From Micromonospora echinospora (GTDB lineage: Bacteria; Actinomycetota; Actinomycetes; Mycobacteriales; Micromonosporaceae): a stretch of DNA of 64,000 nt. The stretch's first letter is position 1. Each line of letters begins with the position of its first letter. The DNA lies in NCBI RefSeq assembly GCF_014203425.1, contig NZ_JACHJC010000001.1:3436001-3500000 (forward strand), read 5' to 3'. The notes below the pieces were generated by a model. It ran no database searches. It saw only the letters and a list, made by a program, of their open reading frames with translations, and was not told the origin of the DNA. Positions 1 to 64,000 of this stretch are shown piece after piece. Made by a program: the position numbers and the translations under genes.

Positions 1-1
1 C

Positions 2-97
2 GGACGTCTGGCCGCAGGCCAGACCACCAGTTTCGGATTCCAGGGCACCGGAAACGGCAACGGCGCCACCGCCACCTGCACCGGAAGCTTGAGCTAA
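2..97 (+). CDS. C-terminal end of a CBM2 (cellulose-binding) secreted protein, cut by the window edge
   Basis: Only the last 31 codons are inside the window, ending at a TAA at 95-97. The peptide contains TTSFGFQGTGNGNGATATCTG, which has the closing pattern of family 2 carbohydrate-binding modules: a Ser-Phe-Gly-Phe-Gln-Gly strand followed by a Cys near the C-terminus that normally forms a disulphide with an N-terminal Cys. Such modules usually end secreted cellulases, xylanases or lytic polysaccharide monooxygenases of actinomycetes. The catalytic domain lies outside the window, so the enzyme class cannot be given. Confidence 0.7.
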   Translation, partial: GRLAAGQTTSFGFQGTGNGNGATATCTGSLS

Positions 98-809
98 GAG
101 CGACCGGCAATCGGTAGGGCGTCTGGACAGAGGGGACCCCGAGGCAGCAAGCAGGCACGGGCCCATTGATCACGAGAGTTCTCTACGCTTCGTGACCGAT
201 GGAGTCCCGTGCCTGCATAGATGGGGTGCCCTCGGCGACGGTGAGCTGGTCGATCCGCCGCCGAAGTACCGGCACCAGAGCCAGCAGTTGGGCCGAGGGT
301 GTCGATGGCCCTTTCCGCCGCCGAGTGCGACCCCCCGAAGTGGGCCCACCCCTGGAAGGCCGTCGAAATCACCTGCACCCCATCGCGATCGACAATGGAC
401 CTGAAAGCGAGTTACGAGACATGCCCTCAGCATCAAACTAAGTGGGGAGCGACAATCCTGACCACCAGTTCTCTGTGGGAGTTCACGCCGGACCGCTCGC
501 CCGCATCACCGCACGTCAGCGCCCGTCGCCCTGTCCAGCATCGATGAGCACTTCGGGCGTGTTGACCACTTCACCGAGCTGCACCCAATCTGCTTTTCCC
601 AACCGGGCTCGCACCGGGCCGCCCACCGATCGTGAGCTGCCAGCCCGGTGCCACCGTTGGCGCCAGCGCCTGGCTCCCACCGGGGAGCACGCCCACGATC
701 GCCGCGCCGTGTCAGCGGCATGAGCATGCACTGATCAAACGGTCCTGGCGACCGCACCGCGCCTGATTGGCGGTAGATGAGCGCACTGTCCCAACTCTGT
801 GGCCGTGCG
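98..809. other. Gene-poor stretch between the CBM2 protein and the Lrp regulator
   Basis: I find no convincing gene here. Open frames exist on both strands but have no family resemblance and no good start. A 10-base inverted pair, CAGGCACGGG at about 151-160 and CCCGTGCCTG at about 205-214, flanks an A/T-richer core and could be a remnant end of a mobile element. Bases 475-612 carry one copy of a repeat found again, inverted, near 4.4 kb. Confidence 0.5.
475..612 (-). repeat. Diverged dispersed repeat, copy A (inverted relative to copy B at 4429-4551)
   Basis: Read on the minus strand this segment contains GCAGATTGGGTGCAG, then GAAGTGGTCA, GAAGTGCTCA, GCTGGACA and CGCTGACGTG in the same order and nearly the same spacing as bases 4429-4551 read on the plus strand. 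Both copies can be translated in a frame giving ADWVQ(L/F)GEVV followed by EVL, ending in a stop, so they may be decayed coding ends of the same element. No family is recognised. Confidence 0.6.
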
Positions 810-1268
810 TTACGGGTCGAGTGCTTCGATGACCTGCTTTCGGGCGTGTTGGTAGATGACGGAGCTGCGGAACCCGACGATCTCGCGGCGTCCGCTGAAC
901 TTGTCCATGAGGAAGGAGTGCAGGCCGTCGACGCTGGGGACAGCGACGTGGACGAGGAAGTCGTCGCCGCCGGCCACAACGTACACCGACAGCACCTCGG
1001 GCAGCTCCATCGCATATTTCTTGAAGCCGTCGATGACGGTGCGGCTCAGGGGCCGAACCTGCACGTGCAGCAATGCTTGGACGCCGCGGTTGAGGGCGGC
1101 CAGGCTGATCTCGGCGTGATAGCCGGTGATCACGCCGCGTTCCCGCAGTGCGCGCACGCGCTCTAGGCAGGTGGACGGCGCGATGCCGACCGCGCGGGCC
1201 AGTTCGCGGTTGGTCTGCCGCGCATGTGTCTGCAGGTGCTCGATGATCGCCGTATCAAGTTCGTCCAC
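810..1268 (-). CDS. Lrp/AsnC-family transcriptional regulator
   Basis: A 152-residue protein of normal Lrp/AsnC size. An N-terminal winged helix-turn-helix (roughly residues 5-60, with ELARAVGIAPSTCLERVRAL as recognition region) is followed by an RAM ligand-binding domain containing VYVVAGGDDFLVHV. These proteins form octamers or related oligomers and respond to amino acids. I chose the GTG at 1268, which places the first helix at the usual distance; longer frames upstream run through the divergent gene. It is divergent from the Leu/Val-type dehydrogenase at 1377, a common arrangement in which the Lrp member controls branched-chain amino acid deamination (inferred from layout). Confidence 0.88.
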   Translation of the reverse strand: MDELDTAIIEHLQTHARQTNRELARAVGIAPSTCLERVRALRERGVITGYHAEISLAALNRGVQALLHVQVRPLSRTVIDGFKKYAMELPEVLSVYVVAGGDDFLVHVAVPSVDGLHSFLMDKFSGRREIVGFRSSVIYQHARKQVIEALDP

Positions 1269-1376
1269 GACCGGGATCTTGTCATCTTCTCCGAACGATG
1301 TTCGCTTTGAGCTGGTCGGCGCCAACCACCTGCCTACTGTCGATCCCGTTCCGGCGAGCGCACGACAGGAGCCATC

Positions 1377-2435
1377 ATGGTCGCGCCCCACCTCGACACC
1401 GAGTCCATGCACGAACACGTCGTCATCAGGCGGGGCGTACGGTCCGGCCTGCCGATCGTTGTCGCGGTGCACTCCACCGCGCTCGGTCAGGCCATCGGCG
1501 GCTGCCGGGTCGCGCAGTACCCGCACTGGCGCGACGGGCTTACTGACGCGCTGCGGCTGTCGGCCGCGATGTCGGACAAATGCGCGCTGGCCGGGCTGCC
1601 CAACGGCGGCGGCAAGACCGTCGTCGCCCTGCCCCCGGGCAGGACACTCGACACGGCCGCCCGTCGGGCGGTGCTGCATGACGCGGGCGACGCGATCGCC
1701 GGCCTGGACGGCGCCTATGCCACCGGACCCGACGTGGGAACCGGACCGGACGACATGGTCACGATCGCCGAGCGGACCCCGCATGCGTTCTGCCGACCGG
1801 TGCACGCCGGTGGCAGCGGCGATTCCTCCGGACACACCGCCGTCGGCGTCCTCGCCGCGCTGCATGCCCTGTGCGCCGAGCGATTCGGGTCAGCCGATCT
1901 GTCCGCGCGCAGCTTCGCCGTTCTCGGCCTCGGCCGCGTCGGCGGGCATGTGCTGCGCATGCTTGCCGACGCCGGCGCGACCCTGGTGGCCGCCGACATC
2001 GACGAGGGTAGACGAATGCTTGCCGATACCGCGGGTGCCGCCTGGACCAGCCCGCAGGACTGCCTGACCGCCGCCGTGGACGTGCTCGTCCCCGCCGCCC
2101 TCGGCGGTCTGCTCACCCCGCACACAGTGCCGACACTGCGCTGCGCCGCGATCGCCGGACCGGCCAACAACCAACTCGACACCCCGGCCACCGCCGACCT
2201 GTTGCACCAGCACGGCATCCTCTGGGCACCGGACATCATCGTCAGCGCCGGCGGCATCATCCACGCCACCGCCGTCGAGCTACACCGGGAAACGTCCGCC
2301 CAGGCCACCGCCCGGGTCCACGGCATCGCCGACACCCTCACTGACATCCTGCGCACCGCCCGCGCCACCGGCTCGACCCCGGCCGCCGCCGCCCGCTCCC
2401 GCGCCCGCCACCACATCGAAAACGGCCGCCGCTGA
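1377..2435 (+). CDS. Glu/Leu/Phe/Val dehydrogenase family amino acid dehydrogenase
   Basis: A 352-residue NAD-linked amino acid dehydrogenase, the size of leucine/valine dehydrogenases, that would oxidatively deaminate a branched-chain or aromatic amino acid to the 2-oxo acid. The catalytic lysine motif NGGGKTVV lies near residue 80 and TGPDVGT with the catalytic Asp near residue 115. The Rossmann fold (FAVLGLGRVGGHVLRMLADAG) starts near residue 180 and NNQL/SAGG motifs follow. A CAGGAG ribosome site at 1366-1371 precedes the ATG. Substrate preference cannot be read from the sequence. The divergent Lrp-type gene is the likely regulator. Confidence 0.85.
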   Translation: MVAPHLDTESMHEHVVIRRGVRSGLPIVVAVHSTALGQAIGGCRVAQYPHWRDGLTDALRLSAAMSDKCALAGLPNGGGKTVVALPPGRTLDTAARRAVLHDAGDAIAGLDGAYATGPDVGTGPDDMVTIAERTPHAFCRPVHAGGSGDSSGHTAVGVLAALHALCAERFGSADLSARSFAVLGLGRVGGHVLRMLADAGATLVAADIDEGRRMLADTAGAAWTSPQDCLTAAVDVLVPAALGGLLTPHTVPTLRCAAIAGPANNQLDTPATADLLHQHGILWAPDIIVSAGGIIHATAVELHRETSAQATARVHGIADTLTDILRTARATGSTPAAAARSRARHHIENGRR

Positions 2436-3187
2436 CCCTGCCGCCACCCGACCGCAAGACAACGGCCAACCGCCACCGTTCTCGACGCAGCCGCACCACC
2501 GATACCCGGCCGAAGGCCCTTCCCGTCATGATCAGGTGCACCGTTCTCGGCATGACAGCGCACAGTGCCAGGCGCCACCAACACGCGACCTCGGCAGATG
2601 AGGACAGTGCAGAGCGAGCGCTCCACCAGCTAGAGGGCGGAGATGGAGCTGGGAGCTCGCTCTTGCCGAGCTAGCGCGCGTATCACGTTCAAGGAACCGT
2701 GTCGCCAGGCCGCGAGGCTGCTCAGCAGCTGGATTGTCGCTTCAGTCGCTGTCTGCCGAGGGCGGCCAAAACAGGCCCGAGCCCGGTCGACCGCCGCATG
2801 CCAGGCTCGGAACACCACGTCATCACCGACGGGGGCGGCATCCGACTCGCCGCGTCCCTGACCGGCGGCAACCTCCACGACGTTACCCAACTACTGCCCC
2901 TGGTCGACAAGATCCCGCCGATCAAAGGCATCCGCGGCCGACCCAGACAGCGACCGAAACGCATCTACGCCGACCCTGGTTAACGGTGACTGCGGCGGAC
3001 GGGTTCGGCCTGAGCTGGCGCCAGGTGATGACCCGGGCGCGGTGGTGGCGGGTCGTCGGCTGAGCGCGGTAGCGGCTCGCCTCGAGCTCTCGCCCGATAT
3101 ACGACCCGGGCGGTGGCGTGCCGCGCACAGGGACCTGAGCGAGAATGGGCCAGTTCGAACTCAGCGCAACCCTGGAAGGACCCTCCC
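2436..3187. other. Intergenic stretch with an insertion-sequence relic
   Basis: Apart from the transposase fragment at about 2758-2983 no gene is supported. The 200 bases before DUF808 contain short open frames without family signal. A GGAAGGA site at about 3175-3181 belongs to the downstream gene. Confidence 0.5.
2758..2983 (+). pseudogene. IS5-family transposase fragment
   Basis: The reading frame gives AKTGPSPVDRRMPGSEHHV, then TGGNLHDVTQLLPLVD and RGRPRQRPKRIYADPG. This is the middle DDE region of IS5-group (IS427-like) transposases, whose usual wording is KTGPSPVDRRKPGSKHHL and TGGNRHDVTQLIPLLD. The N-terminal part is missing, and the frame stops at YADPG where intact proteins continue with the rest of the catalytic domain. 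No terminal inverted repeats are visible. It is a dead remnant and marks earlier insertion activity in this segment. Confidence 0.8.
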
Positions 3188-4225
3188 TTGGCCGGTGGAC
3201 TCGTAGCCCTGCTGGATGACGTGGCGGTGCTGGCCCGAGCCGCTGCCGCCTCGATCGATGACATCGGGGCGGCCGCCGCGAAGGCCGGCGCCAAGGCGGC
3301 GGGTGTCGTCGTCGACGATGCTGCCGTCACGCCGCAGTACGTGCGGAGCCTGGCGGCCGAGCGCGAGTTGCCGATCATCAAGCGCATTGCCCTGGGGTCG
3401 CTGCGCAACAAGTTCTTCATCATCCTGCCGGCGGTGCTGCTGCTCAGTCAGTTCGTGCCCTGGCTGCTCACTCCGATCCTCATGCTCGGCGGCGCCTACC
3501 TCTGTTACGAAGGCGCGGAGAAGGTGTGGGCCAAGATCGCCCATCACGATGCCCACGGCGCGGGCGAGGAAAAGGTGCAGGACGAGACGACACTGGTGTC
3601 CGGGGCGGTACGAACCGACCTGATCCTCTCGGCGGAGATCATGGTCATCACCCTTAACGAGGTGATCGATGAGGCGTTCTGGTCCCGCCTGGCGATCCTG
3701 GCTGTCGTCGCCGTCGTCATAACCGCCCTGGTGTACGGCGTGGTGGCCCTGATCGTGAAGATGGACGACGTCGGGCTGCGCCTGTCGCAACGTTCCGGCA
3801 CCGTCGCCACGTTCGGCCGCGGTCTGGTGAGGGCGATGCCGGTAGTCCTCACCGTGCTGACGGTAGTCGGCACCGCGGCGATGCTGTGGGTGGGCGGGCA
3901 CATCCTGCTGCTAGGCACGAACGAGCTGAACCTGCACTTCCTGTACGAGGCCGTGCATCACGTGGAGGTCGCCGCCCACGACGCCACGGGTGTTCTCGGC
4001 GGGCTCGTCGGCTGGCTCGTCAACACGGTGGCCAGCGCGATCCTCGGGCTGATCGTCGGAGCGCTGGTCGTGCTGGTCATGACTCTCACGCTCCACCGCC
4101 GCAAATCCAAGGCTGCGGCTGCGACTGCGGCGGCCACGACTCGTACTGACGGCACCATCCCCGCGCCGCCGAGCCGTGCAGCTCAGCGTCGCGACGCTCC
4201 TGCGGACCGAGCGCCGCGCGGTTGA
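3188..4225 (+). CDS. DUF808 family (YedI-like) integral membrane protein
   Basis: A 345-residue predicted inner-membrane protein of unknown function. It starts LAGGLVALLDDVAVLARAAA, the conserved opening of the DUF808 family (normally MAGGLLALLDDIA). That family start and a GGAAGGA ribosome site at 3175-3181 point to the TTG at 3188. Several hydrophobic helices follow (FFIILPAVLLLSQFVPWLL, LAILAVVAVVITALVYGVV, AMPVVLTVLTVVGTAAMLWV, ILGLIVGALVVLVMTLTL). The tail is polar and Ala/Thr/Arg-rich. It appears to stand alone. Confidence 0.85.
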   Translation: MAGGLVALLDDVAVLARAAAASIDDIGAAAAKAGAKAAGVVVDDAAVTPQYVRSLAAERELPIIKRIALGSLRNKFFIILPAVLLLSQFVPWLLTPILMLGGAYLCYEGAEKVWAKIAHHDAHGAGEEKVQDETTLVSGAVRTDLILSAEIMVITLNEVIDEAFWSRLAILAVVAVVITALVYGVVALIVKMDDVGLRLSQRSGTVATFGRGLVRAMPVVLTVLTVVGTAAMLWVGGHILLLGTNELNLHFLYEAVHHVEVAAHDATGVLGGLVGWLVNTVASAILGLIVGALVVLVMTLTLHRRKSKAAAATAAATTRTDGTIPAPPSRAAQRRDAPADRAPRG

Positions 4226-4689
4226 CCGCAAAATCATCGCAACTCGACCACGGGGTCAGGCGCACCTGCCTGCGGCTTCGCGTTTTTGCAGGTCAGAGTC
4301 GGTGCCGCGTCCTGCTTCATAAGGAGTGCTCCGCGGTTTTGCGTAGCAGTCGACAGCACTCTATGTCCCCTGGTGGGGGAGTGTGTGCAGGTCGCGGCGG
4401 TAAGGAGCTGCTGGATCGGCTGGCCTTGCAAGTGGGGCAGATTGGGTGCAGTTTGGCGAAGTGGTCACCGCGTCCGAAGTGCTCACCGGCGCTGGACACG
4501 AAGTAGCGCGCTGACGTGCAGTGATGTGGGCGAGCGAGCCGGTGTGACCTCCCAGGGAAGACCGAAGTGGTCAAGGGGTGCTCCCCCGTCTGGATGGTGC
4601 CGGCTGTCGTTCTGGGCCCCGCTGACGCCATTCACGAGAGCCATGGCGCGCCGCCCACTCACCGGTCTCGTCGCCGAGGGCGACCACGG
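4226..4689. other. Intergenic stretch with repeat copy B
   Basis: No gene is supported. Bases 4429-4551 carry the second copy of the diverged repeat seen at 475-612. The rest shows nothing I can identify. Confidence 0.5.
4429..4551 (+). repeat. Diverged dispersed repeat, copy B
   Basis: Plus-strand match to copy A at 475-612 (minus strand). Shared blocks are GCAGATTGGGTGCAG at 4438-4452, GAAGTGGTCA, GAAGTGCTCA and the CGCTGACGTG segment near 4510. The matching frame translates as GADWVQFGEVVTASEVLTGAG before a TGA. The two copies are about 3.8 kb apart in inverted orientation and bracket the Lrp, dehydrogenase, IS5 relic and DUF808 genes. Confidence 0.6.
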
Positions 4690-5508
4690 TCACCCCTTCG
4701 TCGGGCGGGGCACCCGGCGACCGGCCCAGCGGGCCAGCAGGTTCAACCCCAGGGCGTAAGCGGCGGCGCTCACCAGCAGGGCGGCGCTGCTGCCGCGCCC
4801 CCAGTCACCCACCGGCACGGGCGGTACGGCCCAGACATCCGTCGACAGTCCGGCCAGCGCGATCGCCGTGCCGGCCGCGATCGGTGGGACGGCCCATAAC
4901 AGCGCGTACGGTGCGGCGAACCGGTCGTCCTGCAGCAGCCCGACCAGGGTGGCGGCGAACCAGCCCAGCAGGAGCAGGAACACGAGCGGCCAGCGCGTCG
5001 CGGCTCGCCGCAGGTGCCCCAGAAGCAGCGCGCCGAGACCGACGCCGGCAGCGGCATAGAGCGGGAAGGCGGCCAGCTCGCACAGGAGGACCCGCATCAG
5101 GATCGGGTCATCGAGTGCCGGGGTCGTGAAGTAGACGTCCTCGCGTGCGCGGGCGAGCGGGTAGGCGACCGCGACGGCCACGCCGGCCAGGAGCAGCGCG
5201 AGCGGGACCGCCACGACCAGCGCCCTCGCCTGTGTGTTGCGGCTGGCCAGGGCGGCCCCGGCCAGCAACGCCAACACTTGTCCGCAGAGGACGCCGGAGG
5301 TGTACTGGAAGATGCGCGTGGTGTGGAGCAGCTCGTACTGCTGTGAGTCACCCTGCGCGTCGTAGTTGACCCAGAAATCGTAGAACGCGTCGTTGAACGG
5401 CATGGCCACGACCACCAGCAGCGCCATCGCCGGCACCGACCAGACAGCCGGGTGCGTCACGGCACGCGGAGCCGCTGGTAGACGGCCGTCTGCCATCCCC
5501 GGGCGCAT
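4690..5508 (-). CDS. Hypothetical multi-pass membrane protein
   Basis: A 272-residue protein with about seven hydrophobic segments (for example VWSVPAMALLVVVAMPF, VLALLAGAALA, ALVVAVPLALLLAGVAVAVA, WPLVFLLLLGWFAATLVGLL). No enzymatic motif is visible and I do not recognise a family. The start is uncertain: ATG at 5508 is used, with another ATG at 5496. It is divergent from the acetamidase gene, which may share its promoter region. Confidence 0.6.
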   Translation of the reverse strand: MRPGMADGRLPAAPRAVTHPAVWSVPAMALLVVVAMPFNDAFYDFWVNYDAQGDSQQYELLHTTRIFQYTSGVLCGQVLALLAGAALASRNTQARALVVAVPLALLLAGVAVAVAYPLARAREDVYFTTPALDDPILMRVLLCELAAFPLYAAAGVGLGALLLGHLRRAATRWPLVFLLLLGWFAATLVGLLQDDRFAAPYALLWAVPPIAAGTAIALAGLSTDVWAVPPVPVGDWGRGSSAALLVSAAAYALGLNLLARWAGRRVPRPTKG

Positions 5509-5658
5509 CCGCCAAGTCTGCGCGTCCCGGCTGCGGTCGGGCAAGCCTGCGCGTCATCGGTATGGTGCGGGTTTGCCATCCGGCTGCAGGTCGTGATCAA
5601 CGCCCGGGTAGCAGCACAGGTGCTCGGCTTCCACCACCGACCGCGACGAGGAGTTGCC

Positions 5659-6672
5659 ATGACCGAAGTCGTCACCTACCGGCCCGAGCCGGCGGAGATG
5701 TCGTACACCTTCGGCGGCCGGGAGCCGGTCCTGCGGGTCCGGCCCGGCACCGTCGTGCAGCTGTACACCGAGGACTGCTACGGCGGCCGGGTGCGTGGCA
5801 TCGACGACCTGCCCTCGCGGGTGTGTGAGTTCCCCTATCTCAACCCGGTGACCGGGCCGATCCACGTCGAGGGCGCCGAACCGGGGGACACGCTCGCGGT
5901 GCACGTGGTGGCCGTCGAACCGGCCCGGGACTGGGCGGTCTCCAGCACCTTTCCGCACTTCGGCGCGTTGACCGGGACGCACGCCACGGCCATGCTGCAC
6001 CCGCCGCTCGACGAGCTGGTCTGGATGTACGACGTCGACGTCGCCGCCGGCACCGTGACGTACCGGGCCCGGCGCGGCGACTACACGGTGGCGCTGCCGT
6101 TGGACCCGATGCACGGGACCATGGGGGTGGCGCCGGCGGCGTTCGAGTCGCGGATGACGATCGTGCCGGACGCCCACGGCGGCAACATGGACTCGCCCGA
6201 GCTGCGGGCCGGCGTGACGGCGTACTTTGGGGTCAATGTGCCGGGTGCGCTGTTCGCGGTGGGTGACGGGCACTGCCGGCAGGGGCACGGCGAGGTGTGC
6301 GGCACCGGGGTCGAGGCGGCGATGAACACCACGCTGATTCTCGACCTGGTGAAAGGCGTGTCGACGCAGTGGCCGCGGCTGGAGTCCGACGACGCACTGA
6401 TGAGCACCGGCTCGGCCCGGCCGCTGGAGGACGCGTACCGGATCAGCCAGCACGACCTGGTCACCTGGACGGCCGAGCTGATGGGGTTGGACCAGCTCGA
6501 CGCGTACCAGCTGGTCAGCCAGGCCGGTGAAGCGCCGGTGGGCAACGTCTGCGACCCGAACTACACGATGCTGGCTCGGGTGGCCCGCCGCTACCTGGGC
6601 GGGGTGACCGCGTACGACGGCGTGCACGCGCGGCTGCGCGAGACGGGCCGGGTCCACCTGGCCCACCGTTGA
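5659..6672 (+). CDS. Acetamidase/formamidase family protein
   Basis: A 337-residue FmdA/AmdA-family metal-dependent amidase, which hydrolyses short-chain amides to the acid plus ammonia. Visible features include GDTLAVHVVAVEPARDWAV, FPHFGALTG, the DPMHGTMGVAP segment, HGGNMDSPELRAGVT (metal-site region) and GDGHCRQGHGEVCGTGVE, all in family order. The GAGGAG at 5648-5653 supports the ATG at 5659. It stands alone with no transporter next to it. The true substrate is unknown. Confidence 0.85.
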   Translation: MTEVVTYRPEPAEMSYTFGGREPVLRVRPGTVVQLYTEDCYGGRVRGIDDLPSRVCEFPYLNPVTGPIHVEGAEPGDTLAVHVVAVEPARDWAVSSTFPHFGALTGTHATAMLHPPLDELVWMYDVDVAAGTVTYRARRGDYTVALPLDPMHGTMGVAPAAFESRMTIVPDAHGGNMDSPELRAGVTAYFGVNVPGALFAVGDGHCRQGHGEVCGTGVEAAMNTTLILDLVKGVSTQWPRLESDDALMSTGSARPLEDAYRISQHDLVTWTAELMGLDQLDAYQLVSQAGEAPVGNVCDPNYTMLARVARRYLGGVTAYDGVHARLRETGRVHLAHR

Positions 6673-6825
6673 CCGCCGACGCGGCCTCCTCGCTCACACC
6701 TGTCTATCCGGTCCTCGAAGCGTCGCACCTGGCGGTGCCCCGCTCCTGCGGCCAGCTCAAGCGTCGTCATCCCACTCGGTGTAGCCCTGTGCGAGTAACG
6801 CGGCCAGGAGTTGCGCGTCCCATGT

Positions 6826-7430
6826 TCAGCGGGGAACCGACGGAATCGCCGATTGCGGGTCGACCCCGGCGAACGCCAGCCCGATGACAAATCCGGCGAC
6901 CTCCTCCAACTGTCTTACCCGGTCGAGCGTTCCGAGGACCGCGGGAACTCCACCGACGTCTCGCACGAGCGACCCGACGACATCGAGTGCGCGCTCGTCG
7001 TCACCGCACATGGCGACCGTGACCGGTCCGGCATCGGGCGTCACCCACCGCTCCGACGGGAAGAGATGGAAAGCCTTGACCACGTGCGCGCCTGGTGCGA
7101 GGGCGGCGATGTGGTCGGCGGCTGACCGGGCGGGTTCCGTCTGGAGGGTGCCGACACCGTGTTCGACGGCGTTCGTCGGGTCGATCAGGGCGAGGTCGGC
7201 CAGCGCGCCGGCGGGCCCGCCGGCCGCTGTCAGCATCTCGGTGACGCCGTCCCAGCGGACCGCGAGCAGAACCGCGTCGGCGCCGGCGGCGACTGCCGGC
7301 GCGCGACGCGAGCACCCGCCGAGGGCTGGCGGTGCCGGATTCCCGGCTCGCCCTCAGCAGAATCCGGGCGTTGATGGCGTACCGGATGGTCGTGCCCTCG
7401 CTGGCACCGAGGACTGCAGCGGCGTGTAGC
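6826..7430 (-). pseudogene. Broken F420-dependent NADP reductase-like (NpdG-type) gene
   Basis: On the minus strand bases 7353-6826 encode ADAVLLAVRWDGVTEMLTAAGG followed by LIDPTNAVEHG, HVVKAFHLFPSERW and AMCGDDERALDVV. This is the order found in the second half of the NADPH-dependent F420 reductase family. No start codon gives a complete Rossmann N-terminus in this frame. A stretch resembling the N-terminal half (ending near ILLRASRESGTASP) lies in another frame at about 7290-7420, so a frameshift near 7290-7320 and a lost N-terminus are likely. A sequencing error cannot be excluded. Confidence 0.6.
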
Positions 7431-7616
7431 AGGTCGCCGCCCGTGGCGATGGCCTGCGCAGCACAATGCAGGCCAAGCGGTCAGCAAACCGGCCGCATGA
7501 GCCGAGCGGCGAGTATGTCGAAGCGAGGGATACCAGGTCTTCCCGCGGCCAAATGGTCATGACCAAAGCGAACGCTATCGCCTGCAGACAGGCGCCCCCA
7601 CCTTCACCCGTGACGC

Positions 7617-7988
7617 TTAGCGAGTCTTCCTGGTCGCTCGCTTGCGGGGCGGCGTCAACAGTTCGGCGAGCGCCGCGATCGCGGACGGCACGAGGCGGTA
7701 ATAGGCCCAGACCCCACGCTTCTCCCGCTCGAGCAGCCCAGCCTCAGTGAGGATCCGAAGGTGATGACTGACTGTCGGCTGGGAGAGGCCGAGCGGCGCG
7801 GTGAGGTCACTGACGGACGCCTCGCCCTCAGGCGCGGCCTGAATCAAACTGAGCAGTCGCAGCCGAGCCGGGTCGGCGACGGCCTTCAGCACTCCCGCGA
7901 GCCGTTCGGCATCGGCACGCTTGATCGGCTCGCCGGCGAGCGGTGAGACAGCAGGGGCAGCGGTCTTCGTGGTTCCCACGTAATGCAT
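7617..7988 (-). CDS. ArsR/SmtB-family transcriptional regulator
   Basis: A 123-residue winged-helix repressor with the ArsR core VADPARLRLLSLI near residue 40 and the recognition helix LGLSQPTVSHHLRILTEAGL near residues 65-85, followed by a beta wing (REKRGVWAYYRL). There is no CxC or Cys-rich metal site, so it is probably not a classic arsenite or cadmium sensor. No operon partner is next to it, and its target cannot be inferred. Confidence 0.85.
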   Translation of the reverse strand: MHYVGTTKTAAPAVSPLAGEPIKRADAERLAGVLKAVADPARLRLLSLIQAAPEGEASVSDLTAPLGLSQPTVSHHLRILTEAGLLEREKRGVWAYYRLVPSAIAALAELLTPPRKRATRKTR

Positions 7989-8381
7989 CTTGCACCAAAC
8001 ACCATCAACAAGCTGGCGGAACCCAGTACCAGACTGAAGCTACCGCCTGCGTACCCCAACGTCGGTGGTCCCCCGGTTTGCCGGGGGGTTTGATGTTCCC
8101 CGGTTTTTCGGAGCACTACCGCGTGTCGTGTCGATTGGGGGTGGCGTTCACGGGCGTGATGGCGGCAGCATGTGTCTTCTATCGGCGGCGGCGACGCCAC
8201 CTACGGCTGATCTGGAGTTGGCATGCAGCGCCCCGCGCTGTACGGGACGAAACCCAGCAGGGGTTGGATGCTGTCTGGCGGAGTGCCGCAATGGGATCGT
8301 GTGGCAGCCCTGACCGATCCCGTCCGGGTAGAGAACCATCGTTGAGATCGGCGGCTCACGAGACGGGAGGTTCAGAGCTGG
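7989..8381. other. Intergenic stretch between ArsR and the HEAT-repeat gene
   Basis: No gene is supported. A compact hairpin lies at 8070-8087 (CCCCCGG, loop TTTG, CCGGGGG). As it sits between divergent genes it is not an obvious terminator for either. A loose GGGAGG at about 8364-8369 may serve the HEAT-repeat gene. Confidence 0.45.
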
Positions 8382-10082
8382 GTGGAACTGCTCAGGCTTG
8401 CCGTCGGCCCGGAAAACCGGGTTCGATCGCCATGGGTGGCGAGGCAGGATGTCGGGGTGACCTGGGGCAGACGTGACGGGCAGGCCCTCCCGGCTTCGCC
8501 GGTGGAGGAGGACGGGCTGCTTTCGGTGGTCCGAGTTGCGGTCGAGTACGCCGGGGCCGGTCGATGGGAGGCGTTGGACCGGTTGGTCGACGTGCTGCTT
8601 GAGGTCGATGCGCATGGCGACGAGGTGACGGCGCGGTCGGCGTTGGCGCTGGTGGCCGCTGCGCCGGGGCTGGTGGTTCGGCTCGACGAGCACGCGCGGT
8701 CGGCGCCGTGGTACGGCCGGCACCGGGAACCCGTGTGGCGGCGGGTCGCGGGACGGTCTTCTGCGATGCCGTCGGGGCCGGTGGCGACGGCGCTGGCGAG
8801 CATGCACGGGGACGGGCGGGTTCGGGAGCGTGCGGTCGCGGAGATGATCGCCCGCCCGTACGCGGAGGTGATGCCGTTTCTGGTGGTGCGTACCGCTGAC
8901 TGGGTGGCCCCGGTGCGGGATCGGGCGCGGGCCGGGCTCGCGCTGTTGCTCGCTGACGACGCTGATGTCTACCTGCCTGCTGTCCTGCCGATGGCGCTGT
9001 GCCTTGAGGCGCGGGCTCGCGCCGGCTTCGCGGTCGCTCAGGTGCGGGTGGCGGTGCTGGTGGCGCCGGAGCAGTTGTGGCGCGGCCTGTTCGCCTCGGC
9101 TGGCGGCGGGGAGCGGCGGTTCGTCTTCGACACCGTGCTGGCGCGCGGTGGGCTGCGTACGCCGGAGCTGGTGACCGTGGCCGAGTCGGATCCGGACGTG
9201 CGGGTGCGAGCGCGGGCGGCGGAAGCGGCGTGCCGCGACGCGGTCTGGACCCGCCGGCATGATCTCCTGCGTCGGCTGGCTCGCTCGGCTCGAGCGGAGG
9301 TGCGGGTGGTGGCGTTGACCGGGCTGGTTCGGGCCGGTCAGGACGCCGACGTCGCCGAACACCTGGACGACCAGGCGCCGTTGGTGCGGGCCGTGGCCCG
9401 CGATGCGGCCCGCCGACTCGGTAGGGATGCGCGGGACCACTACCGCGCGGGCGCTGACGCCGATGAGCCCGAAGCCGGTGCCATCGCCGGGCTGTCCGAG
9501 ACCGGCTCGGTGGCGGACGCCCCGCTGCTGCTTCGACTGCTCGGCCACGAGAAGCCGAAGGTCCGGGCCCAGGCAGTACGAAGTCTGCGGCTGCTCGACG
9601 CGGTCGTGGTGGGGGAGATGGTGCCGCTGGTGCGGGATCCGTCACCGGCGGTGGTGCGGGAGGTGACGCTGGCGCTGCGCCCGGTTGCCGGCGCGCTGCC
9701 GCCGGCCCTGCCGTGGGAGCTGCTCCGCGACGGCCGGGTGGAACTGCGGCGCGCCGGCTACAAGCTCCTGCGCGGTCGTGGCGCCGGCGTGGAGTTGCAG
9801 GCGGCGTTGATCCTGGCCACTGACATGGACAAGCGCCTGGCCGAACGGGGCAAGGCCGATGCGGTCCGCCTCGCCAGGGACGCGGCGAGCACGACCTGGC
9901 GCTGTTCCCCTCGACCGGAGTTGCGGGTCACCGAGGCAGGGCGCGTGGAACTGCTCGCATTGGTGGCCCGAGCGGCGGCGAGGCTCGGAGACGAAACCAG
10001 CCAGCAGCTCGCCGGTTGGGTCGCGGTTACCACACTGTCGAGTGACGGAGCGCCACACACTGGAAGTCCTCAGCAACCCTGA
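8382..10082 (+). CDS. HEAT-repeat protein of unknown function
   Basis: A 566-residue protein built largely of helical repeats in which short helix pairs recur: DPDVRVRARAAEAACRD, RAEVRVVALTGLVRAG, APLVRAVARDAARRLG, KPKVRAQAVRSLRLLD and DPSPAVVREVTLALRP. This alpha-solenoid pattern is typical of HEAT/PBS-lyase-type scaffolds that bind proteins or nucleic acids. No catalytic motif, signal peptide or membrane helix is seen. The GTG at 8382 is chosen but the N-terminus before residue 45 is unlike a repeat and may be over-long. No functional partner lies beside it. Confidence 0.7.
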   Translation: MELLRLAVGPENRVRSPWVARQDVGVTWGRRDGQALPASPVEEDGLLSVVRVAVEYAGAGRWEALDRLVDVLLEVDAHGDEVTARSALALVAAAPGLVVRLDEHARSAPWYGRHREPVWRRVAGRSSAMPSGPVATALASMHGDGRVRERAVAEMIARPYAEVMPFLVVRTADWVAPVRDRARAGLALLLADDADVYLPAVLPMALCLEARARAGFAVAQVRVAVLVAPEQLWRGLFASAGGGERRFVFDTVLARGGLRTPELVTVAESDPDVRVRARAAEAACRDAVWTRRHDLLRRLARSARAEVRVVALTGLVRAGQDADVAEHLDDQAPLVRAVARDAARRLGRDARDHYRAGADADEPEAGAIAGLSETGSVADAPLLLRLLGHEKPKVRAQAVRSLRLLDAVVVGEMVPLVRDPSPAVVREVTLALRPVAGALPPALPWELLRDGRVELRRAGYKLLRGRGAGVELQAALILATDMDKRLAERGKADAVRLARDAASTTWRCSPRPELRVTEAGRVELLALVARAAARLGDETSQQLAGWVAVTTLSSDGAPHTGSPQQP

Positions 10083-10254
10083 CGCTGGCAGGGCAACACC
10101 CTGCCGTCGTCCTGTGAGCCGGTCACCGGCCCGAATGAGCACGATGACCGCCACAATCGCGCGGCTTCGCCTGGCGAGGAGACACGCCGCCCCTGACACC
10201 CGCCGTTCGGTAGCGCTCCGTGACCGCTGGTCAAGGACGCTGGCCTTGCGCCAT

Positions 10255-10857
10255 CTAAAGTCCGGACGACTGCTGAGAAAGCCAATCTCGATGCTGTGCT
10301 TTCAGCGCGTCGCGTTGCTCTTGGGTCGGCAGAATGACATCGGCTCCACCGTCGTAGGGGTGATACAACCATCGAAGATCAGTCGGCGCGAGGATCACGT
10401 TTGCCAACTCGTCGTCGGCGACAGCCCTCAACAGGACATCAATCGCGTCCGGCCGCCAAGGGATTGTCTCGGCGTAGAGCTGTGTGTACACGCGGTACTC
10501 AGGATCTTCTTCGGGGTCTTCCAGCAGTGTCTGCCAGTGCCGTGCCGACGGTGCCACTTCTGCACGCCTTGGCCACCTCTGGGGAGTGGTTGCGGGGCTC
10601 TCTGTCCACTCGCTGGTTACAACAAGAAGGACGGTGCCCGGACCGAGCTCTGACAGCACCGTGTAGTGCCGGCCGAGCACGATCCCGTACTCGCTCTCGT
10701 TGTCCGCGTACCGCTTCGATCCCGGCAGGCTGTGGAACCTCACCCACCGATCCGGGTAGTGACCGCGAAGCCAGTGGGCGAACGGAGGGCACTCGGGCCA
10801 ACGCTGCTCCCACAGCTTGGTCAAGGCCGGTGGGTTCACCTCTTGGCTCGGTGTCAC
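10255..10857 (-). CDS. DUF3885 domain protein
   Basis: A 200-residue soluble protein. The opening LTKLWEQRWPECPPFAHWLR, then DRWVRFHSLPGSKRYADNE and YGIVLGRHYTVLSELG, fits the DUF3885 family found scattered in bacteria. The function of the family is unknown; members are often near mobile or toxin-immunity-like loci, but nothing here proves that role. GTG at 10857 is taken as start because sequence upstream loses family similarity. It has no operon partner. Confidence 0.65.
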   Translation of the reverse strand: MTPSQEVNPPALTKLWEQRWPECPPFAHWLRGHYPDRWVRFHSLPGSKRYADNESEYGIVLGRHYTVLSELGPGTVLLVVTSEWTESPATTPQRWPRRAEVAPSARHWQTLLEDPEEDPEYRVYTQLYAETIPWRPDAIDVLLRAVADDELANVILAPTDLRWLYHPYDGGADVILPTQEQRDALKAQHRDWLSQQSSGL

Positions 10858-11024
10858 CGCCTTGTTGTACCTCAGGCCCAGGCGGCGTCCCTCCCGAGGA
10901 TCAGACAGGGGCCACACGTCATGCGCGAGGACGGACGGCAAAGCGCGAGCCACACTCGTTCCGCAGACACCTGGCGTGCGTGGCGTGCGTGGACGTGTGG
11001 CGGATCGTCCTGGGTCAAGGGTTC

Positions 11025-11048
11025 GTCGGTTCGAATCCGGCCGTCGCA
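11025..11048 (+). other. tRNA-like 3' fragment, possible integration scar
   Basis: The segment GTCGG-TTCGAAT-CCGGC forms a five-pair T-stem (one G-T pair) with a canonical seven-base TTCGAAT loop, followed by CGTCGCA in the place of the 3' acceptor strand. I could not find the matching 5' acceptor, D-arm or anticodon arm upstream, so it is not a whole tRNA. Such 3' fragments are typical of attachment sites left by tRNA-directed integration. It lies 170 bases before the first operator of the catabolic island. Chance resemblance is possible. Confidence 0.4.
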
Positions 11049-11194
11049 TGTGTGCCGTCCGCTCCTGCCGCGCAATAGCGGTGGGCTGTCGGCAGGCACG
11101 GCGCCTTCGGGTCCCGATCATCTCCTTGAAGCGGGTGGCGGTTGCCGCCTGCCCACTCACCGTTGTTCCCGGTCAGGGCCTCTCGTGCTAACCT

Positions 11195-11208
11195 ACCAAT
11201 CGCTTGGT
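11195..11208 (+). promoter_or_regulatory. KstR2-type operator 1 (variant ACCAATCGCTTGGT)
   Basis: One base off the AnCAAGnnCTTGnT consensus. It lies 74 bases before the ATG of the gene at 11283 and would control the three-gene unit 11283-13506. Confidence 0.7.
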
Positions 11209-11282
11209 TGGTTGATTCGGAAGTCATGCCGGCTCCCAGATTCACACCGGGGAGTCGCCTCACTACGCAAGGAGACCTCGCG

Positions 11283-12206
11283 ATGGAGGTACTCGTGGTC
11301 GGTGGAACCGGCATGATCGGGGTCCACACCGCCCTTCACCTGCGGGATCGGGGAGACAACGTCACCGTCGCCGCCCGAGGGGCGGTCGATGCGGACTCAC
11401 CCGTCGCCGACCTGCCCGTCCTCCGCGGGGACTACACCCGCCAGACCTTCACCCGGGAGGACCTGGCTCCCTTCGACGCTGTCGTCTTCGCTGCGGGGCA
11501 GGACGTACGCCACCTTCCCCGCGACGTGGACGAGACGGAGTTCTGGAAGGAGACCCAGAGCGCGGGGGTGCCGGCCTTCGCCGCGCTCGCCAAGAGCGCT
11601 GGTGTCTCCCGTTTCGTCCAGGTCGGCAGCTACTACCACCATCTGCGACCCGCCCTGGCCGACTCCAGCGCCTACGTCGCCGCCCGCCGCGACGCCGACG
11701 AGGGAGCGCGGGTGTTGGCTGACGACTCCTTCACGGTCTGCACCCTCAACCCGCCCTCGATCATCGGTGCCATCCCCGGCATCACGGCCAAGCGCTACCG
11801 CCGCATGGTGTCCTGGGCGGCCGGCAACGAGCCGCAGATCCCCGACCACGCGCCGGCCGGCGGCACGAACTACATGTCGGCCCGGTCCCTGGCCGAGGCG
11901 ATCGGCGGCGCGCTCGACCGCGGCACGGCGGGCGCGGCCTACCTCGTCGGTGACGCCAACCTCACGTTCACGCAGTTCTTCCAGTTGCTCGTCGACGCGG
12001 CCGGGGGCAACCGCACCATCGCCGAGCTCGACGAGCCGCACCCCTTCATGCCCGACTCGATGATCGTCCAGGGCCGCGGGAACGTCCTCGCCTATGAACC
12101 GGATCCGGCCGAGACCGCACTGCTCGGCTACACCCGCGGTGACTGCGAGCGTGCCGTCGCCGAGCTCGTCCAGGTCGTGCGCGCGGCGACCGCTCGCGCG
12201 GCGTGA
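11283..12206 (+). CDS. NAD(P)-dependent epimerase/NmrA-like oxidoreductase
   Basis: A 307-residue extended-SDR or NmrA-like protein. It opens with VLVVGGTGMIGVHTALHL, a GGxGxxG dinucleotide-binding motif. FVQVGSYYHH supplies a Ser-Tyr-Tyr region, but a typical YxxxK is not clear (YVAARRDADEGARV contains a Tyr/Arg/Arg version), so it may be a sensor or an atypical oxidoreductase. AAGGAG at 11269-11274 supports the ATG. It is the first gene of a unit with a SnoaL-like protein (GTGA overlap) and an SDR, behind operator 1, and probably acts on a ketone or hydroxyl of the island's substrate (inferred). Confidence 0.75.
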   Translation: MEVLVVGGTGMIGVHTALHLRDRGDNVTVAARGAVDADSPVADLPVLRGDYTRQTFTREDLAPFDAVVFAAGQDVRHLPRDVDETEFWKETQSAGVPAFAALAKSAGVSRFVQVGSYYHHLRPALADSSAYVAARRDADEGARVLADDSFTVCTLNPPSIIGAIPGITAKRYRRMVSWAAGNEPQIPDHAPAGGTNYMSARSLAEAIGGALDRGTAGAAYLVGDANLTFTQFFQLLVDAAGGNRTIAELDEPHPFMPDSMIVQGRGNVLAYEPDPAETALLGYTRGDCERAVAELVQVVRAATARAA

Positions 12207-12679
12207 CCGGCCTCGACGCGGCCGACCTCACCGCGCTGCGCGCACTCTCCGAGACGTATGCCGCGGCCGCCGACGACCGTGACGCGGCAGCGATCGGCGC
12301 GCTGTTCGTCCCGGACGGCGTCCTCGTGGTTCCCGAGCCGCCGGCGCACCTCGACCCGCACGTGTCCCACGTCGGCCGCTCCGCTGTCGTGGCCGCGCTC
12401 GGGGCACTCGCCGGCACCCTGGCGACGACCCACGTCGTGGCCGGGACGCGCTACCTGCCGACGCCGGCCGGGGCCCGTGGCCGGGTCCGCGGCACGGCCC
12501 ACCACCTGCTCCCCGGTCGCGACGGACCCTCGGACCTCGTCTGGTTCCTGCACTACGACGACGAGTACGCGCGTACCGACGAAGGATGGGCCTTCACACG
12601 TCGCGCGGTGACCATCAACTGGATCGAACGCCACCGCGTCTCCCTGACCAGGGCCGACGAGGAAGGAACCGGCAGATGA
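12203..12679 (+). CDS. SnoaL/NTF2-like small protein
   Basis: A 158-residue single-domain protein of the NTF2-like superfamily. The N-terminal helix LRALSETYAAAADDRDAAAIGALFVPDG is followed by beta strands that include THVVAGTRYL, LVWFLHYDDEYARTDEGW and FTRRAVTINWIE. This superfamily includes the delta5-3-ketosteroid isomerases and polyketide cyclases, plus many proteins of unknown role. Specific ketosteroid isomerase residues cannot be assigned by eye. It starts with GTG overlapping the stop of the previous gene, and its own stop overlaps the next ATG, so the three genes are translationally coupled. An isomerase role on a cyclic ketone is plausible. Confidence 0.75.
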   Translation: MTGLDAADLTALRALSETYAAAADDRDAAAIGALFVPDGVLVVPEPPAHLDPHVSHVGRSAVVAALGALAGTLATTHVVAGTRYLPTPAGARGRVRGTAHHLLPGRDGPSDLVWFLHYDDEYARTDEGWAFTRRAVTINWIERHRVSLTRADEEGTGR

Positions 12680-13506
12680 GCGCCACCCGCAGGCTCGAGG
12701 GCCAGATCGCTGTCGTCACCGGCGGCGCCCTCGGGATCGGCGGCGGCATCTCCCGCCGTCTCGCCGCCGCAGGCGCCCACGTCGTCCTCGTCGACATCGA
12801 CGGGGAGGCCGCCGCCGGCACTGCCGCGGACATCCGTAGCGCCGGCGGCGAGGTCGAGGTCGTCCTCGCCGACGTGCGCACCGCTGACGGTGTCGCCGTC
12901 GCGGTCGCCGCCGCGGCGGCCGTCGACTCGGGGCGGGTCGACGTGCTCGTCAACAACGTCGGCGACTTCCGCCCGGCCTCCAGGACCTTCCTGCACTCGA
13001 CCCCCCAGCAGTGGCAGGCGCTCTACGAGATCAACCTGTGGCACGTGCTCGCGATGACGCATGCGCTGCTGCCCGGCATGGTCGATCGGGGCCGTGGCGC
13101 CATCGTCAACAACTCGACCGTCGAGGCCTTCCGGGGTATCCCGGCGTGCGCTCCGTACTCCGCCTACAACGCCGGGGTCAGCGCCTTCACCAAGAGCCTC
13201 GCCGTCGAGGTCGCCGGCCACGGGGTGCGGGTCAACGCGATCGCGCCCGACCTCGCCGACACGCCCCAGACACCGGCCGCGGCGATGCTGCGCGGACGCG
13301 ACCCGGAGCTGATCCGTACGTGGATCCCCGTCGGGCGCTTCGGCGAGCCCGACGACTACGCCGCCGTCGTCGAGTTCCTCGCCAGCGACGACGCCCGCTT
13401 CGTCACCGGGCACACGATCCCCGTCGACGGAGGGACCTTGGCCGCCTCGGGCTGGTACGCGCGTACCGACCGCAAGGGCTGGTCGAACATGCCCAACGAG
13501 GCCTGA
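12676..13506 (+). CDS. SDR-family protein with Asn in place of the catalytic Lys
   Basis: A 276-residue classical-type SDR by layout: TGGALGIGGG cofactor motif near residue 15, LVNNVGD (the NNAG position) near 93, the active-site Ser in VNNSTVEA, then PYSAYNAGVSAFTKSLAVE. In the YxxxK motif the Tyr is residue 161, but residue 165 is Asn instead of Lys. Since Lys normally lowers the Tyr pKa, activity may be altered or absent. The C-terminal FLASDDARFVTGHTIPVDGG is standard. It is translationally coupled (ATGA) to the SnoaL-like gene. Confidence 0.85.
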   Translation: MSATRRLEGQIAVVTGGALGIGGGISRRLAAAGAHVVLVDIDGEAAAGTAADIRSAGGEVEVVLADVRTADGVAVAVAAAAAVDSGRVDVLVNNVGDFRPASRTFLHSTPQQWQALYEINLWHVLAMTHALLPGMVDRGRGAIVNNSTVEAFRGIPACAPYSAYNAGVSAFTKSLAVEVAGHGVRVNAIAPDLADTPQTPAAAMLRGRDPELIRTWIPVGRFGEPDDYAAVVEFLASDDARFVTGHTIPVDGGTLAASGWYARTDRKGWSNMPNEA

Positions 13507-13548
13507 CCGTGGACGCCGGGGCTCGACGCCGGGTCCCGGCGTCCACGG
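13507..13548. terminator. Hairpin between convergent genes
   Basis: A perfect 14-pair stem, CCGTGGACGCCGGG (13507-13520) with CCCGGCGTCCACGG (13535-13548), and a 14-base loop. It lies between the stops of the SDR (plus) and the LLM gene (minus) and can end transcription from both sides. No U-tract follows, as is usual in high-GC actinobacteria. Confidence 0.75.
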
Positions 13549-13554
13549 CCGTGC

Positions 13555-14424
13555 TCAGTCGCGGCGGTCGAGACCGAAGAGCTCGGCTGCCGCCGCGAGC
13601 TGGTCGAGGTACTCGGCCAGGTCACGGTGCCGTACGACGAGGTTGACCACGGTGCCCCCCGCCTCGCCGATCCGGCCGACGAGGTCGAGCGCGGCCTCCG
13701 GGGCGCCCGTCGGGTCGAGGCGGGCCGGAGGCGTGATGACGACGTCGAACCCCTCCGGCAGGTCGTGCTCGGCGAGCATCCGCGGCAGGGTCTCCAGGTC
13801 CGGTCCGCGATACGTGACGGGGGCCGGCGCCCACCCGTCGCCCAGGGTGACCGCGCGCCGGAGGGCACGCTTGCTGTGCCCACCGACCCAGATCGGGACC
13901 TTCTCCTGAACAGCGTGCGGGCTGACCACCTGCTCGGTGAAGTGGTAGTACTCCCCGTGGTAGGTCGCGAGCCGTACCGACAGGGACGCCCGCAGGGCCC
14001 GCAGGGCGTCGTCGGCCCGTGGCCCGCGGTCGGCGAACGGACGCCCGAGCAGCGCGAACTCCTCTTCAAGGTTGCCGACGCCGACTCCGAGGACGACCCG
14101 TCCGCCGCTGAGGTGGTCGAGGGTGCCGTACCGCTTGGCCAACTCGAGCGGATGGTGCAGCCCGAGCACGAGCACGTACGGCAGGAAGCGGATCCGCTCG
14201 GTGATCGCCGCGAGGTACGAGAACGTCGCGACCGGGTCGTAGAAGCGTTCACCTCGTGCCAGCCCCGGTGACACGCTGACGTGCTCCGGGCAGGTGAAGA
14301 ATTCGTACCCGAGCCGGTCGGCGGTCGTGAAGACCTTCCGCAACTCGGCGACCCCGGCCCCGGCCTCCCACGGAGGCCGGGGCCCGGAGTCGGCCAGGAC
14401 CGGGGAGCTGAGGCCGATGCGCAC
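13555..14424 (-). CDS. LLM-class F420-dependent oxidoreductase (paralogue A)
   Basis: A 289-residue luciferase-like monooxygenase-fold protein. It has the family landmarks FFTCPEHVSVSPGL, YDPVATFSYLAAITERIRF, LHHPLELAKRYGTLDHLSGGRVVLGVGVGNLEEEF (split here for length: LHHPLELAKRYGTLD and SGGRVVLGVGVGNLEEEF) and VPIWVGGHSKRALRRA. Members use F420 or FMN; the F420-dependent subgroup is common in actinomycetes, and a relative (Rv3520c) lies in the mycobacterial cholesterol region. It is the last gene of a minus-strand unit that begins at 18543 behind operators 2 and 3, and it resembles the protein at 14998-15894, so the pair probably arose by tandem duplication. The GTG at 14424 is used. The reaction is unknown. 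Confidence 0.8.
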   Translation of the reverse strand: MRIGLSSPVLADSGPRPPWEAGAGVAELRKVFTTADRLGYEFFTCPEHVSVSPGLARGERFYDPVATFSYLAAITERIRFLPYVLVLGLHHPLELAKRYGTLDHLSGGRVVLGVGVGNLEEEFALLGRPFADRGPRADDALRALRASLSVRLATYHGEYYHFTEQVVSPHAVQEKVPIWVGGHSKRALRRAVTLGDGWAPAPVTYRGPDLETLPRMLAEHDLPEGFDVVITPPARLDPTGAPEAALDLVGRIGEAGGTVVNLVVRHRDLAEYLDQLAAAAELFGLDRRD

Positions 14425-14428
14425 GGCC

Positions 14429-14947
14429 TCAGGCCTCGGACTCGACGGCGCGGGCGAGGAGGTCGCGGCCCTCGTCGGTGCCGTCGAGCTGGCGGTTCCA
14501 GCGGTGGGTCACCTTCCAGCCCTCGTCGGTGCGGGTGAACTCCCACCGGTTTGACCCGGTACGCCAGATCCGGTAGCCGTTCTGGTCGGGAGCGCTGAGC
14601 ACGAGCTGCGAGTAGTTCGTCACGACGGCCCGATCGCCGTCGACGACGATGTGCGGCAGCCCCATGAGGTGGGCGGCGCCCGAGTGGATCAGGGACTGGT
14701 GCCGCTCACCGTTGACCATGCCGCGCAGGGCGTCCCGGCCGTTGAGCACGACCGGGTAGGTGTCGTACACGCCCTCCTCGGTCCACAACTGGGCGGTGAT
14801 CTCGGCCGAGCCGCTGTCCACGGCGGGGCCGTAGCTGGCCACGATCCGCCAGAGGGCGATCTGGTCCTCGGCTGCGGCGAGGCGCCGTTCGGCCTGCTCG
14901 AGGCGCGCCTCGAGCAGGGCCAGCCGGTCGGGCTGCGAGTCGGTCAT
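14429..14947 (-). CDS. SnoaL/NTF2-like protein with N-terminal coiled helix
   Basis: A 172-residue protein. An N-terminal charged helix (LALLEARLEQAERRLAAAED) precedes a SnoaL-like alpha+beta barrel with IALWRIVASYGPAVDSG, LWTEEGVYDTYPVVLNGRDA and the strand FTRTDEGWKVTHRWNRQLDG. The last motif closely follows the pattern of ring-hydroxylating-dioxygenase beta-like or SnoaL_4 proteins of steroid clusters. It lies between two LLM oxidoreductases in one unit and may isomerise or dehydrate their product (inferred). Start: ATG at 14947 with AGGAACC upstream. Confidence 0.78.
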   Translation of the reverse strand: MTDSQPDRLALLEARLEQAERRLAAAEDQIALWRIVASYGPAVDSGSAEITAQLWTEEGVYDTYPVVLNGRDALRGMVNGERHQSLIHSGAAHLMGLPHIVVDGDRAVVTNYSQLVLSAPDQNGYRIWRTGSNRWEFTRTDEGWKVTHRWNRQLDGTDEGRDLLARAVESEA

Positions 14948-14997
14948 GGTGGGTTCCTTTCGATCGGGCCTCGCCGGCCGAGCCGGTCGACGGCCGG

Positions 14998-15894
14998 TCA
15001 GGTCGTGGACGCGTTCGCCTCGAAGCGTTCCGGGGCGAGCTCGCGCAGCGCGGCCATCTGCTCGAGGTGGTGGGCCGCCGAGGTGGCCACGAGGCTCGCG
15101 TTGACAGCGGTCGCCCCGACGGCATCGGCTGTGCGCAGGTGCTCGCGGGAGCCGTCCGGGTCCCCGAGCGGGTCCAGCGGCGGAATCTGCAGCACGAGGT
15201 CGAAGCCGTCGGGGCGTTCCACGGAGTTCCACATGCGGGTCAGCTCCCGCGGCCCGAGGCCGAACGGTGCCCACCCGGTGCCGTACGCCACGGCGCGGCG
15301 TAGCGAGCGGCGGGTGCGCCCACCGATCCACAGCGGCACCGTGGTGCGCGGCGCGTGCGGTTCGACGACGAAGTCGGTGAACGTGAAGTGGGGCCCCTCG
15401 TGGTGCGGCACGGCCCTGCCCCACGCCGCGCGCAGGGCCGTGATCGCTTCGTCCGCGATCGCGCCGCGCCCGGCGAACTCGGCGCCGAGCAGGTCGAACT
15501 CCTCTTCGAGGCTGCCGACCCCGATCCCGAGGACGACGCGCCCGCCGCTGAGCAGGTCGAGGGTGCCGTAGGTCTTGGCGAGGGCGAGCGGATGGTGGTA
15601 GCCGATGACGACGACGTTCGTCGCGAGCCGGACGCGGCGCGTCGCCGAGGCGAGGAACGACAGCGTGGCCACGGGGTCGAAGTACGTCGCGCCCCGCTCG
15701 ACGGCGATCGGGGCGGGCACGGCGACGTGCTCGCTGCATGTCAGATGGTGGTAGCCCAGGTCGTCGGCGGCGCGGGCGACGGCGAGCAGCGCACCGCCGA
15801 CGTCGGGGCCGGACAGGACGTCCCGTTCCCAGGCGGCCGCGGTGCGCGGATGTTGGACGACGACCGGGGTGAGCAGCCCTACGCGTGCGGTCAT
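14998..15894 (-). CDS. LLM-class F420-dependent oxidoreductase (paralogue B)
   Basis: A 298-residue luciferase-like protein, paralogous to that at 13555-14424. Shared landmarks are LTCSEHVAVPAP, YFDPVATLSFLASATRRVRL, GYHHPLALAKTYGTLDLLSG, VVLGIGVGSLEEEF and VPLWIGGRTRRSLRRAVAYG. F420 or flavin would bind in the TIM-barrel mouth. It is fourth in the minus-strand unit starting at 18543 and overlaps the stop of its neighbour upstream (15891-15894). Which of the two duplicates has the ancestral reaction cannot be told. Confidence 0.8.
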   Translation of the reverse strand: MTARVGLLTPVVVQHPRTAAAWERDVLSGPDVGGALLAVARAADDLGYHHLTCSEHVAVPAPIAVERGATYFDPVATLSFLASATRRVRLATNVVVIGYHHPLALAKTYGTLDLLSGGRVVLGIGVGSLEEEFDLLGAEFAGRGAIADEAITALRAAWGRAVPHHEGPHFTFTDFVVEPHAPRTTVPLWIGGRTRRSLRRAVAYGTGWAPFGLGPRELTRMWNSVERPDGFDLVLQIPPLDPLGDPDGSREHLRTADAVGATAVNASLVATSAAHHLEQMAALRELAPERFEANASTT

Positions 15895-17027
15895 GACAGG
15901 GTCTCCGATCCGGCGACGCCGCGCGTCGCGCTCGTGGGTCCGGCGGTCGCGGGCGGGGTGCGGGACGCGGCACTCGTCGGGATGAGCCGGAGGCGTTCGA
16001 GCAACGCGCCGAAGTCCTCGTCGTCGTCTGGGTCGAGCGGCAGCCCGAGCCCGAGCCCGTCGGCGATCCCGCCGTAGGCCTGCCCGAGCACGTCCGGCAG
16101 CTCGGCGTAGGTGCCGTGCGGGATGAGCGTGGCCAGGGTCTCGTCGTCGAGGGTGCCGGCGAGTCCCGTCCAGCGCCCGGAGGCGGCCATCGCGGCGAGC
16201 CGTTCGCCGACCCGGCCCAGGCCGAGCCGGTCCAGGGTCGTGCGGTAGGCGGGTGTGGAGAAGAGGAACGCCAGCTCCTGGCGGGCGGAGTCGCGGCTCG
16301 CGGCGAGTGCGGCCGGCGTCGGACCGGTGATCGACTTGGACACCACGACGACCCGGGGGATACCGGCGCGTCCGGCCCGCTCGGCCCCGGCGCGCAGCGC
16401 GGGAAGCACGACAGTGCGCAGGTGACTCGGGTGCGAGTTCGTCGCGTGGGTGACGAAGCCGTCGGCGAGCTCGCCGGCCACCTCACAGACGCGTCGGTTG
16501 ACCCCGCCGGTGTAGAGCGCCGGGGCGGCGGTAGACAGCGGGCCCGGATTGAAGTACGGCTGGAGCCGGGTGAAGCGGTAGTGGCTGCCCTCGTGCTCCA
16601 GGGGCTCACCGGTGCTGAACGAGGCGAAGATCGCCCGGATCGAGGCGAGGTAGTCGCGCAGGTTCTCGACCGGCCGCTCCCACGGTACCGAGAAGCGGCC
16701 GACGATGTTGCCGCGCACCTGGGTGGCCAGACCGAGCTGGAAGCGACCCTCGGAGAACCGCGCGAGGTCCCACGCGGCGTACGCGGTCACCATCGGGCTG
16801 CGGGGGAACGCCAGCGTCATGCTGGTGCGTACGGTGATCCGGCTGGTGTGCTCGGCCGCGAGCAGCGCGACCGCCAGGGAGTCGTGCGTCGTCTCGGGGA
16901 TGTGCACGGTGTCGAAGCCGAGCCGTTCGATGCGCGCCACTACCGCGGGCACCTCGCGCAGCGCCGTCGTCGGCGGCAGCGTCGTGGTCAGCTCCATCCG
17001 GGTGGCGGGTGCCTGTGGTGTCGTCAC
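15891..17027 (-). CDS. LLM-class F420-dependent oxidoreductase (different subfamily)
   Basis: A 378-residue luciferase-like protein, longer and unlike the two paralogues that follow. It shows IERLGFDTVHIPETTHDSLA, VRTSMTLAFPRSPMVTAYAA, DLARFSEGRFQLGLATQV and VCEVAGELADGFVTHATNS. This arrangement resembles the F420-dependent group whose probable F420 class is annotated from the TIGR03617 type; that assignment is tentative. GTG at 17027 overlaps the stop of the SDR upstream by GTGA. A cofactor specificity test is needed to separate F420 from FMN. Confidence 0.75.
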   Translation of the reverse strand: MTTPQAPATRMELTTTLPPTTALREVPAVVARIERLGFDTVHIPETTHDSLAVALLAAEHTSRITVRTSMTLAFPRSPMVTAYAAWDLARFSEGRFQLGLATQVRGNIVGRFSVPWERPVENLRDYLASIRAIFASFSTGEPLEHEGSHYRFTRLQPYFNPGPLSTAAPALYTGGVNRRVCEVAGELADGFVTHATNSHPSHLRTVVLPALRAGAERAGRAGIPRVVVVSKSITGPTPAALAASRDSARQELAFLFSTPAYRTTLDRLGLGRVGERLAAMAASGRWTGLAGTLDDETLATLIPHGTYAELPDVLGQAYGGIADGLGLGLPLDPDDDEDFGALLERLRLIPTSAASRTPPATAGPTSATRGVAGSETLS

Positions 17028-17899
17028 GGGATGCGGCCCTCCAGGGTGGCGTCGACGACCTCGTCGCCGTTGACGATCCGGGCGAGCTTCTCCAGCCGGG
17101 GCGCGCGCCGCAGGTGGGCCCCGCCCTCGACGGGCAGGCAGGCGCCGGTGATCCATGAGGAGCCGGGACCGCACAGGAAGCGGACCGCGGCGGCGACGTC
17201 CTCGGCGCGCCCGATCCGCGACAGGGGCTTCTCGGCGATGGTCGCGGCGGCCAGCTCGGGGTCGGCCAGCAGCAGGCCCGGGTTGGCCCCGTCGGTGGCG
17301 ACGATGCCGGGGCGTACGACGTTGACCCGTACCGCGAGGTGGCCGAGTTCGTCGGCGGCGACCCGGACGAGTGCCTCGAGTGCGGCCTTGCTCACCGAGT
17401 ACGACGGCATGAACGGGAAGGAGTGCCCGCCCGCGCTCGACGAGGTGCACACGATCGCGCCCCCACCGTGCGCGGCCAGGGCCTGTCCGCCGTGCCGGAT
17501 GGCGTGCAGCGCCGTGGTGACGTTGCGCCGGAAGTCGTGCTCCAGGGTCTCGGCGTCGAGGGCGAGCACGGGACGGAAGGTGCCGCCGCCGACCGTGGTG
17601 ACGACGGCCGCCAGCGGGGTCTCGTCGGCGGCGCGTACCGCGACTGCGACGTCCCGCTCGTGGGTGGAGTCGCCGGCGCTGATCCGTACCGGTGGTGCTC
17701 CAGGGGCGGCTGCGGCGATCGTCTCGGCCGCCGCCCGCAGCGTCGCCTCGGTCCGTCCCATGATCGTCACGGCGGCGCCGTCGGCGGCCAGCGCGGCGGC
17801 GATGGCGCGGCCGAAGCCGCCGCCCCCGCCGATGACGAGCGCGCCGCGGCCGGCGAGCGGGCCGGGTGCGGCGGTGCTCGGGTGGGGATCGGTGCTCAT
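17024..17899 (-). CDS. Classical SDR oxidoreductase
   Basis: A 291-residue SDR. The cofactor loop is IGGGGGFGRAIAAALAADGA; the active-site Ser lies in VCTSSSAGG and the catalytic pair in PSYSVSKAALEALV (Tyr and Lys present), followed by RVNVVRPGIVATDG. The C-terminus FLCGPGSSWITGACLPVEGG is typical and is followed by an extra basic tail of about 25 residues. It would oxidise a hydroxyl or reduce a ketone. ATG at 17899 overlaps the thioesterase stop, so it is coupled. Confidence 0.85.
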   Translation of the reverse strand: MSTDPHPSTAAPGPLAGRGALVIGGGGGFGRAIAAALAADGAAVTIMGRTEATLRAAAETIAAAAPGAPPVRISAGDSTHERDVAVAVRAADETPLAAVVTTVGGGTFRPVLALDAETLEHDFRRNVTTALHAIRHGGQALAAHGGGAIVCTSSSAGGHSFPFMPSYSVSKAALEALVRVAADELGHLAVRVNVVRPGIVATDGANPGLLLADPELAAATIAEKPLSRIGRAEDVAAAVRFLCGPGSSWITGACLPVEGGAHLRRAPRLEKLARIVNGDEVVDATLEGRIP

Positions 17900-18543
17900 G
17901 CCTGCTCCCTCGACGGGCGGCGGAACTTCTCCCGTGTCGACGGGTCGTCCATGAGTACGAAGGTGCCCGTGGCTGTGACGCACGTCAGGTCCCCGACGCG
18001 CAGTTCGCCGGAGCTGCGCACCTTGCGACCGTCGCGACCGTCGTGCCGGGCCAGGATCGTGATCGTCGAGCCGATCGGGATGGCCGCGCGGAAGGAGATG
18101 TCGAGCCCGACGGTCACCGCGGCGTATCCGGCGCGGGCGTTGGCGATGCCGAGGGCGTGGTCCATGAGCATGGCCGAGGTGCCGCCGTGCACGTGCCCGG
18201 GTGGCCCCTGAAAGGCAAGCCTCAGGGTGACCTCCCCGCGTAGTGAGCCGTCCGGCTCGACCCAGAGGGCCACCGGCGGCGACAGCGGGTTCTCGGTGCC
18301 GCCGGCGGGGTCGAAGCGGCCCGGGCCGGGCTGGCGCCACATCGTCGCGATCCGCTCGGAGAGGTCCGGGGCGTGGGCGTCGATCCGGGCGGTGAGCGCG
18401 TCGAGGTCGGCCACGATCCGGTTGGCGTCGGCGTCGACGGCCTCGCCCGCGCGCGTGATCGCGTCGATGAGCCGGCGGGTGGCTGAGGCGACCGCGTCGA
18501 TGCCGGTTTCGCGGGGCTGTGCCGTGGCGAGGGGGGCTTCCAC
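17896..18543 (-). CDS. PaaI/hotdog-fold acyl-CoA thioesterase
   Basis: A 215-residue protein with an N-terminal helical part (about 75 residues) and a C-terminal hotdog domain: HVHGGTSAMLMDHALGIANA is the PaaI-type HGG motif with its helix, followed by VGLDISFRAAIPIGSTITI and RVGDLTCVTATGTFVLMD. It would hydrolyse a CoA thioester, releasing CoA from stalled intermediates. GTG at 18543 is chosen because AAAGGAG lies eight bases before it and longer starts run into operator 2. It is the first gene of the unit 13555-18543. Confidence 0.82.
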   Translation of the reverse strand: MEAPLATAQPRETGIDAVASATRRLIDAITRAGEAVDADANRIVADLDALTARIDAHAPDLSERIATMWRQPGPGRFDPAGGTENPLSPPVALWVEPDGSLRGEVTLRLAFQGPPGHVHGGTSAMLMDHALGIANARAGYAAVTVGLDISFRAAIPIGSTITILARHDGRDGRKVRSSGELRVGDLTCVTATGTFVLMDDPSTREKFRRPSREQA

Positions 18544-18573
18544 AGTGCGGACTCCTTTGGCCGACATCAAGCA

Positions 18574-18587
18574 ACCAAGCGCTTGCT
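18574..18587 (+). promoter_or_regulatory. KstR2-type operator 2 (ACCAAGCGCTTGCT)
   Basis: Perfect match to AnCAAGnnCTTGnT, inside a longer imperfect palindrome ATCAAGCAAcc...GCTTGCTTGAT. It lies about 30 bases upstream of the GTG at 18543 (minus). Confidence 0.85.
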
Positions 18588-18708
18588 TGATGGGCACCTT
18601 AGCGACCTGATCGCGCGCTGGCAACGGTTGCGCGCGGTGTGCCGCCCCTTGTCGATCATGCCGCCGTTCGGCTATTGACGTGCCCGCACGCTGCCCCTAC
18701 GGTTCCCA

Positions 18709-18722
18709 ATCGAGCGCTTGTT
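18709..18722 (+). promoter_or_regulatory. KstR2-type operator 3 (variant ATCGAGCGCTTGTT)
   Basis: One mismatch in the CAAG half. It lies 228 bases before the GTG of the binding-protein gene at 18950, on the side facing that unit. Confidence 0.6.
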
Positions 18723-18949
18723 TGGATCGCGATCGGCCGCAACACCGCCAGCCTCGGGCGCGGATGCCGATCAGTTCCGGGCAGGCGCTCCACATCAGCG
18801 CCGCCATCCACCACCTCCACGACCATCGCGCCCGCACGGCCACCGCCGAACGACCTCGGCGGCACCCGGCGCCCTCCGGGGCACCTGGGACCGCCGGTGA
18901 CCCGCGGAGCCGCTCCCGCTCCCGGGCCGAAGGTCAGGAAAGGAACACT

Positions 18950-20521
18950 GTGTCTCGCCTCCCGCGCCGCCGACGCCTCGCCGTCGCCGTGAGCCTGCTC
19001 GCCGCCACCCTCGCCGTCGGAGCCTGCTCCGCCACCCCGACCAGCGACCCCGGTGCCACCACGGGTGAGATCGACCCCAACGCCGTCCTGCGGGTGAGCG
19101 CCTCGTCGCCGTTCCAGAACCTCGACCCGGCGCAGCCGGCCCCCGGCGGCTACCCCTACCTGACGCTGATCTACGACCGGCTCACCATGGTCGACTCCAC
19201 CGACCAGGTCGTCCCCGGCCTGGCCAAGAAGTGGACCTACGCCGAGGACGGCTCCTACCTCGAACTCGCCCTGCGCGACGACGTCAAGTTCCATGACGGG
19301 ACGCCCTTCGACGCCAACGCCGTCAAGGTCAACATCGAGCGCGGCCAGACGCTGCCCACGAGCACCATCAAGCAGGATCTCGCCAGCATCACCGGCGTCA
19401 CAGTCGTCGACGCGCACACCGTGCGCCTCAACCTCAAGCCGGGCACCGGCGCCGTGCTCCCCTCGGCCCTGGCCACCGCCGCCGGGATGATGGTCTCGCC
19501 CAAGGCGATCGCCGACGGCGTCGACCTCAAGCGCGCCCCCGGCAACGCCGGCTCGGGCCCGTACGTCGCCACCGAGTTCGTCCCCAACGAGAAGTACGTC
19601 GTCAAGCGCGCCGAGGGCACCTACTGGGACCCCAACGCCGGACGCCTCGCCGGCATGGAGATCACCCGGGTCCCCGAGGGCGCCACCCGGCTCAACGGCG
19701 TCATCAGCGGTCAGACCGATCTCAGCTTCGTCTCCTCGGCCAACGAGATCACCCAGGCCCGCCAGCTCGGCGAGACCGGCCAGCTCAAGGTGACCACCCG
19801 CCCGTTCCGTAACGTCCTCGGCATCCTGCTGCGCGCCAACATGGGCGACCTCAAGGACAAGCGGGTCCGTGAGGCCATCGCGCGCTCGATCGACCCGGCC
19901 GCCATCCGCGCGCTCTTCGCCGACACGTGCACGCCCACCCGCAGCATCTACCCGAACAGCCCGTGGGAGGACGCGGCGGCGACCTACCCGTACGAGTTCG
20001 ACCTGGCCAAGGCCAAGGCGCTGATCGCCGAGGTCGGCGGGGCCAAGGTGACGATCAGCTTCTCCGCCGGCACCAACACCGAGCAGCCCGCCACCGCCAT
20101 CCAGGCCGCCATGTCCCAGGCCGGCATCGACGCGAAGCTCAACCCGACGCCGAACTCCGAGACCGAGGCCCGCTTCATCGCCGGCGACTTCGAGCTCGAG
20201 GTGTCGAACACCTTCAACCCGCGTCTCGACCCGGCGGGCACTGTCGACAACTACCTCACCGGCAACTACAAGCTCGCCACCGACCCCGAGGTCATCGGCC
20301 CGATCGCGGCCAAGGCCGCCGACCCCCGCTCCAGCGTCGAGGAGCGTGCCAAGCAGTACCACCAGCTGTGGGAGCGGCTGTTCACCGAGGCGTGGTTCAT
20401 CCCGATCTGCAACCTCACCAGCGCCACCATCGCCTCCCCGAAGGTCGTCGGGGCCGAGCAGCTGCCGTGGACCAACCTCGGCCTGTTCGACCTGCGGACC
20501 GTGGCGATGACGAAGGGCTGA
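18950..20521 (+). CDS. ABC-transporter substrate-binding lipoprotein (SBP_bac_5), paralogue 1
   Basis: A 523-residue extracytoplasmic solute-binding lipoprotein of the oligopeptide/nickel family. An Arg-rich start and hydrophobic helix lead to the lipobox LAVGAC near residue 24. Family landmarks are TYAEDGSYLELALRDDVKFH, GTPFDANAVKVNIERG, GSGPYVATEFVPNEKYVVKR and DKRVREAIARSIDPAAIRAL. AGGAAAGG upstream supports the GTG at 18950. It is closely related to the protein at 30276-31853 but has no permease beside it, so it may feed the transporter at 31992-35822. Substrate unknown; the operon with FadD and racemase suggests a steroid-like acid rather than a peptide (inferred). Confidence 0.85.
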   Translation: MSRLPRRRRLAVAVSLLAATLAVGACSATPTSDPGATTGEIDPNAVLRVSASSPFQNLDPAQPAPGGYPYLTLIYDRLTMVDSTDQVVPGLAKKWTYAEDGSYLELALRDDVKFHDGTPFDANAVKVNIERGQTLPTSTIKQDLASITGVTVVDAHTVRLNLKPGTGAVLPSALATAAGMMVSPKAIADGVDLKRAPGNAGSGPYVATEFVPNEKYVVKRAEGTYWDPNAGRLAGMEITRVPEGATRLNGVISGQTDLSFVSSANEITQARQLGETGQLKVTTRPFRNVLGILLRANMGDLKDKRVREAIARSIDPAAIRALFADTCTPTRSIYPNSPWEDAAATYPYEFDLAKAKALIAEVGGAKVTISFSAGTNTEQPATAIQAAMSQAGIDAKLNPTPNSETEARFIAGDFELEVSNTFNPRLDPAGTVDNYLTGNYKLATDPEVIGPIAAKAADPRSSVEERAKQYHQLWERLFTEAWFIPICNLTSATIASPKVVGAEQLPWTNLGLFDLRTVAMTKG

Positions 20522-20583
20522 GCGTCAGGTCCCCGCCGTCCGCCACCGCGAGCGGCCGACCCGAAGAAAGGTAGCCAGAGCCA

Positions 20584-22218
20584 GTGAACCGTCCCACCGC
20601 AGCCACCCCGCTCCTGCCCGCCCTGTCCCGCCTGCTCGACGAGCAGCCGGACCTCACCCTCACCCTCGCCGGCGCCCCGTTCACAGTGGCCGAGCTCGAT
20701 GCCGCGTCGCGTCGCCTCGCCGGGTTCCTCGCCGACCGCGTCGCTCCCGGCGACCGGGTCGTCGTCCTCGCCCGCAACGGCCGCCTGGCCCTGGTCTCCT
20801 GGTGGGCGACGACGCTCTGCGGCGGTTTCGTCGTTCCGCTGAACACGAGCAACCGTGGCCCCGTACTGGCCCACCAGGTGCTCGACGCCGACCCGGTCGC
20901 GATGATCGTCGAGGACGAGTTCGTGCCCGTCCTGGACGACGCCCTCATCGGCACGGAGCTACGGGTGCCGGTCCTCGTCGGCGCCCCCATCCGGCCCGCC
21001 TCGGGCCCGGCGCCCGCCTGGGCCACCGAGGTCGTCGACTTCGACGTCGCCGTCGCTGAGGGATCGGCGGTGACGACCACCCCGGACCTCGACGCGTACG
21101 CCACCAGCCACCTCATCTACACGGCCGGCACGACCGGGCCGTCCAAGGCGTGCATGGTCAGCCACGGCTACGTGGCGAACATGGCCCGCCAGATGCACGA
21201 GAACCTCGAACGCCACTCCGGCGACGTCCTGTGGACGGCGATGCCGCTGTTCCACATGGCCGCCGTCGGGCACGTCATGGGTTCGCTCCAGCTCGGCTCG
21301 GCCATCGACCTCGCGTCGCGCTTCTCGGTCCGGGGCTTCTGGGACGAGATCCTGCGTAGCCGCGCGACAATGGCCGCGCTCATGGGCTCGATGCTGCCGA
21401 TGATCGCCGGCGCACCCGACTCCGAGGCCGCCCGCGAGGCCTTCGGCCGGCTGCGCGTCGTGTCCGGCTCGCCGGTCACCGCCGAGCTCGCCGCTCGCTG
21501 GACGGAGCGCTTCGGCGTCGAACGGGTCGGCTCGGGCGCCTACGGCCTGACCGAGGCCTGCCTGATCACCCTCACCCCACCCGGGGGTTACCGCGCCGGG
21601 AGCGCGGGCAAGATCAACGACTCCTTCGAGGTGCGCATCGTCGACGAGCACGACAACCCGCTGCCCGTCGGCGAGGTCGGCGAGATCGTCGCCCGTCCCA
21701 ACCGTCCGGCGATCATGTTCAACGGCTACTGGCGGGAGCCGGAGAAGACGCTGGAGGTCTTCCGGGGCCTGTGGTTCCACTGCGGTGACTACGGCCGTCT
21801 CGACGAGGACGGCTACCTCTACTTCGTCGACCGTGGTAAGGACTACCTGCGCCGCGGCGGCGAGAACATCTCCAGCTTCGAGATCGAGGGCATCGTCGCG
21901 ACCCACCCGGCCGTCGGCGAGGTCGCCGTCCACGCGGTCCCCTCCCCGCTGGCCGAGGACGACCTCAAGGTGACTGTCGTGCCCGCGCCCGGGGCGGAGA
22001 TCGACCCCGCGGAGCTCTTCGAGTGGCTGCACCCGCGGATCCCGCGGTACGCCGTCCCCTCCCACATCGAGGTCCGCACCGAACTGCCCAAGAACGCCGT
22101 CGGGCGGGTCCTCAAGCGGGTCCTGCGCGAGGAGGGCGTGACTGCGCAGACGTGGAGCACGGACCCCCGTGCCGTGACCGGCCTGCCGGTTCCGGCCGGC
22201 ACCCGGGAACAGGCGTGA
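20584..22218 (+). CDS. Acyl-CoA ligase (FadD/CaiC-like AMP-forming)
   Basis: A 544-residue ANL-superfamily ligase that activates a carboxylic acid to its CoA thioester through an acyl-AMP. The P-loop-like motif is IYTAGTTGPSKACMVSH, then AYGLTEAC, FHCGDYGRLDEDGYLYFVDR and RRGGENISSFEIEG; the catalytic Lys is in KNAVGRVLKR near the end. It is nearest in appearance to carnitine/crotonobetaine-CoA ligase-like enzymes rather than to long-chain FadDs. It is followed with GTGA overlap by a CoA racemase/transferase-family protein. The substrate is probably a side-chain carboxylate (inferred). Confidence 0.85.
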   Translation: MNRPTAATPLLPALSRLLDEQPDLTLTLAGAPFTVAELDAASRRLAGFLADRVAPGDRVVVLARNGRLALVSWWATTLCGGFVVPLNTSNRGPVLAHQVLDADPVAMIVEDEFVPVLDDALIGTELRVPVLVGAPIRPASGPAPAWATEVVDFDVAVAEGSAVTTTPDLDAYATSHLIYTAGTTGPSKACMVSHGYVANMARQMHENLERHSGDVLWTAMPLFHMAAVGHVMGSLQLGSAIDLASRFSVRGFWDEILRSRATMAALMGSMLPMIAGAPDSEAAREAFGRLRVVSGSPVTAELAARWTERFGVERVGSGAYGLTEACLITLTPPGGYRAGSAGKINDSFEVRIVDEHDNPLPVGEVGEIVARPNRPAIMFNGYWREPEKTLEVFRGLWFHCGDYGRLDEDGYLYFVDRGKDYLRRGGENISSFEIEGIVATHPAVGEVAVHAVPSPLAEDDLKVTVVPAPGAEIDPAELFEWLHPRIPRYAVPSHIEVRTELPKNAVGRVLKRVLREEGVTAQTWSTDPRAVTGLPVPAGTREQA

Positions 22219-23363
22219 GCGCCGCCCCCGGCCGGCGGTTCGAGGGACCGCTGGCCGGCCTGCGCCTGCTCGAACTCGGTGGGCAGGGGCCGGTGCCGTT
22301 CGCGACGATGATGCTCGCCGACATGGGCGCCCAGGTGGTGCGGGTCGACCCGCCCGGCGAGCCCGACCGGCGCGAGCGCGCGCAGGTCAACGCGATCGAC
22401 AGGGGCCGTACGACGGTCACGCTCGACCTGAAGTCCGAGGCCGACCGGGCGCTCGTGCACCGGCTGCTCGCCGACGCGGACGTGCTGCTCGACCCGTTCC
22501 GGCCCGGGGTGCTCGAACGTCTCGGCCTGGCCCCGGCCGAACTCACCGAGCGGTACCCGCGCCTGGTCGTGGCGCGGATGACCGGCTGGGGCCAGGACGG
22601 CCCCCTCGCCGCGGCCGCCGGGCACGACCTCAACTACATCGCCGTCTCCGGGGTGCTCGACACGATCGGTCTGCCCGATACCGGCCCCGTCGTGCCGCCG
22701 ATGTATCTGGCCGACTTCGCCGGCGGCGGCATGGTGCTGGCCTTCGGCGTACTGGCCGCCCTGCAGGAGCGTGTCTCCTCCGGGCGTGGGCAGGTCGTGG
22801 ACGCCTCGATGCTCGAGGGCAGCGCGCTGCTCACCGTCGTCATCCACTCGATGCTCGCGCGGGGCGCCTGGAACCTCACCCGTGGCACGAACTACCTCGA
22901 CGGTGGGGCGCACTTCTACCGGGTGTACCGCACCGCCGACGACAAGTTCATGTCCGTGGCGGCCATCGAGGCGAAGTTCTACAACGCGTTCCTGCGTACC
23001 CTCGGCCTCGATCCGGAGGACGGGCCGGGGCAGTTCGACGAGTCGGGGTGGGCCGGCTGGGCCGAGCGGATCGCGTCGGTCTTCGCCGGACGCACCCGGC
23101 AGGAGTGGACCAGCGTCTTCGGGAGCGTCGACGCGTGCGTGCACCCGGTGCTGGACATCGCCGAGTCGGCCGAGCACCCGCAGGTGCGTGCCCGGGGCGG
23201 CGTCGTCGAGGTCGAGGGGGTCGCTCAGCCGGCCCCCACGCCCCGATTCTCGCGTACGCCCGCGGGCGTCCCACGGGCCCCGCGGCGCCGTGGTGAGGAC
23301 ACCGACCGGGTGCGCTCGGCGCTCGCCGCGAGCAGCCCGTGGGAAGCGTTGTCAAGGTCTTGA
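22215..23363 (+). CDS. CaiB/BaiF family protein, alpha-methylacyl-CoA racemase-like
   Basis: A 382-residue class III CoA-transferase-fold protein. It starts GPLAGLRLLELGGQGPVPFATMMLADMGA (quoted in pieces: LAGLRLLELGGQGPVPF), the form typical of alpha-methylacyl-CoA racemases, with DLNYIAVSGVLDTIG, MYLADFAGGGMVLAFGVLAA and the AMACR-like GGAHFYRVYRTADDKFMSVA. In sterol catabolism such racemases convert 25R to 25S acyl-CoA before dehydrogenation. The DLNY and YLADFAGG wording favours racemase over CoA transfer. It is coupled to the ligase before it. Substrate inferred from context. Confidence 0.82.
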   Translation: MSAAPGRRFEGPLAGLRLLELGGQGPVPFATMMLADMGAQVVRVDPPGEPDRRERAQVNAIDRGRTTVTLDLKSEADRALVHRLLADADVLLDPFRPGVLERLGLAPAELTERYPRLVVARMTGWGQDGPLAAAAGHDLNYIAVSGVLDTIGLPDTGPVVPPMYLADFAGGGMVLAFGVLAALQERVSSGRGQVVDASMLEGSALLTVVIHSMLARGAWNLTRGTNYLDGGAHFYRVYRTADDKFMSVAAIEAKFYNAFLRTLGLDPEDGPGQFDESGWAGWAERIASVFAGRTRQEWTSVFGSVDACVHPVLDIAESAEHPQVRARGGVVEVEGVAQPAPTPRFSRTPAGVPRAPRRRGEDTDRVRSALAASSPWEALSRS

Positions 23364-23391
23364 CCTGCGGCAAGCCTCACTCTACGCTTCG

Positions 23392-23405
23392 ACCAAGCGC
23401 TTGCT
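23392..23405 (+). promoter_or_regulatory. KstR2-type operator 4 (ACCAAGCGCTTGCT)
   Basis: Perfect consensus, 47 bases before the ATG at 23453. It should control the side-chain block 23453-30147. Confidence 0.85.
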
Positions 23406-23452
23406 TGATTGCTGCCTCGCATTCGACGACGGACGAGACGGAGCAAACGTCA

Positions 23453-25150
23453 ATGACGACACAGGCCCCGGTGGCCCGGAACTCGGGACCCGCCGTCTTC
23501 GCCGACATCGTGCGCGCCCGCACGGGTGACGACCATCCCGGCCTGCTCTTCGAAGGCCGCACCATCACCTGGGGCCGGGTCGTGCAGGAAGCCGCCGACC
23601 GGGCTGCCGCCCTGAACGACGTGCCCCGGCCCGAGGGCAGGCCACTGCACATCGGGGTGCTCCTGGAGAACACCCCCGACTACGTGTACTGGATCTGTGC
23701 CGCCGCGCTGGCCGGAGCCACCGTGGTCGGGATCAACCCGACCCGGCGTGGCGCCGAACTGGCCCACGACGTGCGGCACACCGACACCGACCTGCTCCTC
23801 ACCGAAGACCGCCTCGCCGGCCTCGTCGACGGGCTCGACCTGGGCATCCCCGCCGGGCAGGTGCGCAACATCGACTCCCTGGAGTACGCCGCCTGGCTGG
23901 CCCGGCACGCCGGCGCGCCGGTACCCACCGACGAGGTCGACCCGCGCGCCAACCTGCTGCTCATGTTCTCCTCGGGCTCGACCGGGGCGCCCAAGGCGGT
24001 CATCTGCTCCCATGGGCGCCTCGCCGCGGTCTCCGAGGCGCTGCTGACCCGCACCGAGCTGACCCGCGAATCGGTCAGCTACATGTCGATGCCGTTGTTC
24101 CACGGCAACGCCGTCATGCTCAACCTCGGCCCCGCCATGGTCTGCGGCGCGACCATCTGCATGGTTCGCAAGTTCTCCGCGTCCGGCTTCGTGCGCGACG
24201 TGCACGAGCACGGCGTGACCTACTTCAACTACGTCGGCCGGGCCCTCGCCTACATCCTGGCCCAGCCGGTCGACCCACGCGACGCGACGAGCACGCTGCG
24301 GCGCGCCGTCGGCACCGAGGCCTCGGCCGCCGACATCGCCCGCTTCGCCGAGCGCTTCGGTGTCGTCATCTCCGAAGGCTACGGCTCCAGCGAGGGCGTC
24401 ATGCGGATCAACCGCACCCCCGAGACGCCGGCCGAGGCGCTCGGCGTGGCCGTCGCCGGCGCCGAGATCAAGGTCATGAACGAGGAGACCGGGCTGGAGT
24501 GCCCCCCGGCCGTGCTCGACGGGACCGGGCGGCTCGTCAACGCCGACGAGGCCATCGGCCAGCTCGTCGGCGTCGGCATGGCCGCGAGGTTCGAGGGCTA
24601 CTACAAGAACCCCGAGGCCGCCGCCGAGCGGATCCGCGGCGAGGACTTCTGGTCCGGCGACCTGGCCTACCGCGACGCCGACGGCTACTTCTACTTCGCC
24701 GGCCGCTCCTCGGACTGGATCCGCGTCGACAGCGAGAACTTCGCGGCCGGGCCCGCCGAGCGGATCATCGAGCGCTGGGACCGGGTGGCGGTCGCCCCCG
24801 TCTTCGCCGTGCCCGACCCGCGTACCGGCGACCAGGTCATGTGCGCGATCCAACTGCGTGGCGGCGCCACCTTCGACCCGGAGGCGTTCACCGCCTTCCT
24901 CGACGAGCAGGCCGACCTCGGCACCAAGTGGCGGCCCCGCTTCGTGCGGATCGTCGACCAGATCCCCAGCACGGGCAACGGCAAGGTCGCCAAGCAGGTG
25001 CTGCGCCGTACCGCCTGGGTCACGACCGACCCCGTCTACGTCCGGGACGGCGCGTCCACCGCGTACCGCCCGCTGACCGAGGCGGACGTCCGGGACCTCG
25101 AGAAGCAGTTCGCCGACAACGGACGTGCCGCGCTCCTGCCGGCCACCTGA
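23453..25150 (+). CDS. fadD17: FadD17-like acyl-CoA synthetase
   Basis: A 565-residue AMP-forming acyl-CoA synthetase. The order HIGVLLENTPDYVYWI, GINPTRRGAELAHDVRHTD, MFSSGSTGAPKAVICSHGR, YMSMPLFHGNAV, RKFSASGFVRDV, YFNYVGRALAYIL and WIRVDSENFAAGPAERI closely follows mycobacterial FadD17 (Rv3506), which activates sterol side-chain carboxylates. The catalytic Lys lies in STGNGKVAKQVLRR. An unusually long C-terminal tail of about 40 residues follows it. It leads the side-chain unit behind operator 4. The exact side-chain length used is not known here. Confidence 0.8.
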   Translation: MTTQAPVARNSGPAVFADIVRARTGDDHPGLLFEGRTITWGRVVQEAADRAAALNDVPRPEGRPLHIGVLLENTPDYVYWICAAALAGATVVGINPTRRGAELAHDVRHTDTDLLLTEDRLAGLVDGLDLGIPAGQVRNIDSLEYAAWLARHAGAPVPTDEVDPRANLLLMFSSGSTGAPKAVICSHGRLAAVSEALLTRTELTRESVSYMSMPLFHGNAVMLNLGPAMVCGATICMVRKFSASGFVRDVHEHGVTYFNYVGRALAYILAQPVDPRDATSTLRRAVGTEASAADIARFAERFGVVISEGYGSSEGVMRINRTPETPAEALGVAVAGAEIKVMNEETGLECPPAVLDGTGRLVNADEAIGQLVGVGMAARFEGYYKNPEAAAERIRGEDFWSGDLAYRDADGYFYFAGRSSDWIRVDSENFAAGPAERIIERWDRVAVAPVFAVPDPRTGDQVMCAIQLRGGATFDPEAFTAFLDEQADLGTKWRPRFVRIVDQIPSTGNGKVAKQVLRRTAWVTTDPVYVRDGASTAYRPLTEADVRDLEKQFADNGRAALLPAT

Positions 25151-25208
25151 CCGGCCGGCCCGCCCGGCACACCGACTGGCGCCCACGCCCCGAGAATGAG
25201 GAACATCC

Positions 25209-26393
25209 ATGTACCTGGAGTACACCCCCGAGCAGCGAGAGCTGAGCAGGGAGCTGCGAGCCTACTTCGCGCGCCTGCTCACGCCTGAGGTCCGCGAGGC
25301 GCTCGGCGGCACCAACGAGGACCGCCCGGCCTACCGCGAGATCATCCGTCAGATCGGCAAGGACGGCCTGCTCGGGCTCGGCTGGCCCACGGAGTACGGC
25401 GGCCAGGGCCGCCCGGCGATCGACCAGTACATCCTCTTCGACGAGATCAACCGCGCCCAGGCGCCGTTCCCCTTCGTCACCATCAACAACATCGGCCCGA
25501 TGCTGATGCGCTACGGCACCGAGGAGCAGAAGCGCACGTACCTGCCGGGCATGCTGACCGGCGACGTCATCTTCGCCATCGGCTACAGCGAGCCGGGCTC
25601 CGGCACCGACCTCGCCTCGCTGAGCGCCAGGGCCGAGGCCACGCCCGACGGTGGCTGGGTCGTCAACGGCCAGAAGGTGTTCACCAGCGGTGTCAGCCAG
25701 GCCGACTTCGTCTGGATGGCCGTGCGCACCGACCCCGCCGCCCCGAAGCACAAGGGCATCACCATCCTCATCGTGCCGACGTCGGACCCGGGCTTCAGCT
25801 GCACGCCGATCGCCACCAGCGGCATCACCCACACCAACGCCTCCTACTACGAGGACGTACGCGTCGGCCCCGAGGCCCTCGTCGGCGAGGTCAACGGCGG
25901 CTGGCGCCTCATCACCGGCCAGCTCGGTCACGAGCGGGTGGGCCTGGCCGCGATGGGCGGGCGCACCGAGCAGCTGTGGACCGACGTCGCCGCGTGGGCC
26001 GCCGAGCCCGACGCCGACGGCAACCGCGTCCTCGACAAGCCGTGGGTACGCACGGAGCTGGCCCGCGACTACGCCGAGCTGACCGCGATGCGCCTGCTCA
26101 ACTGGAAGATCGCCGTCGTGGGGGAGGGCCAGAACCCGGCGCCGGCCGCCGCGTCGGTCGCCAAGGTCTACGGCACGGAGACCCACGACCGGGTCTGCCG
26201 CAACCTCGTCTCCGTCGTCGGGCCCCGCGCGACCCGGCGACCCGGCGCGCCGGACGCCGTCCTCGGCGGGCAGCTGGAGGCGTACACCCGCGGCTCCTAC
26301 ATCAACACCTTCGGCGGCGGCACCAACGAGGTGCTGCGCGACATGATCGCGGTCGCCGGTCTCGGCATGCCGAGGAAGGGACGTTCCGCATGA
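25209..26393 (+). CDS. chsE2: Acyl-CoA dehydrogenase subunit, ChsE2 (FadE29)-like
   Basis: A 394-residue acyl-CoA dehydrogenase half of a heterotetrameric enzyme. The opening YLEYTPEQRELSRELRAYF, GWPTEYGGQGRPAIDQYILF, IGYSEPGSGTDLASL (FAD signature) and GQKVFTSGVSQADFVWMAVR mirror FadE29/ChsE2 (Rv3543c). The C-terminus has INTFGGGTNEVLRDMIAVAG. In mycobacteria ChsE1 and ChsE2 make an alpha2beta2 FAD enzyme that desaturates the three-carbon side-chain CoA thioester of cholesterol degradation. Its partner is at 27415. ATG at 25209 follows a GAGGAAC-type site. Confidence 0.88.
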   Translation: MYLEYTPEQRELSRELRAYFARLLTPEVREALGGTNEDRPAYREIIRQIGKDGLLGLGWPTEYGGQGRPAIDQYILFDEINRAQAPFPFVTINNIGPMLMRYGTEEQKRTYLPGMLTGDVIFAIGYSEPGSGTDLASLSARAEATPDGGWVVNGQKVFTSGVSQADFVWMAVRTDPAAPKHKGITILIVPTSDPGFSCTPIATSGITHTNASYYEDVRVGPEALVGEVNGGWRLITGQLGHERVGLAAMGGRTEQLWTDVAAWAAEPDADGNRVLDKPWVRTELARDYAELTAMRLLNWKIAVVGEGQNPAPAAASVAKVYGTETHDRVCRNLVSVVGPRATRRPGAPDAVLGGQLEAYTRGSYINTFGGGTNEVLRDMIAVAGLGMPRKGRSA

Positions 26394-27415
26394 GCACCAC
26401 GACGCAGGCCCCCGCCCTCGACGCCACCGGCCAGGAGGCCTTCCTCGCCCGCCTGCGCGAGTTCGTCGGCCTCGAGGCCACGCCCACCCGCTACGCCCAG
26501 GACGCCGTCAACCAGGCGATGATCCGCCACTTCGTCGAGGCGATGGGCGACGAGAACCCCGTCTACGTCGATGACCAGGCCGCCCGTGACACCGGCCGCG
26601 AGGGTGTCATCGCCCCGCCGCCGATGCTGTCCACCTGGCTCATGGTCGGCTACAAGGCACACACGGCCGCGGCCGCGGGCGCCGCGCGGGACACCCCGAT
26701 GGCCCGGCTGCTCGCGCTCCTCGCCGACGCCGGCTTCGTCGGGGTCGTCGCGACCAACGACGAGCACGAGTACGTGCGCGAGCTGCGCCTGGGCGACGAG
26801 ATCAAGATGACGACTGTCATCGAGGACGTCTCCCCGCGCAAGACCACCGGGCTGGGCACCGGCCACTTCATCACGACGTTGCGCACCTACACCGACCAGA
26901 ACGACGAGGTCGTGGCTCGCCAGCGCTTCCGCATCCTGCGCTTCGACCCGTCCGGCGCCAAGCCCGCGGCTCCGGCCGCCGCCGACCCGGCGCTGCGGCA
27001 CAAGCCGTTCATCCTGCGCGACAACGCGTTCTGGTTCGAGGCCGCCGCGCAGCGTCGCCTCGTCATCCAGGCCTGCACCGACTGCGGCACGCTGCGCCAC
27101 CCGCCCGGCCCGATCTGCCCCTCCTGCCACTCGTACGCGTGGCACGAGGTCGAGGCGAGCGGCCGGGGCACGGTGCACAGCTACGTCGTCAGCCACCACC
27201 CGAAGGCTCCCGGGTACGACTACCCGCTCACCGTCGTGCTCGTCGATCTCGAAGAGGGCACCCGCCTCGTCGCCGACTTCGCCGGGGACGCCGAGGAGGT
27301 CGAGATCGGCATGCCCGTGCAGGTCGACTGGCTCGACTACGACGAGAACCTCACGCTGCCGCGTTTCCGGGCCGCGACCTCCGCACCGGAGCCCACAGAA
27401 GAGGAAGGGAACTGA
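26390..27415 (+). CDS. chsH2: ChsH2-like protein: MaoC-type N-domain plus DUF35 zinc-ribbon/OB domain
   Basis: A 341-residue two-part protein. Residues 1-190 form a hotdog (FAS1-like dehydratase) domain with HFVEAMGDENPVYVDDQAA and VIAPPPMLSTWLM. Residues 215-325 form a DUF35 module with a zinc ribbon (CTDCGTLRHPPGPICPSCHS, a Cx2C pair twice) and OB strands (GTVHSYVVSHHPK, TRLVADFAG). In mycobacteria ChsH2 (Rv3542c) pairs with ChsH1 as the 17-enoyl side-chain hydratase, and its DUF35 part binds the aldolase Ltp2. Both partners lie directly downstream. ATGA coupling to the gene before. Confidence 0.9.
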   Translation: MSTTTQAPALDATGQEAFLARLREFVGLEATPTRYAQDAVNQAMIRHFVEAMGDENPVYVDDQAARDTGREGVIAPPPMLSTWLMVGYKAHTAAAAGAARDTPMARLLALLADAGFVGVVATNDEHEYVRELRLGDEIKMTTVIEDVSPRKTTGLGTGHFITTLRTYTDQNDEVVARQRFRILRFDPSGAKPAAPAAADPALRHKPFILRDNAFWFEAAAQRRLVIQACTDCGTLRHPPGPICPSCHSYAWHEVEASGRGTVHSYVVSHHPKAPGYDYPLTVVLVDLEEGTRLVADFAGDAEEVEIGMPVQVDWLDYDENLTLPRFRAATSAPEPTEEEGN

Positions 27416-28542
27416 TGGACTTCCAGCTCGCCGAGGAGCAGGTCACTGTCAACGACCTGGCGCGCGACGTCTTCTCGCGCAACGGCGACCCGCAGCGGCT
27501 CTTCGACATCGAGGCCGGGCAGGACCGCTTCGACCGCGTCCTGTACCGCGACCTGGCCGAGTCCGGCATCCTCGGGCTGCCCGTGCCCGAGGAGCACGGC
27601 GGCGCCGGGCTGGGCCTGTGGGAGATCGCCGGGGTCTTCGTCGAACAGGGCCGCACGCTGGGCACCGTCCCGCTGTGGGAGACCCTCGTCGGCGGCGTCC
27701 TGCCGCTGCTGCGCTACGGCAACGCCAAGCAGCAGGCCGAGTGGCTGCCCCGCGTCACCGCCGGGGACGCGGTCCTCACCGTCGCCGTCGATGACCTGAC
27801 CGACACCCGGCCGTACGGCGCCCGCGTTCGCGCGCGGTCCGGCGCCGAGCCCGGCGGTGACGGGGTCACCCTGAGCGGCACCGCGGTCGGCGTCCGTTCG
27901 GCGCACCTCGCCGACGCCATCATCGTCCCGGCCACCGACGAGGCGGGCGCGGTCGGGCTCTACCTCGTGCCGACCGCCGGCGCCGGGGTACGCCGTGACA
28001 CCTTCGAGCGCACCGACCGTGGACTCGCCTCCGACGTGCGCTTCGACGGCGCCGCCGCAGGGCTGCTCGCCGACGGCCCGGAGGAGGACCGGCTCGACTG
28101 GCTGCTGCGCCAGGTGTGGACCGCCGTGGCGGCTCTGCAGAGCGGCATCAGCCAGGCCGCCGTACGCCAGGCCGCCGACTACACCTCGGGCCGTGAGCAG
28201 TTCGGTGTGCCGATCGCGACCTTCCAGGCCGTCGCCCACCAGCTCGCCGACTGCCACATCGACACCGAGGCGATGGAGGTCACCTACCTCAACGCGCTCT
28301 GGCGCGAGACCACCGGGCGGCCGTCCCGTGCGGCAGCGCACGTCGCGAAGTACTGGGCCGCCGAGGCGGGCGACCGCGTCGCGCGCACCGTGCAGCACGT
28401 GCACGGCGGCATGGGCGCCGACGTCACCTATCCGGTCCACCGCTACATGCTCTGGACCACGCAGCTGGCCAACACGGCCGGCTCGGGGGCCTGGCACCTG
28501 CAGCAGCTCGCGGACCTCGTCGGCGAGGGGGAGCAGCTGTGA
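27415..28542 (+). CDS. chsE1: Acyl-CoA dehydrogenase subunit, ChsE1 (FadE28)-like
   Basis: A 375-residue acyl-CoA dehydrogenase of the divergent FadE28/ChsE1 type (Rv3544c). It starts MDFQLAEEQVTVNDLARDVF and contains LAESGILGLPVPEEHGGAG, then GREQFGVPIATFQAVAHQLAD and VQHVHGGMGADVTYPVHRYM. It lacks the full YxxTEPxxGSD FAD signature of its partner at 25209, as expected for the complementary subunit of a heterotetramer. The order ChsE2-ChsH2-ChsE1-ChsH1-Ltp2 differs slightly from the mycobacterial igr operon, but all five parts are present. It starts at an ATG within TGATG. Confidence 0.88.
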   Translation: MDFQLAEEQVTVNDLARDVFSRNGDPQRLFDIEAGQDRFDRVLYRDLAESGILGLPVPEEHGGAGLGLWEIAGVFVEQGRTLGTVPLWETLVGGVLPLLRYGNAKQQAEWLPRVTAGDAVLTVAVDDLTDTRPYGARVRARSGAEPGGDGVTLSGTAVGVRSAHLADAIIVPATDEAGAVGLYLVPTAGAGVRRDTFERTDRGLASDVRFDGAAAGLLADGPEEDRLDWLLRQVWTAVAALQSGISQAAVRQAADYTSGREQFGVPIATFQAVAHQLADCHIDTEAMEVTYLNALWRETTGRPSRAAAHVAKYWAAEAGDRVARTVQHVHGGMGADVTYPVHRYMLWTTQLANTAGSGAWHLQQLADLVGEGEQL

Positions 28543-28964
28543 GCGGCACGCAGATCACCATCGAGCAGGTGAGCCTCGGCGACACGCTGCCGGAGCTCGA
28601 GATCCCGCTGACCCGGACCGTCATCGTCGCCGGCGCCCTCGCGACCCGCGACTACGAGGACGTGCACCACGACCCGGCCCAGGCCGAGCGTCGCGGCACC
28701 CCCGACACGTACATGAGCATCAACCACACCAACGGGCTCGTCGGCCGCTACGTCACCGACTGGGCCGGCCCCGCCGCGCGCATGGTGCGCCTGAGCACCC
28801 GCCTCGGGGTGCCGAACTTCCCGGGTGACGTGATGCGGCTGACCGGCGAGGTCGTCGGCGTCGAGGAGGACACCGTGCGCGTCGCGGTGCGTGGCATGAA
28901 CAGCAAGGGTGGGCACGCCATCTCCGAGGTGACAGTGCGCCTGCCCCGTGGATCGGAGCAGTGA
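28539..28964 (+). CDS. chsH1: ChsH1-like MaoC hydratase subunit
   Basis: A 141-residue single hotdog domain. The DYEDVHHDPAQAERRG segment holds the Asp/His pair of R-specific hydratases, followed by MSINHTNGLVGRYVTDWAGP. It matches ChsH1 (Rv3541c), the catalytic half of the heteromeric hydratase with ChsH2, which adds water to the 2'-propenoyl-CoA side chain. The GTG at 28539 overlaps the ChsE1 stop. Length fits the family. Confidence 0.88.
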   Translation: MSGTQITIEQVSLGDTLPELEIPLTRTVIVAGALATRDYEDVHHDPAQAERRGTPDTYMSINHTNGLVGRYVTDWAGPAARMVRLSTRLGVPNFPGDVMRLTGEVVGVEEDTVRVAVRGMNSKGGHAISEVTVRLPRGSEQ

Positions 28965-28965
28965 C

Positions 28966-30147
28966 GTGACGTCCAACTTCCTGTCGGGTCGCACCGCGGT
29001 CGTCGGCATCGGCGCGACGGAGTTCTCGAAGGACTCCGGCCGCAGCGAGCTGCAACTGGCCGTCGAGGCCGTCACGGCCGCCCTGGCCGACGCGGGCCTG
29101 AGCCCCGCCGATGTCGACGGCATGACGACCTTCACCATGGAGACCAACCCGGAGAACATGGTCGCCCGCAGCCTGGGCATCCCCGAGCTGAAGTTCTTCT
29201 CCCGGATCCCCTACGGCGGCGGCGGCGCCTGCGCCCCCGTCCAGCAGGCCGCCATGGCCGTCGCGAGCGGGATCGCCGACGTCGTCGTGGCGTATCGCGC
29301 CTTCAACGAGCGCTCCGGCGTTCGCTTCGGGCAGGGACCTCCGCCGGCGAAGACCCAGGCCACCTCGGACAACGAGTACCGCTCCTGGGTCAACCCGTAC
29401 GGCCTGCTCACTCCGGCCCAGCACACCGCGATGTTCGCCCGTCGCTACATGCACAGGTACGGCGCGACCAGCGAGGACTACGGCCGGGTGGCGGTGCTCG
29501 CCCGCAAGCACGCCGCGAACAACCCCAAGGCGTGGTTCTACGGCAAGCCGCTCACGCTCGAGGAGCACCAGGCTTCGCGCTGGATCGCCGAGCCGCTGCA
29601 TCTGTTCGACTGCTGCCAGGAGACCGACGGCGGCCAGGCGATGGTCGTCGTCAGCGCCGAGCGCGCCAAGGACCTGTCCTCCACCCCGGTCTACATCCGG
29701 GGGGCGGCCCAGGGCCTGGGGCCGGACCAGTACCAGATGGTCAGCTACTACCGGGAGGACCTGACCCGGATCCCCGAGGTCGAGCTCTGCGCCCGGCAGT
29801 TGTGGGCCCAGTCGGGGCTCGGCCCCGCCGACATGGACGCGGCGATCCTCTACGACCACTTCACGCCGTACGTGCTCAACCAGCTCGAGGAGTACGGCTT
29901 CTGCGGCCGCGGCGAGGCCAAGGACTTCATCGCCGACGGCAACCTGGAGGTCACCGGGTCGCTGCCGACTAACACCCACGGCGGCCAGATCGGCGAGGCA
30001 TACCTGCACGGCACGAACGGTGTCGCGGAGGGCGTCCGCCTCGTCCGGGGGACCTCGACCAACCAGCCCGACGGCGTACGCAACGTCCTCGTGACGGCGG
30101 GCGTCGGCGTTCCCACCAGTGCACTGATCCTCTCCGCGGAGGGCTGA
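28966..30147 (+). CDS. ltp2: Ltp2-like thiolase-fold retro-aldolase
   Basis: A 393-residue lipid-transfer-protein/SCP2-thiolase-like enzyme. It contains TAVVGIGATEFSKDSGRSEL, LADAGLSPADVDGMTTF, IPYGGGGACAPVQQAAMAVA and LPTNTHGGQIGEAYLHGTNG. Classical thiolase Cys residues are not in their usual motifs, as in Ltp2 (Rv3540c), which cleaves the hydroxylated side chain to a 17-keto steroid and propionyl-CoA in complex with ChsH2. It is the last gene of the side-chain block. GTG at 28966 is used; the stop of ChsH1 sits immediately before. Confidence 0.88.
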   Translation: MTSNFLSGRTAVVGIGATEFSKDSGRSELQLAVEAVTAALADAGLSPADVDGMTTFTMETNPENMVARSLGIPELKFFSRIPYGGGGACAPVQQAAMAVASGIADVVVAYRAFNERSGVRFGQGPPPAKTQATSDNEYRSWVNPYGLLTPAQHTAMFARRYMHRYGATSEDYGRVAVLARKHAANNPKAWFYGKPLTLEEHQASRWIAEPLHLFDCCQETDGGQAMVVVSAERAKDLSSTPVYIRGAAQGLGPDQYQMVSYYREDLTRIPEVELCARQLWAQSGLGPADMDAAILYDHFTPYVLNQLEEYGFCGRGEAKDFIADGNLEVTGSLPTNTHGGQIGEAYLHGTNGVAEGVRLVRGTSTNQPDGVRNVLVTAGVGVPTSALILSAEG

Positions 30148-30195
30148 GACGCCGGCCACCACCACAGACTCGAAGGCCGTCAGCGACCCACGGAT

Positions 30196-30219
30196 CCCGC
30201 CCGGCAGCCGCCGGACGGG
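30196..30219 (+). terminator. Weak hairpin after the side-chain block
   Basis: Ten-base arms CCCGCCCGGC and GCCGGACGGG with one mismatch and an AGCC loop, 48 bases after the Ltp2 stop. It could reduce read-through into the binding-protein gene at 30276. Confidence 0.45.
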
Positions 30220-30275
30220 ACAACACCACCTCTTATCAGCCGGAACGATTCGGCTCTTGTTCAGGAAGGATGAGA

Positions 30276-31853
30276 ATGGGCGTCAACATAAAGGCCCGCA
30301 AACGTGTGGTCGCGTTGATCAGCGTCGGGGCTCTCGCCATGGCCGGCTGCAGCTCGTCGGACAACTCCGGCAGCGGCAGCAGCGCCGCGCAGGGCGAGAT
30401 CGACACTTCGGCCGTGCTCAAGTTCGCGTCGGCGGGTCCGTTGCGTGACCTCGACCCGGCCCTCCAGACGAGCTACGGCGCCTGGGGCTACCTGTTCCTC
30501 GTGTGGGACCGGCTGACCATGCTGGACAAGGACGACAAGATCGTCCCGGGCCTGGCCAAGGAGTGGAACTTCGTCGAGGACGGCGGCGTCCTGGAACTCA
30601 AGCTCCGGGACGACGTGAAGTTCCACGACGGCACGCCGTTCGACGCCGAGGCCGTCAAGGTCAACATCGAGCGCGGCAAGACCCTCGAGGGCTCGACCCT
30701 CAAGAGCGACCTCGCCGACATCGAGTCGGTCGAGGTCGTCGACGCGACGACCGCGCGGCTCAAGCTGGTCAAGGGCAAGGGCGTCCAGTTGCCCGCGTCG
30801 TTCACCGGCACGGCCGGCATGATGGTCAGCCCGAAGGCGATCAAGGACGGCGCCGACCTAAAGAACAATCCCGGGACCGCCGGTTCCGGCCCGTACATCG
30901 CCACCCAGCTCGTCCCCCAGGAGAAGCTCGTCCTCAAGCGGGCCGACAACTACTGGGACCCGAACGTCGGCCGTCTCGGCGGCATCGAGCTGCAGCGCGT
31001 GCCCGACGCCGCCGCCCGCCTCAACGGCCTGCAGAGCGGCCAGGTCGACCTGGCCCCGCTCAGCTCGGCCGGCGAGATCGCCACGGTGGAGAAGATCGTC
31101 ACCCCGGGCAGCGGTCTCCAGCAGAACCAGGTGAAGTTCAAGAACGTCGTCGGCGTCTACATGCGCGCCAACAAGGGCGACGTCGCCAAGCCCGAGGTCC
31201 GCCAGGCGATCGCCCACGCGGTCGACCCGGAGGCGATCAGCGCGCTCTTCAGCGGCTACTGCACGCCGACCCGCCAGGTCGTGCCCGAGACGGACCCGAG
31301 CCGCATCCCGAACTACACCTACCCGTACGAGTTCAGCGTGGACAAGGCCAAGGCCCTCGTGCAGCAGGCCGGCGGCGCCAAGGTGTCCGTCACCTTCGCC
31401 GCGGGCACGAACGCCGAGCAGCCGGCCAACGTCGTGCAGGCGTCCCTGCGGGCCGTCGGCGTCGACGCGACGCTCAACCCCGTGCCCAACACCGAGAACG
31501 AGCCGCGCTTCATCGCCGGCGACTTCGAGCTGATGGTCGGCACCTCGTGGAGCCCGAAGGCCGACCCGGCGGCGACGGTGAACACCTACCTGCTGAACAC
31601 GTACAAGCTCGCCGCGGACCCCTCGCTCATCGCGGACAAGGCGGCCGAGGCCGCCAACCCCACGCTGTCGATGGACAAGCGCGCCCCGCTGTACCAGGAC
31701 ATCTGGAAGACGACGCTCGAGCAGGCCTGGTTCCTGCCGCTGTGCAACCAGACCAACGCGAACGTCTCGAAGGCGAACATCGTCGGCACCGACAACATCC
31801 CGATGTCGAACATCGGCATCTGGGACCTGCGCCACATCGCCGTCAAGAAGTAA
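30276..31853 (+). CDS. ABC-transporter substrate-binding lipoprotein (SBP_bac_5), paralogue 2
   Basis: A 525-residue solute-binding lipoprotein of the oligopeptide/nickel family. The signal peptide ends in the lipobox ALAMAGCSSSD. Key segments are RDDVKFHDGTPFDAEAVKV, GSGPYIATQLVPQEKLVLKR, RQAIAHAVDPEAISALF and FIAGDFELMVGTSWSPKADP. It is clearly paralogous to the protein at 18950-20521 through its whole length. AGGAAGG at 30263-30269 favours the ATG at 30276 over that at 30270. It precedes the permeases and ATPases and is their likely primary receptor. Confidence 0.88.
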   Translation: MGVNIKARKRVVALISVGALAMAGCSSSDNSGSGSSAAQGEIDTSAVLKFASAGPLRDLDPALQTSYGAWGYLFLVWDRLTMLDKDDKIVPGLAKEWNFVEDGGVLELKLRDDVKFHDGTPFDAEAVKVNIERGKTLEGSTLKSDLADIESVEVVDATTARLKLVKGKGVQLPASFTGTAGMMVSPKAIKDGADLKNNPGTAGSGPYIATQLVPQEKLVLKRADNYWDPNVGRLGGIELQRVPDAAARLNGLQSGQVDLAPLSSAGEIATVEKIVTPGSGLQQNQVKFKNVVGVYMRANKGDVAKPEVRQAIAHAVDPEAISALFSGYCTPTRQVVPETDPSRIPNYTYPYEFSVDKAKALVQQAGGAKVSVTFAAGTNAEQPANVVQASLRAVGVDATLNPVPNTENEPRFIAGDFELMVGTSWSPKADPAATVNTYLLNTYKLAADPSLIADKAAEAANPTLSMDKRAPLYQDIWKTTLEQAWFLPLCNQTNANVSKANIVGTDNIPMSNIGIWDLRHIAVKK

Positions 31854-31870
31854 CCGGTCGCTCCTGACCA

Positions 31871-31928
31871 CCGGTGGCGTCGCCGCCGGACCCCCCGCTG
31901 TGGCGGGGGCCGGCGGCGACACCACCGG
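31871..31928 (+). terminator. Long intercistronic hairpin between binding protein and permease
   Basis: Two 19-base arms (31871-31889 and 31910-31928) pair with one mismatch, and an inner CCCCCGC/GCGGGGG stem with a TGTG loop extends it. It lies 18 bases after the binding-protein stop and 63 before the permease ATG. Such hairpins commonly stabilise the binding-protein mRNA and limit transcription of the membrane genes, giving excess receptor. Confidence 0.7.
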
Positions 31929-31991
31929 CCTTGCCGGCACCAGGCCGTGTGAGGCGCAGTCCCAGGCACACGCTCAGAGTCGAGGTAGGAC

Positions 31992-32933
31992 ATGATCCGC
32001 TACGCCAGCAGGCGCTTACTCGCGGCAATACCCCTGCTGTTCGTCGTCCCGCTGCTCGTCTTCGCCCTGATCGAACTCGCCCCGGGCGACCCGGCCGTCG
32101 TCCTGGCCGGTGACGAACCGACCCCGGACCGTGTCGAGGCGATCCGCGAGGAGCTCAACCTCAACGCTCCGGTCCTGGTGCGCTACGCCATGTGGGTCGG
32201 CGACGTCCTCCGCGGCGACCTCGGCACGTCCTTCCTCTCTGACCAGACCGTCATCGAGCTGCTGACGCGGCGAATGGCCACGACGATGTCGCTGGTGCTG
32301 GTCGCGATGATCTTCGCCGTCGTGCTCGGGGCCACCCTCGCCCTCGTGGCCACGCTGCGCTCCGGCGGTATCGTCGACCGGATCGTCAACGGGCTCGCCT
32401 CGGTCGCGATCGCCATCCCGGGCTTCTGGTTCGGCCTCGTGCTCGCCTCGGTCTTCGCGGTGGGGCTGCAGATGTTTCCGGCGTTCGGCTACCAACCGCT
32501 GGCCGACGGATTCTGGCCGTGGCTCTCGCACCTCGTCCTGCCGGGCATCGCCCTCGGTCTGCTTCCCGCGGCCGAGGTGACCCTGCAACTACGCTCGGCG
32601 CTCGGGCAGGTCATGAAGACCGACTACGTCCTCAACGCCGAGGCCAAGGGACTGTCGCGCTCCAGCGTCGTGTTCAAGCACTCCCTGAAGAACGCGTGCA
32701 TCCCCGTCGTCACCGTCCTCGGCTTCCGCGTCGCGGAGGTCCTCGCCGGATCGGTGACCATCGAGATGATCTACAACATGCCGGGCCTCGGTCGTACCGC
32801 CATCGAGGCGGTTCAGGGGCGTGACATCCCGGTGCTGCTCGGCTTCGTCCTGTTCAGCACGACTGTCGTCGTGCTCGTCAACCTCATCGTCGACATCTCC
32901 TACGGCTACTTCAACCCGAAGGTGCGGTCATGA
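31992..32933 (+). CDS. ABC transporter permease (DppB/OppB type)
   Basis: A 313-residue inner-membrane permease with six expected helices, starting MIRYASRRLLAAIPLLFVVP. The region ELAPGDPAVVLAGDEP and the EAA-type loop AEAKGLSRSSVVFKHSLKNA identify the BPD_transp_1 domain of peptide-type importers. The C-terminus ends VDISYGYFNPKVRS. The downstream permease overlaps by four bases. It forms the translocation pore with that protein. Confidence 0.9.
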   Translation: MIRYASRRLLAAIPLLFVVPLLVFALIELAPGDPAVVLAGDEPTPDRVEAIREELNLNAPVLVRYAMWVGDVLRGDLGTSFLSDQTVIELLTRRMATTMSLVLVAMIFAVVLGATLALVATLRSGGIVDRIVNGLASVAIAIPGFWFGLVLASVFAVGLQMFPAFGYQPLADGFWPWLSHLVLPGIALGLLPAAEVTLQLRSALGQVMKTDYVLNAEAKGLSRSSVVFKHSLKNACIPVVTVLGFRVAEVLAGSVTIEMIYNMPGLGRTAIEAVQGRDIPVLLGFVLFSTTVVVLVNLIVDISYGYFNPKVRS

Positions 32934-33895
32934 GCGCGAACCAGACCCCCTCGTCTCCGGCGCCGGGGAACGACTCGCACGACTCCGGCGTCCTCGCCGA
33001 GACCGTCCGCGCCGAGGTGCCGACGGCGGCCATCGGCACGGGCGACCCGGAGCCGGTCGCCGCCCCCGGCATCCTCAAGAGCATCGTGCGTCGCCCCGCG
33101 ACGATCGTGGCCGGCGTCTTCCTGCTCGTGCTGACCTTCATCGCGATCTTCGCACCGGCCCTGGCGCCGTACGACCCCGACGTGCAGAACCTGTTGCTGC
33201 GGCTCAGACCACCTAACGCCGAGCACTGGCTGGGGACCGACGACTACGGCCGGGACGTGTTGAGCCGGCTCATCTTCGGGGCGCGGGTCTCGCTGTGGGC
33301 GGCGCTGCAGGCCGCGGCCGTCGCGCTCGTGCTCGGTCTGCCGTTCGGCATGATCGCGGGCTACCGCGGCGGCTGGGTCGACGCGATCCTGACCCGCGTC
33401 ATGGACGCGCTCATGAGCGCCCCGTCGCTCGTGCTGGCCATCACCATCGTCGCGGTCCTCGGCGCCGGCATCACCAACGCGATGCTCGCCATCGGCCTGG
33501 TCATGGCCCCGCGCTTCTTCCGGGTGGCCCGCGCCGGCACGATGGACGTGCGGCACGAGACCTACATCGAGGCCTCGATCGCCCTGGGTTGCAGCACCGC
33601 GCGTACCGCGGTGCGGCACGTGCTGCCCAACGTGCTGCCGCCGATCATCCTCGTCATCTCGGTGTCGCTGGGTACCGCCGTCGCGGCCGAGGCGAGCCTG
33701 AGCTTCCTCGGGCTGGGCGTACAGGCACCCGCGGCCAGTTGGGGCTCGATGCTCTCGACGGCCTCGTCGAACATGCGCCTCGCGCCGTACCTCGTGTGGC
33801 CGCCCGGCGTGATGATCTTCCTCGCCGTCCTCGCCTTCACCTACGTCGGTGACGGCGTCCGCCGCGCCCTCGTTCGCACCCGCTCGGGCAATTGA
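32930..33895 (+). CDS. ABC transporter permease (DppC/OppC type)
   Basis: A 321-residue permease of the C type. A polar N-terminal extension of about 50 residues precedes VRRPATIVAGVFLLVLTFIA (first helix). LGTDDYGRDVLSRLIFGARVSL is the hallmark of DppC/OppC proteins, and ASIALGCSTARTAVRHVLPN is the EAA loop that contacts the ATPase. It is coupled by ATGA to the DppB-type gene. No peptide-specific feature can be read. Confidence 0.9.
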   Translation: MSANQTPSSPAPGNDSHDSGVLAETVRAEVPTAAIGTGDPEPVAAPGILKSIVRRPATIVAGVFLLVLTFIAIFAPALAPYDPDVQNLLLRLRPPNAEHWLGTDDYGRDVLSRLIFGARVSLWAALQAAAVALVLGLPFGMIAGYRGGWVDAILTRVMDALMSAPSLVLAITIVAVLGAGITNAMLAIGLVMAPRFFRVARAGTMDVRHETYIEASIALGCSTARTAVRHVLPNVLPPIILVISVSLGTAVAAEASLSFLGLGVQAPAASWGSMLSTASSNMRLAPYLVWPPGVMIFLAVLAFTYVGDGVRRALVRTRSGN

Positions 33896-33921
33896 CCGCC
33901 CGGCAACCACCAGGAGCTGAC

Positions 33922-34989
33922 ATGGCACGTGAAACGGCGTCCGGCGGGACCGCCGGCACCAGGACCGACGCCACCGGCGGGGCGGCGGACCTGCTGCGCG
34001 TGGAGAATCTCAACGTCGAGTTCCCCTCGCCCTCGGGTGGGTGGCAGACGACCGTCCAGGACGTCTCGTTCTCGCTCAAGCCGGGCGGGTCGATGGCCCT
34101 GGTCGGCGAGTCCGGGTCGGGCAAGACGGTGACCTCCATCGCGGTGATGGGCCTGACCGGGGCGACCGGAGGGCGGATCGCCTCGGGGCGGGTCGTCTTC
34201 GACGGCGTGGATCTCACCGCGGGCACCCAGAAGCAGTGGCGGGACCTGCGCGGACCGGGCATGGGCATGATCTTCCAACAACCGATCCGCAGCCTGAACC
34301 CGGCATACACAGTCGGGGACCAGATCGCGGAGTCGGTGCGCAAGCACCTGGGCATGAGCCGCAGGCAGGCCCGGGCCCGCGCCGTCGAGATGCTCGAGAT
34401 GGTGCAGATCCCACGGGCGGCGCAGCGGGTCGACGACTACCCGCACGCGTTCTCCGGCGGGATGTGCCAGCGCGTCATGATCGCGATGGTCATGGCGTGC
34501 AACCCGCGCCTGCTGATCGCCGACGAGCCGACGACGGCGCTCGACGTGACGGTGCAGGAACGGATCCTCGAGCTGCTGCGCGACCTGCAGGAGCAGACCG
34601 GGGTGGCGCTCCTGTTCGTCAGCCACGACCTCGCGGTGGTGGCCGAGCTGTGCCGGGAGGTCGTGGTCATGTACGCCGGCGAGGTGGCCGAGAACGCGCC
34701 CTCCGAGCAGCTGTTCTTCAACCCGCGGCACCCCTACACGTCCGGCCTGATCGGCTCGATCCCGAAGCCGGGCCTGAGCACCGACAGGCGGCTGCGCGCG
34801 ATCCCCGGTGGCATCCCGGCCCCGGGCGCCTGGCCGCACGGGTGCCGGTTCATCAGCCGGTGCGAGTTCGCCGTGCCGGGGCGGTGCGACGTGGCCCACC
34901 CCGACCTGCTCCGGCTCGACGGCGCCGCCGAGCACCATGCGCGGTGCGTGCGGGCCGCGGAGCTCTCTCTGGATGGAGTGACGGTCTGA
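33922..34989 (+). CDS. ABC transporter ATP-binding protein (DppD/OppD type)
   Basis: A 355-residue ATPase. Walker A is GESGSGKTV, Q-loop FQQPIRSLNP, signature FSGGMCQRV, Walker B LLIADEPTTALD and H-loop SHDLAVV. The C-terminal oligopeptide/dipeptide extension has the Cys-containing pattern GCRFISRCEFAVPGRCDVAHP, a four-Cys cluster like those that bind iron-sulphur or metal in the family. CAGGAG upstream supports the ATG at 33922. It pairs with the next gene. Confidence 0.92.
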   Translation: MARETASGGTAGTRTDATGGAADLLRVENLNVEFPSPSGGWQTTVQDVSFSLKPGGSMALVGESGSGKTVTSIAVMGLTGATGGRIASGRVVFDGVDLTAGTQKQWRDLRGPGMGMIFQQPIRSLNPAYTVGDQIAESVRKHLGMSRRQARARAVEMLEMVQIPRAAQRVDDYPHAFSGGMCQRVMIAMVMACNPRLLIADEPTTALDVTVQERILELLRDLQEQTGVALLFVSHDLAVVAELCREVVVMYAGEVAENAPSEQLFFNPRHPYTSGLIGSIPKPGLSTDRRLRAIPGGIPAPGAWPHGCRFISRCEFAVPGRCDVAHPDLLRLDGAAEHHARCVRAAELSLDGVTV

Positions 34990-35822
34990 TGAGCCTGCTC
35001 GAAGTCGAGAACCTCACGAAGTCGTTCAGTTCCGGTCGGGACTGGCTCGGCCGGCGTACGAAGATGGTGCACGCGGTCAAGGGGGTGAGCTTCACCCTGG
35101 AGCGCGGTGAGTGCCTCGCGGTCGTCGGCGAGTCCGGCGCGGGCAAGTCGACTGTCGGGCGCATGGTGCTGCGTCTCATCGAGCCGAACTCCGGCTCGGT
35201 GACCTTCGACGGGATCGACGTGCTGGCCACGAAGCCGAAGCAGCTGCGCGCGCTGCGCCAGCGGATGCAGATGATCTTCCAGGACCCGTACAGCTCGCTC
35301 GACCCGCGGATGACGATCAAGGACGCGGTCGCCGAGCCTCTCCTCGTGCACACCGACAAGGGCCGGGTCACGCGGGAGAAGGAGGCCGTCGAGCTGCTCG
35401 ACAAGGTCGGCATCGGTTCGCGCTACCTGGAGCGCTATCCGGCCGAGCTGTCCGGCGGTCAGTTGCAGCGCGTCGCGATCGCACGGGCGTTGACGATGAA
35501 GCCGAGCCTCATCGTGTGCGACGAGCCGGTCGCGGCGCTTGACGTGTCGGTGCGGGCGCAGGTGCTCAACCTGCTCCGGGACCTGCAGGAGGAGCTGGGT
35601 CTGGCGTACCTGTTCGTCTGTCACGACCTGGCTCTCGTCGAGGTCATCGCCGACCGGGTCATGGTGATGGCCTCCGGAGAGGTCGTGGAGACGGACACGA
35701 CGGACCAGATCTTCGCCAACCCGCGGCAGGAGTACACGAAGAAGCTGCTCGCGGCGATCCCCGTGCCGCTGCCGCGCGACGCGCAGGGCAACCGGCTCGT
35801 CGCGCCGGGAAAGGTGGGCTGA
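34989..35822 (+). CDS. ABC transporter ATP-binding protein (DppF/OppF type)
   Basis: A 277-residue ATPase. Walker A is GESGAGKSTVGR, Q-loop IFQDPYSSLDPRM, signature LSGGQLQRVAIARAL, Walker B LIVCDEPVAALD and H-loop CHDLALVEV. It overlaps the preceding stop by one base (TGATG). Together with the DppD-type protein it would power import through the two permeases. Its short C-terminus lacks the Cys cluster. Confidence 0.92.
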   Translation: MSLLEVENLTKSFSSGRDWLGRRTKMVHAVKGVSFTLERGECLAVVGESGAGKSTVGRMVLRLIEPNSGSVTFDGIDVLATKPKQLRALRQRMQMIFQDPYSSLDPRMTIKDAVAEPLLVHTDKGRVTREKEAVELLDKVGIGSRYLERYPAELSGGQLQRVAIARALTMKPSLIVCDEPVAALDVSVRAQVLNLLRDLQEELGLAYLFVCHDLALVEVIADRVMVMASGEVVETDTTDQIFANPRQEYTKKLLAAIPVPLPRDAQGNRLVAPGKVG

Positions 35823-35825
35823 GCG

Positions 35826-37295
35826 GTGACCGGTACGACGGGACCGACCCGGACGCAGCTGCTGGCGCAGTTCGCGACGACGCGCGACGAGGAGATCCCC
35901 GAGTCGGTACGCGACTACGGCAAGCTCGTCCTGCTCGACTCGCTCGTCTGCGGGCTGGCGGCGGTGCGGCTGCGGCGCAGCCGCATGGTCCAGCAGGTCG
36001 CCGCCCGGTTCGGCGGCCCGGCCGAGGCGACGGTGTTCGGGCTGGGGCAGCGGGTCGCGGCGATCAACGCCGCGCACGCCAACGCGGACATGATGAACGC
36101 GCTGGACGCGGACGACACCTTCTTCAACTCGGCGCACTTCGCGGTGTTCGGCGTCGCGGCCGGGCTGGCGGAGGCCGAGCGGCTGCACGCCGACGGGGCG
36201 AGCCTGTTGCGCGCGAGCATCATCGCCTTCGAGATCAACGCGCGGCTGAACCTGTCGACCTCGCTCATGGCCTTCGAGGACGGCCAGTTCCGCTGGTCGC
36301 CGCTGTCGTCGCACGGGTACGCCTCGATGGGCGCGGCCGCGGCATGCGCGGTCGTCGGCGGCTGGGAGCCGGAGCGGCTGGCCCACGCGCTCGGCCTGGT
36401 CGCCTGGCTGGCCCCGCCGGCGAAGAACTCCTACATGGCCGAGCGGCGCTCGTTCAACGCGTTCAAGTACGGCCCGTACGGCGCGATCGCGCACGCCGGG
36501 ATGCTCGGCGCGGCGCTGGCCGAGGAGGGCTACACCGGCGACCTGGACGTGCTGGACCACACCCCGGGCTTCATCGAGGCGATGGGCTTCCTCGGCGGCG
36601 AGCGGCACGAGATGGTCGCCGGCCTGGGGTCGAAGTGGTGGATCAGCGAGACGTCGCTCAAGCCGTACCCGACGTGCCGTTTCACCCACGCGGCGCTCGA
36701 CGCGATCCGCGCGTTCCCGAGCACCCACGGGGTGCCGGTGTCGCAGATCGAGTCCATGGAGATCCGGCTGAGCCCGGCGGCCTACCGGACGTTGCAGTTC
36801 CGGGAGCCGGCCCCGCAGATCCCGGACACTGTCGTCGCGCCTTTGGACGGTGCCTTCAACATGCCGTACGCCGCGGCGCTGGCGTTGCTCGGGCACGCCC
36901 CGGGACCGCAGTGGTACGACCCCGAGCGGCTGGCCGACCCGGCGGTGTGGGACCTGGCGCGCCGGATCACGACGGCGCCCGACCCGGTGCTCGACGCGGA
37001 GTGGGAGGCCGACCTCAGGGAACACCCGGGTGGCCAGATCCGCCGGACGCGCGGCGCCCTGACGATCCGGGCCGGTGGCCGGGAGTACGTCGTCGAGTCG
37101 GACTTCGCCCAGGGCGACCCGTGGGACGACACGACGCGGGCGGACTGGGACTTCGTGGCCGGCAAGCTGGCCTCGTTCTGCGACGGGATCCTCGACGCGG
37201 GCGCGCAGGAGCAGCTCGTCGAGGTGGTCCGGGGCATCGACGACGTCGCCGACGTCGCCGAGACGCTGTCACCGCTGCTGGCGCGCGCGCGATGA
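35826..37295 (+). CDS. MmgE/PrpD family protein
   Basis: A 489-residue member of the family that includes 2-methylcitrate dehydratase and cis-aconitate decarboxylase. Landmarks are HANADMMNALDADDTFFNSA (catalytic Asp/His region), SSHGYASMGAAAACAVVGG and MVAGLGSKWWISETSLKPYP with CRFTHAALDAI. It starts three bases after the ATPase stop, inside the transporter unit. A methylcitrate role would suit propionyl-CoA from steroid degradation, but PrpC and PrpB are not nearby, so dehydration of a pathway hydroxy-acid is equally possible. Confidence 0.85.
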   Translation: MTGTTGPTRTQLLAQFATTRDEEIPESVRDYGKLVLLDSLVCGLAAVRLRRSRMVQQVAARFGGPAEATVFGLGQRVAAINAAHANADMMNALDADDTFFNSAHFAVFGVAAGLAEAERLHADGASLLRASIIAFEINARLNLSTSLMAFEDGQFRWSPLSSHGYASMGAAAACAVVGGWEPERLAHALGLVAWLAPPAKNSYMAERRSFNAFKYGPYGAIAHAGMLGAALAEEGYTGDLDVLDHTPGFIEAMGFLGGERHEMVAGLGSKWWISETSLKPYPTCRFTHAALDAIRAFPSTHGVPVSQIESMEIRLSPAAYRTLQFREPAPQIPDTVVAPLDGAFNMPYAAALALLGHAPGPQWYDPERLADPAVWDLARRITTAPDPVLDAEWEADLREHPGGQIRRTRGALTIRAGGREYVVESDFAQGDPWDDTTRADWDFVAGKLASFCDGILDAGAQEQLVEVVRGIDDVADVAETLSPLLARAR

Positions 37296-37822
37296 GCCGA
37301 CGGGACCGGATCGGCTCGGAGACGAGGTCGTTCGCCTCGTACGGCCGGTCGTGGCTGATCGTCATCCGCGGGCCGCGCGGGATGGCGTTCGACCGGTTTC
37401 TCGTGCGACGGACCGGCTTCTCGCTCGTGTCGTTGCAGTACGCGCTGGCGGGCAGGTTTCCCTACCACCCCACGCTGCTGCTGACGACTGTGGGCCGTCG
37501 TTCCGGGGAGCTGCGTGACGCGGCGCTGCCCTACGTGCCGTACGGAAAAGATCTGGTGGTCGTCGGCTCCAAGGGGGGCGGCCCCAAGGACCCGGCCTGG
37601 GTGGTCAACGCGCGTCATCACGAACTCTGCTGGATCGTCCTGCGGCGCAGGACGATCCCGGTCCGGGCGCGGGTGACCGACGGCGAGCGCGACCCGGACC
37701 TGTTCGCGCACGTCGTGGCGCGCAAGCCGAACGTGGGACGCTACGCCGAACGGGCTGCGGGCTTCGGGCGGCAGATCCCGCTCGTCGTCCTGACCGCCGT
37801 CTCGGGGGAGTCGCTCACCTGA
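37292..37822 (+). CDS. Deazaflavin (F420)-dependent nitroreductase-family protein
   Basis: A 176-residue Ddn/FDOR-A-like split-beta-barrel protein. It contains YHPTLLLTTVGRRSGELRDA, LPYVPYGKDLVVVGSKGGG and DPAWVVNARHHELCWIVLRR, the typical series for F420H2-dependent quinone or nitro reductases. It has ATGA overlap with the PrpD-like gene and ends the long transporter unit. It would add an F420-based reduction to the pathway (quinone protection or enone reduction). Substrate unknown. Confidence 0.82.
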   Translation: MSRRDRIGSETRSFASYGRSWLIVIRGPRGMAFDRFLVRRTGFSLVSLQYALAGRFPYHPTLLLTTVGRRSGELRDAALPYVPYGKDLVVVGSKGGGPKDPAWVVNARHHELCWIVLRRRTIPVRARVTDGERDPDLFAHVVARKPNVGRYAERAAGFGRQIPLVVLTAVSGESLT

Positions 37823-37827
37823 GCGGC

Positions 37828-38781
37828 TCAGCTGGTCGTGAGGACGATCCGCCCGACGAACTCGGACGCCTCCAGCCGGTCGTGCGCGACAGTGGCCTGC
37901 TCGAGCGGGTACGTCGCGGCGATCGCGGGGGCGGCGGCCACGGCCGAGAGGGTGAGGGCCTCGCGTAGCTGACAGGCCACCGCCTCGGGACCGGGCCGGC
38001 CGATCCCGCGCAACGTCCAGCCCTTGACCATGAGGCGACCCAGGTGCAGGTGGGCGTGGCTGTCGGCGGTGACGCCGCAGGTGACCAGCCGACCGCCGGG
38101 GGCGAGGACCTTGAGCACGTCGGACCAGAGGGTGCCGCCGACCGACTCGACGATGACGTCCACCTCGCCGCCGGGCAGGGCGGCACGCAGGGACTCGACG
38201 ACGTCGGGACGGTAGTGGTCCACGACGTCGAGAGCGCCGAGGGCGCGTACCGCGTCGGCCTTCGCCGGGGCGCTGGTGCCGAAGACGCGCGCGCCCAGGT
38301 GGTGGGCGTACTGGACGGCGAAGGTGCCGACGGCGCCCGCGGCGGCGACGACGAGGACCCGTTCGCCGGGGCGTACGCCGGCGAGGTTGACGACCGCGTC
38401 GTAGGCGGTGCGTCCGGCGGTGGGCACCGCCGCGGCGTGGACGGCGTCGAGCGCGGCCGGTCGCGGGAAGCAGTGCGTGGCCGGGACGACGGCGTACTCG
38501 GCGTGGGTGCCGGTGGTCAGCCCGACGACCGCGTCGCCGGGAGTGAAGCCGGTGACGCCGGCACCGGTCGCCACGACGGTGCCGGCGACGTCCCGGCCGA
38601 GGATCGTCGGGCCGGTGACCGCCATCCCGTGGGTGCCGCGACGGATGTAGGTGTCGACCCGGTCCAGGCTGGCTGCCTGGACCCGCATGAGCACGTGACC
38701 GGGGCCGGGCGTCGGGGCCTCGAGCCGGCCGAGACGCAGGCTGTCGGGGGATCCGGAGTCGACGACGTAGCTGGCGAGCAC
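37828..38781 (-). CDS. Quinone oxidoreductase-like medium-chain dehydrogenase/reductase
   Basis: A 317-residue MDR protein of the zeta-crystallin/QOR type: VQAASLDRVDTYIRRG, GRDVAGTVVATGAGVTGFTPGD and the NADPH site VLVVAAAGAVGTFAVQYAHHLGA (AAGAVGTFAVQYA). No structural or catalytic zinc cysteines are present, so it probably reduces a quinone or an activated double bond. It follows the two-domain hydratase gene on the minus strand behind operator 5. GTG at 38781. Confidence 0.85.
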   Translation of the reverse strand: MLASYVVDSGSPDSLRLGRLEAPTPGPGHVLMRVQAASLDRVDTYIRRGTHGMAVTGPTILGRDVAGTVVATGAGVTGFTPGDAVVGLTTGTHAEYAVVPATHCFPRPAALDAVHAAAVPTAGRTAYDAVVNLAGVRPGERVLVVAAAGAVGTFAVQYAHHLGARVFGTSAPAKADAVRALGALDVVDHYRPDVVESLRAALPGGEVDVIVESVGGTLWSDVLKVLAPGGRLVTCGVTADSHAHLHLGRLMVKGWTLRGIGRPGPEAVACQLREALTLSAVAAAPAIAATYPLEQATVAHDRLEASEFVGRIVLTTS

Positions 38782-38791
38782 GCGATTCCTC

Positions 38792-40048
38792 TCAGGGCAG
38801 GGCGATGGTGGCGGAGGCGATGACGTGGTCGCCGAGGCTGTTGGTGCCGCGGACGTCGACGGTGACCTGCGTTCCCCCGTGCGCCGGCCTCAGGCCGGTG
38901 ACGACGCCGTCGAGGGTGCAGGTGTCGCCGGGGTGGTTCTGCGCGGCGAGGCGGGTGCGGAAGTCGACGACGCGAGCCTCCGGTCCGGCCCAGTCGGTGA
39001 GGTAGCAGTTGACCAGGGCACTGGAGCCGAGGATGTTCATGTAGACGTCGCGGGCGCCTCGTTCGAGGGCCGCGTCGCGGTCGAGGTGCACGTCGTTGAA
39101 GTCGAAGGTCGCGGTCGCCAGCGCCGCGATGGACAGCTGGGTGACGGGGACCGGCCAGGGGGCGAGGCGTTGCCCGATGCTCACCTCGGCCGCGGTACGG
39201 GTGCTCGTGCGGCGTTCGGGCCGGGGGGCGGTGAGCACCGGCAGGATCTGGCCGTCGCGGGTGCGTCGGTGCGCCACGACGACCGGCATGCCGTCGTGCA
39301 CGAGGTCGGGGCGCAGGTACGCGACGTCTCCGCTGAAGCGGGTCCCGTCGGCGAGTTCGGCGCTGCCGACGAGGTAGGGCCGCTCGTCGAGGGGGTCGGC
39401 GGCGTAGCCGGGTTGCAGGTGCGCGGTCAGGGTGCCGGTGGTGCCGGCGGGCGGCAGGTCGATCGGGGCGGCAGTGGCCGGGCGTACGGGGCGGGCGAGG
39501 CGGTCCCCGGTCGTCGCCGGGACCTCGGTCCGGGTCGCCGGGTTCCAGCGCAGCATCCGCAGGACGACCCGCCCGACCGGTTCGCCCTCGACGGTGCGGT
39601 AGTCGCTGACGAGGTCGACGAAGTGGCCACGGCCGAGCCGGGTGGACTTCTCGGGGGAGACCGCGCCGATGGAGGGGAACTGCTCCAGGTGGTCGCCGGG
39701 GCGCAGCGGGCGTACGTGGGTGTGCTCCGTCTGCACCGCGGCCACCGAGGTGAACCCGCGCGTGGCGAGGACCTCGTTGACCCGGTCGAGGCTCTCGGCG
39801 TGGCGGTGACTGCGCCTGTTGCCCGGCAGGGTCCACATGTTCAGCGAGGTCGCCGGGGCAACGATGCCGCCCCAGACGGAGCGGGCGGCCCACTGGGGGT
39901 CCTGGTACGCGGGGTTCTCGTCGCCGACGGCGTCGCACCAGATGCGGATGGCTGCTTCGGTGATCGCGTCCTTGGCCCGGCGTGGCGGGTCGGTGAGGCC
40001 GATCAGAGCGTCGAGTCGGGCGCGGAAATCCGCGTCACTGCCGGTCAT
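38792..40048 (-). CDS. Two-domain MaoC-type hydratase (ChsH2 N-domain fused to ChsH1-like domain)
   Basis: A 418-residue protein. The first 190 residues resemble the ChsH2 hotdog half (IRIWCDAVGDENPAYQDPQW, GIVAPATSLNMWTL). The last 140 residues are a catalytic hotdog with ATFDFNDVHLDRDAALERGA and YMNILGSSALVNCYLTDWAGP. The DUF35 zinc ribbon between them in ChsH2 is absent, so one chain holds both hydratase halves. It would hydrate a second enoyl-CoA in the island. ATG at 40048 faces operator 5. Confidence 0.82.
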   Translation of the reverse strand: MTGSDADFRARLDALIGLTDPPRRAKDAITEAAIRIWCDAVGDENPAYQDPQWAARSVWGGIVAPATSLNMWTLPGNRRSHRHAESLDRVNEVLATRGFTSVAAVQTEHTHVRPLRPGDHLEQFPSIGAVSPEKSTRLGRGHFVDLVSDYRTVEGEPVGRVVLRMLRWNPATRTEVPATTGDRLARPVRPATAAPIDLPPAGTTGTLTAHLQPGYAADPLDERPYLVGSAELADGTRFSGDVAYLRPDLVHDGMPVVVAHRRTRDGQILPVLTAPRPERRTSTRTAAEVSIGQRLAPWPVPVTQLSIAALATATFDFNDVHLDRDAALERGARDVYMNILGSSALVNCYLTDWAGPEARVVDFRTRLAAQNHPGDTCTLDGVVTGLRPAHGGTQVTVDVRGTNSLGDHVIASATIALP

Positions 40049-40076
40049 GGGGCTCCTCTTGCGGACAACGGTGTCA

Positions 40077-40090
40077 ACCAAGCGCTTGCT
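40077..40090 (+). promoter_or_regulatory. KstR2-type operator 5 (ACCAAGCGCTTGCT)
   Basis: Perfect consensus between divergent starts at 40048 (minus) and 40205 (plus); it should control both units. Confidence 0.85.
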
Positions 40091-40204
40091 TGACCATATG
40101 AGGGGCGCTGCCCTAGGGTCAAGGGCCAGAACACCGGCCGCGCCCGGCGGCGACACCGGACCGATCGTGCGTCACCAGCGCCCCGACCCGCGAAGAGGGC
40201 CGAG

Positions 40205-40999
40205 ATGCTCCCGAGCACCCCAGCGACCGCCACCCGAGCCTTCTTCTCGTTCCCGAAGGTGACCGACCCCGCCCGCCACCGCGACTACAACGCGTGGCAT
40301 CAACTCGACCACCGCCCCGAGAACCTCGCCCTGCCCGGCGTCGTGCACGGCGACCGCTGGGTGCGTACCCCCGCGTGCGAGCGGCTCGGCAGCTACCCCG
40401 ACCCGGCCCTCGCCGGCAGCCAGTACATGGCGATGTACTGGTTCGCCGAGCCGGCCGCGGACTCGGTCCCCGAGTGGAAGGACCTCGGCGACCGGGCGAT
40501 CCACCAGGGTCGGCGTCCGGAGCTGGCCTGGACCGAACGGCCGATGACCCGGATGTTCCGGCCCGTCCAGGGCCACGTCGCCCCCCGGGCCCTCGTCACC
40601 CTCGCCGCGTTGCCGTTCCGGCCCCACCGCGGGGTGTACGTCGAGGTGAGCCGGGTCGAGACGTCCCTGCGCCCCGACGTGGCCGACCTGTCCCGGTTCG
40701 AGCACGAGACCCAGCTGCCCGACCTGCTCGCGCGCGACGGCGTCGCCGGCGTGTGGACCTTCCGCAGCGCCCCGAGCCGCAGCCGTCCCGACGGACCCGT
40801 CGTGCGGATCCGGCTCACCTACCTCGAAGCCGACCCGGTCGAGTTCACGCGTGCCCTGGCCGCGGATCCGCTGGCGGCCCCGCCCGCGGCGCTCGCCGGC
40901 ACGGCCACCCCGCTGTTCACCGGGCCCCTGGCCACCATCACACCCTGGGAGTGGGACTGGTTCGACGAGCCCGCCACGGTGACGGACAGCGGGGCATGA
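40205..40999 (+). CDS. EthD-like/dimeric alpha-beta barrel protein, unknown function
   Basis: A 264-residue protein with two similar halves. The first contains FFSFPKVTDPARHRDYNAWH and QLDHRPENLALPGVVHGDRW; the second contains YVEVSRVETSLRPDVADLSR and VAGVWTFRSAP. This resembles tandem ferredoxin-like (EthD or Dabb) domains, which act as small cyclases, oxygenases or chaperones of hydrophobic substrates. No decisive residue can be named. It leads the plus unit behind operator 5 and overlaps the SDR after it. Confidence 0.6.
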   Translation: MLPSTPATATRAFFSFPKVTDPARHRDYNAWHQLDHRPENLALPGVVHGDRWVRTPACERLGSYPDPALAGSQYMAMYWFAEPAADSVPEWKDLGDRAIHQGRRPELAWTERPMTRMFRPVQGHVAPRALVTLAALPFRPHRGVYVEVSRVETSLRPDVADLSRFEHETQLPDLLARDGVAGVWTFRSAPSRSRPDGPVVRIRLTYLEADPVEFTRALAADPLAAPPAALAGTATPLFTGPLATITPWEWDWFDEPATVTDSGA

Positions 41000-41811
41000 G
41001 CGAGGCCACCGGCGGGACCGGCCGGTTCGAGCGCTACGGGCCCTGGGCCCTGGTCGTCGGCGGTTCCGAGGGGGTCGGCGCCGCGTTCGCCGAGCAGCTG
41101 GCCCGGGCCGGCCTCGGCATCGTGCTCGTCGCCCGCAAGCCGGTGGCCCTCGGGGAGACCGCCGAGCGGGTCCGGGCGCACGGGGTCCCGTGCCGCGTGC
41201 TCGCCCTGGACCTGCTCGACGCGGACGCGACCGCCCGGATCGTCGAGGCCGTCGCCGACCTCGACGTCGGCCTGCTCGTCCTCAACGCCGGCGCGAACAC
41301 CTACCGCAGCCGCTTCGTCGAGGCGGACCTCGCCCGGGTCCAGGCCGTCATCGATCTCAACATCACCCGTCCGCTCGAGCTCTGCCGGGAGTTCGGCGCA
41401 CGGCTCGCCGCACGCGGCCGCGGCGGCATCCTCGTCGTCGGCTCCTCGGCCGGCTACCTCGGCCACGCCGACATCGGCGTCTACGCCGCCGCCAAGGCCT
41501 TCACCCGGATCTTCACCGAGGGCCTGTGGCTCGAGCTGGGGCAGGTCGGTGTCGACGTGCTGCACCTGGTGCTGGGGCTCACGGCCACCCCCGCCATGGA
41601 GCGTGCCGGCCTCGACCTGACCGGCGCGGCCGACCCGGCCGACGTCGCCGCCCAGGGGCTGGCGGCCCTGGGCTCCGGCCCGGTGCACGTCGTGCGCCAG
41701 CAGGCCGAGGTCGCCGCGCGGCGCTCCGGCCCGGACCGGGCCGCCCTCGTCGCCGGCAACCACGGCGGGATGCGGGCGATGCTCGGCGGGCCGGGCCCCG
41801 ACCCGCGTTGA
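40996..41811 (+). CDS. SDR oxidoreductase
   Basis: A 271-residue SDR. It has VVGGSEGVGAAFAEQLARAG at the cofactor site, LVLNAGANTY, Ser in VVGSSAGYLGH and the pair DIGVYAAAKAFTRIFTEGLW (Tyr and Lys intact). The C-terminus is shorter and less typical, like the 17-beta-HSD12/steroid dehydrogenase-type KAR subgroup. It is coupled to the EthD-like gene by ATGA. It would oxidise a ring or side-chain hydroxyl. Confidence 0.82.
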   Translation: MSEATGGTGRFERYGPWALVVGGSEGVGAAFAEQLARAGLGIVLVARKPVALGETAERVRAHGVPCRVLALDLLDADATARIVEAVADLDVGLLVLNAGANTYRSRFVEADLARVQAVIDLNITRPLELCREFGARLAARGRGGILVVGSSAGYLGHADIGVYAAAKAFTRIFTEGLWLELGQVGVDVLHLVLGLTATPAMERAGLDLTGAADPADVAAQGLAALGSGPVHVVRQQAEVAARRSGPDRAALVAGNHGGMRAMLGGPGPDPR

Positions 41812-41828
41812 CCGCCCACGGGCAGCGC

Positions 41829-42626
41829 TCACTGCGTGATCGTCCACCCGCCGTCGACGACGAGCAACGCCCCGTTGACGTACGAGGCCAGCGGCGAGAG
41901 CAGGAAGAGGATCGGCCAGGCGATCTCGTCCGGCGTGGCCATCCGGTGGCTCGGCACCCGGGCCAGCACGGACTGCCCTGCCGGGGACCCGGCGAAGCCC
42001 TGCAGCCTCGGAGTGTCCACCATGCCGGGGGCGACCGCGTTGGCCCGTACGGCGTCGGCCCGGTGCGCGGCCAGGTGCCGGGTGTAGCCGACGATCGCGG
42101 CCTTCGCCGCGCTGTACCAGTCGGAGGCGGTGCCCACGACGGTGCCGGCGACCGAGGCGGTGTTCACGAGGGTCGCCCCGGGCGGGGCCTGTTCGAGCCA
42201 GACCTGGGTCACCGACCGCACGCTGCCGACACACAGCCGCACGGCGTGGTCGAAGTCGAGCTCGGTCGCCGAGGACGGGCCGGCGTTGTTGACGAGGTGG
42301 CGCACCGGCCCGTACGCCGAGCGGGTCCCGGCGAGGGCCGCGCGCACGGCCGAGGCGTCGGCGACGTCGACCACGTGGGGGTCGACCACCCCGCCCGCCG
42401 CGCGGACGGCGGCGCTCACCGCCGTGAGGGCGGCGGCGTCGAGGTCCCACGCGGACACCACGAGTCCCTGGGCCGCGGCGGCCGCCGCTGTCGCTGCTCC
42501 GATCCCGCTGCCGGCCCCGGTCACGACGACGATGTCGCCCGTGCGGAAGCCGAGCCGTGGCGCGCCGGCGTCGGCCCCGGGCCTCCGGTCGCCCGCCTCG
42601 TGTGCCGGAGTCCGCGGGTCACTCAT
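41829..42626 (-). CDS. SDR oxidoreductase
   Basis: A 265-residue SDR with VVVTGAGSGIGAATAAAAAA, LVNNAGPSSATELD, Ser in NTASVAGTVVG and the pair SDWYSAAKAAIVGYTRHLAA (Tyr and Lys present). SYVNGALLVVDGGWT closes the fold. It is third in the minus unit that begins with the MFS gene at 45299 and overlaps the SnoaL-like gene by eight bases. Confidence 0.85.
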   Translation of the reverse strand: MSDPRTPAHEAGDRRPGADAGAPRLGFRTGDIVVVTGAGSGIGAATAAAAAAQGLVVSAWDLDAAALTAVSAAVRAAGGVVDPHVVDVADASAVRAALAGTRSAYGPVRHLVNNAGPSSATELDFDHAVRLCVGSVRSVTQVWLEQAPPGATLVNTASVAGTVVGTASDWYSAAKAAIVGYTRHLAAHRADAVRANAVAPGMVDTPRLQGFAGSPAGQSVLARVPSHRMATPDEIAWPILFLLSPLASYVNGALLVVDGGWTITQ

Positions 42627-43203
42627 CGGAGTGCCCGGGGTCGCTGTCCGGGGCCGGGCCGTCGGGCGGCCACGGGCGGCTGATCGGGTCGGAGGCGTCG
42701 CGGGCTCCCCGCAGCGACGCGTCGGGGATCGGCCACTGGCCGGCGAGGTCGTCGACCCGTTGCCACTCGGAGACGGTGAGGCGTTCCTGAACCCGCCACT
42801 CGCCCGCGCGCCGGGTGACGAGGTCGACGTAGCGGAACCCGCTGATGATGTTGCCGCGCGGCGGCTCGGACGTGCTGCGCTGCAACGCGATGCCGTACGT
42901 CTCGGCCCGGGCGCGGTCCGGGTCGGCCGGGTCGAGTTCGACCAGGGTGTTCGTCAGGTAGTGCATCGTCATGGTGCGCCGCGCCACGAGCGCGAAGACC
43001 ATGTCCAGCGTCGTGTCCCGTTCGGCCACGGTCCCGCCGAGGGTGATCCGGGCGTCCGGGTGGAAGGCGCTCGCGGCCAGGTCCCGGTCCATCCGGTCGA
43101 TCCCGCGCGCATAGCGCAGCAGGGCACGCTCGACGGCCCGCTCGGCGAGCAGTGCGTCCAGCTCGACCGGGCCGGCCGGAAGGGACCGCGACGGTTCAGA
43201 CAC
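42619..43203 (-). CDS. SnoaL-like (NTF2-fold) protein
   Basis: A 194-residue protein of the SnoaL_4-like group. It has ERAVERALLRYARGIDRMDR and DLAASAFHPDARITLGG at the N-terminus and GNIISGFRYVDLVTRRAGEW with VQERLTVSEWQRVDDLAGQW toward the C-terminus. Relatives are common beside steroid and aromatic catabolic genes and are thought to isomerise, dehydrate or bind ring intermediates. It has a disordered Pro-rich tail. GTG start, overlapping the SDR upstream. Confidence 0.78.
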   Translation of the reverse strand: MSEPSRSLPAGPVELDALLAERAVERALLRYARGIDRMDRDLAASAFHPDARITLGGTVAERDTTLDMVFALVARRTMTMHYLTNTLVELDPADPDRARAETYGIALQRSTSEPPRGNIISGFRYVDLVTRRAGEWRVQERLTVSEWQRVDDLAGQWPIPDASLRGARDASDPISRPWPPDGPAPDSDPGHSDE

Positions 43204-44017
43204 CGAAGCCTCCGTCGACGTCGAGCTTCTGCCCGGTGATGAAGCCGGCCCGGTCGCTGGCCAGGAAGCAGGCGGCCTCGGCGATGTCGAGGGCGCTGCC
43301 GAACCGCCGCAGCGGAGTCGAGGACCGGGCGACGGCCAGGGCGCGTTCGTCGAGGTCCCCCGAGGAGATCAGCCGCTCGGCCATCCCGTCGGTGAGCATG
43401 CCCGGCCCGACGCAGTTGAACCGGATGCCGAAGCGGCCCTCCTCGTTGGCGAAGGCCCGTACGAGCGCCTCGACCGCCGCCTTCGGCGCGGCGGAGAGGC
43501 CGTCCCGGGCGGGATAGCGCGTCGTCGCCGCGGTCGTGATCGCCACGACGTTGCCGCGGCTCTGACGCAGGGCCGGGAGGCAGGCCGAGACCAGCGTGAA
43601 GAAGGCGGTCGTGTCGTTTGCGACCTGCGTGGCGAACTGCTCGGGACGCACTGTGGACAGGTGCCGCATGGGCACGTGCGGCCCGGCCGCGTGCACGATC
43701 GTGTGCAGCGGCCCGCGGCTTCCGGTGAGCTCCGCCACCAGGGCGGCGGTGGCCTCGGCGTCGGTGAGGTCGAGGTGGTGCGCCGAGTGCGTGCCGGACG
43801 CGACGGACGGCAGCTCGTCGATCACCTGCCGGGCGGCGTCGGCGTCGCTGCGGTAGGTGATCGCCACCGCCGACCCCCGGCGCGCCAGTTCGCGGGCGAC
43901 GACCCGGCCGAGGCCGCCGGTGCCGCCGGTGACGAGCGCGACACCGGCGCGGTGGACGAAGTCGGCGGGCACGGGCAGCGCCACCGCGGGTGCGGTCGGG
44001 GAGGAATGGTCGGTCAC
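43196..44017 (-). CDS. SDR-family protein lacking the catalytic Tyr
   Basis: A 273-residue SDR-fold protein. The cofactor motif GVALVTGGTGGLGRVVAREL and YRSDADAARQVIDELP are normal. In the active site the motif reads DGLSAAPKAAVEALVRAFAN: Lys179 is present, but Ser175 occupies the Tyr position and Thr162 the usual Ser position. The C-terminus FLASDRAGFITGQKLDVDGG is normal. Either it uses another acid or it is a non-catalytic partner. CAGGAG upstream supports GTG at 44017. Confidence 0.82.
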   Translation of the reverse strand: MTDHSSPTAPAVALPVPADFVHRAGVALVTGGTGGLGRVVARELARRGSAVAITYRSDADAARQVIDELPSVASGTHSAHHLDLTDAEATAALVAELTGSRGPLHTIVHAAGPHVPMRHLSTVRPEQFATQVANDTTAFFTLVSACLPALRQSRGNVVAITTAATTRYPARDGLSAAPKAAVEALVRAFANEEGRFGIRFNCVGPGMLTDGMAERLISSGDLDERALAVARSSTPLRRFGSALDIAEAACFLASDRAGFITGQKLDVDGGFGV

Positions 44018-44066
44018 GACGAACTCCTGGAAGAGCGGGGCGGACAACGGGACGGGCCGGGGTCGG

Positions 44067-45299
44067 TCAGGTCGCGGGAAGGGGGTCGGCGCGTCCGCGA
44101 CGCAACCACAGGAGCACCGTGGCGGCCGTGGCCAGGCACGCGGCGGCGTACAGCATGAAGGCGGCCGTGGAGCCGAACCACGTGCTCAGCCCGCCGAGCA
44201 GGAGGGCGCCGAACGGCATGCCACCCCAGCCGAGGAAGTAGAGGCTCATCACCCGGCCGCGCTGCGCGTCGTCGACGACCTTCTGGACCACCGTCTGCAG
44301 GGTCACCATGGCGGCGAGGCTGAACGTGCCGCACAGCAGCGCGGCCGCCGCGAGTACGGGCACCGTCGTGGCGGCCCCGAGCAGGGCGTTGCTCAGGCCG
44401 AGCAGAACGAGGGTGACAGCGGCATGCCACACGGTGGCGATGCGCTCGGAGAGGCGGGCCACGACGAGGATGCCGAGGAGCGAGCCCAGCCCGGTCAGCG
44501 CCACGAGCATGGGGAAGACCGGGTCCGGGTTGTCCGTGGTCGCGGCCGCCCGGACGGGGAGCTGGGTCGTGAAGGCGCACCCGAAGAACGCGTTGACCGC
44601 GACGATGACGAGGCAGAGCGCGGCCGGGGGACGCTCGCGGGCGTGCCGGATCCCCGCGCGGACCTGCGCGACCAGGCTCTCGCGGGCCGCCCGGACGGCC
44701 GGCGGGACGCGACGGGTGCGGACCGCGACCGCGGCGGCGGCCGCGGCGAGGGTGAGCGTCGCGTACATCACGAACGTGCCCAGCGGTCCCCAGGCCACGA
44801 GGATCAGCCCGGCGACCGCGGGGCCGATCGAGCGGGCGAGGTTGAGCCCGGCAGCCTGGATCGGTACGGCCTGGCCGAGCGCCTCGGCCGGGACGGTGTT
44901 GGCCACGAGTGCCTGGGTCACGGGGGACAGGAAGCTGATTCCGGTGCCGGCGAGGAAGGCGAGCGCGAGCATCACGGGCAGGGCGACGATCCCGGCCGCG
45001 ATCGTCGCCGCACAGACTCCGGCCAGGACGGTGGTCGCCAGGAGCACGCCGATCTGCAGCCGCCGCCGGTCGACGGCGTCGGCCAGCACCCCGGCCGGGA
45101 TGGAGAAGAGCGTGAACGGCACGAGCAGGCAGAAGAAGAGCGCCCCCATCGTCGCCGGGGTGGCGTCGCTGTCGATGAGCACCGACTGGAAGGCGATGTT
45201 GCAGCCCCAGTAGCCGGCCTGGGACAACACCAGGGTCAGGAGTACGAAGCGGAAGTCTCGGAATTGCAGGGCCGAGAACATTTTCACGTCTTTCGCCAT
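44067..45299 (-). CDS. MFS transporter (MFS_3/EntS-like)
   Basis: A 410-residue 12-helix major facilitator protein. It starts MFSALQFRDFRFVLLTLVLS after a short basic lead and shows FQSVLIDSDATPATMGALFF, FSIPAGVLADAVDRRRLQIG (the A-motif) and a second half beginning VRAGIRHARERPPAALCLVI. EntS-type members export siderophores or drugs or carry small acids. Here it is the first gene behind operator 6 on the minus side and may move the substrate or a dead-end intermediate. The start at 45299 has a very close AGAAGG. Confidence 0.82.
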   Translation of the reverse strand: MAKDVKMFSALQFRDFRFVLLTLVLSQAGYWGCNIAFQSVLIDSDATPATMGALFFCLLVPFTLFSIPAGVLADAVDRRRLQIGVLLATTVLAGVCAATIAAGIVALPVMLALAFLAGTGISFLSPVTQALVANTVPAEALGQAVPIQAAGLNLARSIGPAVAGLILVAWGPLGTFVMYATLTLAAAAAAVAVRTRRVPPAVRAARESLVAQVRAGIRHARERPPAALCLVIVAVNAFFGCAFTTQLPVRAAATTDNPDPVFPMLVALTGLGSLLGILVVARLSERIATVWHAAVTLVLLGLSNALLGAATTVPVLAAAALLCGTFSLAAMVTLQTVVQKVVDDAQRGRVMSLYFLGWGGMPFGALLLGGLSTWFGSTAAFMLYAAACLATAATVLLWLRRGRADPLPAT

Positions 45300-45322
45300 C
45301 CTTCTGTCGTTTCCGGGACCCT

Positions 45323-45336
45323 ACCAAGCGCTTGCT
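45323..45336 (+). promoter_or_regulatory. KstR2-type operator 6 (ACCAAGCGCTTGCT)
   Basis: Perfect consensus between divergent starts at 45299 (minus) and 45394 (plus). Confidence 0.85.
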
Positions 45337-45393
45337 TGCATCGCTAGTGTCGGGTGTGGTTTTCTTCCCGTACCTCGAGTGAAAGGGCGTGCC

Positions 45394-46278
45394 GTGAGCG
45401 GCTTCTGCGCAGGACGAACGGTGATCGTGACCGGAGCCGGACAGGGGCTGGGCCGGGTCCACGCCCTTGAGTTCGCCCGGCAGGGCGCCGCCGTCGTCGT
45501 CAACGACATCGACAGCAGCCGGGAGGCGGCCCAGGCCGTCGTCGACGAGATCCGCGCACTGGGCGGTCGCGCGGTCGTCAGCACCGGCGACGTCAGCGAC
45601 TGGGCCTACGGCGAGCGCCTCGTGCGCGAGGCGGTCGAGACCTTCGGCGGGCTGCACACCCTCGTCAACAACGCCGGCATCAACCGCGACCGGATGCTGG
45701 TCAACATGAGCGAGCAGGAGTGGGACCTCGTCCTGCGGGTCGACCTCAAGGGACACTTCGTCCCGATGCGCCACGCCGCCGCCTACTGGCGGGACGCGGC
45801 CAAGGCCGGCCGCCGGATCGCCGCGCGCGTCGTCAACACGTCCTCCGGCGCGGGGCTCATGGGCAGCGTCGGACAGGGCAACTACGGGGCCGCCAAGGCC
45901 GGGATCGCCGCCCTGACCCAGATCGCGGCCGCCGAGTGGGCCCGCTACGGCATCGTCGTCAACGCGATCGCCCCCTCTGCCCGTACCCCGATGACCGAGG
46001 CCGTCTTCGCCGAGGCGATGGCCGCCCCCGAGACGGGCTTCGACGCGATGGACCCGGCCAACGTCTCCCCCCTCGTGGTCTGGCTCGGCTCCGACGCCGC
46101 GCAGGCCGTCAGCGGCGCCGTCTTCGAGGTCGCCGGGGGCGAGGTCTCGCTCGCCGACGGCTGGCGACACGGGCCGGCCGTCGGCAAGGGCGCCCGTTGG
46201 GAGCCGGAGGAGCTCACCGACGTGGTCGCCGACCTCATCGCCCGCTCCGAGCCGCCGACCCCCGTCTACGGTGCCTGA
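45394..46278 (+). CDS. C-terminally extended SDR (MFE-2-like dehydrogenase type)
   Basis: A 294-residue SDR. TGAGQGLGRVHALEFARQGA, LVNNAGINRDRMLVNMSEQE and NYGAAKAGIAALTQIAAAEW (Tyr and Lys intact) resemble the 3-hydroxyacyl-CoA dehydrogenase domain of multifunctional enzyme 2 and Rv3548c-type proteins. The 60-residue C-terminal extension (SLADGWRHGPAVGKGARWEP) is shared with the paralogue at 61495. It precedes the IpdE1/IpdE2 genes and may oxidise a beta-hydroxyacyl-CoA. GAAAGGG favours GTG at 45394. Confidence 0.85.
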   Translation: MSGFCAGRTVIVTGAGQGLGRVHALEFARQGAAVVVNDIDSSREAAQAVVDEIRALGGRAVVSTGDVSDWAYGERLVREAVETFGGLHTLVNNAGINRDRMLVNMSEQEWDLVLRVDLKGHFVPMRHAAAYWRDAAKAGRRIAARVVNTSSGAGLMGSVGQGNYGAAKAGIAALTQIAAAEWARYGIVVNAIAPSARTPMTEAVFAEAMAAPETGFDAMDPANVSPLVVWLGSDAAQAVSGAVFEVAGGEVSLADGWRHGPAVGKGARWEPEELTDVVADLIARSEPPTPVYGA

Positions 46279-46279
46279 C

Positions 46280-47464
46280 ATGGGTGCTGACGCAGCGCGG
46301 GCCACCGGTGCGCCGGTGAGCGACGAGCAGTTCCGGGCCGAGATCCGCGGCTGGCTCCAGGAGGCCCTCACCGGGCCGTTCGCCGAGGCGGTCGGCACCG
46401 GCGGTGAGGGACGCGAGCACGAGGCGCACGAGCTGCGCCGCGAGTGGGAGCGCCACCTGGGCCGGGCCGGCTGGATCGGCCTCTCCTGGCCCACCGAGTA
46501 CGGCGGTCGCCCCGCGACCCTCGCCCAGCAGGTCATCTTTCACGAGGAGTACGCCCGCGCCGGCGCACCCGGCCGGCTCGGGCACATGTCCGAGCAGCTG
46601 CTCGGCCCGACCCTGCTCGCATTCGGCACGCCGGAGCAGAAGGCGCGCTTCCTGCCCCGCATCACCAGCGGCGAGGACATCTGGTGCCAGGGCTACTCCG
46701 AGCCCGGCGCGGGCTCGGACCTCGCCGGGGTGCGCACCCGCGCCGTGCGCCGGGGCGACCACTACGTCATCACCGGGCAGAAGGTGTGGACCTCGCTGGC
46801 GCACCTGGCCGACTGGTGCTTCGTGCTGTGCCGCACCGACCCCGGCTCGACCCGCCACGCGGGGCTTTCGTACCTGCTGGTGCCGATGGACCAGCCCGGC
46901 GTGACGGTGCGTCCGATCACCCAGCTGACCGGCACGAGCGAGTTCAACGAGGTCTTCTTCGACGAGGCCGTCGCTGCCGTCGAGCATCGCGTCGGCGCCG
47001 AGGGCGAGGGCTGGAAGGTCGCCATGGGCACCCTGGGCTTTGAGCGCGGCGTGTCCACCCTCGGCCAGCAGATCGGCTTCCGCCGGCGCCTCGATGCCGT
47101 CATCGCCCGGGCCCACTCCAACGGCGCCTGGCTGGAGCCGGCGCTGCGTGACCGCCTCGTCGACGCCTACATCGGGCTCGAGGTGATGCGGCACTCGGCG
47201 GTGCGGCTGCTCGCGTCCGCAGGTGAAGGGCTGTCCGGCCTGGAGGCGTCGATCTCCAAGCTCCAGTGGGCCACGTGGAACCGCTCGCTGGGCGAGCTCG
47301 CGGTCGACGTCGAGGGGGCCGGGGCGCTGCTCACCGGGCCCGGGTACGAGCTGGACGACGCCCAGACCCACTTCCTCTTCAGCCGCGCCAACACGATCTA
47401 CGGCGGCTCCAACGAGATCCAGCGCAACATCATCGCCGAGCGCCTGCTCGGCCTGCCCCGATGA
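46280..47464 (+). CDS. ipdE1: Acyl-CoA dehydrogenase subunit, IpdE1 (FadE30)-like
   Basis: A 394-residue acyl-CoA dehydrogenase very like FadE30 (Rv3560c): FRAEIRGWLQEALTGPFAE, GGEGREHEAHELRREWERHL, GYSEPGAGSDLAGVRTRA, GQKVWTSLAHLADWCFVLC and TIYGGSNEIQRNIIAERLLG. In mycobacteria IpdE1 forms an alpha2beta2 enzyme with IpdE2 that desaturates 5-hydroxy-HIP-CoA, the first beta-oxidation step on the ring C/D remnant. The partner is the next gene. Start uncertain: ATG 46280 is used, but GTG at 46271 or 46316 is possible. Confidence 0.9.
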   Translation: MGADAARATGAPVSDEQFRAEIRGWLQEALTGPFAEAVGTGGEGREHEAHELRREWERHLGRAGWIGLSWPTEYGGRPATLAQQVIFHEEYARAGAPGRLGHMSEQLLGPTLLAFGTPEQKARFLPRITSGEDIWCQGYSEPGAGSDLAGVRTRAVRRGDHYVITGQKVWTSLAHLADWCFVLCRTDPGSTRHAGLSYLLVPMDQPGVTVRPITQLTGTSEFNEVFFDEAVAAVEHRVGAEGEGWKVAMGTLGFERGVSTLGQQIGFRRRLDAVIARAHSNGAWLEPALRDRLVDAYIGLEVMRHSAVRLLASAGEGLSGLEASISKLQWATWNRSLGELAVDVEGAGALLTGPGYELDDAQTHFLFSRANTIYGGSNEIQRNIIAERLLGLPR

Positions 47465-47474
47465 GGTGAGGACG

Positions 47475-48620
47475 ATGACCGGATCGCACGCCGACCCTCG
47501 TGCCGTGGCCGAGACGTCGCACACGGAGGCGGCCGAGGATCTCGCCCAGATCCGTGCCTCCGTGGCCGAGGTGCTCGACGGGCAGGCCGACCTGCGCCGA
47601 ACCCACGAGGTCATGGTCGGGGAGCAGGGCTACGACCCGCTGCTGCACGAGTTGCTCACGGCCGAGCTGGGCCTGCTCGGCCTCGTCGTACCGGAGCACC
47701 TCGGCGGGCTCGGCCTCGACGTGGCCGCCGCGACCGCCGTCATCGAGGAGCTCGGGGCCCGGCTCGTGCCGGGCGCCCTCGCGACGAGCCTCACCGCGAT
47801 CCTCGCCGCCCGCGCTCTCGGTCCCAACGCCGAGCCCCTGCTGGCACGCGTCGTGGACGAGCAGCTGACCCTGGCCGTTGCGCTCGCGGAGGACGGCGCG
47901 GGCTGGGATCTCGAACAGACCGCCACCCGGGCCACCGGCGCCGGGGACGAGTGGGCGCTGACCGGGACGAAGACCGTCGTCGCCGGGGTCGAAGCCGCCC
48001 GGGTCGTTCTCGTCACCGCCCGGAACCCGGGTGGTGAGCTCGGCGTCTACGCCGTGGACCTGGCCGCCGACGGGGTGGACGTGCGGACGCACATGACGCT
48101 CGACCAGACCCGGCGGCTGAGCACTGTGCACCTGCGCGGGGCCGCCGCCAGCCGGGTCGACGCCCCCGGTGGCGAGGGGGCCCGGGTGCTGCTGGACCAC
48201 GTGCGCGCCATGCTCGCACTGGAATCGGCGGCCGCCGCCCGCGCCTGCCTCGACCTCACCGTCGACTACCTCAAGGTCCGGGAGCAGTTCGGCCGCCCGA
48301 TCGGGTCGTTCCAGGCCCTCAAGCACCGCTGCGCCGACCTCGCCGTCGCGGTCGCCGGAGCGCGGGCCACGGCTGACCACCTCGTCACGACGCTACGCAC
48401 CGGTGCCGCCACCCGCTCGCACGACGCGGCACTGGCCAAGCTCGTGTGCGCCGACACGCTGATGACGGTCGCAGCCGAGGCGATCCAGTTGCACGGCGGT
48501 ATCGGGTTCACCTTCGAGCACCACGCACACCTGTTCTTCAAGCGCGGCAAGTCGACCCAGCTGCTGGCTGGTTCTCCGACGGCGGTTCGCGCCGAGGTGG
48601 CAGCGCTCGCCGGCCTCTGA
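47475..48620 (+). CDS. ipdE2: Acyl-CoA dehydrogenase subunit, IpdE2 (FadE33)-like
   Basis: A 381-residue acyl-CoA dehydrogenase of the smaller-subunit type. It has LLTAELGLLGLVVPEHLGGL, VREQFGRPIGSFQALKHRCA and AIQLHGGIGFTFEHHAHLFF and lacks the SEPGAGSD FAD signature, as expected for the second chain of the IpdE1-IpdE2 heterotetramer. Ten bases separate it from IpdE1. The assignment to IpdE2 rests mainly on pairing and general similarity to FadE33. A strong hairpin follows. Confidence 0.85.
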   Translation: MTGSHADPRAVAETSHTEAAEDLAQIRASVAEVLDGQADLRRTHEVMVGEQGYDPLLHELLTAELGLLGLVVPEHLGGLGLDVAAATAVIEELGARLVPGALATSLTAILAARALGPNAEPLLARVVDEQLTLAVALAEDGAGWDLEQTATRATGAGDEWALTGTKTVVAGVEAARVVLVTARNPGGELGVYAVDLAADGVDVRTHMTLDQTRRLSTVHLRGAAASRVDAPGGEGARVLLDHVRAMLALESAAAARACLDLTVDYLKVREQFGRPIGSFQALKHRCADLAVAVAGARATADHLVTTLRTGAATRSHDAALAKLVCADTLMTVAAEAIQLHGGIGFTFEHHAHLFFKRGKSTQLLAGSPTAVRAEVAALAGL

Positions 48621-48658
48621 GCCGGCCGCCGAAGTCCACGACAGGCAGGAGCGGAAGG

Positions 48659-48695
48659 ACGGAGGGGCCGCACCGAACCGGTGCGGCCCCTCCGT
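48659..48695. terminator. Strong bidirectional terminator hairpin
   Basis: A perfect 17-pair stem with a three-base AAC loop (left arm 48659-48675, right arm 48679-48695). It separates the convergent ipdE2 (plus) and SDR (minus) genes. Confidence 0.85.
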
Positions 48696-48714
48696 CGTAC
48701 GTGGGCCGCCGGGC

Positions 48715-49521
48715 TCAGCCGAGCGGACCGGTGCCGGGCGGCTGGGCGGCCAGGTGCCGCGACGGGATCTCCCCACCACCGTCGATGACGATCTCGGTGC
48801 CGGTGACGTAAGCGGAGAGCGGCGAGACGAGCAACAGGCAGGCTGCGGCGATGTCGGCCGGGGTGGCCATCCGCCGCATGGGGATCGTCCGCGCCACACG
48901 ATCCTGCCCCGCCTCGTCGCCGTAGTAGAGGTGCGAGAGCTCGGTCTGTACGAGCCCCACCGTCACCTGGTTGACCCGTACGGCGGGGGCGAAGTCGAGC
49001 CCGAGGCAGCGGGTCAGCATCGTCAGGCCCGCCTTGGCCGCGGCGTACGCGGCGGTGTCCGGGGCCGGGTTGGCTCCGGCGACCGAGCCGATGTTGATGA
49101 TAGTGCCGCTGCCCTGACGCTGCATGACCTCGTTGGCCTGCTGGGCGACGTAGAACGGGGCGAGCAGGTTGAGCGTGACGACCGCCGAGACGAAGCGGGG
49201 GGACACCGTCGCGGTGTCGGCGCTCGGTGCGCCGCCGGCGTTGTTGACCAGGATGTCGAGCCGGCCGAACCGCTCCACCGCCGCGGCGACGAGGGCTTTG
49301 GCCTGCTCCGGATCGCGTACGTCCGACTGGACGAAGACGGCGGCGCGTCCGTCGATCCCGGGCAGTTGTTCGGGCTCGCTGCGGCCGCACACGAGCACCC
49401 GCGCCCCGGCCTTGAGGAATGCGCGGGTGATCTCGGCGCCGATGCCACGGGTGCCGCCGGTGACGATGGCGACCTGGCCGGTCAGGTCGACGCCGCCGGG
49501 CGTCGTGGGGGAGTGGGTCAT
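48715..49521 (-). CDS. SDR oxidoreductase, possible IpdF counterpart
   Basis: A 268-residue classical SDR: VAIVTGGTRGIGAEITRAFL, ILVNNAGGAPS, Ser in NIGSVAGANPAP, the pair DTAAYAAAKAGLTMLTRCLG (Tyr and Lys present) and AYVTGTEIVIDGGG. It is directly downstream of fadA6 with overlapping ends behind operator 7. In mycobacteria the KstR2 regulon has IpdF, an SDR acting on the 5-hydroxyl of the HIP skeleton; several SDRs here could play that part and I cannot choose between them by eye. Confidence 0.85.
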   Translation of the reverse strand: MTHSPTTPGGVDLTGQVAIVTGGTRGIGAEITRAFLKAGARVLVCGRSEPEQLPGIDGRAAVFVQSDVRDPEQAKALVAAAVERFGRLDILVNNAGGAPSADTATVSPRFVSAVVTLNLLAPFYVAQQANEVMQRQGSGTIINIGSVAGANPAPDTAAYAAAKAGLTMLTRCLGLDFAPAVRVNQVTVGLVQTELSHLYYGDEAGQDRVARTIPMRRMATPADIAAACLLLVSPLSAYVTGTEIVIDGGGEIPSRHLAAQPPGTGPLG

Positions 49522-50672
49522 CAGAGCCTCTCGATGATCGTGACGTTGGCCTGGCCGCCGCCCTCACACATCGCCTGCAGGCCATAGCGGCCGCCGGTGC
49601 GTTCGAGCTCGTGCAACAGGGTGGTCATCAGCCGGGCGCCGGTGGCGCCGAGCGGGTGGCCCAGGGCGATCGCGCCGCCGTTGACGTTGACCCGCTCCGG
49701 GTCGGCCCCCGTCTCCTTGAGCCAGGCGAGCACGACCGAGGCGAACGCCTCGTTGATCTCGAACAGGCTGATGTCGTCGATCGACAGCCCGGTGCGCTCG
49801 AGCGCGTGGGCGGTGGCGGGGATCGGGGCGGTGAGCATCAGCACCGGGTCGTCGGCGCGCACCGACAGGTGGTGGATCCGGGCGCGCGGGGTCACCCCGT
49901 GCTCGGCCACTGCCCGCTCGCTCATGACGAGCAGGGCCGCCGCGCCGTCGCAGATCTGGCTCGCCACGGCGGCGGTGACCCGGCCGCCCGGGGTCAGCGG
50001 GTCGAGGCTGGCCATCTTCTCCAGGCTCGTGTCGGGGCGCGGACAGGTGTCGGTGTCGACGTCGCCGACGGCGTGGATCTCGCGGCTGAAGCGGCCCTCG
50101 GCGATGGCCCGCAGGGCCCGCTCGTGGCTACGCAGGGCGAAGCGCTCCATGTCCGCTCGGCTGACGCCCCACTTCTCGGCGATCATCTCGGCTGAGCGGA
50201 ACTGCGAGATCGGCTCGTCGCCGTAGCGCTTGCGCCAGCCGACGGACCCGGAGAAGGGGTCGTCGAAGCCGTACTGCTGACCGGTGAGCATCGCGGCCGA
50301 GATGGGGATGGCGCTCATGTTCTGCACACCCCCGGCGACGACGACGTCGTTGACTCCGGCCATGACGGCCTGGGCTGCGAAGTGCACCGCCTGTTGGCTC
50401 GAGCCGCACTGCCGGTCCACGGTGACGCCGGGTACGTGCTGCGGGAGCCCGGCGGCGAGCCAGGCGGTGCGGGCGATGTCACCGGCCTGTGGGCCGATGG
50501 TGTCGACGCAGCCGAACACGACGTCCTCGACGGCGTCGGGGTCGACCCCCGAGGAACTCATGAGGCTGGTGAGCGCGGCGGCTCCCAGGTCGGCGGAGTG
50601 GATGTCGGCGAGCGCGCCACCGCGTCGCGTGACGGGGGTGCGGACGGCGTCCACGATGTATGCCTCTGCCAC
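49521..50672 (-). CDS. fadA6: FadA6-like thiolase
   Basis: A 383-residue thiolase very similar to mycobacterial FadA6 (Rv3556c): EAYIVDAVRTPVTRRGGALA, VTVDRQCGSSQQAVHFAAQA (nucleophilic Cys near residue 90), FRSAEMIAEKWGVSRADMER, NGGAIALGHPLGATGARLMT (catalytic His) and MCEGGGQANVTIIERL (second Cys). FadA6 cleaves beta-keto-CoA intermediates late in steroid ring C/D breakdown. GAAGGAAA upstream supports GTG at 50672. It is divergent from fadD3 around operator 7. Confidence 0.92.
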   Translation of the reverse strand: MAEAYIVDAVRTPVTRRGGALADIHSADLGAAALTSLMSSSGVDPDAVEDVVFGCVDTIGPQAGDIARTAWLAAGLPQHVPGVTVDRQCGSSQQAVHFAAQAVMAGVNDVVVAGGVQNMSAIPISAAMLTGQQYGFDDPFSGSVGWRKRYGDEPISQFRSAEMIAEKWGVSRADMERFALRSHERALRAIAEGRFSREIHAVGDVDTDTCPRPDTSLEKMASLDPLTPGGRVTAAVASQICDGAAALLVMSERAVAEHGVTPRARIHHLSVRADDPVLMLTAPIPATAHALERTGLSIDDISLFEINEAFASVVLAWLKETGADPERVNVNGGAIALGHPLGATGARLMTTLLHELERTGGRYGLQAMCEGGGQANVTIIERL

Positions 50673-50777
50673 CGGGTTTCCTTCCTTCACATGCCTCACC
50701 GGTCGGTGCCGGAGGTCGGATCGGTTGAGTCGGCGTGGCTCGCTGACGCTGGTCGCCGGCATCGCCACCGCTAGTCT

Positions 50778-50791
50778 AGCAAGCGCTTGGT
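50778..50791 (+). promoter_or_regulatory. KstR2-type operator 7 (AGCAAGCGCTTGGT)
   Basis: Perfect match to AnCAAGnnCTTGnT, between fadA6 (minus) and fadD3 (plus), the same gene pair types that KstR2 controls in mycobacteria. Confidence 0.85.
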
Positions 50792-50846
50792 TGGTAGTCT
50801 GTGCTTCGTTTCGACAAAGTGACCGGCTCCGCGTGAGGAGATGTGC

Positions 50847-52460
50847 GTGAGTGACGTGTTGACCACGATCCCCGCCCTGCTGCGGCAGGCCGCGCAGGAC
50901 GCCGCCGAGCTCGAGGCCCTGGTCGACGGTGACGTGCGGATGACCTTCGCCGAGCTCGACGCGGCCGTCACCCGGTTCGCGCGGGCCGCGGTCGCGCACG
51001 GTCTCGAGCCGGGGGACCGCGTCATCGTCTGGGCCCCGAACAGCGCCGACTGGGTCATCAGCGCCCTCGGCGTGCTGGCAGCGGGGGGCGTGCTGTGCCC
51101 CGTCAACACCCGCTTCCGTGGTGCGGAGGCGCGGTCCGTCATCGCCAAGGTCCGGGCCACGATGGTCGTCCTCGACGACGCCTTCCTGGACGCCCACTAC
51201 CTGGCCGCGCTGCGCGGCGACGGGCCGTCACCGGCCATCGGCCGCCCGGTGCCGCTGCTGCCCTCGGTGCGTACCGTCGTCGACCTGTCCGCCACCGGCC
51301 CCGAACAGACCGATGACGGCGTGTGGTCCCTGGCGGGCTTCACCGCGCTGGCCGACGAGGTCGACCCCGAAATCATCGACGGACGGATCGCCGCCCTCGC
51401 CCCGGAGAGCGTGGCCGACATCCTGTTCACCTCAGGCACCACCGGCTACCCCAAGGGCGCGATGGTCTCGCACGCCTCGAACCTTCGCGTCGACAGGGAG
51501 TGGGCCCGCCTCGTCGGGCTGCGGCGAGGCGACCGCTATCTGATGGTCAACCCGTTCTTCCACAGCTTCGGCTACCGGGCCGGCATCCTGGCCTGCCTCC
51601 TCATGCGCGCCACGATCATTCCGGTCGCGGTGTTCGCCGTCGAGACCGTGCTGCGTCTCATCGAGCAGGAACGTGTCACGGTCTTCCCCGGCGCACCCAC
51701 CGTCTACACCTCCCTGCTCGAACACCCCGACCTCGGCACGTACGACCTCAGCTCGGTACGCCTGGCCGTCACCGGGGCCACGATCGTGCCGGTGTCGCTG
51801 CTGCGCCGGATGCGCGAGGAACTCGGCTTCCGCGACGTCATCACCGCCTACGGCCTGACCGAGACGTGCGGCACCGCGACCGTGTGCCCGCCCGACGCCG
51901 GCCTCGAGCGGATTTCGACCAGCTGCGGGCGGGCGATCCCGGGCACCGAGTTGCGGATCGCCGGTCTCGACGGACAGGCGCTGCCGGCCGGTGAGTCGGG
52001 CGAGGTCCTCGTGCGTGGCTACAACGTGATGTCGGGCTACTTCGAGGACCCGGTCGCCACGGCGCAGGCCATCGACGAGGACGGCTGGCTGCACACCGGT
52101 GACGTCGGCTGGGTCGACGAGGACGGCTACCTGCGCATCACCGACCGGATCAAGGACGTCTACATGGTCGGGGGCTTCAACGTCTACCCCGCCGAGGTCG
52201 AGCGTGTGCTGTCCGAACATCCCGCCGTCTTCGACGTCGCAGTCGTCGGGGTCCCGGACGCGCGGATGGGCGAGGTCGGCAGCGCCTTCGTGCAGACCGT
52301 TCCCGCCTGGAGCGGGGACGAGTCGGCGCTCATCGACGAGCTCGAGGCGTGGTGCCGGGAGCGGCTGGCCAACTTCAAGCGCCCGCGCAGCTTCACAGTC
52401 GTTCCGGCGCTGCCACGAACCGCGAGCGGAAAGATCCAGAAGTTCAAGCTCACCCGGTGA
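50847..52460 (+). CDS. fadD3: FadD3-like HIP-CoA ligase
   Basis: A 537-residue acyl-CoA synthetase that parallels mycobacterial FadD3 (Rv3561) throughout: IVWAPNSADWVISALGVLAA, PVNTRFRGAEARSVI, ADILFTSGTTGYPKGAMVSH, NPFFHSFGYRAGILACLLMR, GAPTVYTSLLEHPDLGTYDL and VYMVGGFNVYPAEVERVL. FadD3 attaches CoA to HIP, the indanedione propionate left after A/B-ring removal, and so starts ring C/D degradation. AGGAG with six-base spacing favours GTG 50847 over the ATG two codons earlier. Confidence 0.92.
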   Translation: MSDVLTTIPALLRQAAQDAAELEALVDGDVRMTFAELDAAVTRFARAAVAHGLEPGDRVIVWAPNSADWVISALGVLAAGGVLCPVNTRFRGAEARSVIAKVRATMVVLDDAFLDAHYLAALRGDGPSPAIGRPVPLLPSVRTVVDLSATGPEQTDDGVWSLAGFTALADEVDPEIIDGRIAALAPESVADILFTSGTTGYPKGAMVSHASNLRVDREWARLVGLRRGDRYLMVNPFFHSFGYRAGILACLLMRATIIPVAVFAVETVLRLIEQERVTVFPGAPTVYTSLLEHPDLGTYDLSSVRLAVTGATIVPVSLLRRMREELGFRDVITAYGLTETCGTATVCPPDAGLERISTSCGRAIPGTELRIAGLDGQALPAGESGEVLVRGYNVMSGYFEDPVATAQAIDEDGWLHTGDVGWVDEDGYLRITDRIKDVYMVGGFNVYPAEVERVLSEHPAVFDVAVVGVPDARMGEVGSAFVQTVPAWSGDESALIDELEAWCRERLANFKRPRSFTVVPALPRTASGKIQKFKLTR

Positions 52461-52615
52461 GCCCGGCGTTCGCGGGTCCCCTCACCGGGGTGCTGCCCGC
52501 GAAGGCGCTTCGCACTGGCCCAGTGCCCCGCGGCCGGCAGGCCCGACGCCCCGACCAGACCTGACACCGACGGCACCGCCGTCACGGGCGCCAGCCCGAG
52601 AACCGGAGGACACCA

Positions 52616-53836
52616 ATGCAGGACGCAGTCATCGTCGCCGCGGCGCGCTCGCCGATCGGCCGGGCCTTCAAGGGGTCGCTGGCCTCGATGCGGGCCGACG
52701 ACCTGGCCACCCAGATGATCCAGGCGGCCCTGGCCCAGGTGCCGGCGCTCGACCCGGCCCAGATCGACGACCTCATGCTCGGCTGCGCTCAGCCGGCCGG
52801 CGAGCAGGGCTGGGGCCTCGGGCGCGTCGTCGCGGTCGAGCTCGGGCTCGACCGGGTCCCCGGGACGACCGTGCAGCGTTACTGCGCATCGAGCCTGCAG
52901 ACGACCAGGATGGCGCTGCACGCCATCCGCGCCGGTGAGGCGGACGTGCTCGTCTCCGCCGGGGTCGAGGTCGTCTCGCACTTCGCCGCCGGCAAGTCCG
53001 ACGGCATGCCGGACACGAAGAACCCGATCTTCGCCGCGGCGGGGGAGCGCACCGCCACCCGCGGACGGGGTGGCGCCGGCCCGTGGACCGACCCACGCGA
53101 CGCGAATGAGCTTCCCGACGTCTACATCGCGATGGGCGAGACCGCCGAGAACGTCGCGAGCCACCGCGGCGTGAGCCGCGCCGAGCAGGACGAGTGGGCC
53201 GCCACGAGCCAGCAGCGGGCCCGGGCCGCGATCGAGTCGGGCTTCTTCGCCACCGACATCACGCCGGTGACCCTCGCCGACGGCACCGTCGTGGCCACCG
53301 ACGACAGCCCTCGCGCCGGAGTGACGGCCGAGTCGCTGTCCGGCCTCAAACCGGCCTTCCGGCCCGACGGTACGGTGACCGCGGGCAACTGCTGCCCGCT
53401 CAACGACGGCGCGGCCGCCCTCATCATCATGTCCAGCCGTAGGGCCGCCGAACTCGGCGTCACGCCGCTGGCCCGGATCCTGTCCACGGGCGTCTCGGCG
53501 ATCTCGCCGGAGATCATGGGTCTCGGCCCGGTCGAGGCGTCGAGGCGGGCCCTCGCGCTGGCCGGGCTCTCGATGGCCGACATCGATCTCGTCGAGCTCA
53601 ACGAGGCGTTCGCCGCTCAGGTCGTCCCCTCCATCTCGGACCTCAAGGCCAACCCCGAGCGGGTCAACGTCCACGGTGGTGCGATCGCCCTGGGCCACCC
53701 GTTCGGTCAGACCGGAGCGCGGATGACGACGACGCTCATCAACGGGCTGCGGGCCCGGGACGGCCAGTTCGGTCTCGAGACGATGTGTACCGCCGGTGGC
53801 CAGGGCATGGCGATGGTCATCGAGCGGCTCTCCTAG
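52616..53836 (+). CDS. Thiolase (acetyl-CoA acyltransferase type)
   Basis: A 406-residue thiolase. VQRYCASSLQTTRMALHAIR holds the nucleophilic Cys near residue 90, VNVHGGAIALGHPFGQTGAR the catalytic His, and MCTAGGQGMAMVIERLS the second Cys. It is of the FadA/FadI-like class rather than FadA6 and would release acetyl- or propionyl-CoA from a beta-ketoacyl-CoA. The contents of operator 7 place it with fadD3. CGGAGG upstream supports the ATG. Confidence 0.88.
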   Translation: MQDAVIVAAARSPIGRAFKGSLASMRADDLATQMIQAALAQVPALDPAQIDDLMLGCAQPAGEQGWGLGRVVAVELGLDRVPGTTVQRYCASSLQTTRMALHAIRAGEADVLVSAGVEVVSHFAAGKSDGMPDTKNPIFAAAGERTATRGRGGAGPWTDPRDANELPDVYIAMGETAENVASHRGVSRAEQDEWAATSQQRARAAIESGFFATDITPVTLADGTVVATDDSPRAGVTAESLSGLKPAFRPDGTVTAGNCCPLNDGAAALIIMSSRRAAELGVTPLARILSTGVSAISPEIMGLGPVEASRRALALAGLSMADIDLVELNEAFAAQVVPSISDLKANPERVNVHGGAIALGHPFGQTGARMTTTLINGLRARDGQFGLETMCTAGGQGMAMVIERLS

Positions 53837-53846
53837 GCCGGTGCGC

Positions 53847-53875
53847 CGACGTCCCCGGTCGAACCGGGGACGTCG
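53847..53875. terminator. Terminator hairpin 1 of two
   Basis: A 13-pair perfect stem, CGACGTCCCCGGT with ACCGGGGACGTCG, and a three-base loop, eleven bases after the thiolase stop. Confidence 0.8.
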
Positions 53876-53908
53876 ACACCCGGCTCATGCCCCGCGCCCG
53901 ACCGGGAC

Positions 53909-53942
53909 GGTGGCCCCGGCCGCGTTCGCGACCGGGGCCACC
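53909..53942. terminator. Terminator hairpin 2 of two
   Basis: An 11-pair stem, GGTGGCCCCGG with CCGGGGCCACC, before the stop of the minus-strand phosphotransferase gene. With hairpin 1 it insulates the convergent genes. Confidence 0.7.
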
Positions 53943-53980
53943 ACGCCGAGTGGGTACGTGCGTGTGCGGTCAGGCGAGGA

Positions 53981-55057
53981 TCAGTGCCGGCGCAGCGCCG
54001 CCGCGAGGGTCGCCGCCCGGCCGGCGACCGCGGCCGACTGTGCGGCGAACGAGGCCGCGGTGCGGTCGCCACCGCTCATCGCGCCCTGCGCGACCCTGGT
54101 GTACACGCCCTCGAGGATGCACGCGGTCTTCCACCAGTTGTAGGCGACGAAGTAGTCGATTCGCGCCGGGTCGGTGCCGGTGGCGAGGCAGTACCGGGAG
54201 AGCAGTTCGTCCCGGGTCGAGAAGCCGGGCAGGACCGTGGCCGGGTCGTGCAGCGCGCGGGCCGGGTCGTCGGCCTGCGCCCAGTAGACGAGCAGTTGGC
54301 CGACGTCGGCCAACGGGTCTCCGATCGTGGCCAGCTCCCAGTCGAGCACGCCCTGAACCTGCCATCGAGAGTCGAGCATGCAGTTGTCGAGGCGGAAGTC
54401 GCCGTGCACGATCCCGGAGCGGGACTGCTCGGGCGCCGCCGCCACGAGGTGCTCGTGCGCGGTCTGCAGATCGGGCAGGTCGCGGATCCTGCTCCGGTGC
54501 CAGTTCTCGTGCCAGCGCCCGAGCTGCCGGGTGATGTAGTCACGGCGACGGGCCAGACCTCCCAGCCCGATGACCTCCGGGGCGAGTCGGTGCAGGGCCA
54601 CGAGTGCGTCGACGAGCGTGGGGCCGATGAGCGCGCGGTCGGCCTCGGTGGTGAGCCGCCCGACGTCGGCGGGGCTGCGCAGGATCACGCCGTCGAGGTG
54701 CTCGAGTACGACGAGAGGGGCGCCGGCGACCTCGCCCGTCTCCTCGACGGCGAGCACTCGCGGCACCGGGAGGTGGCCGTGCAGACCGCGCAGGATCCGC
54801 GCCTCGCGCAGTACGTCGTGTGCGGTGGCCGGGTGGTTTCCGAGCGGTGGACGGCGCAGCACGACGACGTGGCCGGCCGCGTCGGTGGTCCGGTAGGTCA
54901 GGTTGGAGCGCCCTCCGGCGATGACCTCGTGTCGGAGGTTCCCCTGCAACTCGGGCACCGCGCTGCCGAGCCAGGCGTCGACCCCCGCCGGGAGCCCGGC
55001 GTGCCGGGTGGTGTCGATCGGGGCCGGGCCTGTCTGGGCGTGACCTGCTGCCGTCAT
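53981..55057 (-). CDS. APH-family phosphotransferase-like protein
   Basis: A 358-residue protein kinase-like fold protein (aminoglycoside/choline kinase family; relatives are often named phosphotransferase family in actinobacterial lipid loci). It shows LTYRTTDAAGHVVVLRRPPL, the catalytic loop GIVHGDFRLDNCMLD (HGDxxxxN) and LDWELATIGDPLADVGQLL (metal-binding Asp). It has its own operator (8) 30 bases upstream. Its substrate is unknown; similar proteins are found next to acyl-CoA dehydrogenases as in FadE36 loci. Confidence 0.85.
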   Translation of the reverse strand: MTAAGHAQTGPAPIDTTRHAGLPAGVDAWLGSAVPELQGNLRHEVIAGGRSNLTYRTTDAAGHVVVLRRPPLGNHPATAHDVLREARILRGLHGHLPVPRVLAVEETGEVAGAPLVVLEHLDGVILRSPADVGRLTTEADRALIGPTLVDALVALHRLAPEVIGLGGLARRRDYITRQLGRWHENWHRSRIRDLPDLQTAHEHLVAAAPEQSRSGIVHGDFRLDNCMLDSRWQVQGVLDWELATIGDPLADVGQLLVYWAQADDPARALHDPATVLPGFSTRDELLSRYCLATGTDPARIDYFVAYNWWKTACILEGVYTRVAQGAMSGGDRTAASFAAQSAAVAGRAATLAAALRRH

Positions 55058-55086
55058 GGGTGCGCCTCCTCGTCAGGCACGACCCT

Positions 55087-55100
55087 AGCAAGCGCTTGGT
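55087..55100 (+). promoter_or_regulatory. KstR2-type operator 8 (AGCAAGCGCTTGGT)
   Basis: Perfect match to the consensus, 30 bases upstream of the phosphotransferase ATG at 55057 (minus). Confidence 0.8.
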
Positions 55101-55161
55101 TTTTTCGGCGTGTCGTGTCGGACACCCCAGGTGGGCATCCGGATGCGGGCGGGGTCCGCGC

Positions 55162-55749
55162 TCAGTCGCGGGCGAGAATTCCGTCGAGGAACACCGAGAC
55201 GAAGTCGTCGGCGAACTTCGCCATGGAGTACGACGGGGTCGGCTTGAACCAGCGGACCGAGAGCCACAACGAGTCACGCAGCATGCCGTGCAGCACGCGT
55301 ACCGGGATGTCGTTGCGGAAGTCGCCCGTGGCGATACCGGCCTCGAGCACCTGGATCCAGGCCCGCTGGATCGCGGTCGCAGCGTCGCGGATGTGCTCGT
55401 AGCCGTCGATCTTGGGCAGGTAGTTGCTCGAGTTCTGGTATATCTCGGTCGCGTGCGGGTGAGCCTCGATGTTGGCCAGCGAGCTCGTGACGAGCTTGCG
55501 CAACTGGATCGCCGGCTTCTCCTCGGACTCCAGGACCTGGGCGTAGCGGTAGGTCAGGTCGGTCAGATAGTCCGAGATGATCGCGTTGACCATCTCGTCC
55601 TTGGACTTGAAGTGGTGGTAGAGGCTGCCCGAGAGGATGCCGACCGAGTCGGCGATCTCGCGGACTGTCGTGGCATCGATTCCTTTGGCCGCGAAAAGGT
55701 GCGCGGCGTTGTCGAGGATGACCGAGCGCCGGTCCTGGGTCGTCGACAT
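55162..55749 (-). CDS. kstR2: KstR2-like TetR-family repressor
   Basis: A 195-residue TetR protein. The DNA-binding part AAKGIDATTVREIADSVGIL followed by SGSLYHHFKSKDEMVNAI is nearly that of mycobacterial KstR2 (Rv3557c), and the C-terminal LRDSLWLSVRWFKPTPSYSM matches the KstR2 DTTWVSVRWYRPGG region. KstR2 represses HIP-degradation genes and is released by HIP-CoA. Operator 9 lies 35 bases upstream, so it should repress itself, and eleven matching operators are spread over the island. ATG 55749 is used since an earlier start would overlap the operator. Confidence 0.93.
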   Translation of the reverse strand: MSTTQDRRSVILDNAAHLFAAKGIDATTVREIADSVGILSGSLYHHFKSKDEMVNAIISDYLTDLTYRYAQVLESEEKPAIQLRKLVTSSLANIEAHPHATEIYQNSSNYLPKIDGYEHIRDAATAIQRAWIQVLEAGIATGDFRNDIPVRVLHGMLRDSLWLSVRWFKPTPSYSMAKFADDFVSVFLDGILARD

Positions 55750-55783
55750 TGGGGTGCTCCCGGTTCCTCGAGCATATGTGTTG

Positions 55784-55797
55784 GTCAAGCGCTTGCT
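55784..55797 (+). promoter_or_regulatory. KstR2-type operator 9 (GTCAAGCGCTTGCT)
   Basis: The first base differs from the consensus. It faces the kstR2 start at 55749 and is the autoregulatory site. Confidence 0.8.
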
Positions 55798-55877
55798 TTA
55801 TATCACTTCGATGCCTTCAGCATGATAAAGGCAGCCTCCCTTGACCGGGGGGTCGCAAAATGCCTATGGTGCAGCCA

Positions 55878-55891
55878 ACCAAGCGCTCGTT
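55878..55891 (+). promoter_or_regulatory. KstR2-type operator 10 (variant ACCAAGCGCTCGTT)
   Basis: One mismatch in the CTTG half but within a wider palindrome, CAACC...GGTTG. It lies 52 bases before the GTG at 55943. Confidence 0.7.
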
Positions 55892-55942
55892 CGGTTGCCG
55901 GAGCCCGCGCTGCGGATCCCGATCAGCCGAGAGGGGCTGCCC

Positions 55943-56887
55943 GTGTCCGACCCGAAGACCGGCCCGATCCCTGCCGTCCCGTCCGGGCGTCCGCCCGCCG
56001 CCGGCCCTGACCAGGCAGCCGGCCTGCTCGCCGGCCGCGTCGTCCTCGTCACCGGCGCCGCCAACGGGTTGGGAGCGGCATACGCGCGCGGCATCGCCGC
56101 GGCCGGGGCCCACGTGGTCGCCGTCGACGTCGACGCGGAGGGACTCCAGCGGCTGAGCGGGCAGCTCGCCGCGGCTGACGGCCAGGGCTCGATCAGGGTC
56201 GCCGACGTCGCGGACTGGGCGGGCGCCCACGACCTCGTGCGTGACTGCGTCGCCGAGCACGGCAGGCTCGACGGCCTCGTCAACAACGCCGGCGTCTTCG
56301 CCATGGCCCGCGCCGGCACCGAGTCCGAGGCCACGGTGCGCCGGATGCTCGAGGTCAACGTGCTCGGCGCCGTCGCCTGGGGAGACGCCGCTGTCGCGGC
56401 GATGCGTACCCAGGGTCACGGGGTCCTGGTCAACGTCACCTCGGGTGAGCAGATGGGCCGTGCCGAGACGGCCGTGTACGGGGCGACGAAGGCCGCGATC
56501 GCCACGCTCACCTATGCGTGGGCGGCCGAACTCGCCGACGTCGGGATCCGCGTCAACGCGATCTCCCCCAACGCGCAGACCCGGATGGCCGAGGTGCTCG
56601 AGCAGTTCCGCGGCGCACCGAGCGGGCAGAACGCGGGCATCGCGCCCGAGGCCAACGTGCCGCTGCTGCTCTACCTGCTCTCCGACCTCAGCGTCGAGCT
56701 GACCGGCCAGGTGCTGCGCTCCTACGGTCCCGAACTCATGCTGACGACCCACCCGGCGCTCGCCGAGCCCGTGCTGCGGCACACGGCGTGGACCCCGGAG
56801 CGCATCGCCGAGGCCGTCACGGCGCGGCTGCTGCCGCACCTGGCACCCCTCGGGATGCGCCGGGCGCGCATCGAATACCTCGACTGA
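55943..56887 (+). CDS. C-terminally extended SDR
   Basis: A 314-residue SDR of the MFE-2-like type. VVLVTGAANGLGAAYARGIA, LVNNAGVFAMARAGTESEAT, Ser in NVTSGEQMG and the pair ETAVYGATKAAIATLTYAWA are intact. The 90-residue tail (VELTGQVLRSYGPELMLTTH) matches those at 45394 and 61495 in placement. An ATG at 55841 is in frame, but it would put operator 10 inside the gene; GAGAGGGG at 55929-55936 supports GTG 55943. Confidence 0.82.
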   Translation: MSDPKTGPIPAVPSGRPPAAGPDQAAGLLAGRVVLVTGAANGLGAAYARGIAAAGAHVVAVDVDAEGLQRLSGQLAAADGQGSIRVADVADWAGAHDLVRDCVAEHGRLDGLVNNAGVFAMARAGTESEATVRRMLEVNVLGAVAWGDAAVAAMRTQGHGVLVNVTSGEQMGRAETAVYGATKAAIATLTYAWAAELADVGIRVNAISPNAQTRMAEVLEQFRGAPSGQNAGIAPEANVPLLLYLLSDLSVELTGQVLRSYGPELMLTTHPALAEPVLRHTAWTPERIAEAVTARLLPHLAPLGMRRARIEYLD

Positions 56888-56950
56888 TCCGACGTTCGAG
56901 ACTGACCCGACGTCCGACACCCGGACGACCCCCGAGCCGACAGGAGCCCG

Positions 56951-57766
56951 ATGTCCGTCACGACCAACCCGGTCTGCGTCAGCGGCATGGCCGCGATGTC
57001 CTGGGACCTGCCCGAGGAGATCGCGATGTACCGGCGTACCGGTACCGACCTCGTCGGCCTGCAGCGCAGCAAGGTCGCCTCCTTCGGCGTGCCGGCTCTC
57101 GGAGACCTGCTCGCCCGGCACGACGTACGGCTCGGCTACCTCGTGCACAGCTTCACCGCCCACCCGGACGACGAGCCGGGCTGGGCGCAGCAGGTCGCGG
57201 CGTTGCAGGACGGCGTCGTCGACGCCCGTCGGCTCGGGGCCGACCTCGTCTACCTCACCTCGGGCCCCTCGGCGCACCTGACGTGGGAGGAGGCGGCCGG
57301 CCGGTTCGCCGAGCGGATCGCTCCGGTCGTGGCCACCGCTCGCGAACACGGGGTGCGCCTGGGTGTGGAGAACACCCTGCCGGTCAAGTGCGACCTCAGC
57401 TTCACCCACACCGCGCGGGACGCCCTCGCCCTGGCCGACCTCTGCGGCATCGGCATCTGCCTCGACCTCTACTGCTGCTGGCAGGAGCGGGGCCTGACCG
57501 ACCTCGTCCGCGATCGGGTCGGTCAGGTCGAGTTGCTGCAGGTGTCCGACTTCCGGGTCGGCACCTCGACCTTCCCGAACCGGTGGGTGCCCGGGGACGG
57601 CGACCTGCCGATGGCCGGTCTGTTGGCGAGCGTGCTGCGGGCCGGCTACACCGGCATCGTCGACGTCGAGTTGATCGGTCCGGCCATCGAGGCCGAGGGC
57701 GCCGAGTCGGCGGTGACCCGCTCGATCACCTGGACGCGCGAGCAGATCGCGGTGGCGCGTCCCTGA
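56951..57766 (+). CDS. Sugar phosphate isomerase/epimerase-like TIM-barrel protein
   Basis: A 271-residue AP-endonuclease-2/xylose isomerase-like barrel. Metal-ligand positions are visible: GVRLGVENTLPVKCDLSF (Glu), GIGICLDLYCCWQE (Asp), VELLQVSDFRVG and YTGIVDVELIGPA (Glu). Members include hydroxypyruvate isomerase, inosose dehydratase and various epimerases. It follows the SDR behind operator 10 and might isomerise or dehydrate a ketol of the pathway, or trim a sugar-bearing substrate. Reaction unknown. Confidence 0.75.
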   Translation: MSVTTNPVCVSGMAAMSWDLPEEIAMYRRTGTDLVGLQRSKVASFGVPALGDLLARHDVRLGYLVHSFTAHPDDEPGWAQQVAALQDGVVDARRLGADLVYLTSGPSAHLTWEEAAGRFAERIAPVVATAREHGVRLGVENTLPVKCDLSFTHTARDALALADLCGIGICLDLYCCWQERGLTDLVRDRVGQVELLQVSDFRVGTSTFPNRWVPGDGDLPMAGLLASVLRAGYTGIVDVELIGPAIEAEGAESAVTRSITWTREQIAVARP

Positions 57767-57770
57767 GCGC

Positions 57771-58532
57771 TCAGGGCGCGTCCGCCCATCGCGGCGCGCG
57801 CTTGGCGACGAACGCGGCCGCGCCCTCGGCGGCATCCGGCCCGGCGAGCAGTTCGAGGGTCGCGAGCCGGTTGACCGCACCGAGATCGCCCACGCGGGGG
57901 TCCAGGCTCAGGTGCATGAGCCGCTTGGTCGCCCGCACCGCCGCGGGGGAGTGGGTCGCGATCCGGGCGCCCAGCTGGAGCGCGCGCGGAAGGACCTCGT
58001 CGGCGGGGACCACGGCATTGACCAGGCCCAGCTCGTGGGCCCGGGCCGCGGGAAGCGGTTCGGCAGTCAGCCCGAGTTCCAGGGCTACGGCGACCGGCAC
58101 GCGACGGGGCAGGTCGGTGCCGCCCTCGGTGGCGGCGATGCCGCGCCCCACCTCGGGCAGCGCGAAGTAGGCGTGCTCGGCCGCGACGACGAGGTCGCAG
58201 GCGAGGGCGAGTTCGAAGCCGCCGCCGACGGCGGGCCCGTTGACCGCGGCGATGACCGGCTTGCGGTAGCCGCCGCGCAGCAGCGTCAGCGGGCTGCGGG
58301 CCACGTCGACCAGGCGCCCCTCGGCCGCGGCGCGCAGGTCCATCCCCGCGCTGAAGGACAACTCGCCGGTGCCGGTCAGCACGACCGCGCGCACGCCCGC
58401 GTCCGCGTCGTACCCGAGCAGGGCGTCGGTCATCGCCAGGAGGGTGTCGGGATCGAGGGCGTTGCGTACCTGCGGCCGATTGATCCTGATGACTCCCACC
58501 GCGCCGACGCGCTCGCGCACCACGGTGTTCAT
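57771..58532 (-). CDS. Enoyl-CoA hydratase/isomerase (crotonase family)
   Basis: A 253-residue crotonase. It has the oxyanion-hole region GELSFSAGMDLRAAAEGR and both general glutamates: NGPAVGGGFELALACDLVVA and YFALPEVGRGIAATEGG, then KRAPRWA at the end. This is ordinary hydratase chemistry and resembles EchA19 more than EchA20, the ring-D hydrolase. It occupies the position next to ipdA that echA20 holds in mycobacteria. It is divergent from ipdA around operator 11. Confidence 0.85.
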   Translation of the reverse strand: MNTVVRERVGAVGVIRINRPQVRNALDPDTLLAMTDALLGYDADAGVRAVVLTGTGELSFSAGMDLRAAAEGRLVDVARSPLTLLRGGYRKPVIAAVNGPAVGGGFELALACDLVVAAEHAYFALPEVGRGIAATEGGTDLPRRVPVAVALELGLTAEPLPAARAHELGLVNAVVPADEVLPRALQLGARIATHSPAAVRATKRLMHLSLDPRVGDLGAVNRLATLELLAGPDAAEGAAAFVAKRAPRWADAP

Positions 58533-58590
58533 GTTTCGTCCTCCTTCGCAACAGGGTCTTGACCCTCTCCCTGTGGCTGTTAGGGTACCA

Positions 58591-58604
58591 ACCAAGCGCT
58601 TGCT
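58591..58604 (+). promoter_or_regulatory. KstR2-type operator 11 (ACCAAGCGCTTGCT)
   Basis: Perfect consensus between the crotonase start at 58532 (minus) and the ipdA start at 58705 (plus). Confidence 0.85.
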
Positions 58605-58704
58605 ACATGGCGAGCCGGCCGTGGAGGCCCGGCACGCGACTCGCCCTTCGCGCTGCTCACCACCCGTCGGGCAGTGCTCCGACAGACGCGATGATGAGGG
58701 ACAC

Positions 58705-59565
58705 ATGGCCGACAAGACTCTGACAGCCCGCGACGTCGTGTCGCGGCTCGATTCCGGAATGATCATCGGCATCGGCGGCTGGGGCTCACGCCGCAAGCCC
58801 ATGGCCCTCGTGCGCGAGATCCTGCGTTCCGACCTCAAGGACCTGACCGTCGTCAGCTACGGCGGGCCGGACGTCGGGCTGCTCTGCGCCGCGGGCAAGG
58901 TCAAGAAGGTCGTCTTCGGGTTCGTCTCCCTCGACAGCATCGCCCTCGACCCGCACTTCCGCGCCGCGCGGCAGAAGGGCGCCGTCGAGGTCGCCGAGTA
59001 CGACGAGGGCATGCTCCAGTGGGGGCTGTACGCCGCCGGCATCCGCCTGCCCTTCCTGCCGACCCGCGCCGGGCTCGGGTCGGACGTCCTGAAGCACAAC
59101 CCCGACCTCAAACTCGTCCAGGACCCGTACGGCACCGAACGGCTCGTGGCGATGCCGCCGCTGCGCCTCGACGCGGCCCTCGTGCACATGAACCGCGCCG
59201 ACGCCCAGGGCAACGGCCAGTTCCTCGGGCCCGACCCGTACTTCGACGACCTCTACTGCCTCGCCGCCGACCAGGCCTTCATGTCCTGCGAGCGGATCGT
59301 GCCCACGGCCGAGCTGAGTGCCGCCGGGCACTCGGCGACCATCAAGATCAATCGCCAGCTCGTCGCCGGCGTCGTCGAGACCCCGAACGGCGCGCACTTC
59401 ACCTCCTGCGCCCCCGACTACGAGCGCGACGAAGCCTTCCAGCGTGAGTACGTCAAGGCCGCCGGCGACCCGCAGGCCTGGGCCAGGTTCGAGAAGCGGT
59501 ACCTGTCCGGCACCGAAGATGACTACCAGGCGGCCGTCGCCGCCCGAGCCGAGGAGGTCGCATGA
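58705..59565 (+). CDS. ipdA: IpdA-like subunit of COCHEA-CoA hydrolase
   Basis: A 286-residue class I CoA-transferase-like alpha subunit. It contains MIIGIGGWGSRRKPMALVRE, YGGPDVGLLCAAGKVKKVVF, VEVAEYDEGMLQWGLYAAGI and RADAQGNGQFLGPDPYFDD. In mycobacteria and rhodococci IpdA with IpdB opens steroid ring C by hydrolysing COCHEA-CoA rather than transferring CoA. Length is close to Rv3551 (292). It heads a tightly coupled plus-strand unit that runs past the window edge. Confidence 0.92.
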   Translation: MADKTLTARDVVSRLDSGMIIGIGGWGSRRKPMALVREILRSDLKDLTVVSYGGPDVGLLCAAGKVKKVVFGFVSLDSIALDPHFRAARQKGAVEVAEYDEGMLQWGLYAAGIRLPFLPTRAGLGSDVLKHNPDLKLVQDPYGTERLVAMPPLRLDAALVHMNRADAQGNGQFLGPDPYFDDLYCLAADQAFMSCERIVPTAELSAAGHSATIKINRQLVAGVVETPNGAHFTSCAPDYERDEAFQREYVKAAGDPQAWARFEKRYLSGTEDDYQAAVAARAEEVA

Positions 59566-60380
59566 GCAGCGCCGCCACCGAGCAGCCCACGGGCAGCGCC
59601 ACCACTGCCGACGCGCCGGTGACCCGCGCCGAGTACTGCGCGGTCGCCGTGGCGGACACGTTCGCCGGCGACGGCGAGTCCATCGCCAGCGCCTTCGGCA
59701 CGATCCCGGCCATCGGCGTCCGCCTCGCCCGGCTCACCGTCGCCCCCGACCTGCTGCTCACCGACGGTGAGGCCCACTTCGTCTCCGGCTCCTGGGAGAT
59801 CGGCGCGGACCCGCACGCCACCGAGGGCGTCGTCATCGAGGGCTGGAGCCCGTTCCGCACGATCTTCGACCTCGTCTGGCACGGCAAGCGGCACGTCATG
59901 ATGATCCCGGTCCAGATCGACGGGCACGGCAACACCAACATCTCGGCCATCGGCGACTACGCCCGGCCCAAGGTCCAGCTGCTCGGCGTGCGCGGCGCCC
60001 CCGGCAACAGCATCTACCACCCGACCAGCTACTGGATTGCCAACCACTCCACGCGTAGCTTCGTCCGGACCGTCGACATGGTCTCCGGCGTCGGCACCGA
60101 CAGCGCCCGGGCCGCCGGCCCGGCCGCGACCGCGCACCACGATCTGCGCCGCGTCGTCACCAACCTCGCGGTCCTCGACTTCGGCGGCCCCGACGGCACG
60201 ATGCGGCTGCTCAGCCTGCACCCCGGCGTCACGCTCGAGGAGTTCCGCGCCGCCACCGGCTGTGCCGTGCACGTCGAGGATGAGGTCCCGGCCACCCGCG
60301 AGCCGAGCGCCGAGGAGCTGCGCCTCATCCGCGAGGTCATCGACCCCCGCTCGCTGCGCGACCGCGAGATCCCGGCATGA
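59562..60380 (+). CDS. ipdB: IpdB-like subunit of COCHEA-CoA hydrolase
   Basis: A 272-residue beta subunit. It shows YCAVAVADTFAGDGESIASA, ARLTVAPDLLLTDGEAHF and MVSGVGTDSARAAGPAATAH. It is about 20 residues longer than Rv3552, mostly as a Thr/Ala-rich N-terminal lead, and overlaps ipdA by four bases. The pair makes the ring-C-opening enzyme. Confidence 0.92.
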   Translation: MSSAATEQPTGSATTADAPVTRAEYCAVAVADTFAGDGESIASAFGTIPAIGVRLARLTVAPDLLLTDGEAHFVSGSWEIGADPHATEGVVIEGWSPFRTIFDLVWHGKRHVMMIPVQIDGHGNTNISAIGDYARPKVQLLGVRGAPGNSIYHPTSYWIANHSTRSFVRTVDMVSGVGTDSARAAGPAATAHHDLRRVVTNLAVLDFGGPDGTMRLLSLHPGVTLEEFRAATGCAVHVEDEVPATREPSAEELRLIREVIDPRSLRDREIPA

Positions 60381-61492
60381 GCCAGGGCCGCGGGCTGCCC
60401 CCGACACTGCGTACCCGGGCGACCGACCTGTTCGGGGTGCGGTACCCGATCGTCCAGACCGGCATGGGCTACGTCTCCGACGTGCGCCTGACCACCGCGA
60501 CGGCCAACGCCGGTGGACTGGGCATCCTCGCAGCCGGCCTGCTCTCCTACGACGAGCTCGTGGTGGCCGTCGAGCAGATCCAGGCCGGCACGCACGCGCC
60601 GTTCGGCGTCAACATCCGTGCCGACCAGCCGGACGTCGTCAAGCGCATCGACCTGCTCATCTCGGCCGGCGTCAAGGTCGCCTCCTTCGCGCTGGCTCCG
60701 AAGCAGGAACTCATCGCCAGGTGCAAGGACGCCGGCCTCGTCGTCGTTCCGTCGATCGGCGCGCGCCGCCACGCCGAGAAGGTCGCCGCGTGGGGCGCCG
60801 ACGCCGTCATCGTGCAGGGTGGCGAGGGCGGCGGCCACACCGGCGGGGTGCCCACCAGCCTGCTGCTGCCCCAGGTCGTCGACGCCGTCGACATCCCGGT
60901 CATCGGCGCCGGTGGCTTCTTCGACGGCCGCGGCCTCGTCGCCGCGCTCGCCTACGGCGCCGAGGGCGTCGCCATGGGCACCCGCTTCCTGCTCACCAGC
61001 GACTCGCCGGTCCAGCCGTCGGTCAAGGACGTCTACCTGTCCAAGACGGTAAACGACACCGTGCTGACCCTGCAGGTCGACGGCGTTCCGCAGCGCGTGC
61101 TGCGCGCCGGCACGATCGAGGAGCTGGAGCGCACCTCCGCCGCCGGCCGGCTGCTGCGGGCCGTACGCAACGCCTTCGCCTTCCAGAAGCTGTCCGGCAC
61201 GCCGTGGGGCGACATGGTCCGCGAGGGCCTGGCCATGCGCAAGGCCCACGACCTGACCTGGAGCCAGGTCGTCATGGCGGCCAACGCTCCGATGCTCTAC
61301 CGGTCGGCCCTGCTGGAGGGCAGGACCGACCTCGGCGTCATGGCCACCGGCCAGGTCGTCGGACTGATCGACGACGTCCCGAGCGTCGCCGAGCTCATCG
61401 ACCGCATCATCGACGAGGCCACCCGGACCCTCGACCGACTCGGCGTGCCCGCGCCGGTCGCGTCGACCCCGGCCGGGCACAAGGAGGACTAG
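60377..61492 (+). CDS. ipdC: IpdC-like FMN-dependent oxidoreductase
   Basis: A 371-residue protein of the nitronate monooxygenase/2-oxo-acid FMN barrel family. It has VRYPIVQTGMGYVSDVRLTT, GGLGILAAGLLSYDELVV, VIVQGGEGGGHTGGVPTSLL and IPVIGAGGFFDGRGLVAAL, the FMN-phosphate site. IpdC (Rv3553) is needed to prepare the ring C/D CoA ester for ring opening. It overlaps ipdB by ATGA. Gene order ipdA-ipdB-ipdC is as in mycobacteria. Confidence 0.92.
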   Translation: MSQGRGLPPTLRTRATDLFGVRYPIVQTGMGYVSDVRLTTATANAGGLGILAAGLLSYDELVVAVEQIQAGTHAPFGVNIRADQPDVVKRIDLLISAGVKVASFALAPKQELIARCKDAGLVVVPSIGARRHAEKVAAWGADAVIVQGGEGGGHTGGVPTSLLLPQVVDAVDIPVIGAGGFFDGRGLVAALAYGAEGVAMGTRFLLTSDSPVQPSVKDVYLSKTVNDTVLTLQVDGVPQRVLRAGTIEELERTSAAGRLLRAVRNAFAFQKLSGTPWGDMVREGLAMRKAHDLTWSQVVMAANAPMLYRSALLEGRTDLGVMATGQVVGLIDDVPSVAELIDRIIDEATRTLDRLGVPAPVASTPAGHKED

Positions 61493-61494
61493 TC

Positions 61495-62370
61495 ATGGGA
61501 GCACTGCAGGGACGCGTCGTCGTCGTCACCGGTGCCGGCCGCGGCCTCGGCCGTGAGCACGCCCTGCTCGCCGCCGCCGAAGGCGCCTCGGTCGTCGTCG
61601 CCGACACCGGCGCCGCCGCCGACGGCACCGGCAGCGACCCCTCGGTCGTCGAGGCCGTCGCCGCCGAGATCACGAACGCCGGCGGGCGGGCCGTGGCCAG
61701 CACCGCGGACGTCGCCACCACCGAGGGCGCCCGCGAGCTGCTCGCGCTCGCCCGCGACACCTACGGACGCGTCGACGGCCTCGTCAACAACGCCGGCATC
61801 CTGCGGGACCGGATGTTCGTCAACATGAGCGAGGACGACTGGGACGCGGTGATCCGTGGCCAGCTGCGCTCGACGTTCGCGCCGTGCCGGGTGTTCGCCG
61901 ACCACTGGCGCACCGAGTCCAAGGCCGGCAACCAGCCGGTCGCCTCGATCGTCAACGTCTCCTCGACCTCCGGCATCATCGGCGCCGTCGGGCAGACGAA
62001 CTACGGCGCGGGCAAGGCCGCCATCGCCGCCCTCACCGTCATCCTCGCCCAGGAGATCGGCCGCTACGGCGTACGCGTCAACGCGATCGTCCCGGTCGCG
62101 CGTACCCGGATGACCCAGGACCTGCCCGGCATCGGCGAGATGGTCGCCGCCCCGGCCGATCCCGCCGCGTTCGACGTCTACCACCCGGGCAACGTCTCCC
62201 CGCTCGTCGCCTGGCTGCTCACCGCCGACGTGCCGGTGACCGGCGAGGTGTACTACGCCAAGGGCGGCGAGATCCGTCGCTGCGCGCCGTGGAGCTACGA
62301 CTGGACCATCGACAAGGGCGCCCGCTGGACCGTCGAGGAGATCGCGAAGGAGATGGCCGCCCGTGTCTGA
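61495..62370 (+). CDS. Rv3548c-like extended SDR
   Basis: A 291-residue SDR. VVVVTGAGRGLGREHALLAA, LVNNAGILRDRMFVNMSEDD, Ser in NVSSTSGIIGAV and the pair QTNYGAGKAAIAALTVILAQ are intact. The 55-residue tail ending GARWTVEEIAKEMAA is shared with 45394. In mycobacteria Rv3548c lies near ipdAB in the KstR2-controlled region. AAGGAGG supports the ATG. It would oxidise a beta-hydroxyacyl-CoA. Confidence 0.88.
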   Translation: MGALQGRVVVVTGAGRGLGREHALLAAAEGASVVVADTGAAADGTGSDPSVVEAVAAEITNAGGRAVASTADVATTEGARELLALARDTYGRVDGLVNNAGILRDRMFVNMSEDDWDAVIRGQLRSTFAPCRVFADHWRTESKAGNQPVASIVNVSSTSGIIGAVGQTNYGAGKAAIAALTVILAQEIGRYGVRVNAIVPVARTRMTQDLPGIGEMVAAPADPAAFDVYHPGNVSPLVAWLLTADVPVTGEVYYAKGGEIRRCAPWSYDWTIDKGARWTVEEIAKEMAARV

Positions 62371-63160
62371 CACCGGTCACACCGAAGCCGCCGACTGGGC
62401 CGGCCCTGCCCACGGGCTGCTCTCCGGGCGCTCGGTGCTCGTCACCGCCGCGGCCGGCACCGGCATCGGCTTCTCGACGGCCCGCCGCGCCGCCGAGGAA
62501 GGCGCGCGTGTCGCCATCAGCGACCGCCACGAACGCCGCCTCGCCGCGTCCGCCGACGAGATCGAGCGCCGCACCGGGACCCGGCCGCTCGCGGTGCCCT
62601 GCGACGTCACCGACCAGGCGCAGCTCGACCACCTCATGGACACCGTCGCCGCCGAGTTCGGCGGCATCGACGTACTCGTCAACAACGCCGGCCTCGGCGG
62701 CACCGCGGCGGTGCAGGACATGACCGACGAACAATGGGACTCCGTCCTGTCGGTGACCCTGACCTCGACGTTCAAGGCGACCCGGTCGGTGCTGCGGCAC
62801 ATGATCCCGGCCGGCAAGGGCGTCATCGTCAACAACGCCTCCGTCATCGGCTGGCGCGCGCAGAAGGGGCAGGCGCACTACGCCGCGGCCAAGGCCGGAG
62901 TCATGGCGCTGACCCGCTGCGCGGCCCTCGACGTCGCCGAGCACGGCATCCGGGTCAACGCGGTGTCCCCGAGCATCGCGATGCACGCCCATCTGGCCAA
63001 GGTGACCAGCGACGAGCTGCTCGCCCAGCTCTCGGACCAGGAGGCGTTCGGCCGGGCCGCGGCGCCGTGGGAGATCGCCAACGTCATCGTCTTCCTCGCC
63101 AGTGACTACTCGTCGTACATGACCGGCGAGGTCGTGTCCGTCTCGAGCCAGCACCCGTGA
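62363..63160 (+). CDS. Rv3549c-like SDR
   Basis: A 265-residue SDR. VLVTAAAGTGIGFSTARRAA, ISDRHERRLAASADEIERR, LVNNAGLGGTAAVQDMTDEQ, NNASVIGWRAQKGQAHYAAA with Lys next, and the C-terminus FLASDYSSYMTGEVVSVSSQ agree almost word for word with Rv3549c. That gene sits beside echA20 and ipdAB in mycobacteria. GTG start overlapping the previous gene by eight bases. Confidence 0.9.
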   Translation: MSDTGHTEAADWAGPAHGLLSGRSVLVTAAAGTGIGFSTARRAAEEGARVAISDRHERRLAASADEIERRTGTRPLAVPCDVTDQAQLDHLMDTVAAEFGGIDVLVNNAGLGGTAAVQDMTDEQWDSVLSVTLTSTFKATRSVLRHMIPAGKGVIVNNASVIGWRAQKGQAHYAAAKAGVMALTRCAALDVAEHGIRVNAVSPSIAMHAHLAKVTSDELLAQLSDQEAFGRAAAPWEIANVIVFLASDYSSYMTGEVVSVSSQHP

Positions 63161-63220
63161 CCACCCGCTGCGTGCCGGCGACCCGTGCCGCTCGCAGCGG
63201 ACCAACGAAAGGAGCTCGTC

Positions 63221-63694
63221 GTGGCCAACCCCGACGCGCAGGGCGTCACCGGCGCCCCCTTCCGGCTCGACGTCGAGCGCGGCAAGATCCGCGAGTTCGC
63301 GCTGGCCACCGGAGCGGCTGACGCGGCCTACCTGCGGGAGGAGAACCCGGTCGTACAGCCGACGTTCCTCACGACGACCTTCTTCTGGCAGGGCGAGGAC
63401 TCCAACCCGTGGTCCGCGGTCGAGCTCGACCAGCAGCGCGGCCTGCACGCCGAGCAGCAGTACACCTTCTTCGGCGAGCCGCCCCGCGCCGGCACCAGGC
63501 TCACCTGCCAGTCGCGCATCGGCGAGATCTACACCAAGGTGGGGCGTCGCGGCGGGGAGATGACCTTCGCCGTGATGTACACCGACTTCCACGACGAGAC
63601 CGGGCGTCTCGTCGCCCGCGCCAAGCTCACCGGTGTCGAGACTGCCCGCCCGCCGGTCACCGGGGACGCGACGCAGGACGGAGCGTCCGCATGA
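63221..63694 (+). CDS. MaoC-type dehydratase N-terminal domain protein (FAS1-like)
   Basis: A 157-residue hotdog protein. It has FRLDVERGKIREFALATGAA, VVQPTFLTTTFFWQGED, YTFFGEPPRAGTRLTCQSRI and FHDETGRLVARAKLTGVETA. This matches the non-catalytic half of two-chain R-hydratases, which pairs with a catalytic MaoC partner. That partner follows with ATGA overlap. GAAAGGAG supports GTG 63221. Confidence 0.85.
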   Translation: MANPDAQGVTGAPFRLDVERGKIREFALATGAADAAYLREENPVVQPTFLTTTFFWQGEDSNPWSAVELDQQRGLHAEQQYTFFGEPPRAGTRLTCQSRIGEIYTKVGRRGGEMTFAVMYTDFHDETGRLVARAKLTGVETARPPVTGDATQDGASA

Positions 63695-64000
63695 GCGACA
63701 CAGCCACCGCCCAGCCCCGTACGACCGGGGTCGGCCTGCCCGTCCCGGCGACCCCTCCGGCGCGCGCCTACGGCCCGGTGACCCGCACCGACTTCGTCCG
63801 CTACCAGGGCGCCTCGGGCGACATGAATCCGATCCACCACGACGAGGTCTTCGCCAGGGCCGCAGGGTTCCCGAGCCCTTTCTCGGTGGGCATGTGGCAG
63901 GCCAGCCTGCTCGGCACCTACGCCACCGACTGGCTCGGCGGCCCCAACGTGCGTGACTTCCGCATCCGGTTCCTGGCCCAGGTGTGGCCCGGCGACGTCC
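63691..64000 (+). CDS. MaoC catalytic dehydratase, cut by the window edge
   Basis: The first 103 codons only. RTDFVRYQGASGDMNPIHHD and EVFARAAGFPSPFSVGMWQA show the Asp/His hydratase motif of the catalytic hotdog half; the end lies beyond 64000. With the gene before, it forms a heteromeric enoyl-CoA hydratase of the ChsH1/ChsH2 or HtdXY style. ATG overlaps the previous stop by four bases. Confidence 0.88.
   Translation, partial: MSDTATAQPRTTGVGLPVPATPPARAYGPVTRTDFVRYQGASGDMNPIHHDEVFARAAGFPSPFSVGMWQASLLGTYATDWLGGPNVRDFRIRFLAQVWPGDV

Follow-up and report, generated by a model that had tools for sequence, protein, structure and literature searches.

According to the available parts of the literature, the accepted division of steroid catabolism assigns the side chain and rings A/B to KstR and rings C/D to KstR2. 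In the part of PMC3068626 available to us, the mycobacterial igr genes are listed as kstR-regulated, and KstR2 motifs are found in three promoter regions serving a 15-gene regulon, which agrees with the figure of about 15 genes given in a preliminary description of the locus studied here. For Nocardioides simplex VKM Ac-2033D, the accessible text describes a KstR2 cluster in which IpdAB genes occur a second time and an ABC transporter gene is highly induced. For the transporters of Rhodococcus jostii RHA1, a review, available in part, assigns uptake of cholate metabolites with an aromatized A-ring to CamABCD and of those with a perhydroindane structure to CamM. No description of igr genes under KstR2 was found in titles and abstract beginnings of the open-licence literature on KstR2, Micromonospora steroid degradation and cross-feeding. 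The Micromonospora echinospora locus analyzed here is best explained overall, with a probability that we put at roughly 0.7, by one KstR2-family repressor acting through eleven operators on a self-contained regulon.

Distribution of the operator motif

The window (the whole stretch of DNA analyzed, 64,000 nucleotides) had been described as carrying eleven palindromes of the form AnCAAGnnCTTGnT, and all eleven were located. Seven are exact (18574, 23392, 40077, 45323, 50778, 55087 and 58591) and four carry one mismatch (11195, 18709, 55784 and 55878); the existence of the eleven-site pattern is confirmed. In the available part of PMC3068626, AnCAAGnnCTTGnT matches the KstR2 consensus, and its occurrence in intergenic regions is that of a KstR2-regulon operator. 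At up to two mismatches the window contains 22 matches, compared with 5.2 ± 2.2 in 100 shuffles (largest 11). A further one-mismatch match, absent from the preliminary description, is present at 3407 within a called gene.

By our own gene calls all 11 sites are intergenic, in a region (11195-58604) of which only 5.7% is non-coding, and their placement in promoter gaps is upheld. They are spread over nine gaps; six of these are divergent, as "mostly divergent" had implied, and the 11195 gap is a seventh if the DUF3885 open reading frame at 10255-11160(-), missed by the gene caller, is a gene. The gaps at 23392 and 55087 are co-directional.

Scanning of the 7,125,866-b single-contig genome, with the exact motif counted in its CG-centred and in its general form, revealed seven exact copies, all seven inside the window (P about 5e-15 for random placement). 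No further exact site occurs within 80 kb on either side of the locus, and a wider regulon was rejected since no exact site is present elsewhere in the genome. Matches with up to one mismatch are at genome background (126 places vs 131 for the reversed control); hence the case for the four weaker sites is made by where they lie and by their conservation.

Organization of the regulon

Sites head 15 units of the regulon; these contain 52 called genes inside the window, and about six more lie beyond it. The earlier estimate of some 45 genes was right in scale and slightly low. Family scans covered the genes from 8781 onwards other than 63691-64212, NCBIfam taking in 50 window ORFs and the four ABC genes at 31992-35822 being classified by Pfam alone.

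Operator 1 (11195-11208, one mismatch) precedes three genes at 11283-13506(+) for an NAD-epimerase family protein, a SnoaL_4 protein and an SDR. Operator 2 (18574-18587, exact) lies 30 nt ahead of the gene at 17896-18543(-), the first of six at 13555-18543(-) that encode two TIGR03619 and one TIGR03617 F420-type LLM oxidoreductases, a SnoaL_4 protein, an SDR and a 4HBT thioesterase with an RHA1_ro05818_N domain. Operator 3 (18709-18722, one mismatch), in the same divergent gap, faces three genes at 18950-23363(+) for a Nik/Opp-type substrate-binding protein, an acyl-CoA ligase and a CaiB-type CoA transferase. Operator 4 (23392-23405, exact) is found 47 nt ahead of an igr-type side-chain operon of six genes (CasI/FadD17-like, FadE, ChsH2, FadE, ChsH1 and Ltp2) at 23453-30147(+), which is followed at 30276-37822(+) by seven genes without their own operator. 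The first five form the ABC set (30276-35822), with another substrate-binding protein, a pair of Opp-type permeases and a pair of ABC ATPases; the other two encode a PrpD-like protein and a DDN-type oxidoreductase.

The divergent gap of operator 5 (40077-40090, exact) separates two genes at 37828-40048(-), of MaoC/FAS1-dehydratase type and quinone-oxidoreductase-like, from two at 40205-41811(+), one without a family and one an SDR. Operator 6 (45323-45336, exact) lies in a divergent gap between four genes at 41829-45287(-) (MFS_3 transporter, SDR, SnoaL_4 and SDR) and three at 45421-48620(+) for an SDR (PRK07791), an acyl-CoA dehydrogenase and an IpdE2-like acyl-CoA dehydrogenase (184 bits, cut-off 450). 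Operator 7 (50778-50791, exact), again in a divergent gap, stands between genes for a thiolase (PRK07801) and an SDR (PRK07856) at 48715-50672(-) and genes for a FadD3-family ligase (665 bits, cut-off 657) and a thiolase (PRK07851) at 50847-53836(+).

Operator 8 (55087-55100, exact), in a co-directional gap, precedes an APH/phosphotransferase-family protein gene at 53981-55057(-), and operator 9 (55784-55797, one mismatch) lies 34 nt ahead of the start of the KstR2-family TetR repressor gene at 55162-55749(-). Operator 10 (55878-55891, one mismatch) is 51 nt ahead of 55943(+), where genes for an SDR and an AP_endonuc_2-type TIM-barrel protein begin (55943-57766(+)). At operator 11 (58591-58604, exact; divergent gap) an enoyl-CoA hydratase gene at 57771-58532(-) faces a run at 58705-64000(+) encoding IpdA, IpdB, an NMO-family protein (read as IpdC), an SDR, a PRK07831 protein (read as IpdF) and two more, the first of FAS1-dehydratase type. 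This run continues past the window to about 70369 with two hydratases, a quinone-oxidoreductase-like protein and three of acyl-CoA dehydrogenase type, and then an Etf pair. Overall, the regulon content includes three F420-type LLM enzymes and ten SDRs.

Conservation of the sites in relatives

M. chalcea, Dactylosporangium roseum, Nakamurella lactea and Lentzea carry sites ahead of the corresponding units, while the DNA adjoining the sites has diverged. At the protein level, the island of M. chalcea DSM 43026 is 92-99% identical to that of the window. A site with at most one mismatch within 300 nt was found for 11/12 unit-first genes in M. chalcea, 11/12 in D. roseum, 11/13 in Nakamurella and 9/11 in Lentzea, and for 1/26, 1/35, 2/35 and 1/28 unit-internal genes, respectively, among genes above the identity thresholds; the window itself, as reference, gives 15/15 (by construction) and 0/37. 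In six gaps in two genomes, picked because a site is present, the operator core is identical at 14/14 positions in eight of the 12 compared sites and at 12-13 in the other four, compared with only 3-11 identical positions in the 18-base flanks. All 79 fetched relative loci were scanned for the motif, and synteny inspection took in L022-L066.

Among individual sites, 23392 is exact in all four relatives and also in D. fulvum and Enemella. Site 18709 is matched in D. roseum by a one-mismatch site in the corresponding position, and a two-site gap is also present in Nakamurella. In front of the repressor gene, Nakamurella and Lentzea have exact counterparts of 55784; site 55878 is found again in M. 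chalcea. The gap that holds these two contains a pair of sites in both Nakamurella and Lentzea, neither of which comes within 300 nt of the aligned start of the SDR gene. The weakest site is 11195, for which D. roseum has just a two-mismatch version in the corresponding position.

Side-chain and ring genes

Family-level matches were found for FadD3, Ltp2, ChsH2, ChsE-type proteins and IpdA. The operon at 23453-30147 is of igr type by its gene order and its ChsE, ChsH1/H2 and Ltp2 homologues; CasI/FadE/ChsH2/FadE/ChsH1/Ltp2 is the gene order of the M. tuberculosis igr operon. As this operon stands behind the KstR2-type operator 23392, KstR2-type control reaches side-chain genes. The proposal that side-chain genes follow this signal thus holds for the igr-type operon, and what is recognized is limited to the C22/propionyl, last-step module. 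Families of earlier side-chain steps are below cut-off (steroid 3-ketoacyl-CoA thiolase, 380 vs 515 bits; EchA19, 221 vs 400), and no P450 was found among the window proteins scanned. By site position, control also extends to the C/D-ring genes (FadD3, IpdAB, IpdC and IpdF), with 50778 and 58591 heading their units; IpdB was assigned from a weak CoA_trans match, and IpdC and IpdF are our reading of the NMO-family protein and PRK07831. The MFS protein belongs to the MFS_3 family, described by Pfam as a secretion effector.

Beyond what the preliminary description covered, KstR, KshA and HsaC were not found in the genome. The profile search of the genome for KstR gave 25 TetR matches, the best at 40.5 bits and none above the cut-off of 280. 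KshA_C had no match in the genome, and the HsaC model reached 25 bits, compared with 318-333 bits in seven KshA-bearing relatives; the KshA and HsaC pair of the 9,10-seco steroid pathway was therefore not found. The 318-333-bit matches are called HsaC because each of the seven has a full-scoring KshA no more than 9 kb away; in the 26 genomes (out of 300) chosen for the HsaC search none exceeded the curated cut-off, and scores of 193-302 bits were seen in D. roseum, D. fulvum, G058, G117 and G034.

Full-scoring KshA was found by the same search in 41 of 300 Micromonosporaceae genomes. Among the 17 site-rich genomes of this survey, which counted the CG-centred pattern only, 15 have no full-scoring KshA. 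Avoidance of KshA by site-rich genomes was not shown (2/17 vs 39/283, Fisher p 1.0): sites and KshA are uncoupled rather than avoiding one another. The island occurs together with KshA and KstR in Lentzea, and a KstR-like match below cut-off (146 vs 280 bits) lies inside the Nakamurella site cluster; neither absence is therefore a constant feature of the island.

The alternative that survives best, although we consider it unlikely, is a complete steroid degrader in which rings A/B are opened by unrecognized families, perhaps the F420-type oxidoreductases and SDRs of the regulon or a remote KstD, the regulon holding the second half only. It gains from the three F420-type LLM enzymes and ten SDRs, which have no assigned role, and from a KstD-like gene (PRK12845, 909 bits) at contig 2915570-2917285 adjoining OYE, TetR and SDR genes. 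It loses by the KshA search, which succeeds elsewhere in the family, by the gap in HsaC scores, and by the absence of an exact site from 100 kb of DNA surrounding the KstD gene. A ring-A/B cluster around this gene was rejected: TetR, OYE, KstD and SDR were recognized, with nothing more by eye at 2.89-2.99 Mb, where the family scan was limited to TetR, OYE and KstD.

The regulator and promoter geometry

The closest solved structures to the 55162-55749 protein are 2ibd (7e-44), which we take to be an RHA1 protein, and 4w97/4w1u (3e-39), named KstR2, and place it in the broad KstR2 family. Its recognition helix GILSGSLYHHF is identical to that of M. tuberculosis and RHA1 KstR2, and Arg162, Trp166 and Arg170 (own numbering, chain 4w97) are kept; the first two presumably act in effector (HIP-CoA) release in KstR2. 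Identity is 41% to RHA1 KstR2 and 38% to Mtb KstR2. In a tree from one alignment with a midpoint root and a long branch to RHA1/Mtb, the regulator falls outside the clade of these proteins (split support 96/81), and grouping with them to the exclusion of other Micromonosporaceae KstR2 was rejected (AU p 0.012, for a group chosen after seeing the tree). The regulator and canonical KstR2 share one side of a branch against a third clade (support 100/100). Judged by its sequence, the regulator is a KstR2-family protein of a sister group outside the M. tuberculosis/Rhodococcus KstR2 clade. Of the KstR2-like TetR gene described earlier amid the sites, family membership and its own operator, 34 nt upstream and in position for autoregulation, stand; orthology to KstR2 does not.

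In Rhodococcus and others, the KstR2-like protein encoded next to this motif belongs to another clade; which protein uses a site can therefore not be told from the motif alone. In the D. roseum cluster the repressor gene was not found though most operators are kept, and two canonical-clade relatives are about 15 kb away; another protein can therefore presumably use the sites. Together with proteins under Micromonospora names (P0046, P0053) that belong to the canonical clade, D. roseum favours the view that the operators are real and that the main in vivo repressor is a different, canonical-clade KstR2 relative encoded elsewhere, the 55162 gene being a paralogue with another or overlapping role. 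We regard this as improbable, given that the 55162 gene is the only TetR-type gene recognized among the called genes of the regulon, has two operators ahead of it, and recurs in the same arrangement with its site in M. chalcea, Nakamurella and Lentzea.

A TAnnnT element starts 0-16 nt past the operator in seven of 15 orientations, compared with 90/3996 intergenic windows (2.3%), in a test made after seeing the sequences; the same spacing test gave 10/26 in Nakamurella and 6/16 in Lentzea. The operator as a -35 element was rejected, with TAnnnT at the right spacing in 1/17 orientations (background 8/729 TTGs in the window), and no -35 element at fixed spacing was found. A -10 element adjoining or overlapping the operator appears to fit better than the operator as -35, on this post hoc test.

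Discussion

Two further alternatives concern the nature of the locus. A substrate not derived from steroids, such as a hydrindane-like terpenoid or other branched polycyclic acid handled by the same kinds of enzyme, would suit the many enzymes under NCBIfam equivalog cut-offs (CasI-like ligase, 648 vs 900 bits; IpdE2-like, 184 vs 450); we hold it to be quite improbable given the HIP-pathway and igr-type homologues found together with a KstR2-family regulator, with IpdA at 342 bits to 6co6 and Ltp2 at 605 bits to 6ok1. A chance or general repeat without regulatory role, suggested by the background level of one-mismatch forms, can be dismissed, as the seven exact copies are confined to a single locus, are all intergenic and have counterparts in front of the same genes in four further genera or species.

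The single-repressor explanation builds on what the sequence establishes: the motif, its restriction to the locus, its positional conservation, the gene content and the markers not found. We infer that the eleven palindromes are bound, as operators, by the KstR2-family repressor encoded at 55162-55749, which would repress its own gene and act as a dimer on or beside the -10 region; from this predicted position, we propose, transcription of the 15 units would be blocked at once. Release would be triggered by HIP-CoA itself or by a similar thioester that the regulon's FadD3-family ligase produces. The regulon would combine two catabolic modules, for the C/D rings and for the C22 (propionyl) side chain, with an Opp-type ABC set plus an MFS transporter; no ring-A/B module is recognized, and one switch would do the work split in mycobacteria between KstR and KstR2. 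It probably serves the uptake and complete oxidation of hydrindane-type steroid remnants, maybe still with a C3 side chain, which the transporters, the MFS protein among them, may carry inward; a self-contained regulon for finishing ring-A/B-trimmed remnants is the most likely reading of these genes. The interpretation in the preliminary description is partly supported.

Counted against this explanation were the seven genes at 30276-37822 without their own operator, the 41%/38% identity of the regulator to RHA1/Mtb KstR2 and its place outside their clade, the secretion description of MFS_3, the D. roseum repressor gene not found, the missing fixed-spacing -35, KshA and KstR in Lentzea and the KstR-like match in Nakamurella.

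The KstR/KstR2 boundary is moved here, and known ring-A/B markers were not found, in several genera. More tentatively, and at somewhat less than even odds, this may be a recurrent, possibly mobile "second-half" steroid regulon by which actinobacteria unable to open rings A/B by the known route import and finish remnants (hydrindanes of the HIP type, whether or not a C3 side chain is still attached) released by other microbes, via one KstR2-family switch. If true, steroid breakdown would be divided among species, and the KstR/KstR2 regulatory split would be merged into one. Cross-feeding of steroid intermediates becomes directly testable in genomes picked by the 14-base motif, and HIP or igr genes in a genome do not prove a complete steroid degrader.

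Compared with the KstR2 regulon of mycobacteria and R. jostii RHA1, in the parts of the sources available, the locus shares the operator consensus, the recognition helix, divergent intergenic placement, autoregulation by site position and C/D-ring (HIP) genes. It differs in having 11 sites and 52 to about 58 genes rather than three sites and 15 genes, in the added igr-type side-chain genes and transporters, and in a regulator from a sister group. The side-chain operon resembles the M. tuberculosis igr operon (Rv3540c-Rv3545c) in gene order; unlike that operon, placed under KstR in the available text, it has a KstR2-type operator, in a genome without KstR above cut-off. ABC and MFS transporters within a steroid gene set recall RHA1 CamABCD and CamM as the partial review presents them, a likeness of gene-set content rather than of compared orthology, and here, unlike in RHA1, they are under KstR2-type operators. 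In the accessible text on N. simplex VKM Ac-2033D, the igr genes are labelled KstR, and KstR, KshA and HsaC are listed as present, unlike here; that organism nevertheless shares with this locus an enlarged KstR2 regulon, there with predicted sites in 29 operons.

Operator motif and its distribution

A motif search recovered all 11 operators as the preliminary description had given them, seven exact and four with one mismatch (11195, 18709, 55784 and 55878). The genome (G000) is a single contig of 7,125,866 bases, with the window at G000:C1:3436001-3500000; judged from its best protein matches, it probably belongs to a Micromonospora closely related to M. chalcea. Whole-genome scoring, the check proposed in that description, ranked exact matches first and found AnCAAGnnCTTGnT seven times, all seven inside the window; no further exact site occurred within 80 kb to either side of it. 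Allowing one mismatch gave 126 places in the genome versus 131 for a reversed control. A one-mismatch site is therefore uninformative by itself, and the four such operators were assessed by position and conservation. All 11 operators are intergenic, as first described, although coding sequence makes up 94% of the stretch they span. With both strands read, their extended consensus is roughly CAACCAAGCGCTTGGTTG.

Transcription units and gene content

The 11 operators head 15 transcription units, a unit being an uninterrupted same-strand run of genes. By operator position, 52 called genes start in these units within the window, against the 45 or so governed genes first proposed. The final unit continues past the window to about 70369, adding six genes and perhaps an Etf pair. 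Gene calls were our own and codon-based, so gene starts are approximate, and the calls missed at least one likely gene, an ORF for a DUF3885 protein (PF13021, 3e-49; 10255-11160, minus strand) facing operator 11195. Seven genes at 30276-37822 are only presumed members of the unit behind operator 23392, because they follow a 128-nt gap and carry no operator of their own.

The C/D-ring module comprises a FadD3-family ligase scoring above the curated cut-off, two thiolases, hydratases, an IpdE2-like dehydrogenase (184 of 450 bits), an IpdA that matches 6co6 at 342 bits, and IpdB (weak CoA_trans match), with NMO-family and PRK07831 proteins that we take to be IpdC and IpdF, respectively. The side-chain module (23453-30147) contains a CasI-like ligase (648 bits, under the cut-off of 900), a ChsE-type dehydrogenase (matching 6wy8 at 470 bits and 4x28 at 397), ChsH2 (matching 6ok1_B and 4wnb), a second FadE, a ChsH1-type hydratase (HadB-like match, assigned as ChsH1 from gene order) and Ltp2 (605 bits to 6ok1). 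The transport set consists of two Nik/Opp-type binding proteins, two Opp-type permeases, two ABC ATPases and one putative MFS_3 transporter that could work in either direction. The second binding protein's nearest plasmid relative (50%) likewise stands at the head of an ABC set, and genes for acyl-CoA dehydrogenase, MaoC and thiolase come after that set. Three SnoaL_4 proteins and ten SDRs in the regulon have no clear pathway place, and no known steroid-pathway role is assignable to three F420-type LLM oxidoreductases (13555-16940) and an APH-family protein (53981-55057). A thioesterase-fold protein at 17896-18543 carries the RHA1_ro05818_N domain, named for a Rhodococcus RHA1 gene.

Conservation in relatives

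An Ltp2 search yielded 79 loci, and gene order was read in 45 of them (L022-L066). Six of these have the order CasI-FadE-ChsH2-FadE-ChsH1-Ltp2 with an exact site directly upstream of CasI (M. chalcea, D. roseum, D. fulvum, N. lactea, L. albidocapillata and E. dayhoffiae), and same-order loci of Rhodococcus, Prescottella, Williamsia and others have no exact site before CasI. In Microtetraspora (L066) the set is rearranged, with an exact site between the ChsE-type and Ltp2 genes. Longer stretches of four relatives retain much of the gene order and the sites. Counting window genes with a counterpart above the identity threshold, a site accompanies unit-first genes in 11/12 cases in M. chalcea (the single miss at its locus edge), 11/12 in D. 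roseum, 11/13 in Nakamurella and 9/11 in Lentzea, and internal genes in 1/26, 1/35, 2/35 and 1/28, respectively; for the window itself, the counts of 15/15 and 0/37 result from the unit definition. Twelve sites were compared in six gaps, picked for having a site in both Nakamurella and Lentzea: the 14-base core is identical in eight and matches at 12-13 positions in four, and the 18-base flanks match at 3-11 positions.

The D. roseum island (L127-L128, G078:C1:2650001-2690000) retains most operators; the repressor gene, the SDR of 55943 and several other genes were not found in it, and two canonical-clade KstR2 relatives lie downstream. Nakamurella lactea (L118-L124, G004:C5) has 13 exact sites in about 105 kb, where additional ligases and dehydrogenases intervene between the conserved units.

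The regulator and its effector

The best solved relatives of the window regulator (55162-55749, minus strand) are M. tuberculosis KstR2 and 2ibd, which we take to be RHA1 KstR2; its recognition helix is identical to both. In a 45-row tree it clusters with Lentzea, Nakamurella and Saccharomonospora-type host proteins (14 rows, 91/88, not starred), with a Micromonospora core at 100/98. The RHA1 and M. tuberculosis proteins cluster with other Micromonosporaceae proteins, several adjoining IpdA (split 96/81), and forcing the window group together with them was rejected (p 0.012, the group having been named after the tree was seen). Given this grouping and the rejected constraint, KstR2 is used as a family name, and the regulator's description as KstR2-like holds in that sense and not as strict orthology. 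A third clade (14 rows, helix mostly GVFSGSLYHYF; loci L034, L037, L038, L042, L050, L054-L057, L059, L061, L071 and L081) is split from both groups with full support. Occurring in Rhodococcus, Nocardioides and others, it adjoins ChsH1-Ltp2 paralogues, has an exact site close upstream in 11/14 rows, and is apparently a separate regulator for another side-chain set.

The window regulator presumably retains the HIP-CoA contact residues of KstR2. Published work names HIP-CoA as the effector of KstR2 (PMC5380842). Together, published effector and retained residues suggest HIP-CoA as the effector here. In a test set up after the sequences had been inspected, TAnnnT begins 0-16 nt past the operator in 7/15 orientations versus 90/3996 intergenic windows (2.3%); the counts are 10/26 in Nakamurella and 6/16 in Lentzea. 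A repressor bound at the operator would block promoter access, which fits this placement. The KstR site is described as partly overlapping the -10 region, with promoter access blocked (PMC1995591), and the window operators are proposed to act likewise.

Ring-A/B and KstR markers

In G000, KstR gave no match above the cut-off (best 40.5 of 280 bits), KshA_C gave no match and HsaC was not found (top score 25 bits). One of four full-length FAD_binding_2 genes is KstD-like and lies about 520 kb from the regulon, in a compact group of TetR, OYE, KstD-like and SDR genes (G000:C1:2914623-2919095) with no exact site in the 100 kb examined around it.

A survey of 300 Micromonosporaceae identified 17 site-rich genomes (at least four CG-centred sites), of which two have full-scoring KshA (E no higher than 1e-80), three weak matches only (81, 82 and 126 bits) and 12 none. 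Site-rich regulons thus mostly occur without the ring-B oxygenase. Full-scoring KshA is present in 41 of the 300, 39 of them with fewer than four sites, and site-richness and KshA show no statistically negative association. In five genomes of a single genus (G048, G074, G093, G119 and G135), four sites fall within about 21 kb and KshA gave no match; the two clusters retrieved, those of G048 and G135, contain KstR2 and IpdABC along with a thiolase and an ABC set, with no igr operon seen within 40 kb.

An igr-type operon behind an operator was seen in seven genomes (G000 and six others), six without full-scoring KshA, Nakamurella among them with 77 bits; the seventh, Lentzea, has full-scoring KshA and KstR. 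A KstR-like match inside the Nakamurella site cluster (G004:C5:150610-151155, 146 of 280 bits) is possibly a second regulator there; the D. roseum match scores 88 of 280 bits. HsaC passed the curated cut-off in none of 26 chosen genomes. It was absent or below 40 bits in M. chalcea, Nakamurella, G302, G095, G109, G129, G136 and G052. Five g34 genomes scored 87-91 bits, Enemella 120, five further genomes 193-302 and seven 318-333, each of the seven with full-scoring KshA close by.

Interpretation and comparison with known systems

The main rival explanation is a ring-A/B route of an unrecognised kind. Our own reading, that of a bacterium importing remnants that others make, fits one predicted switch over side-chain genes, C/D-ring genes and transporters, without recognised ring-A/B genes. 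The transporters would then carry HIP-like compounds. For RHA1, a review describes uptake of cholate metabolites with an aromatized A-ring by CamABCD and of perhydroindane metabolites by CamM, and discusses extracellular intermediates and cross-feeding among bile-acid degraders (PMC8399759); CamM is elsewhere termed a transporter for reassimilation (PMC4810484).

Our literature search turned up neither igr genes placed under KstR2 nor a comparable regulon without KstR and KshA. Enlarged KstR2 regulons are known as predictions, one of 29 operons being described for N. simplex; igr genes under a KstR2-type operator, where KstR and KshA were not found, appear to be new. The igr genes are labelled KstR in that account of N. 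simplex, whereas in the window they lie behind a KstR2-type operator.
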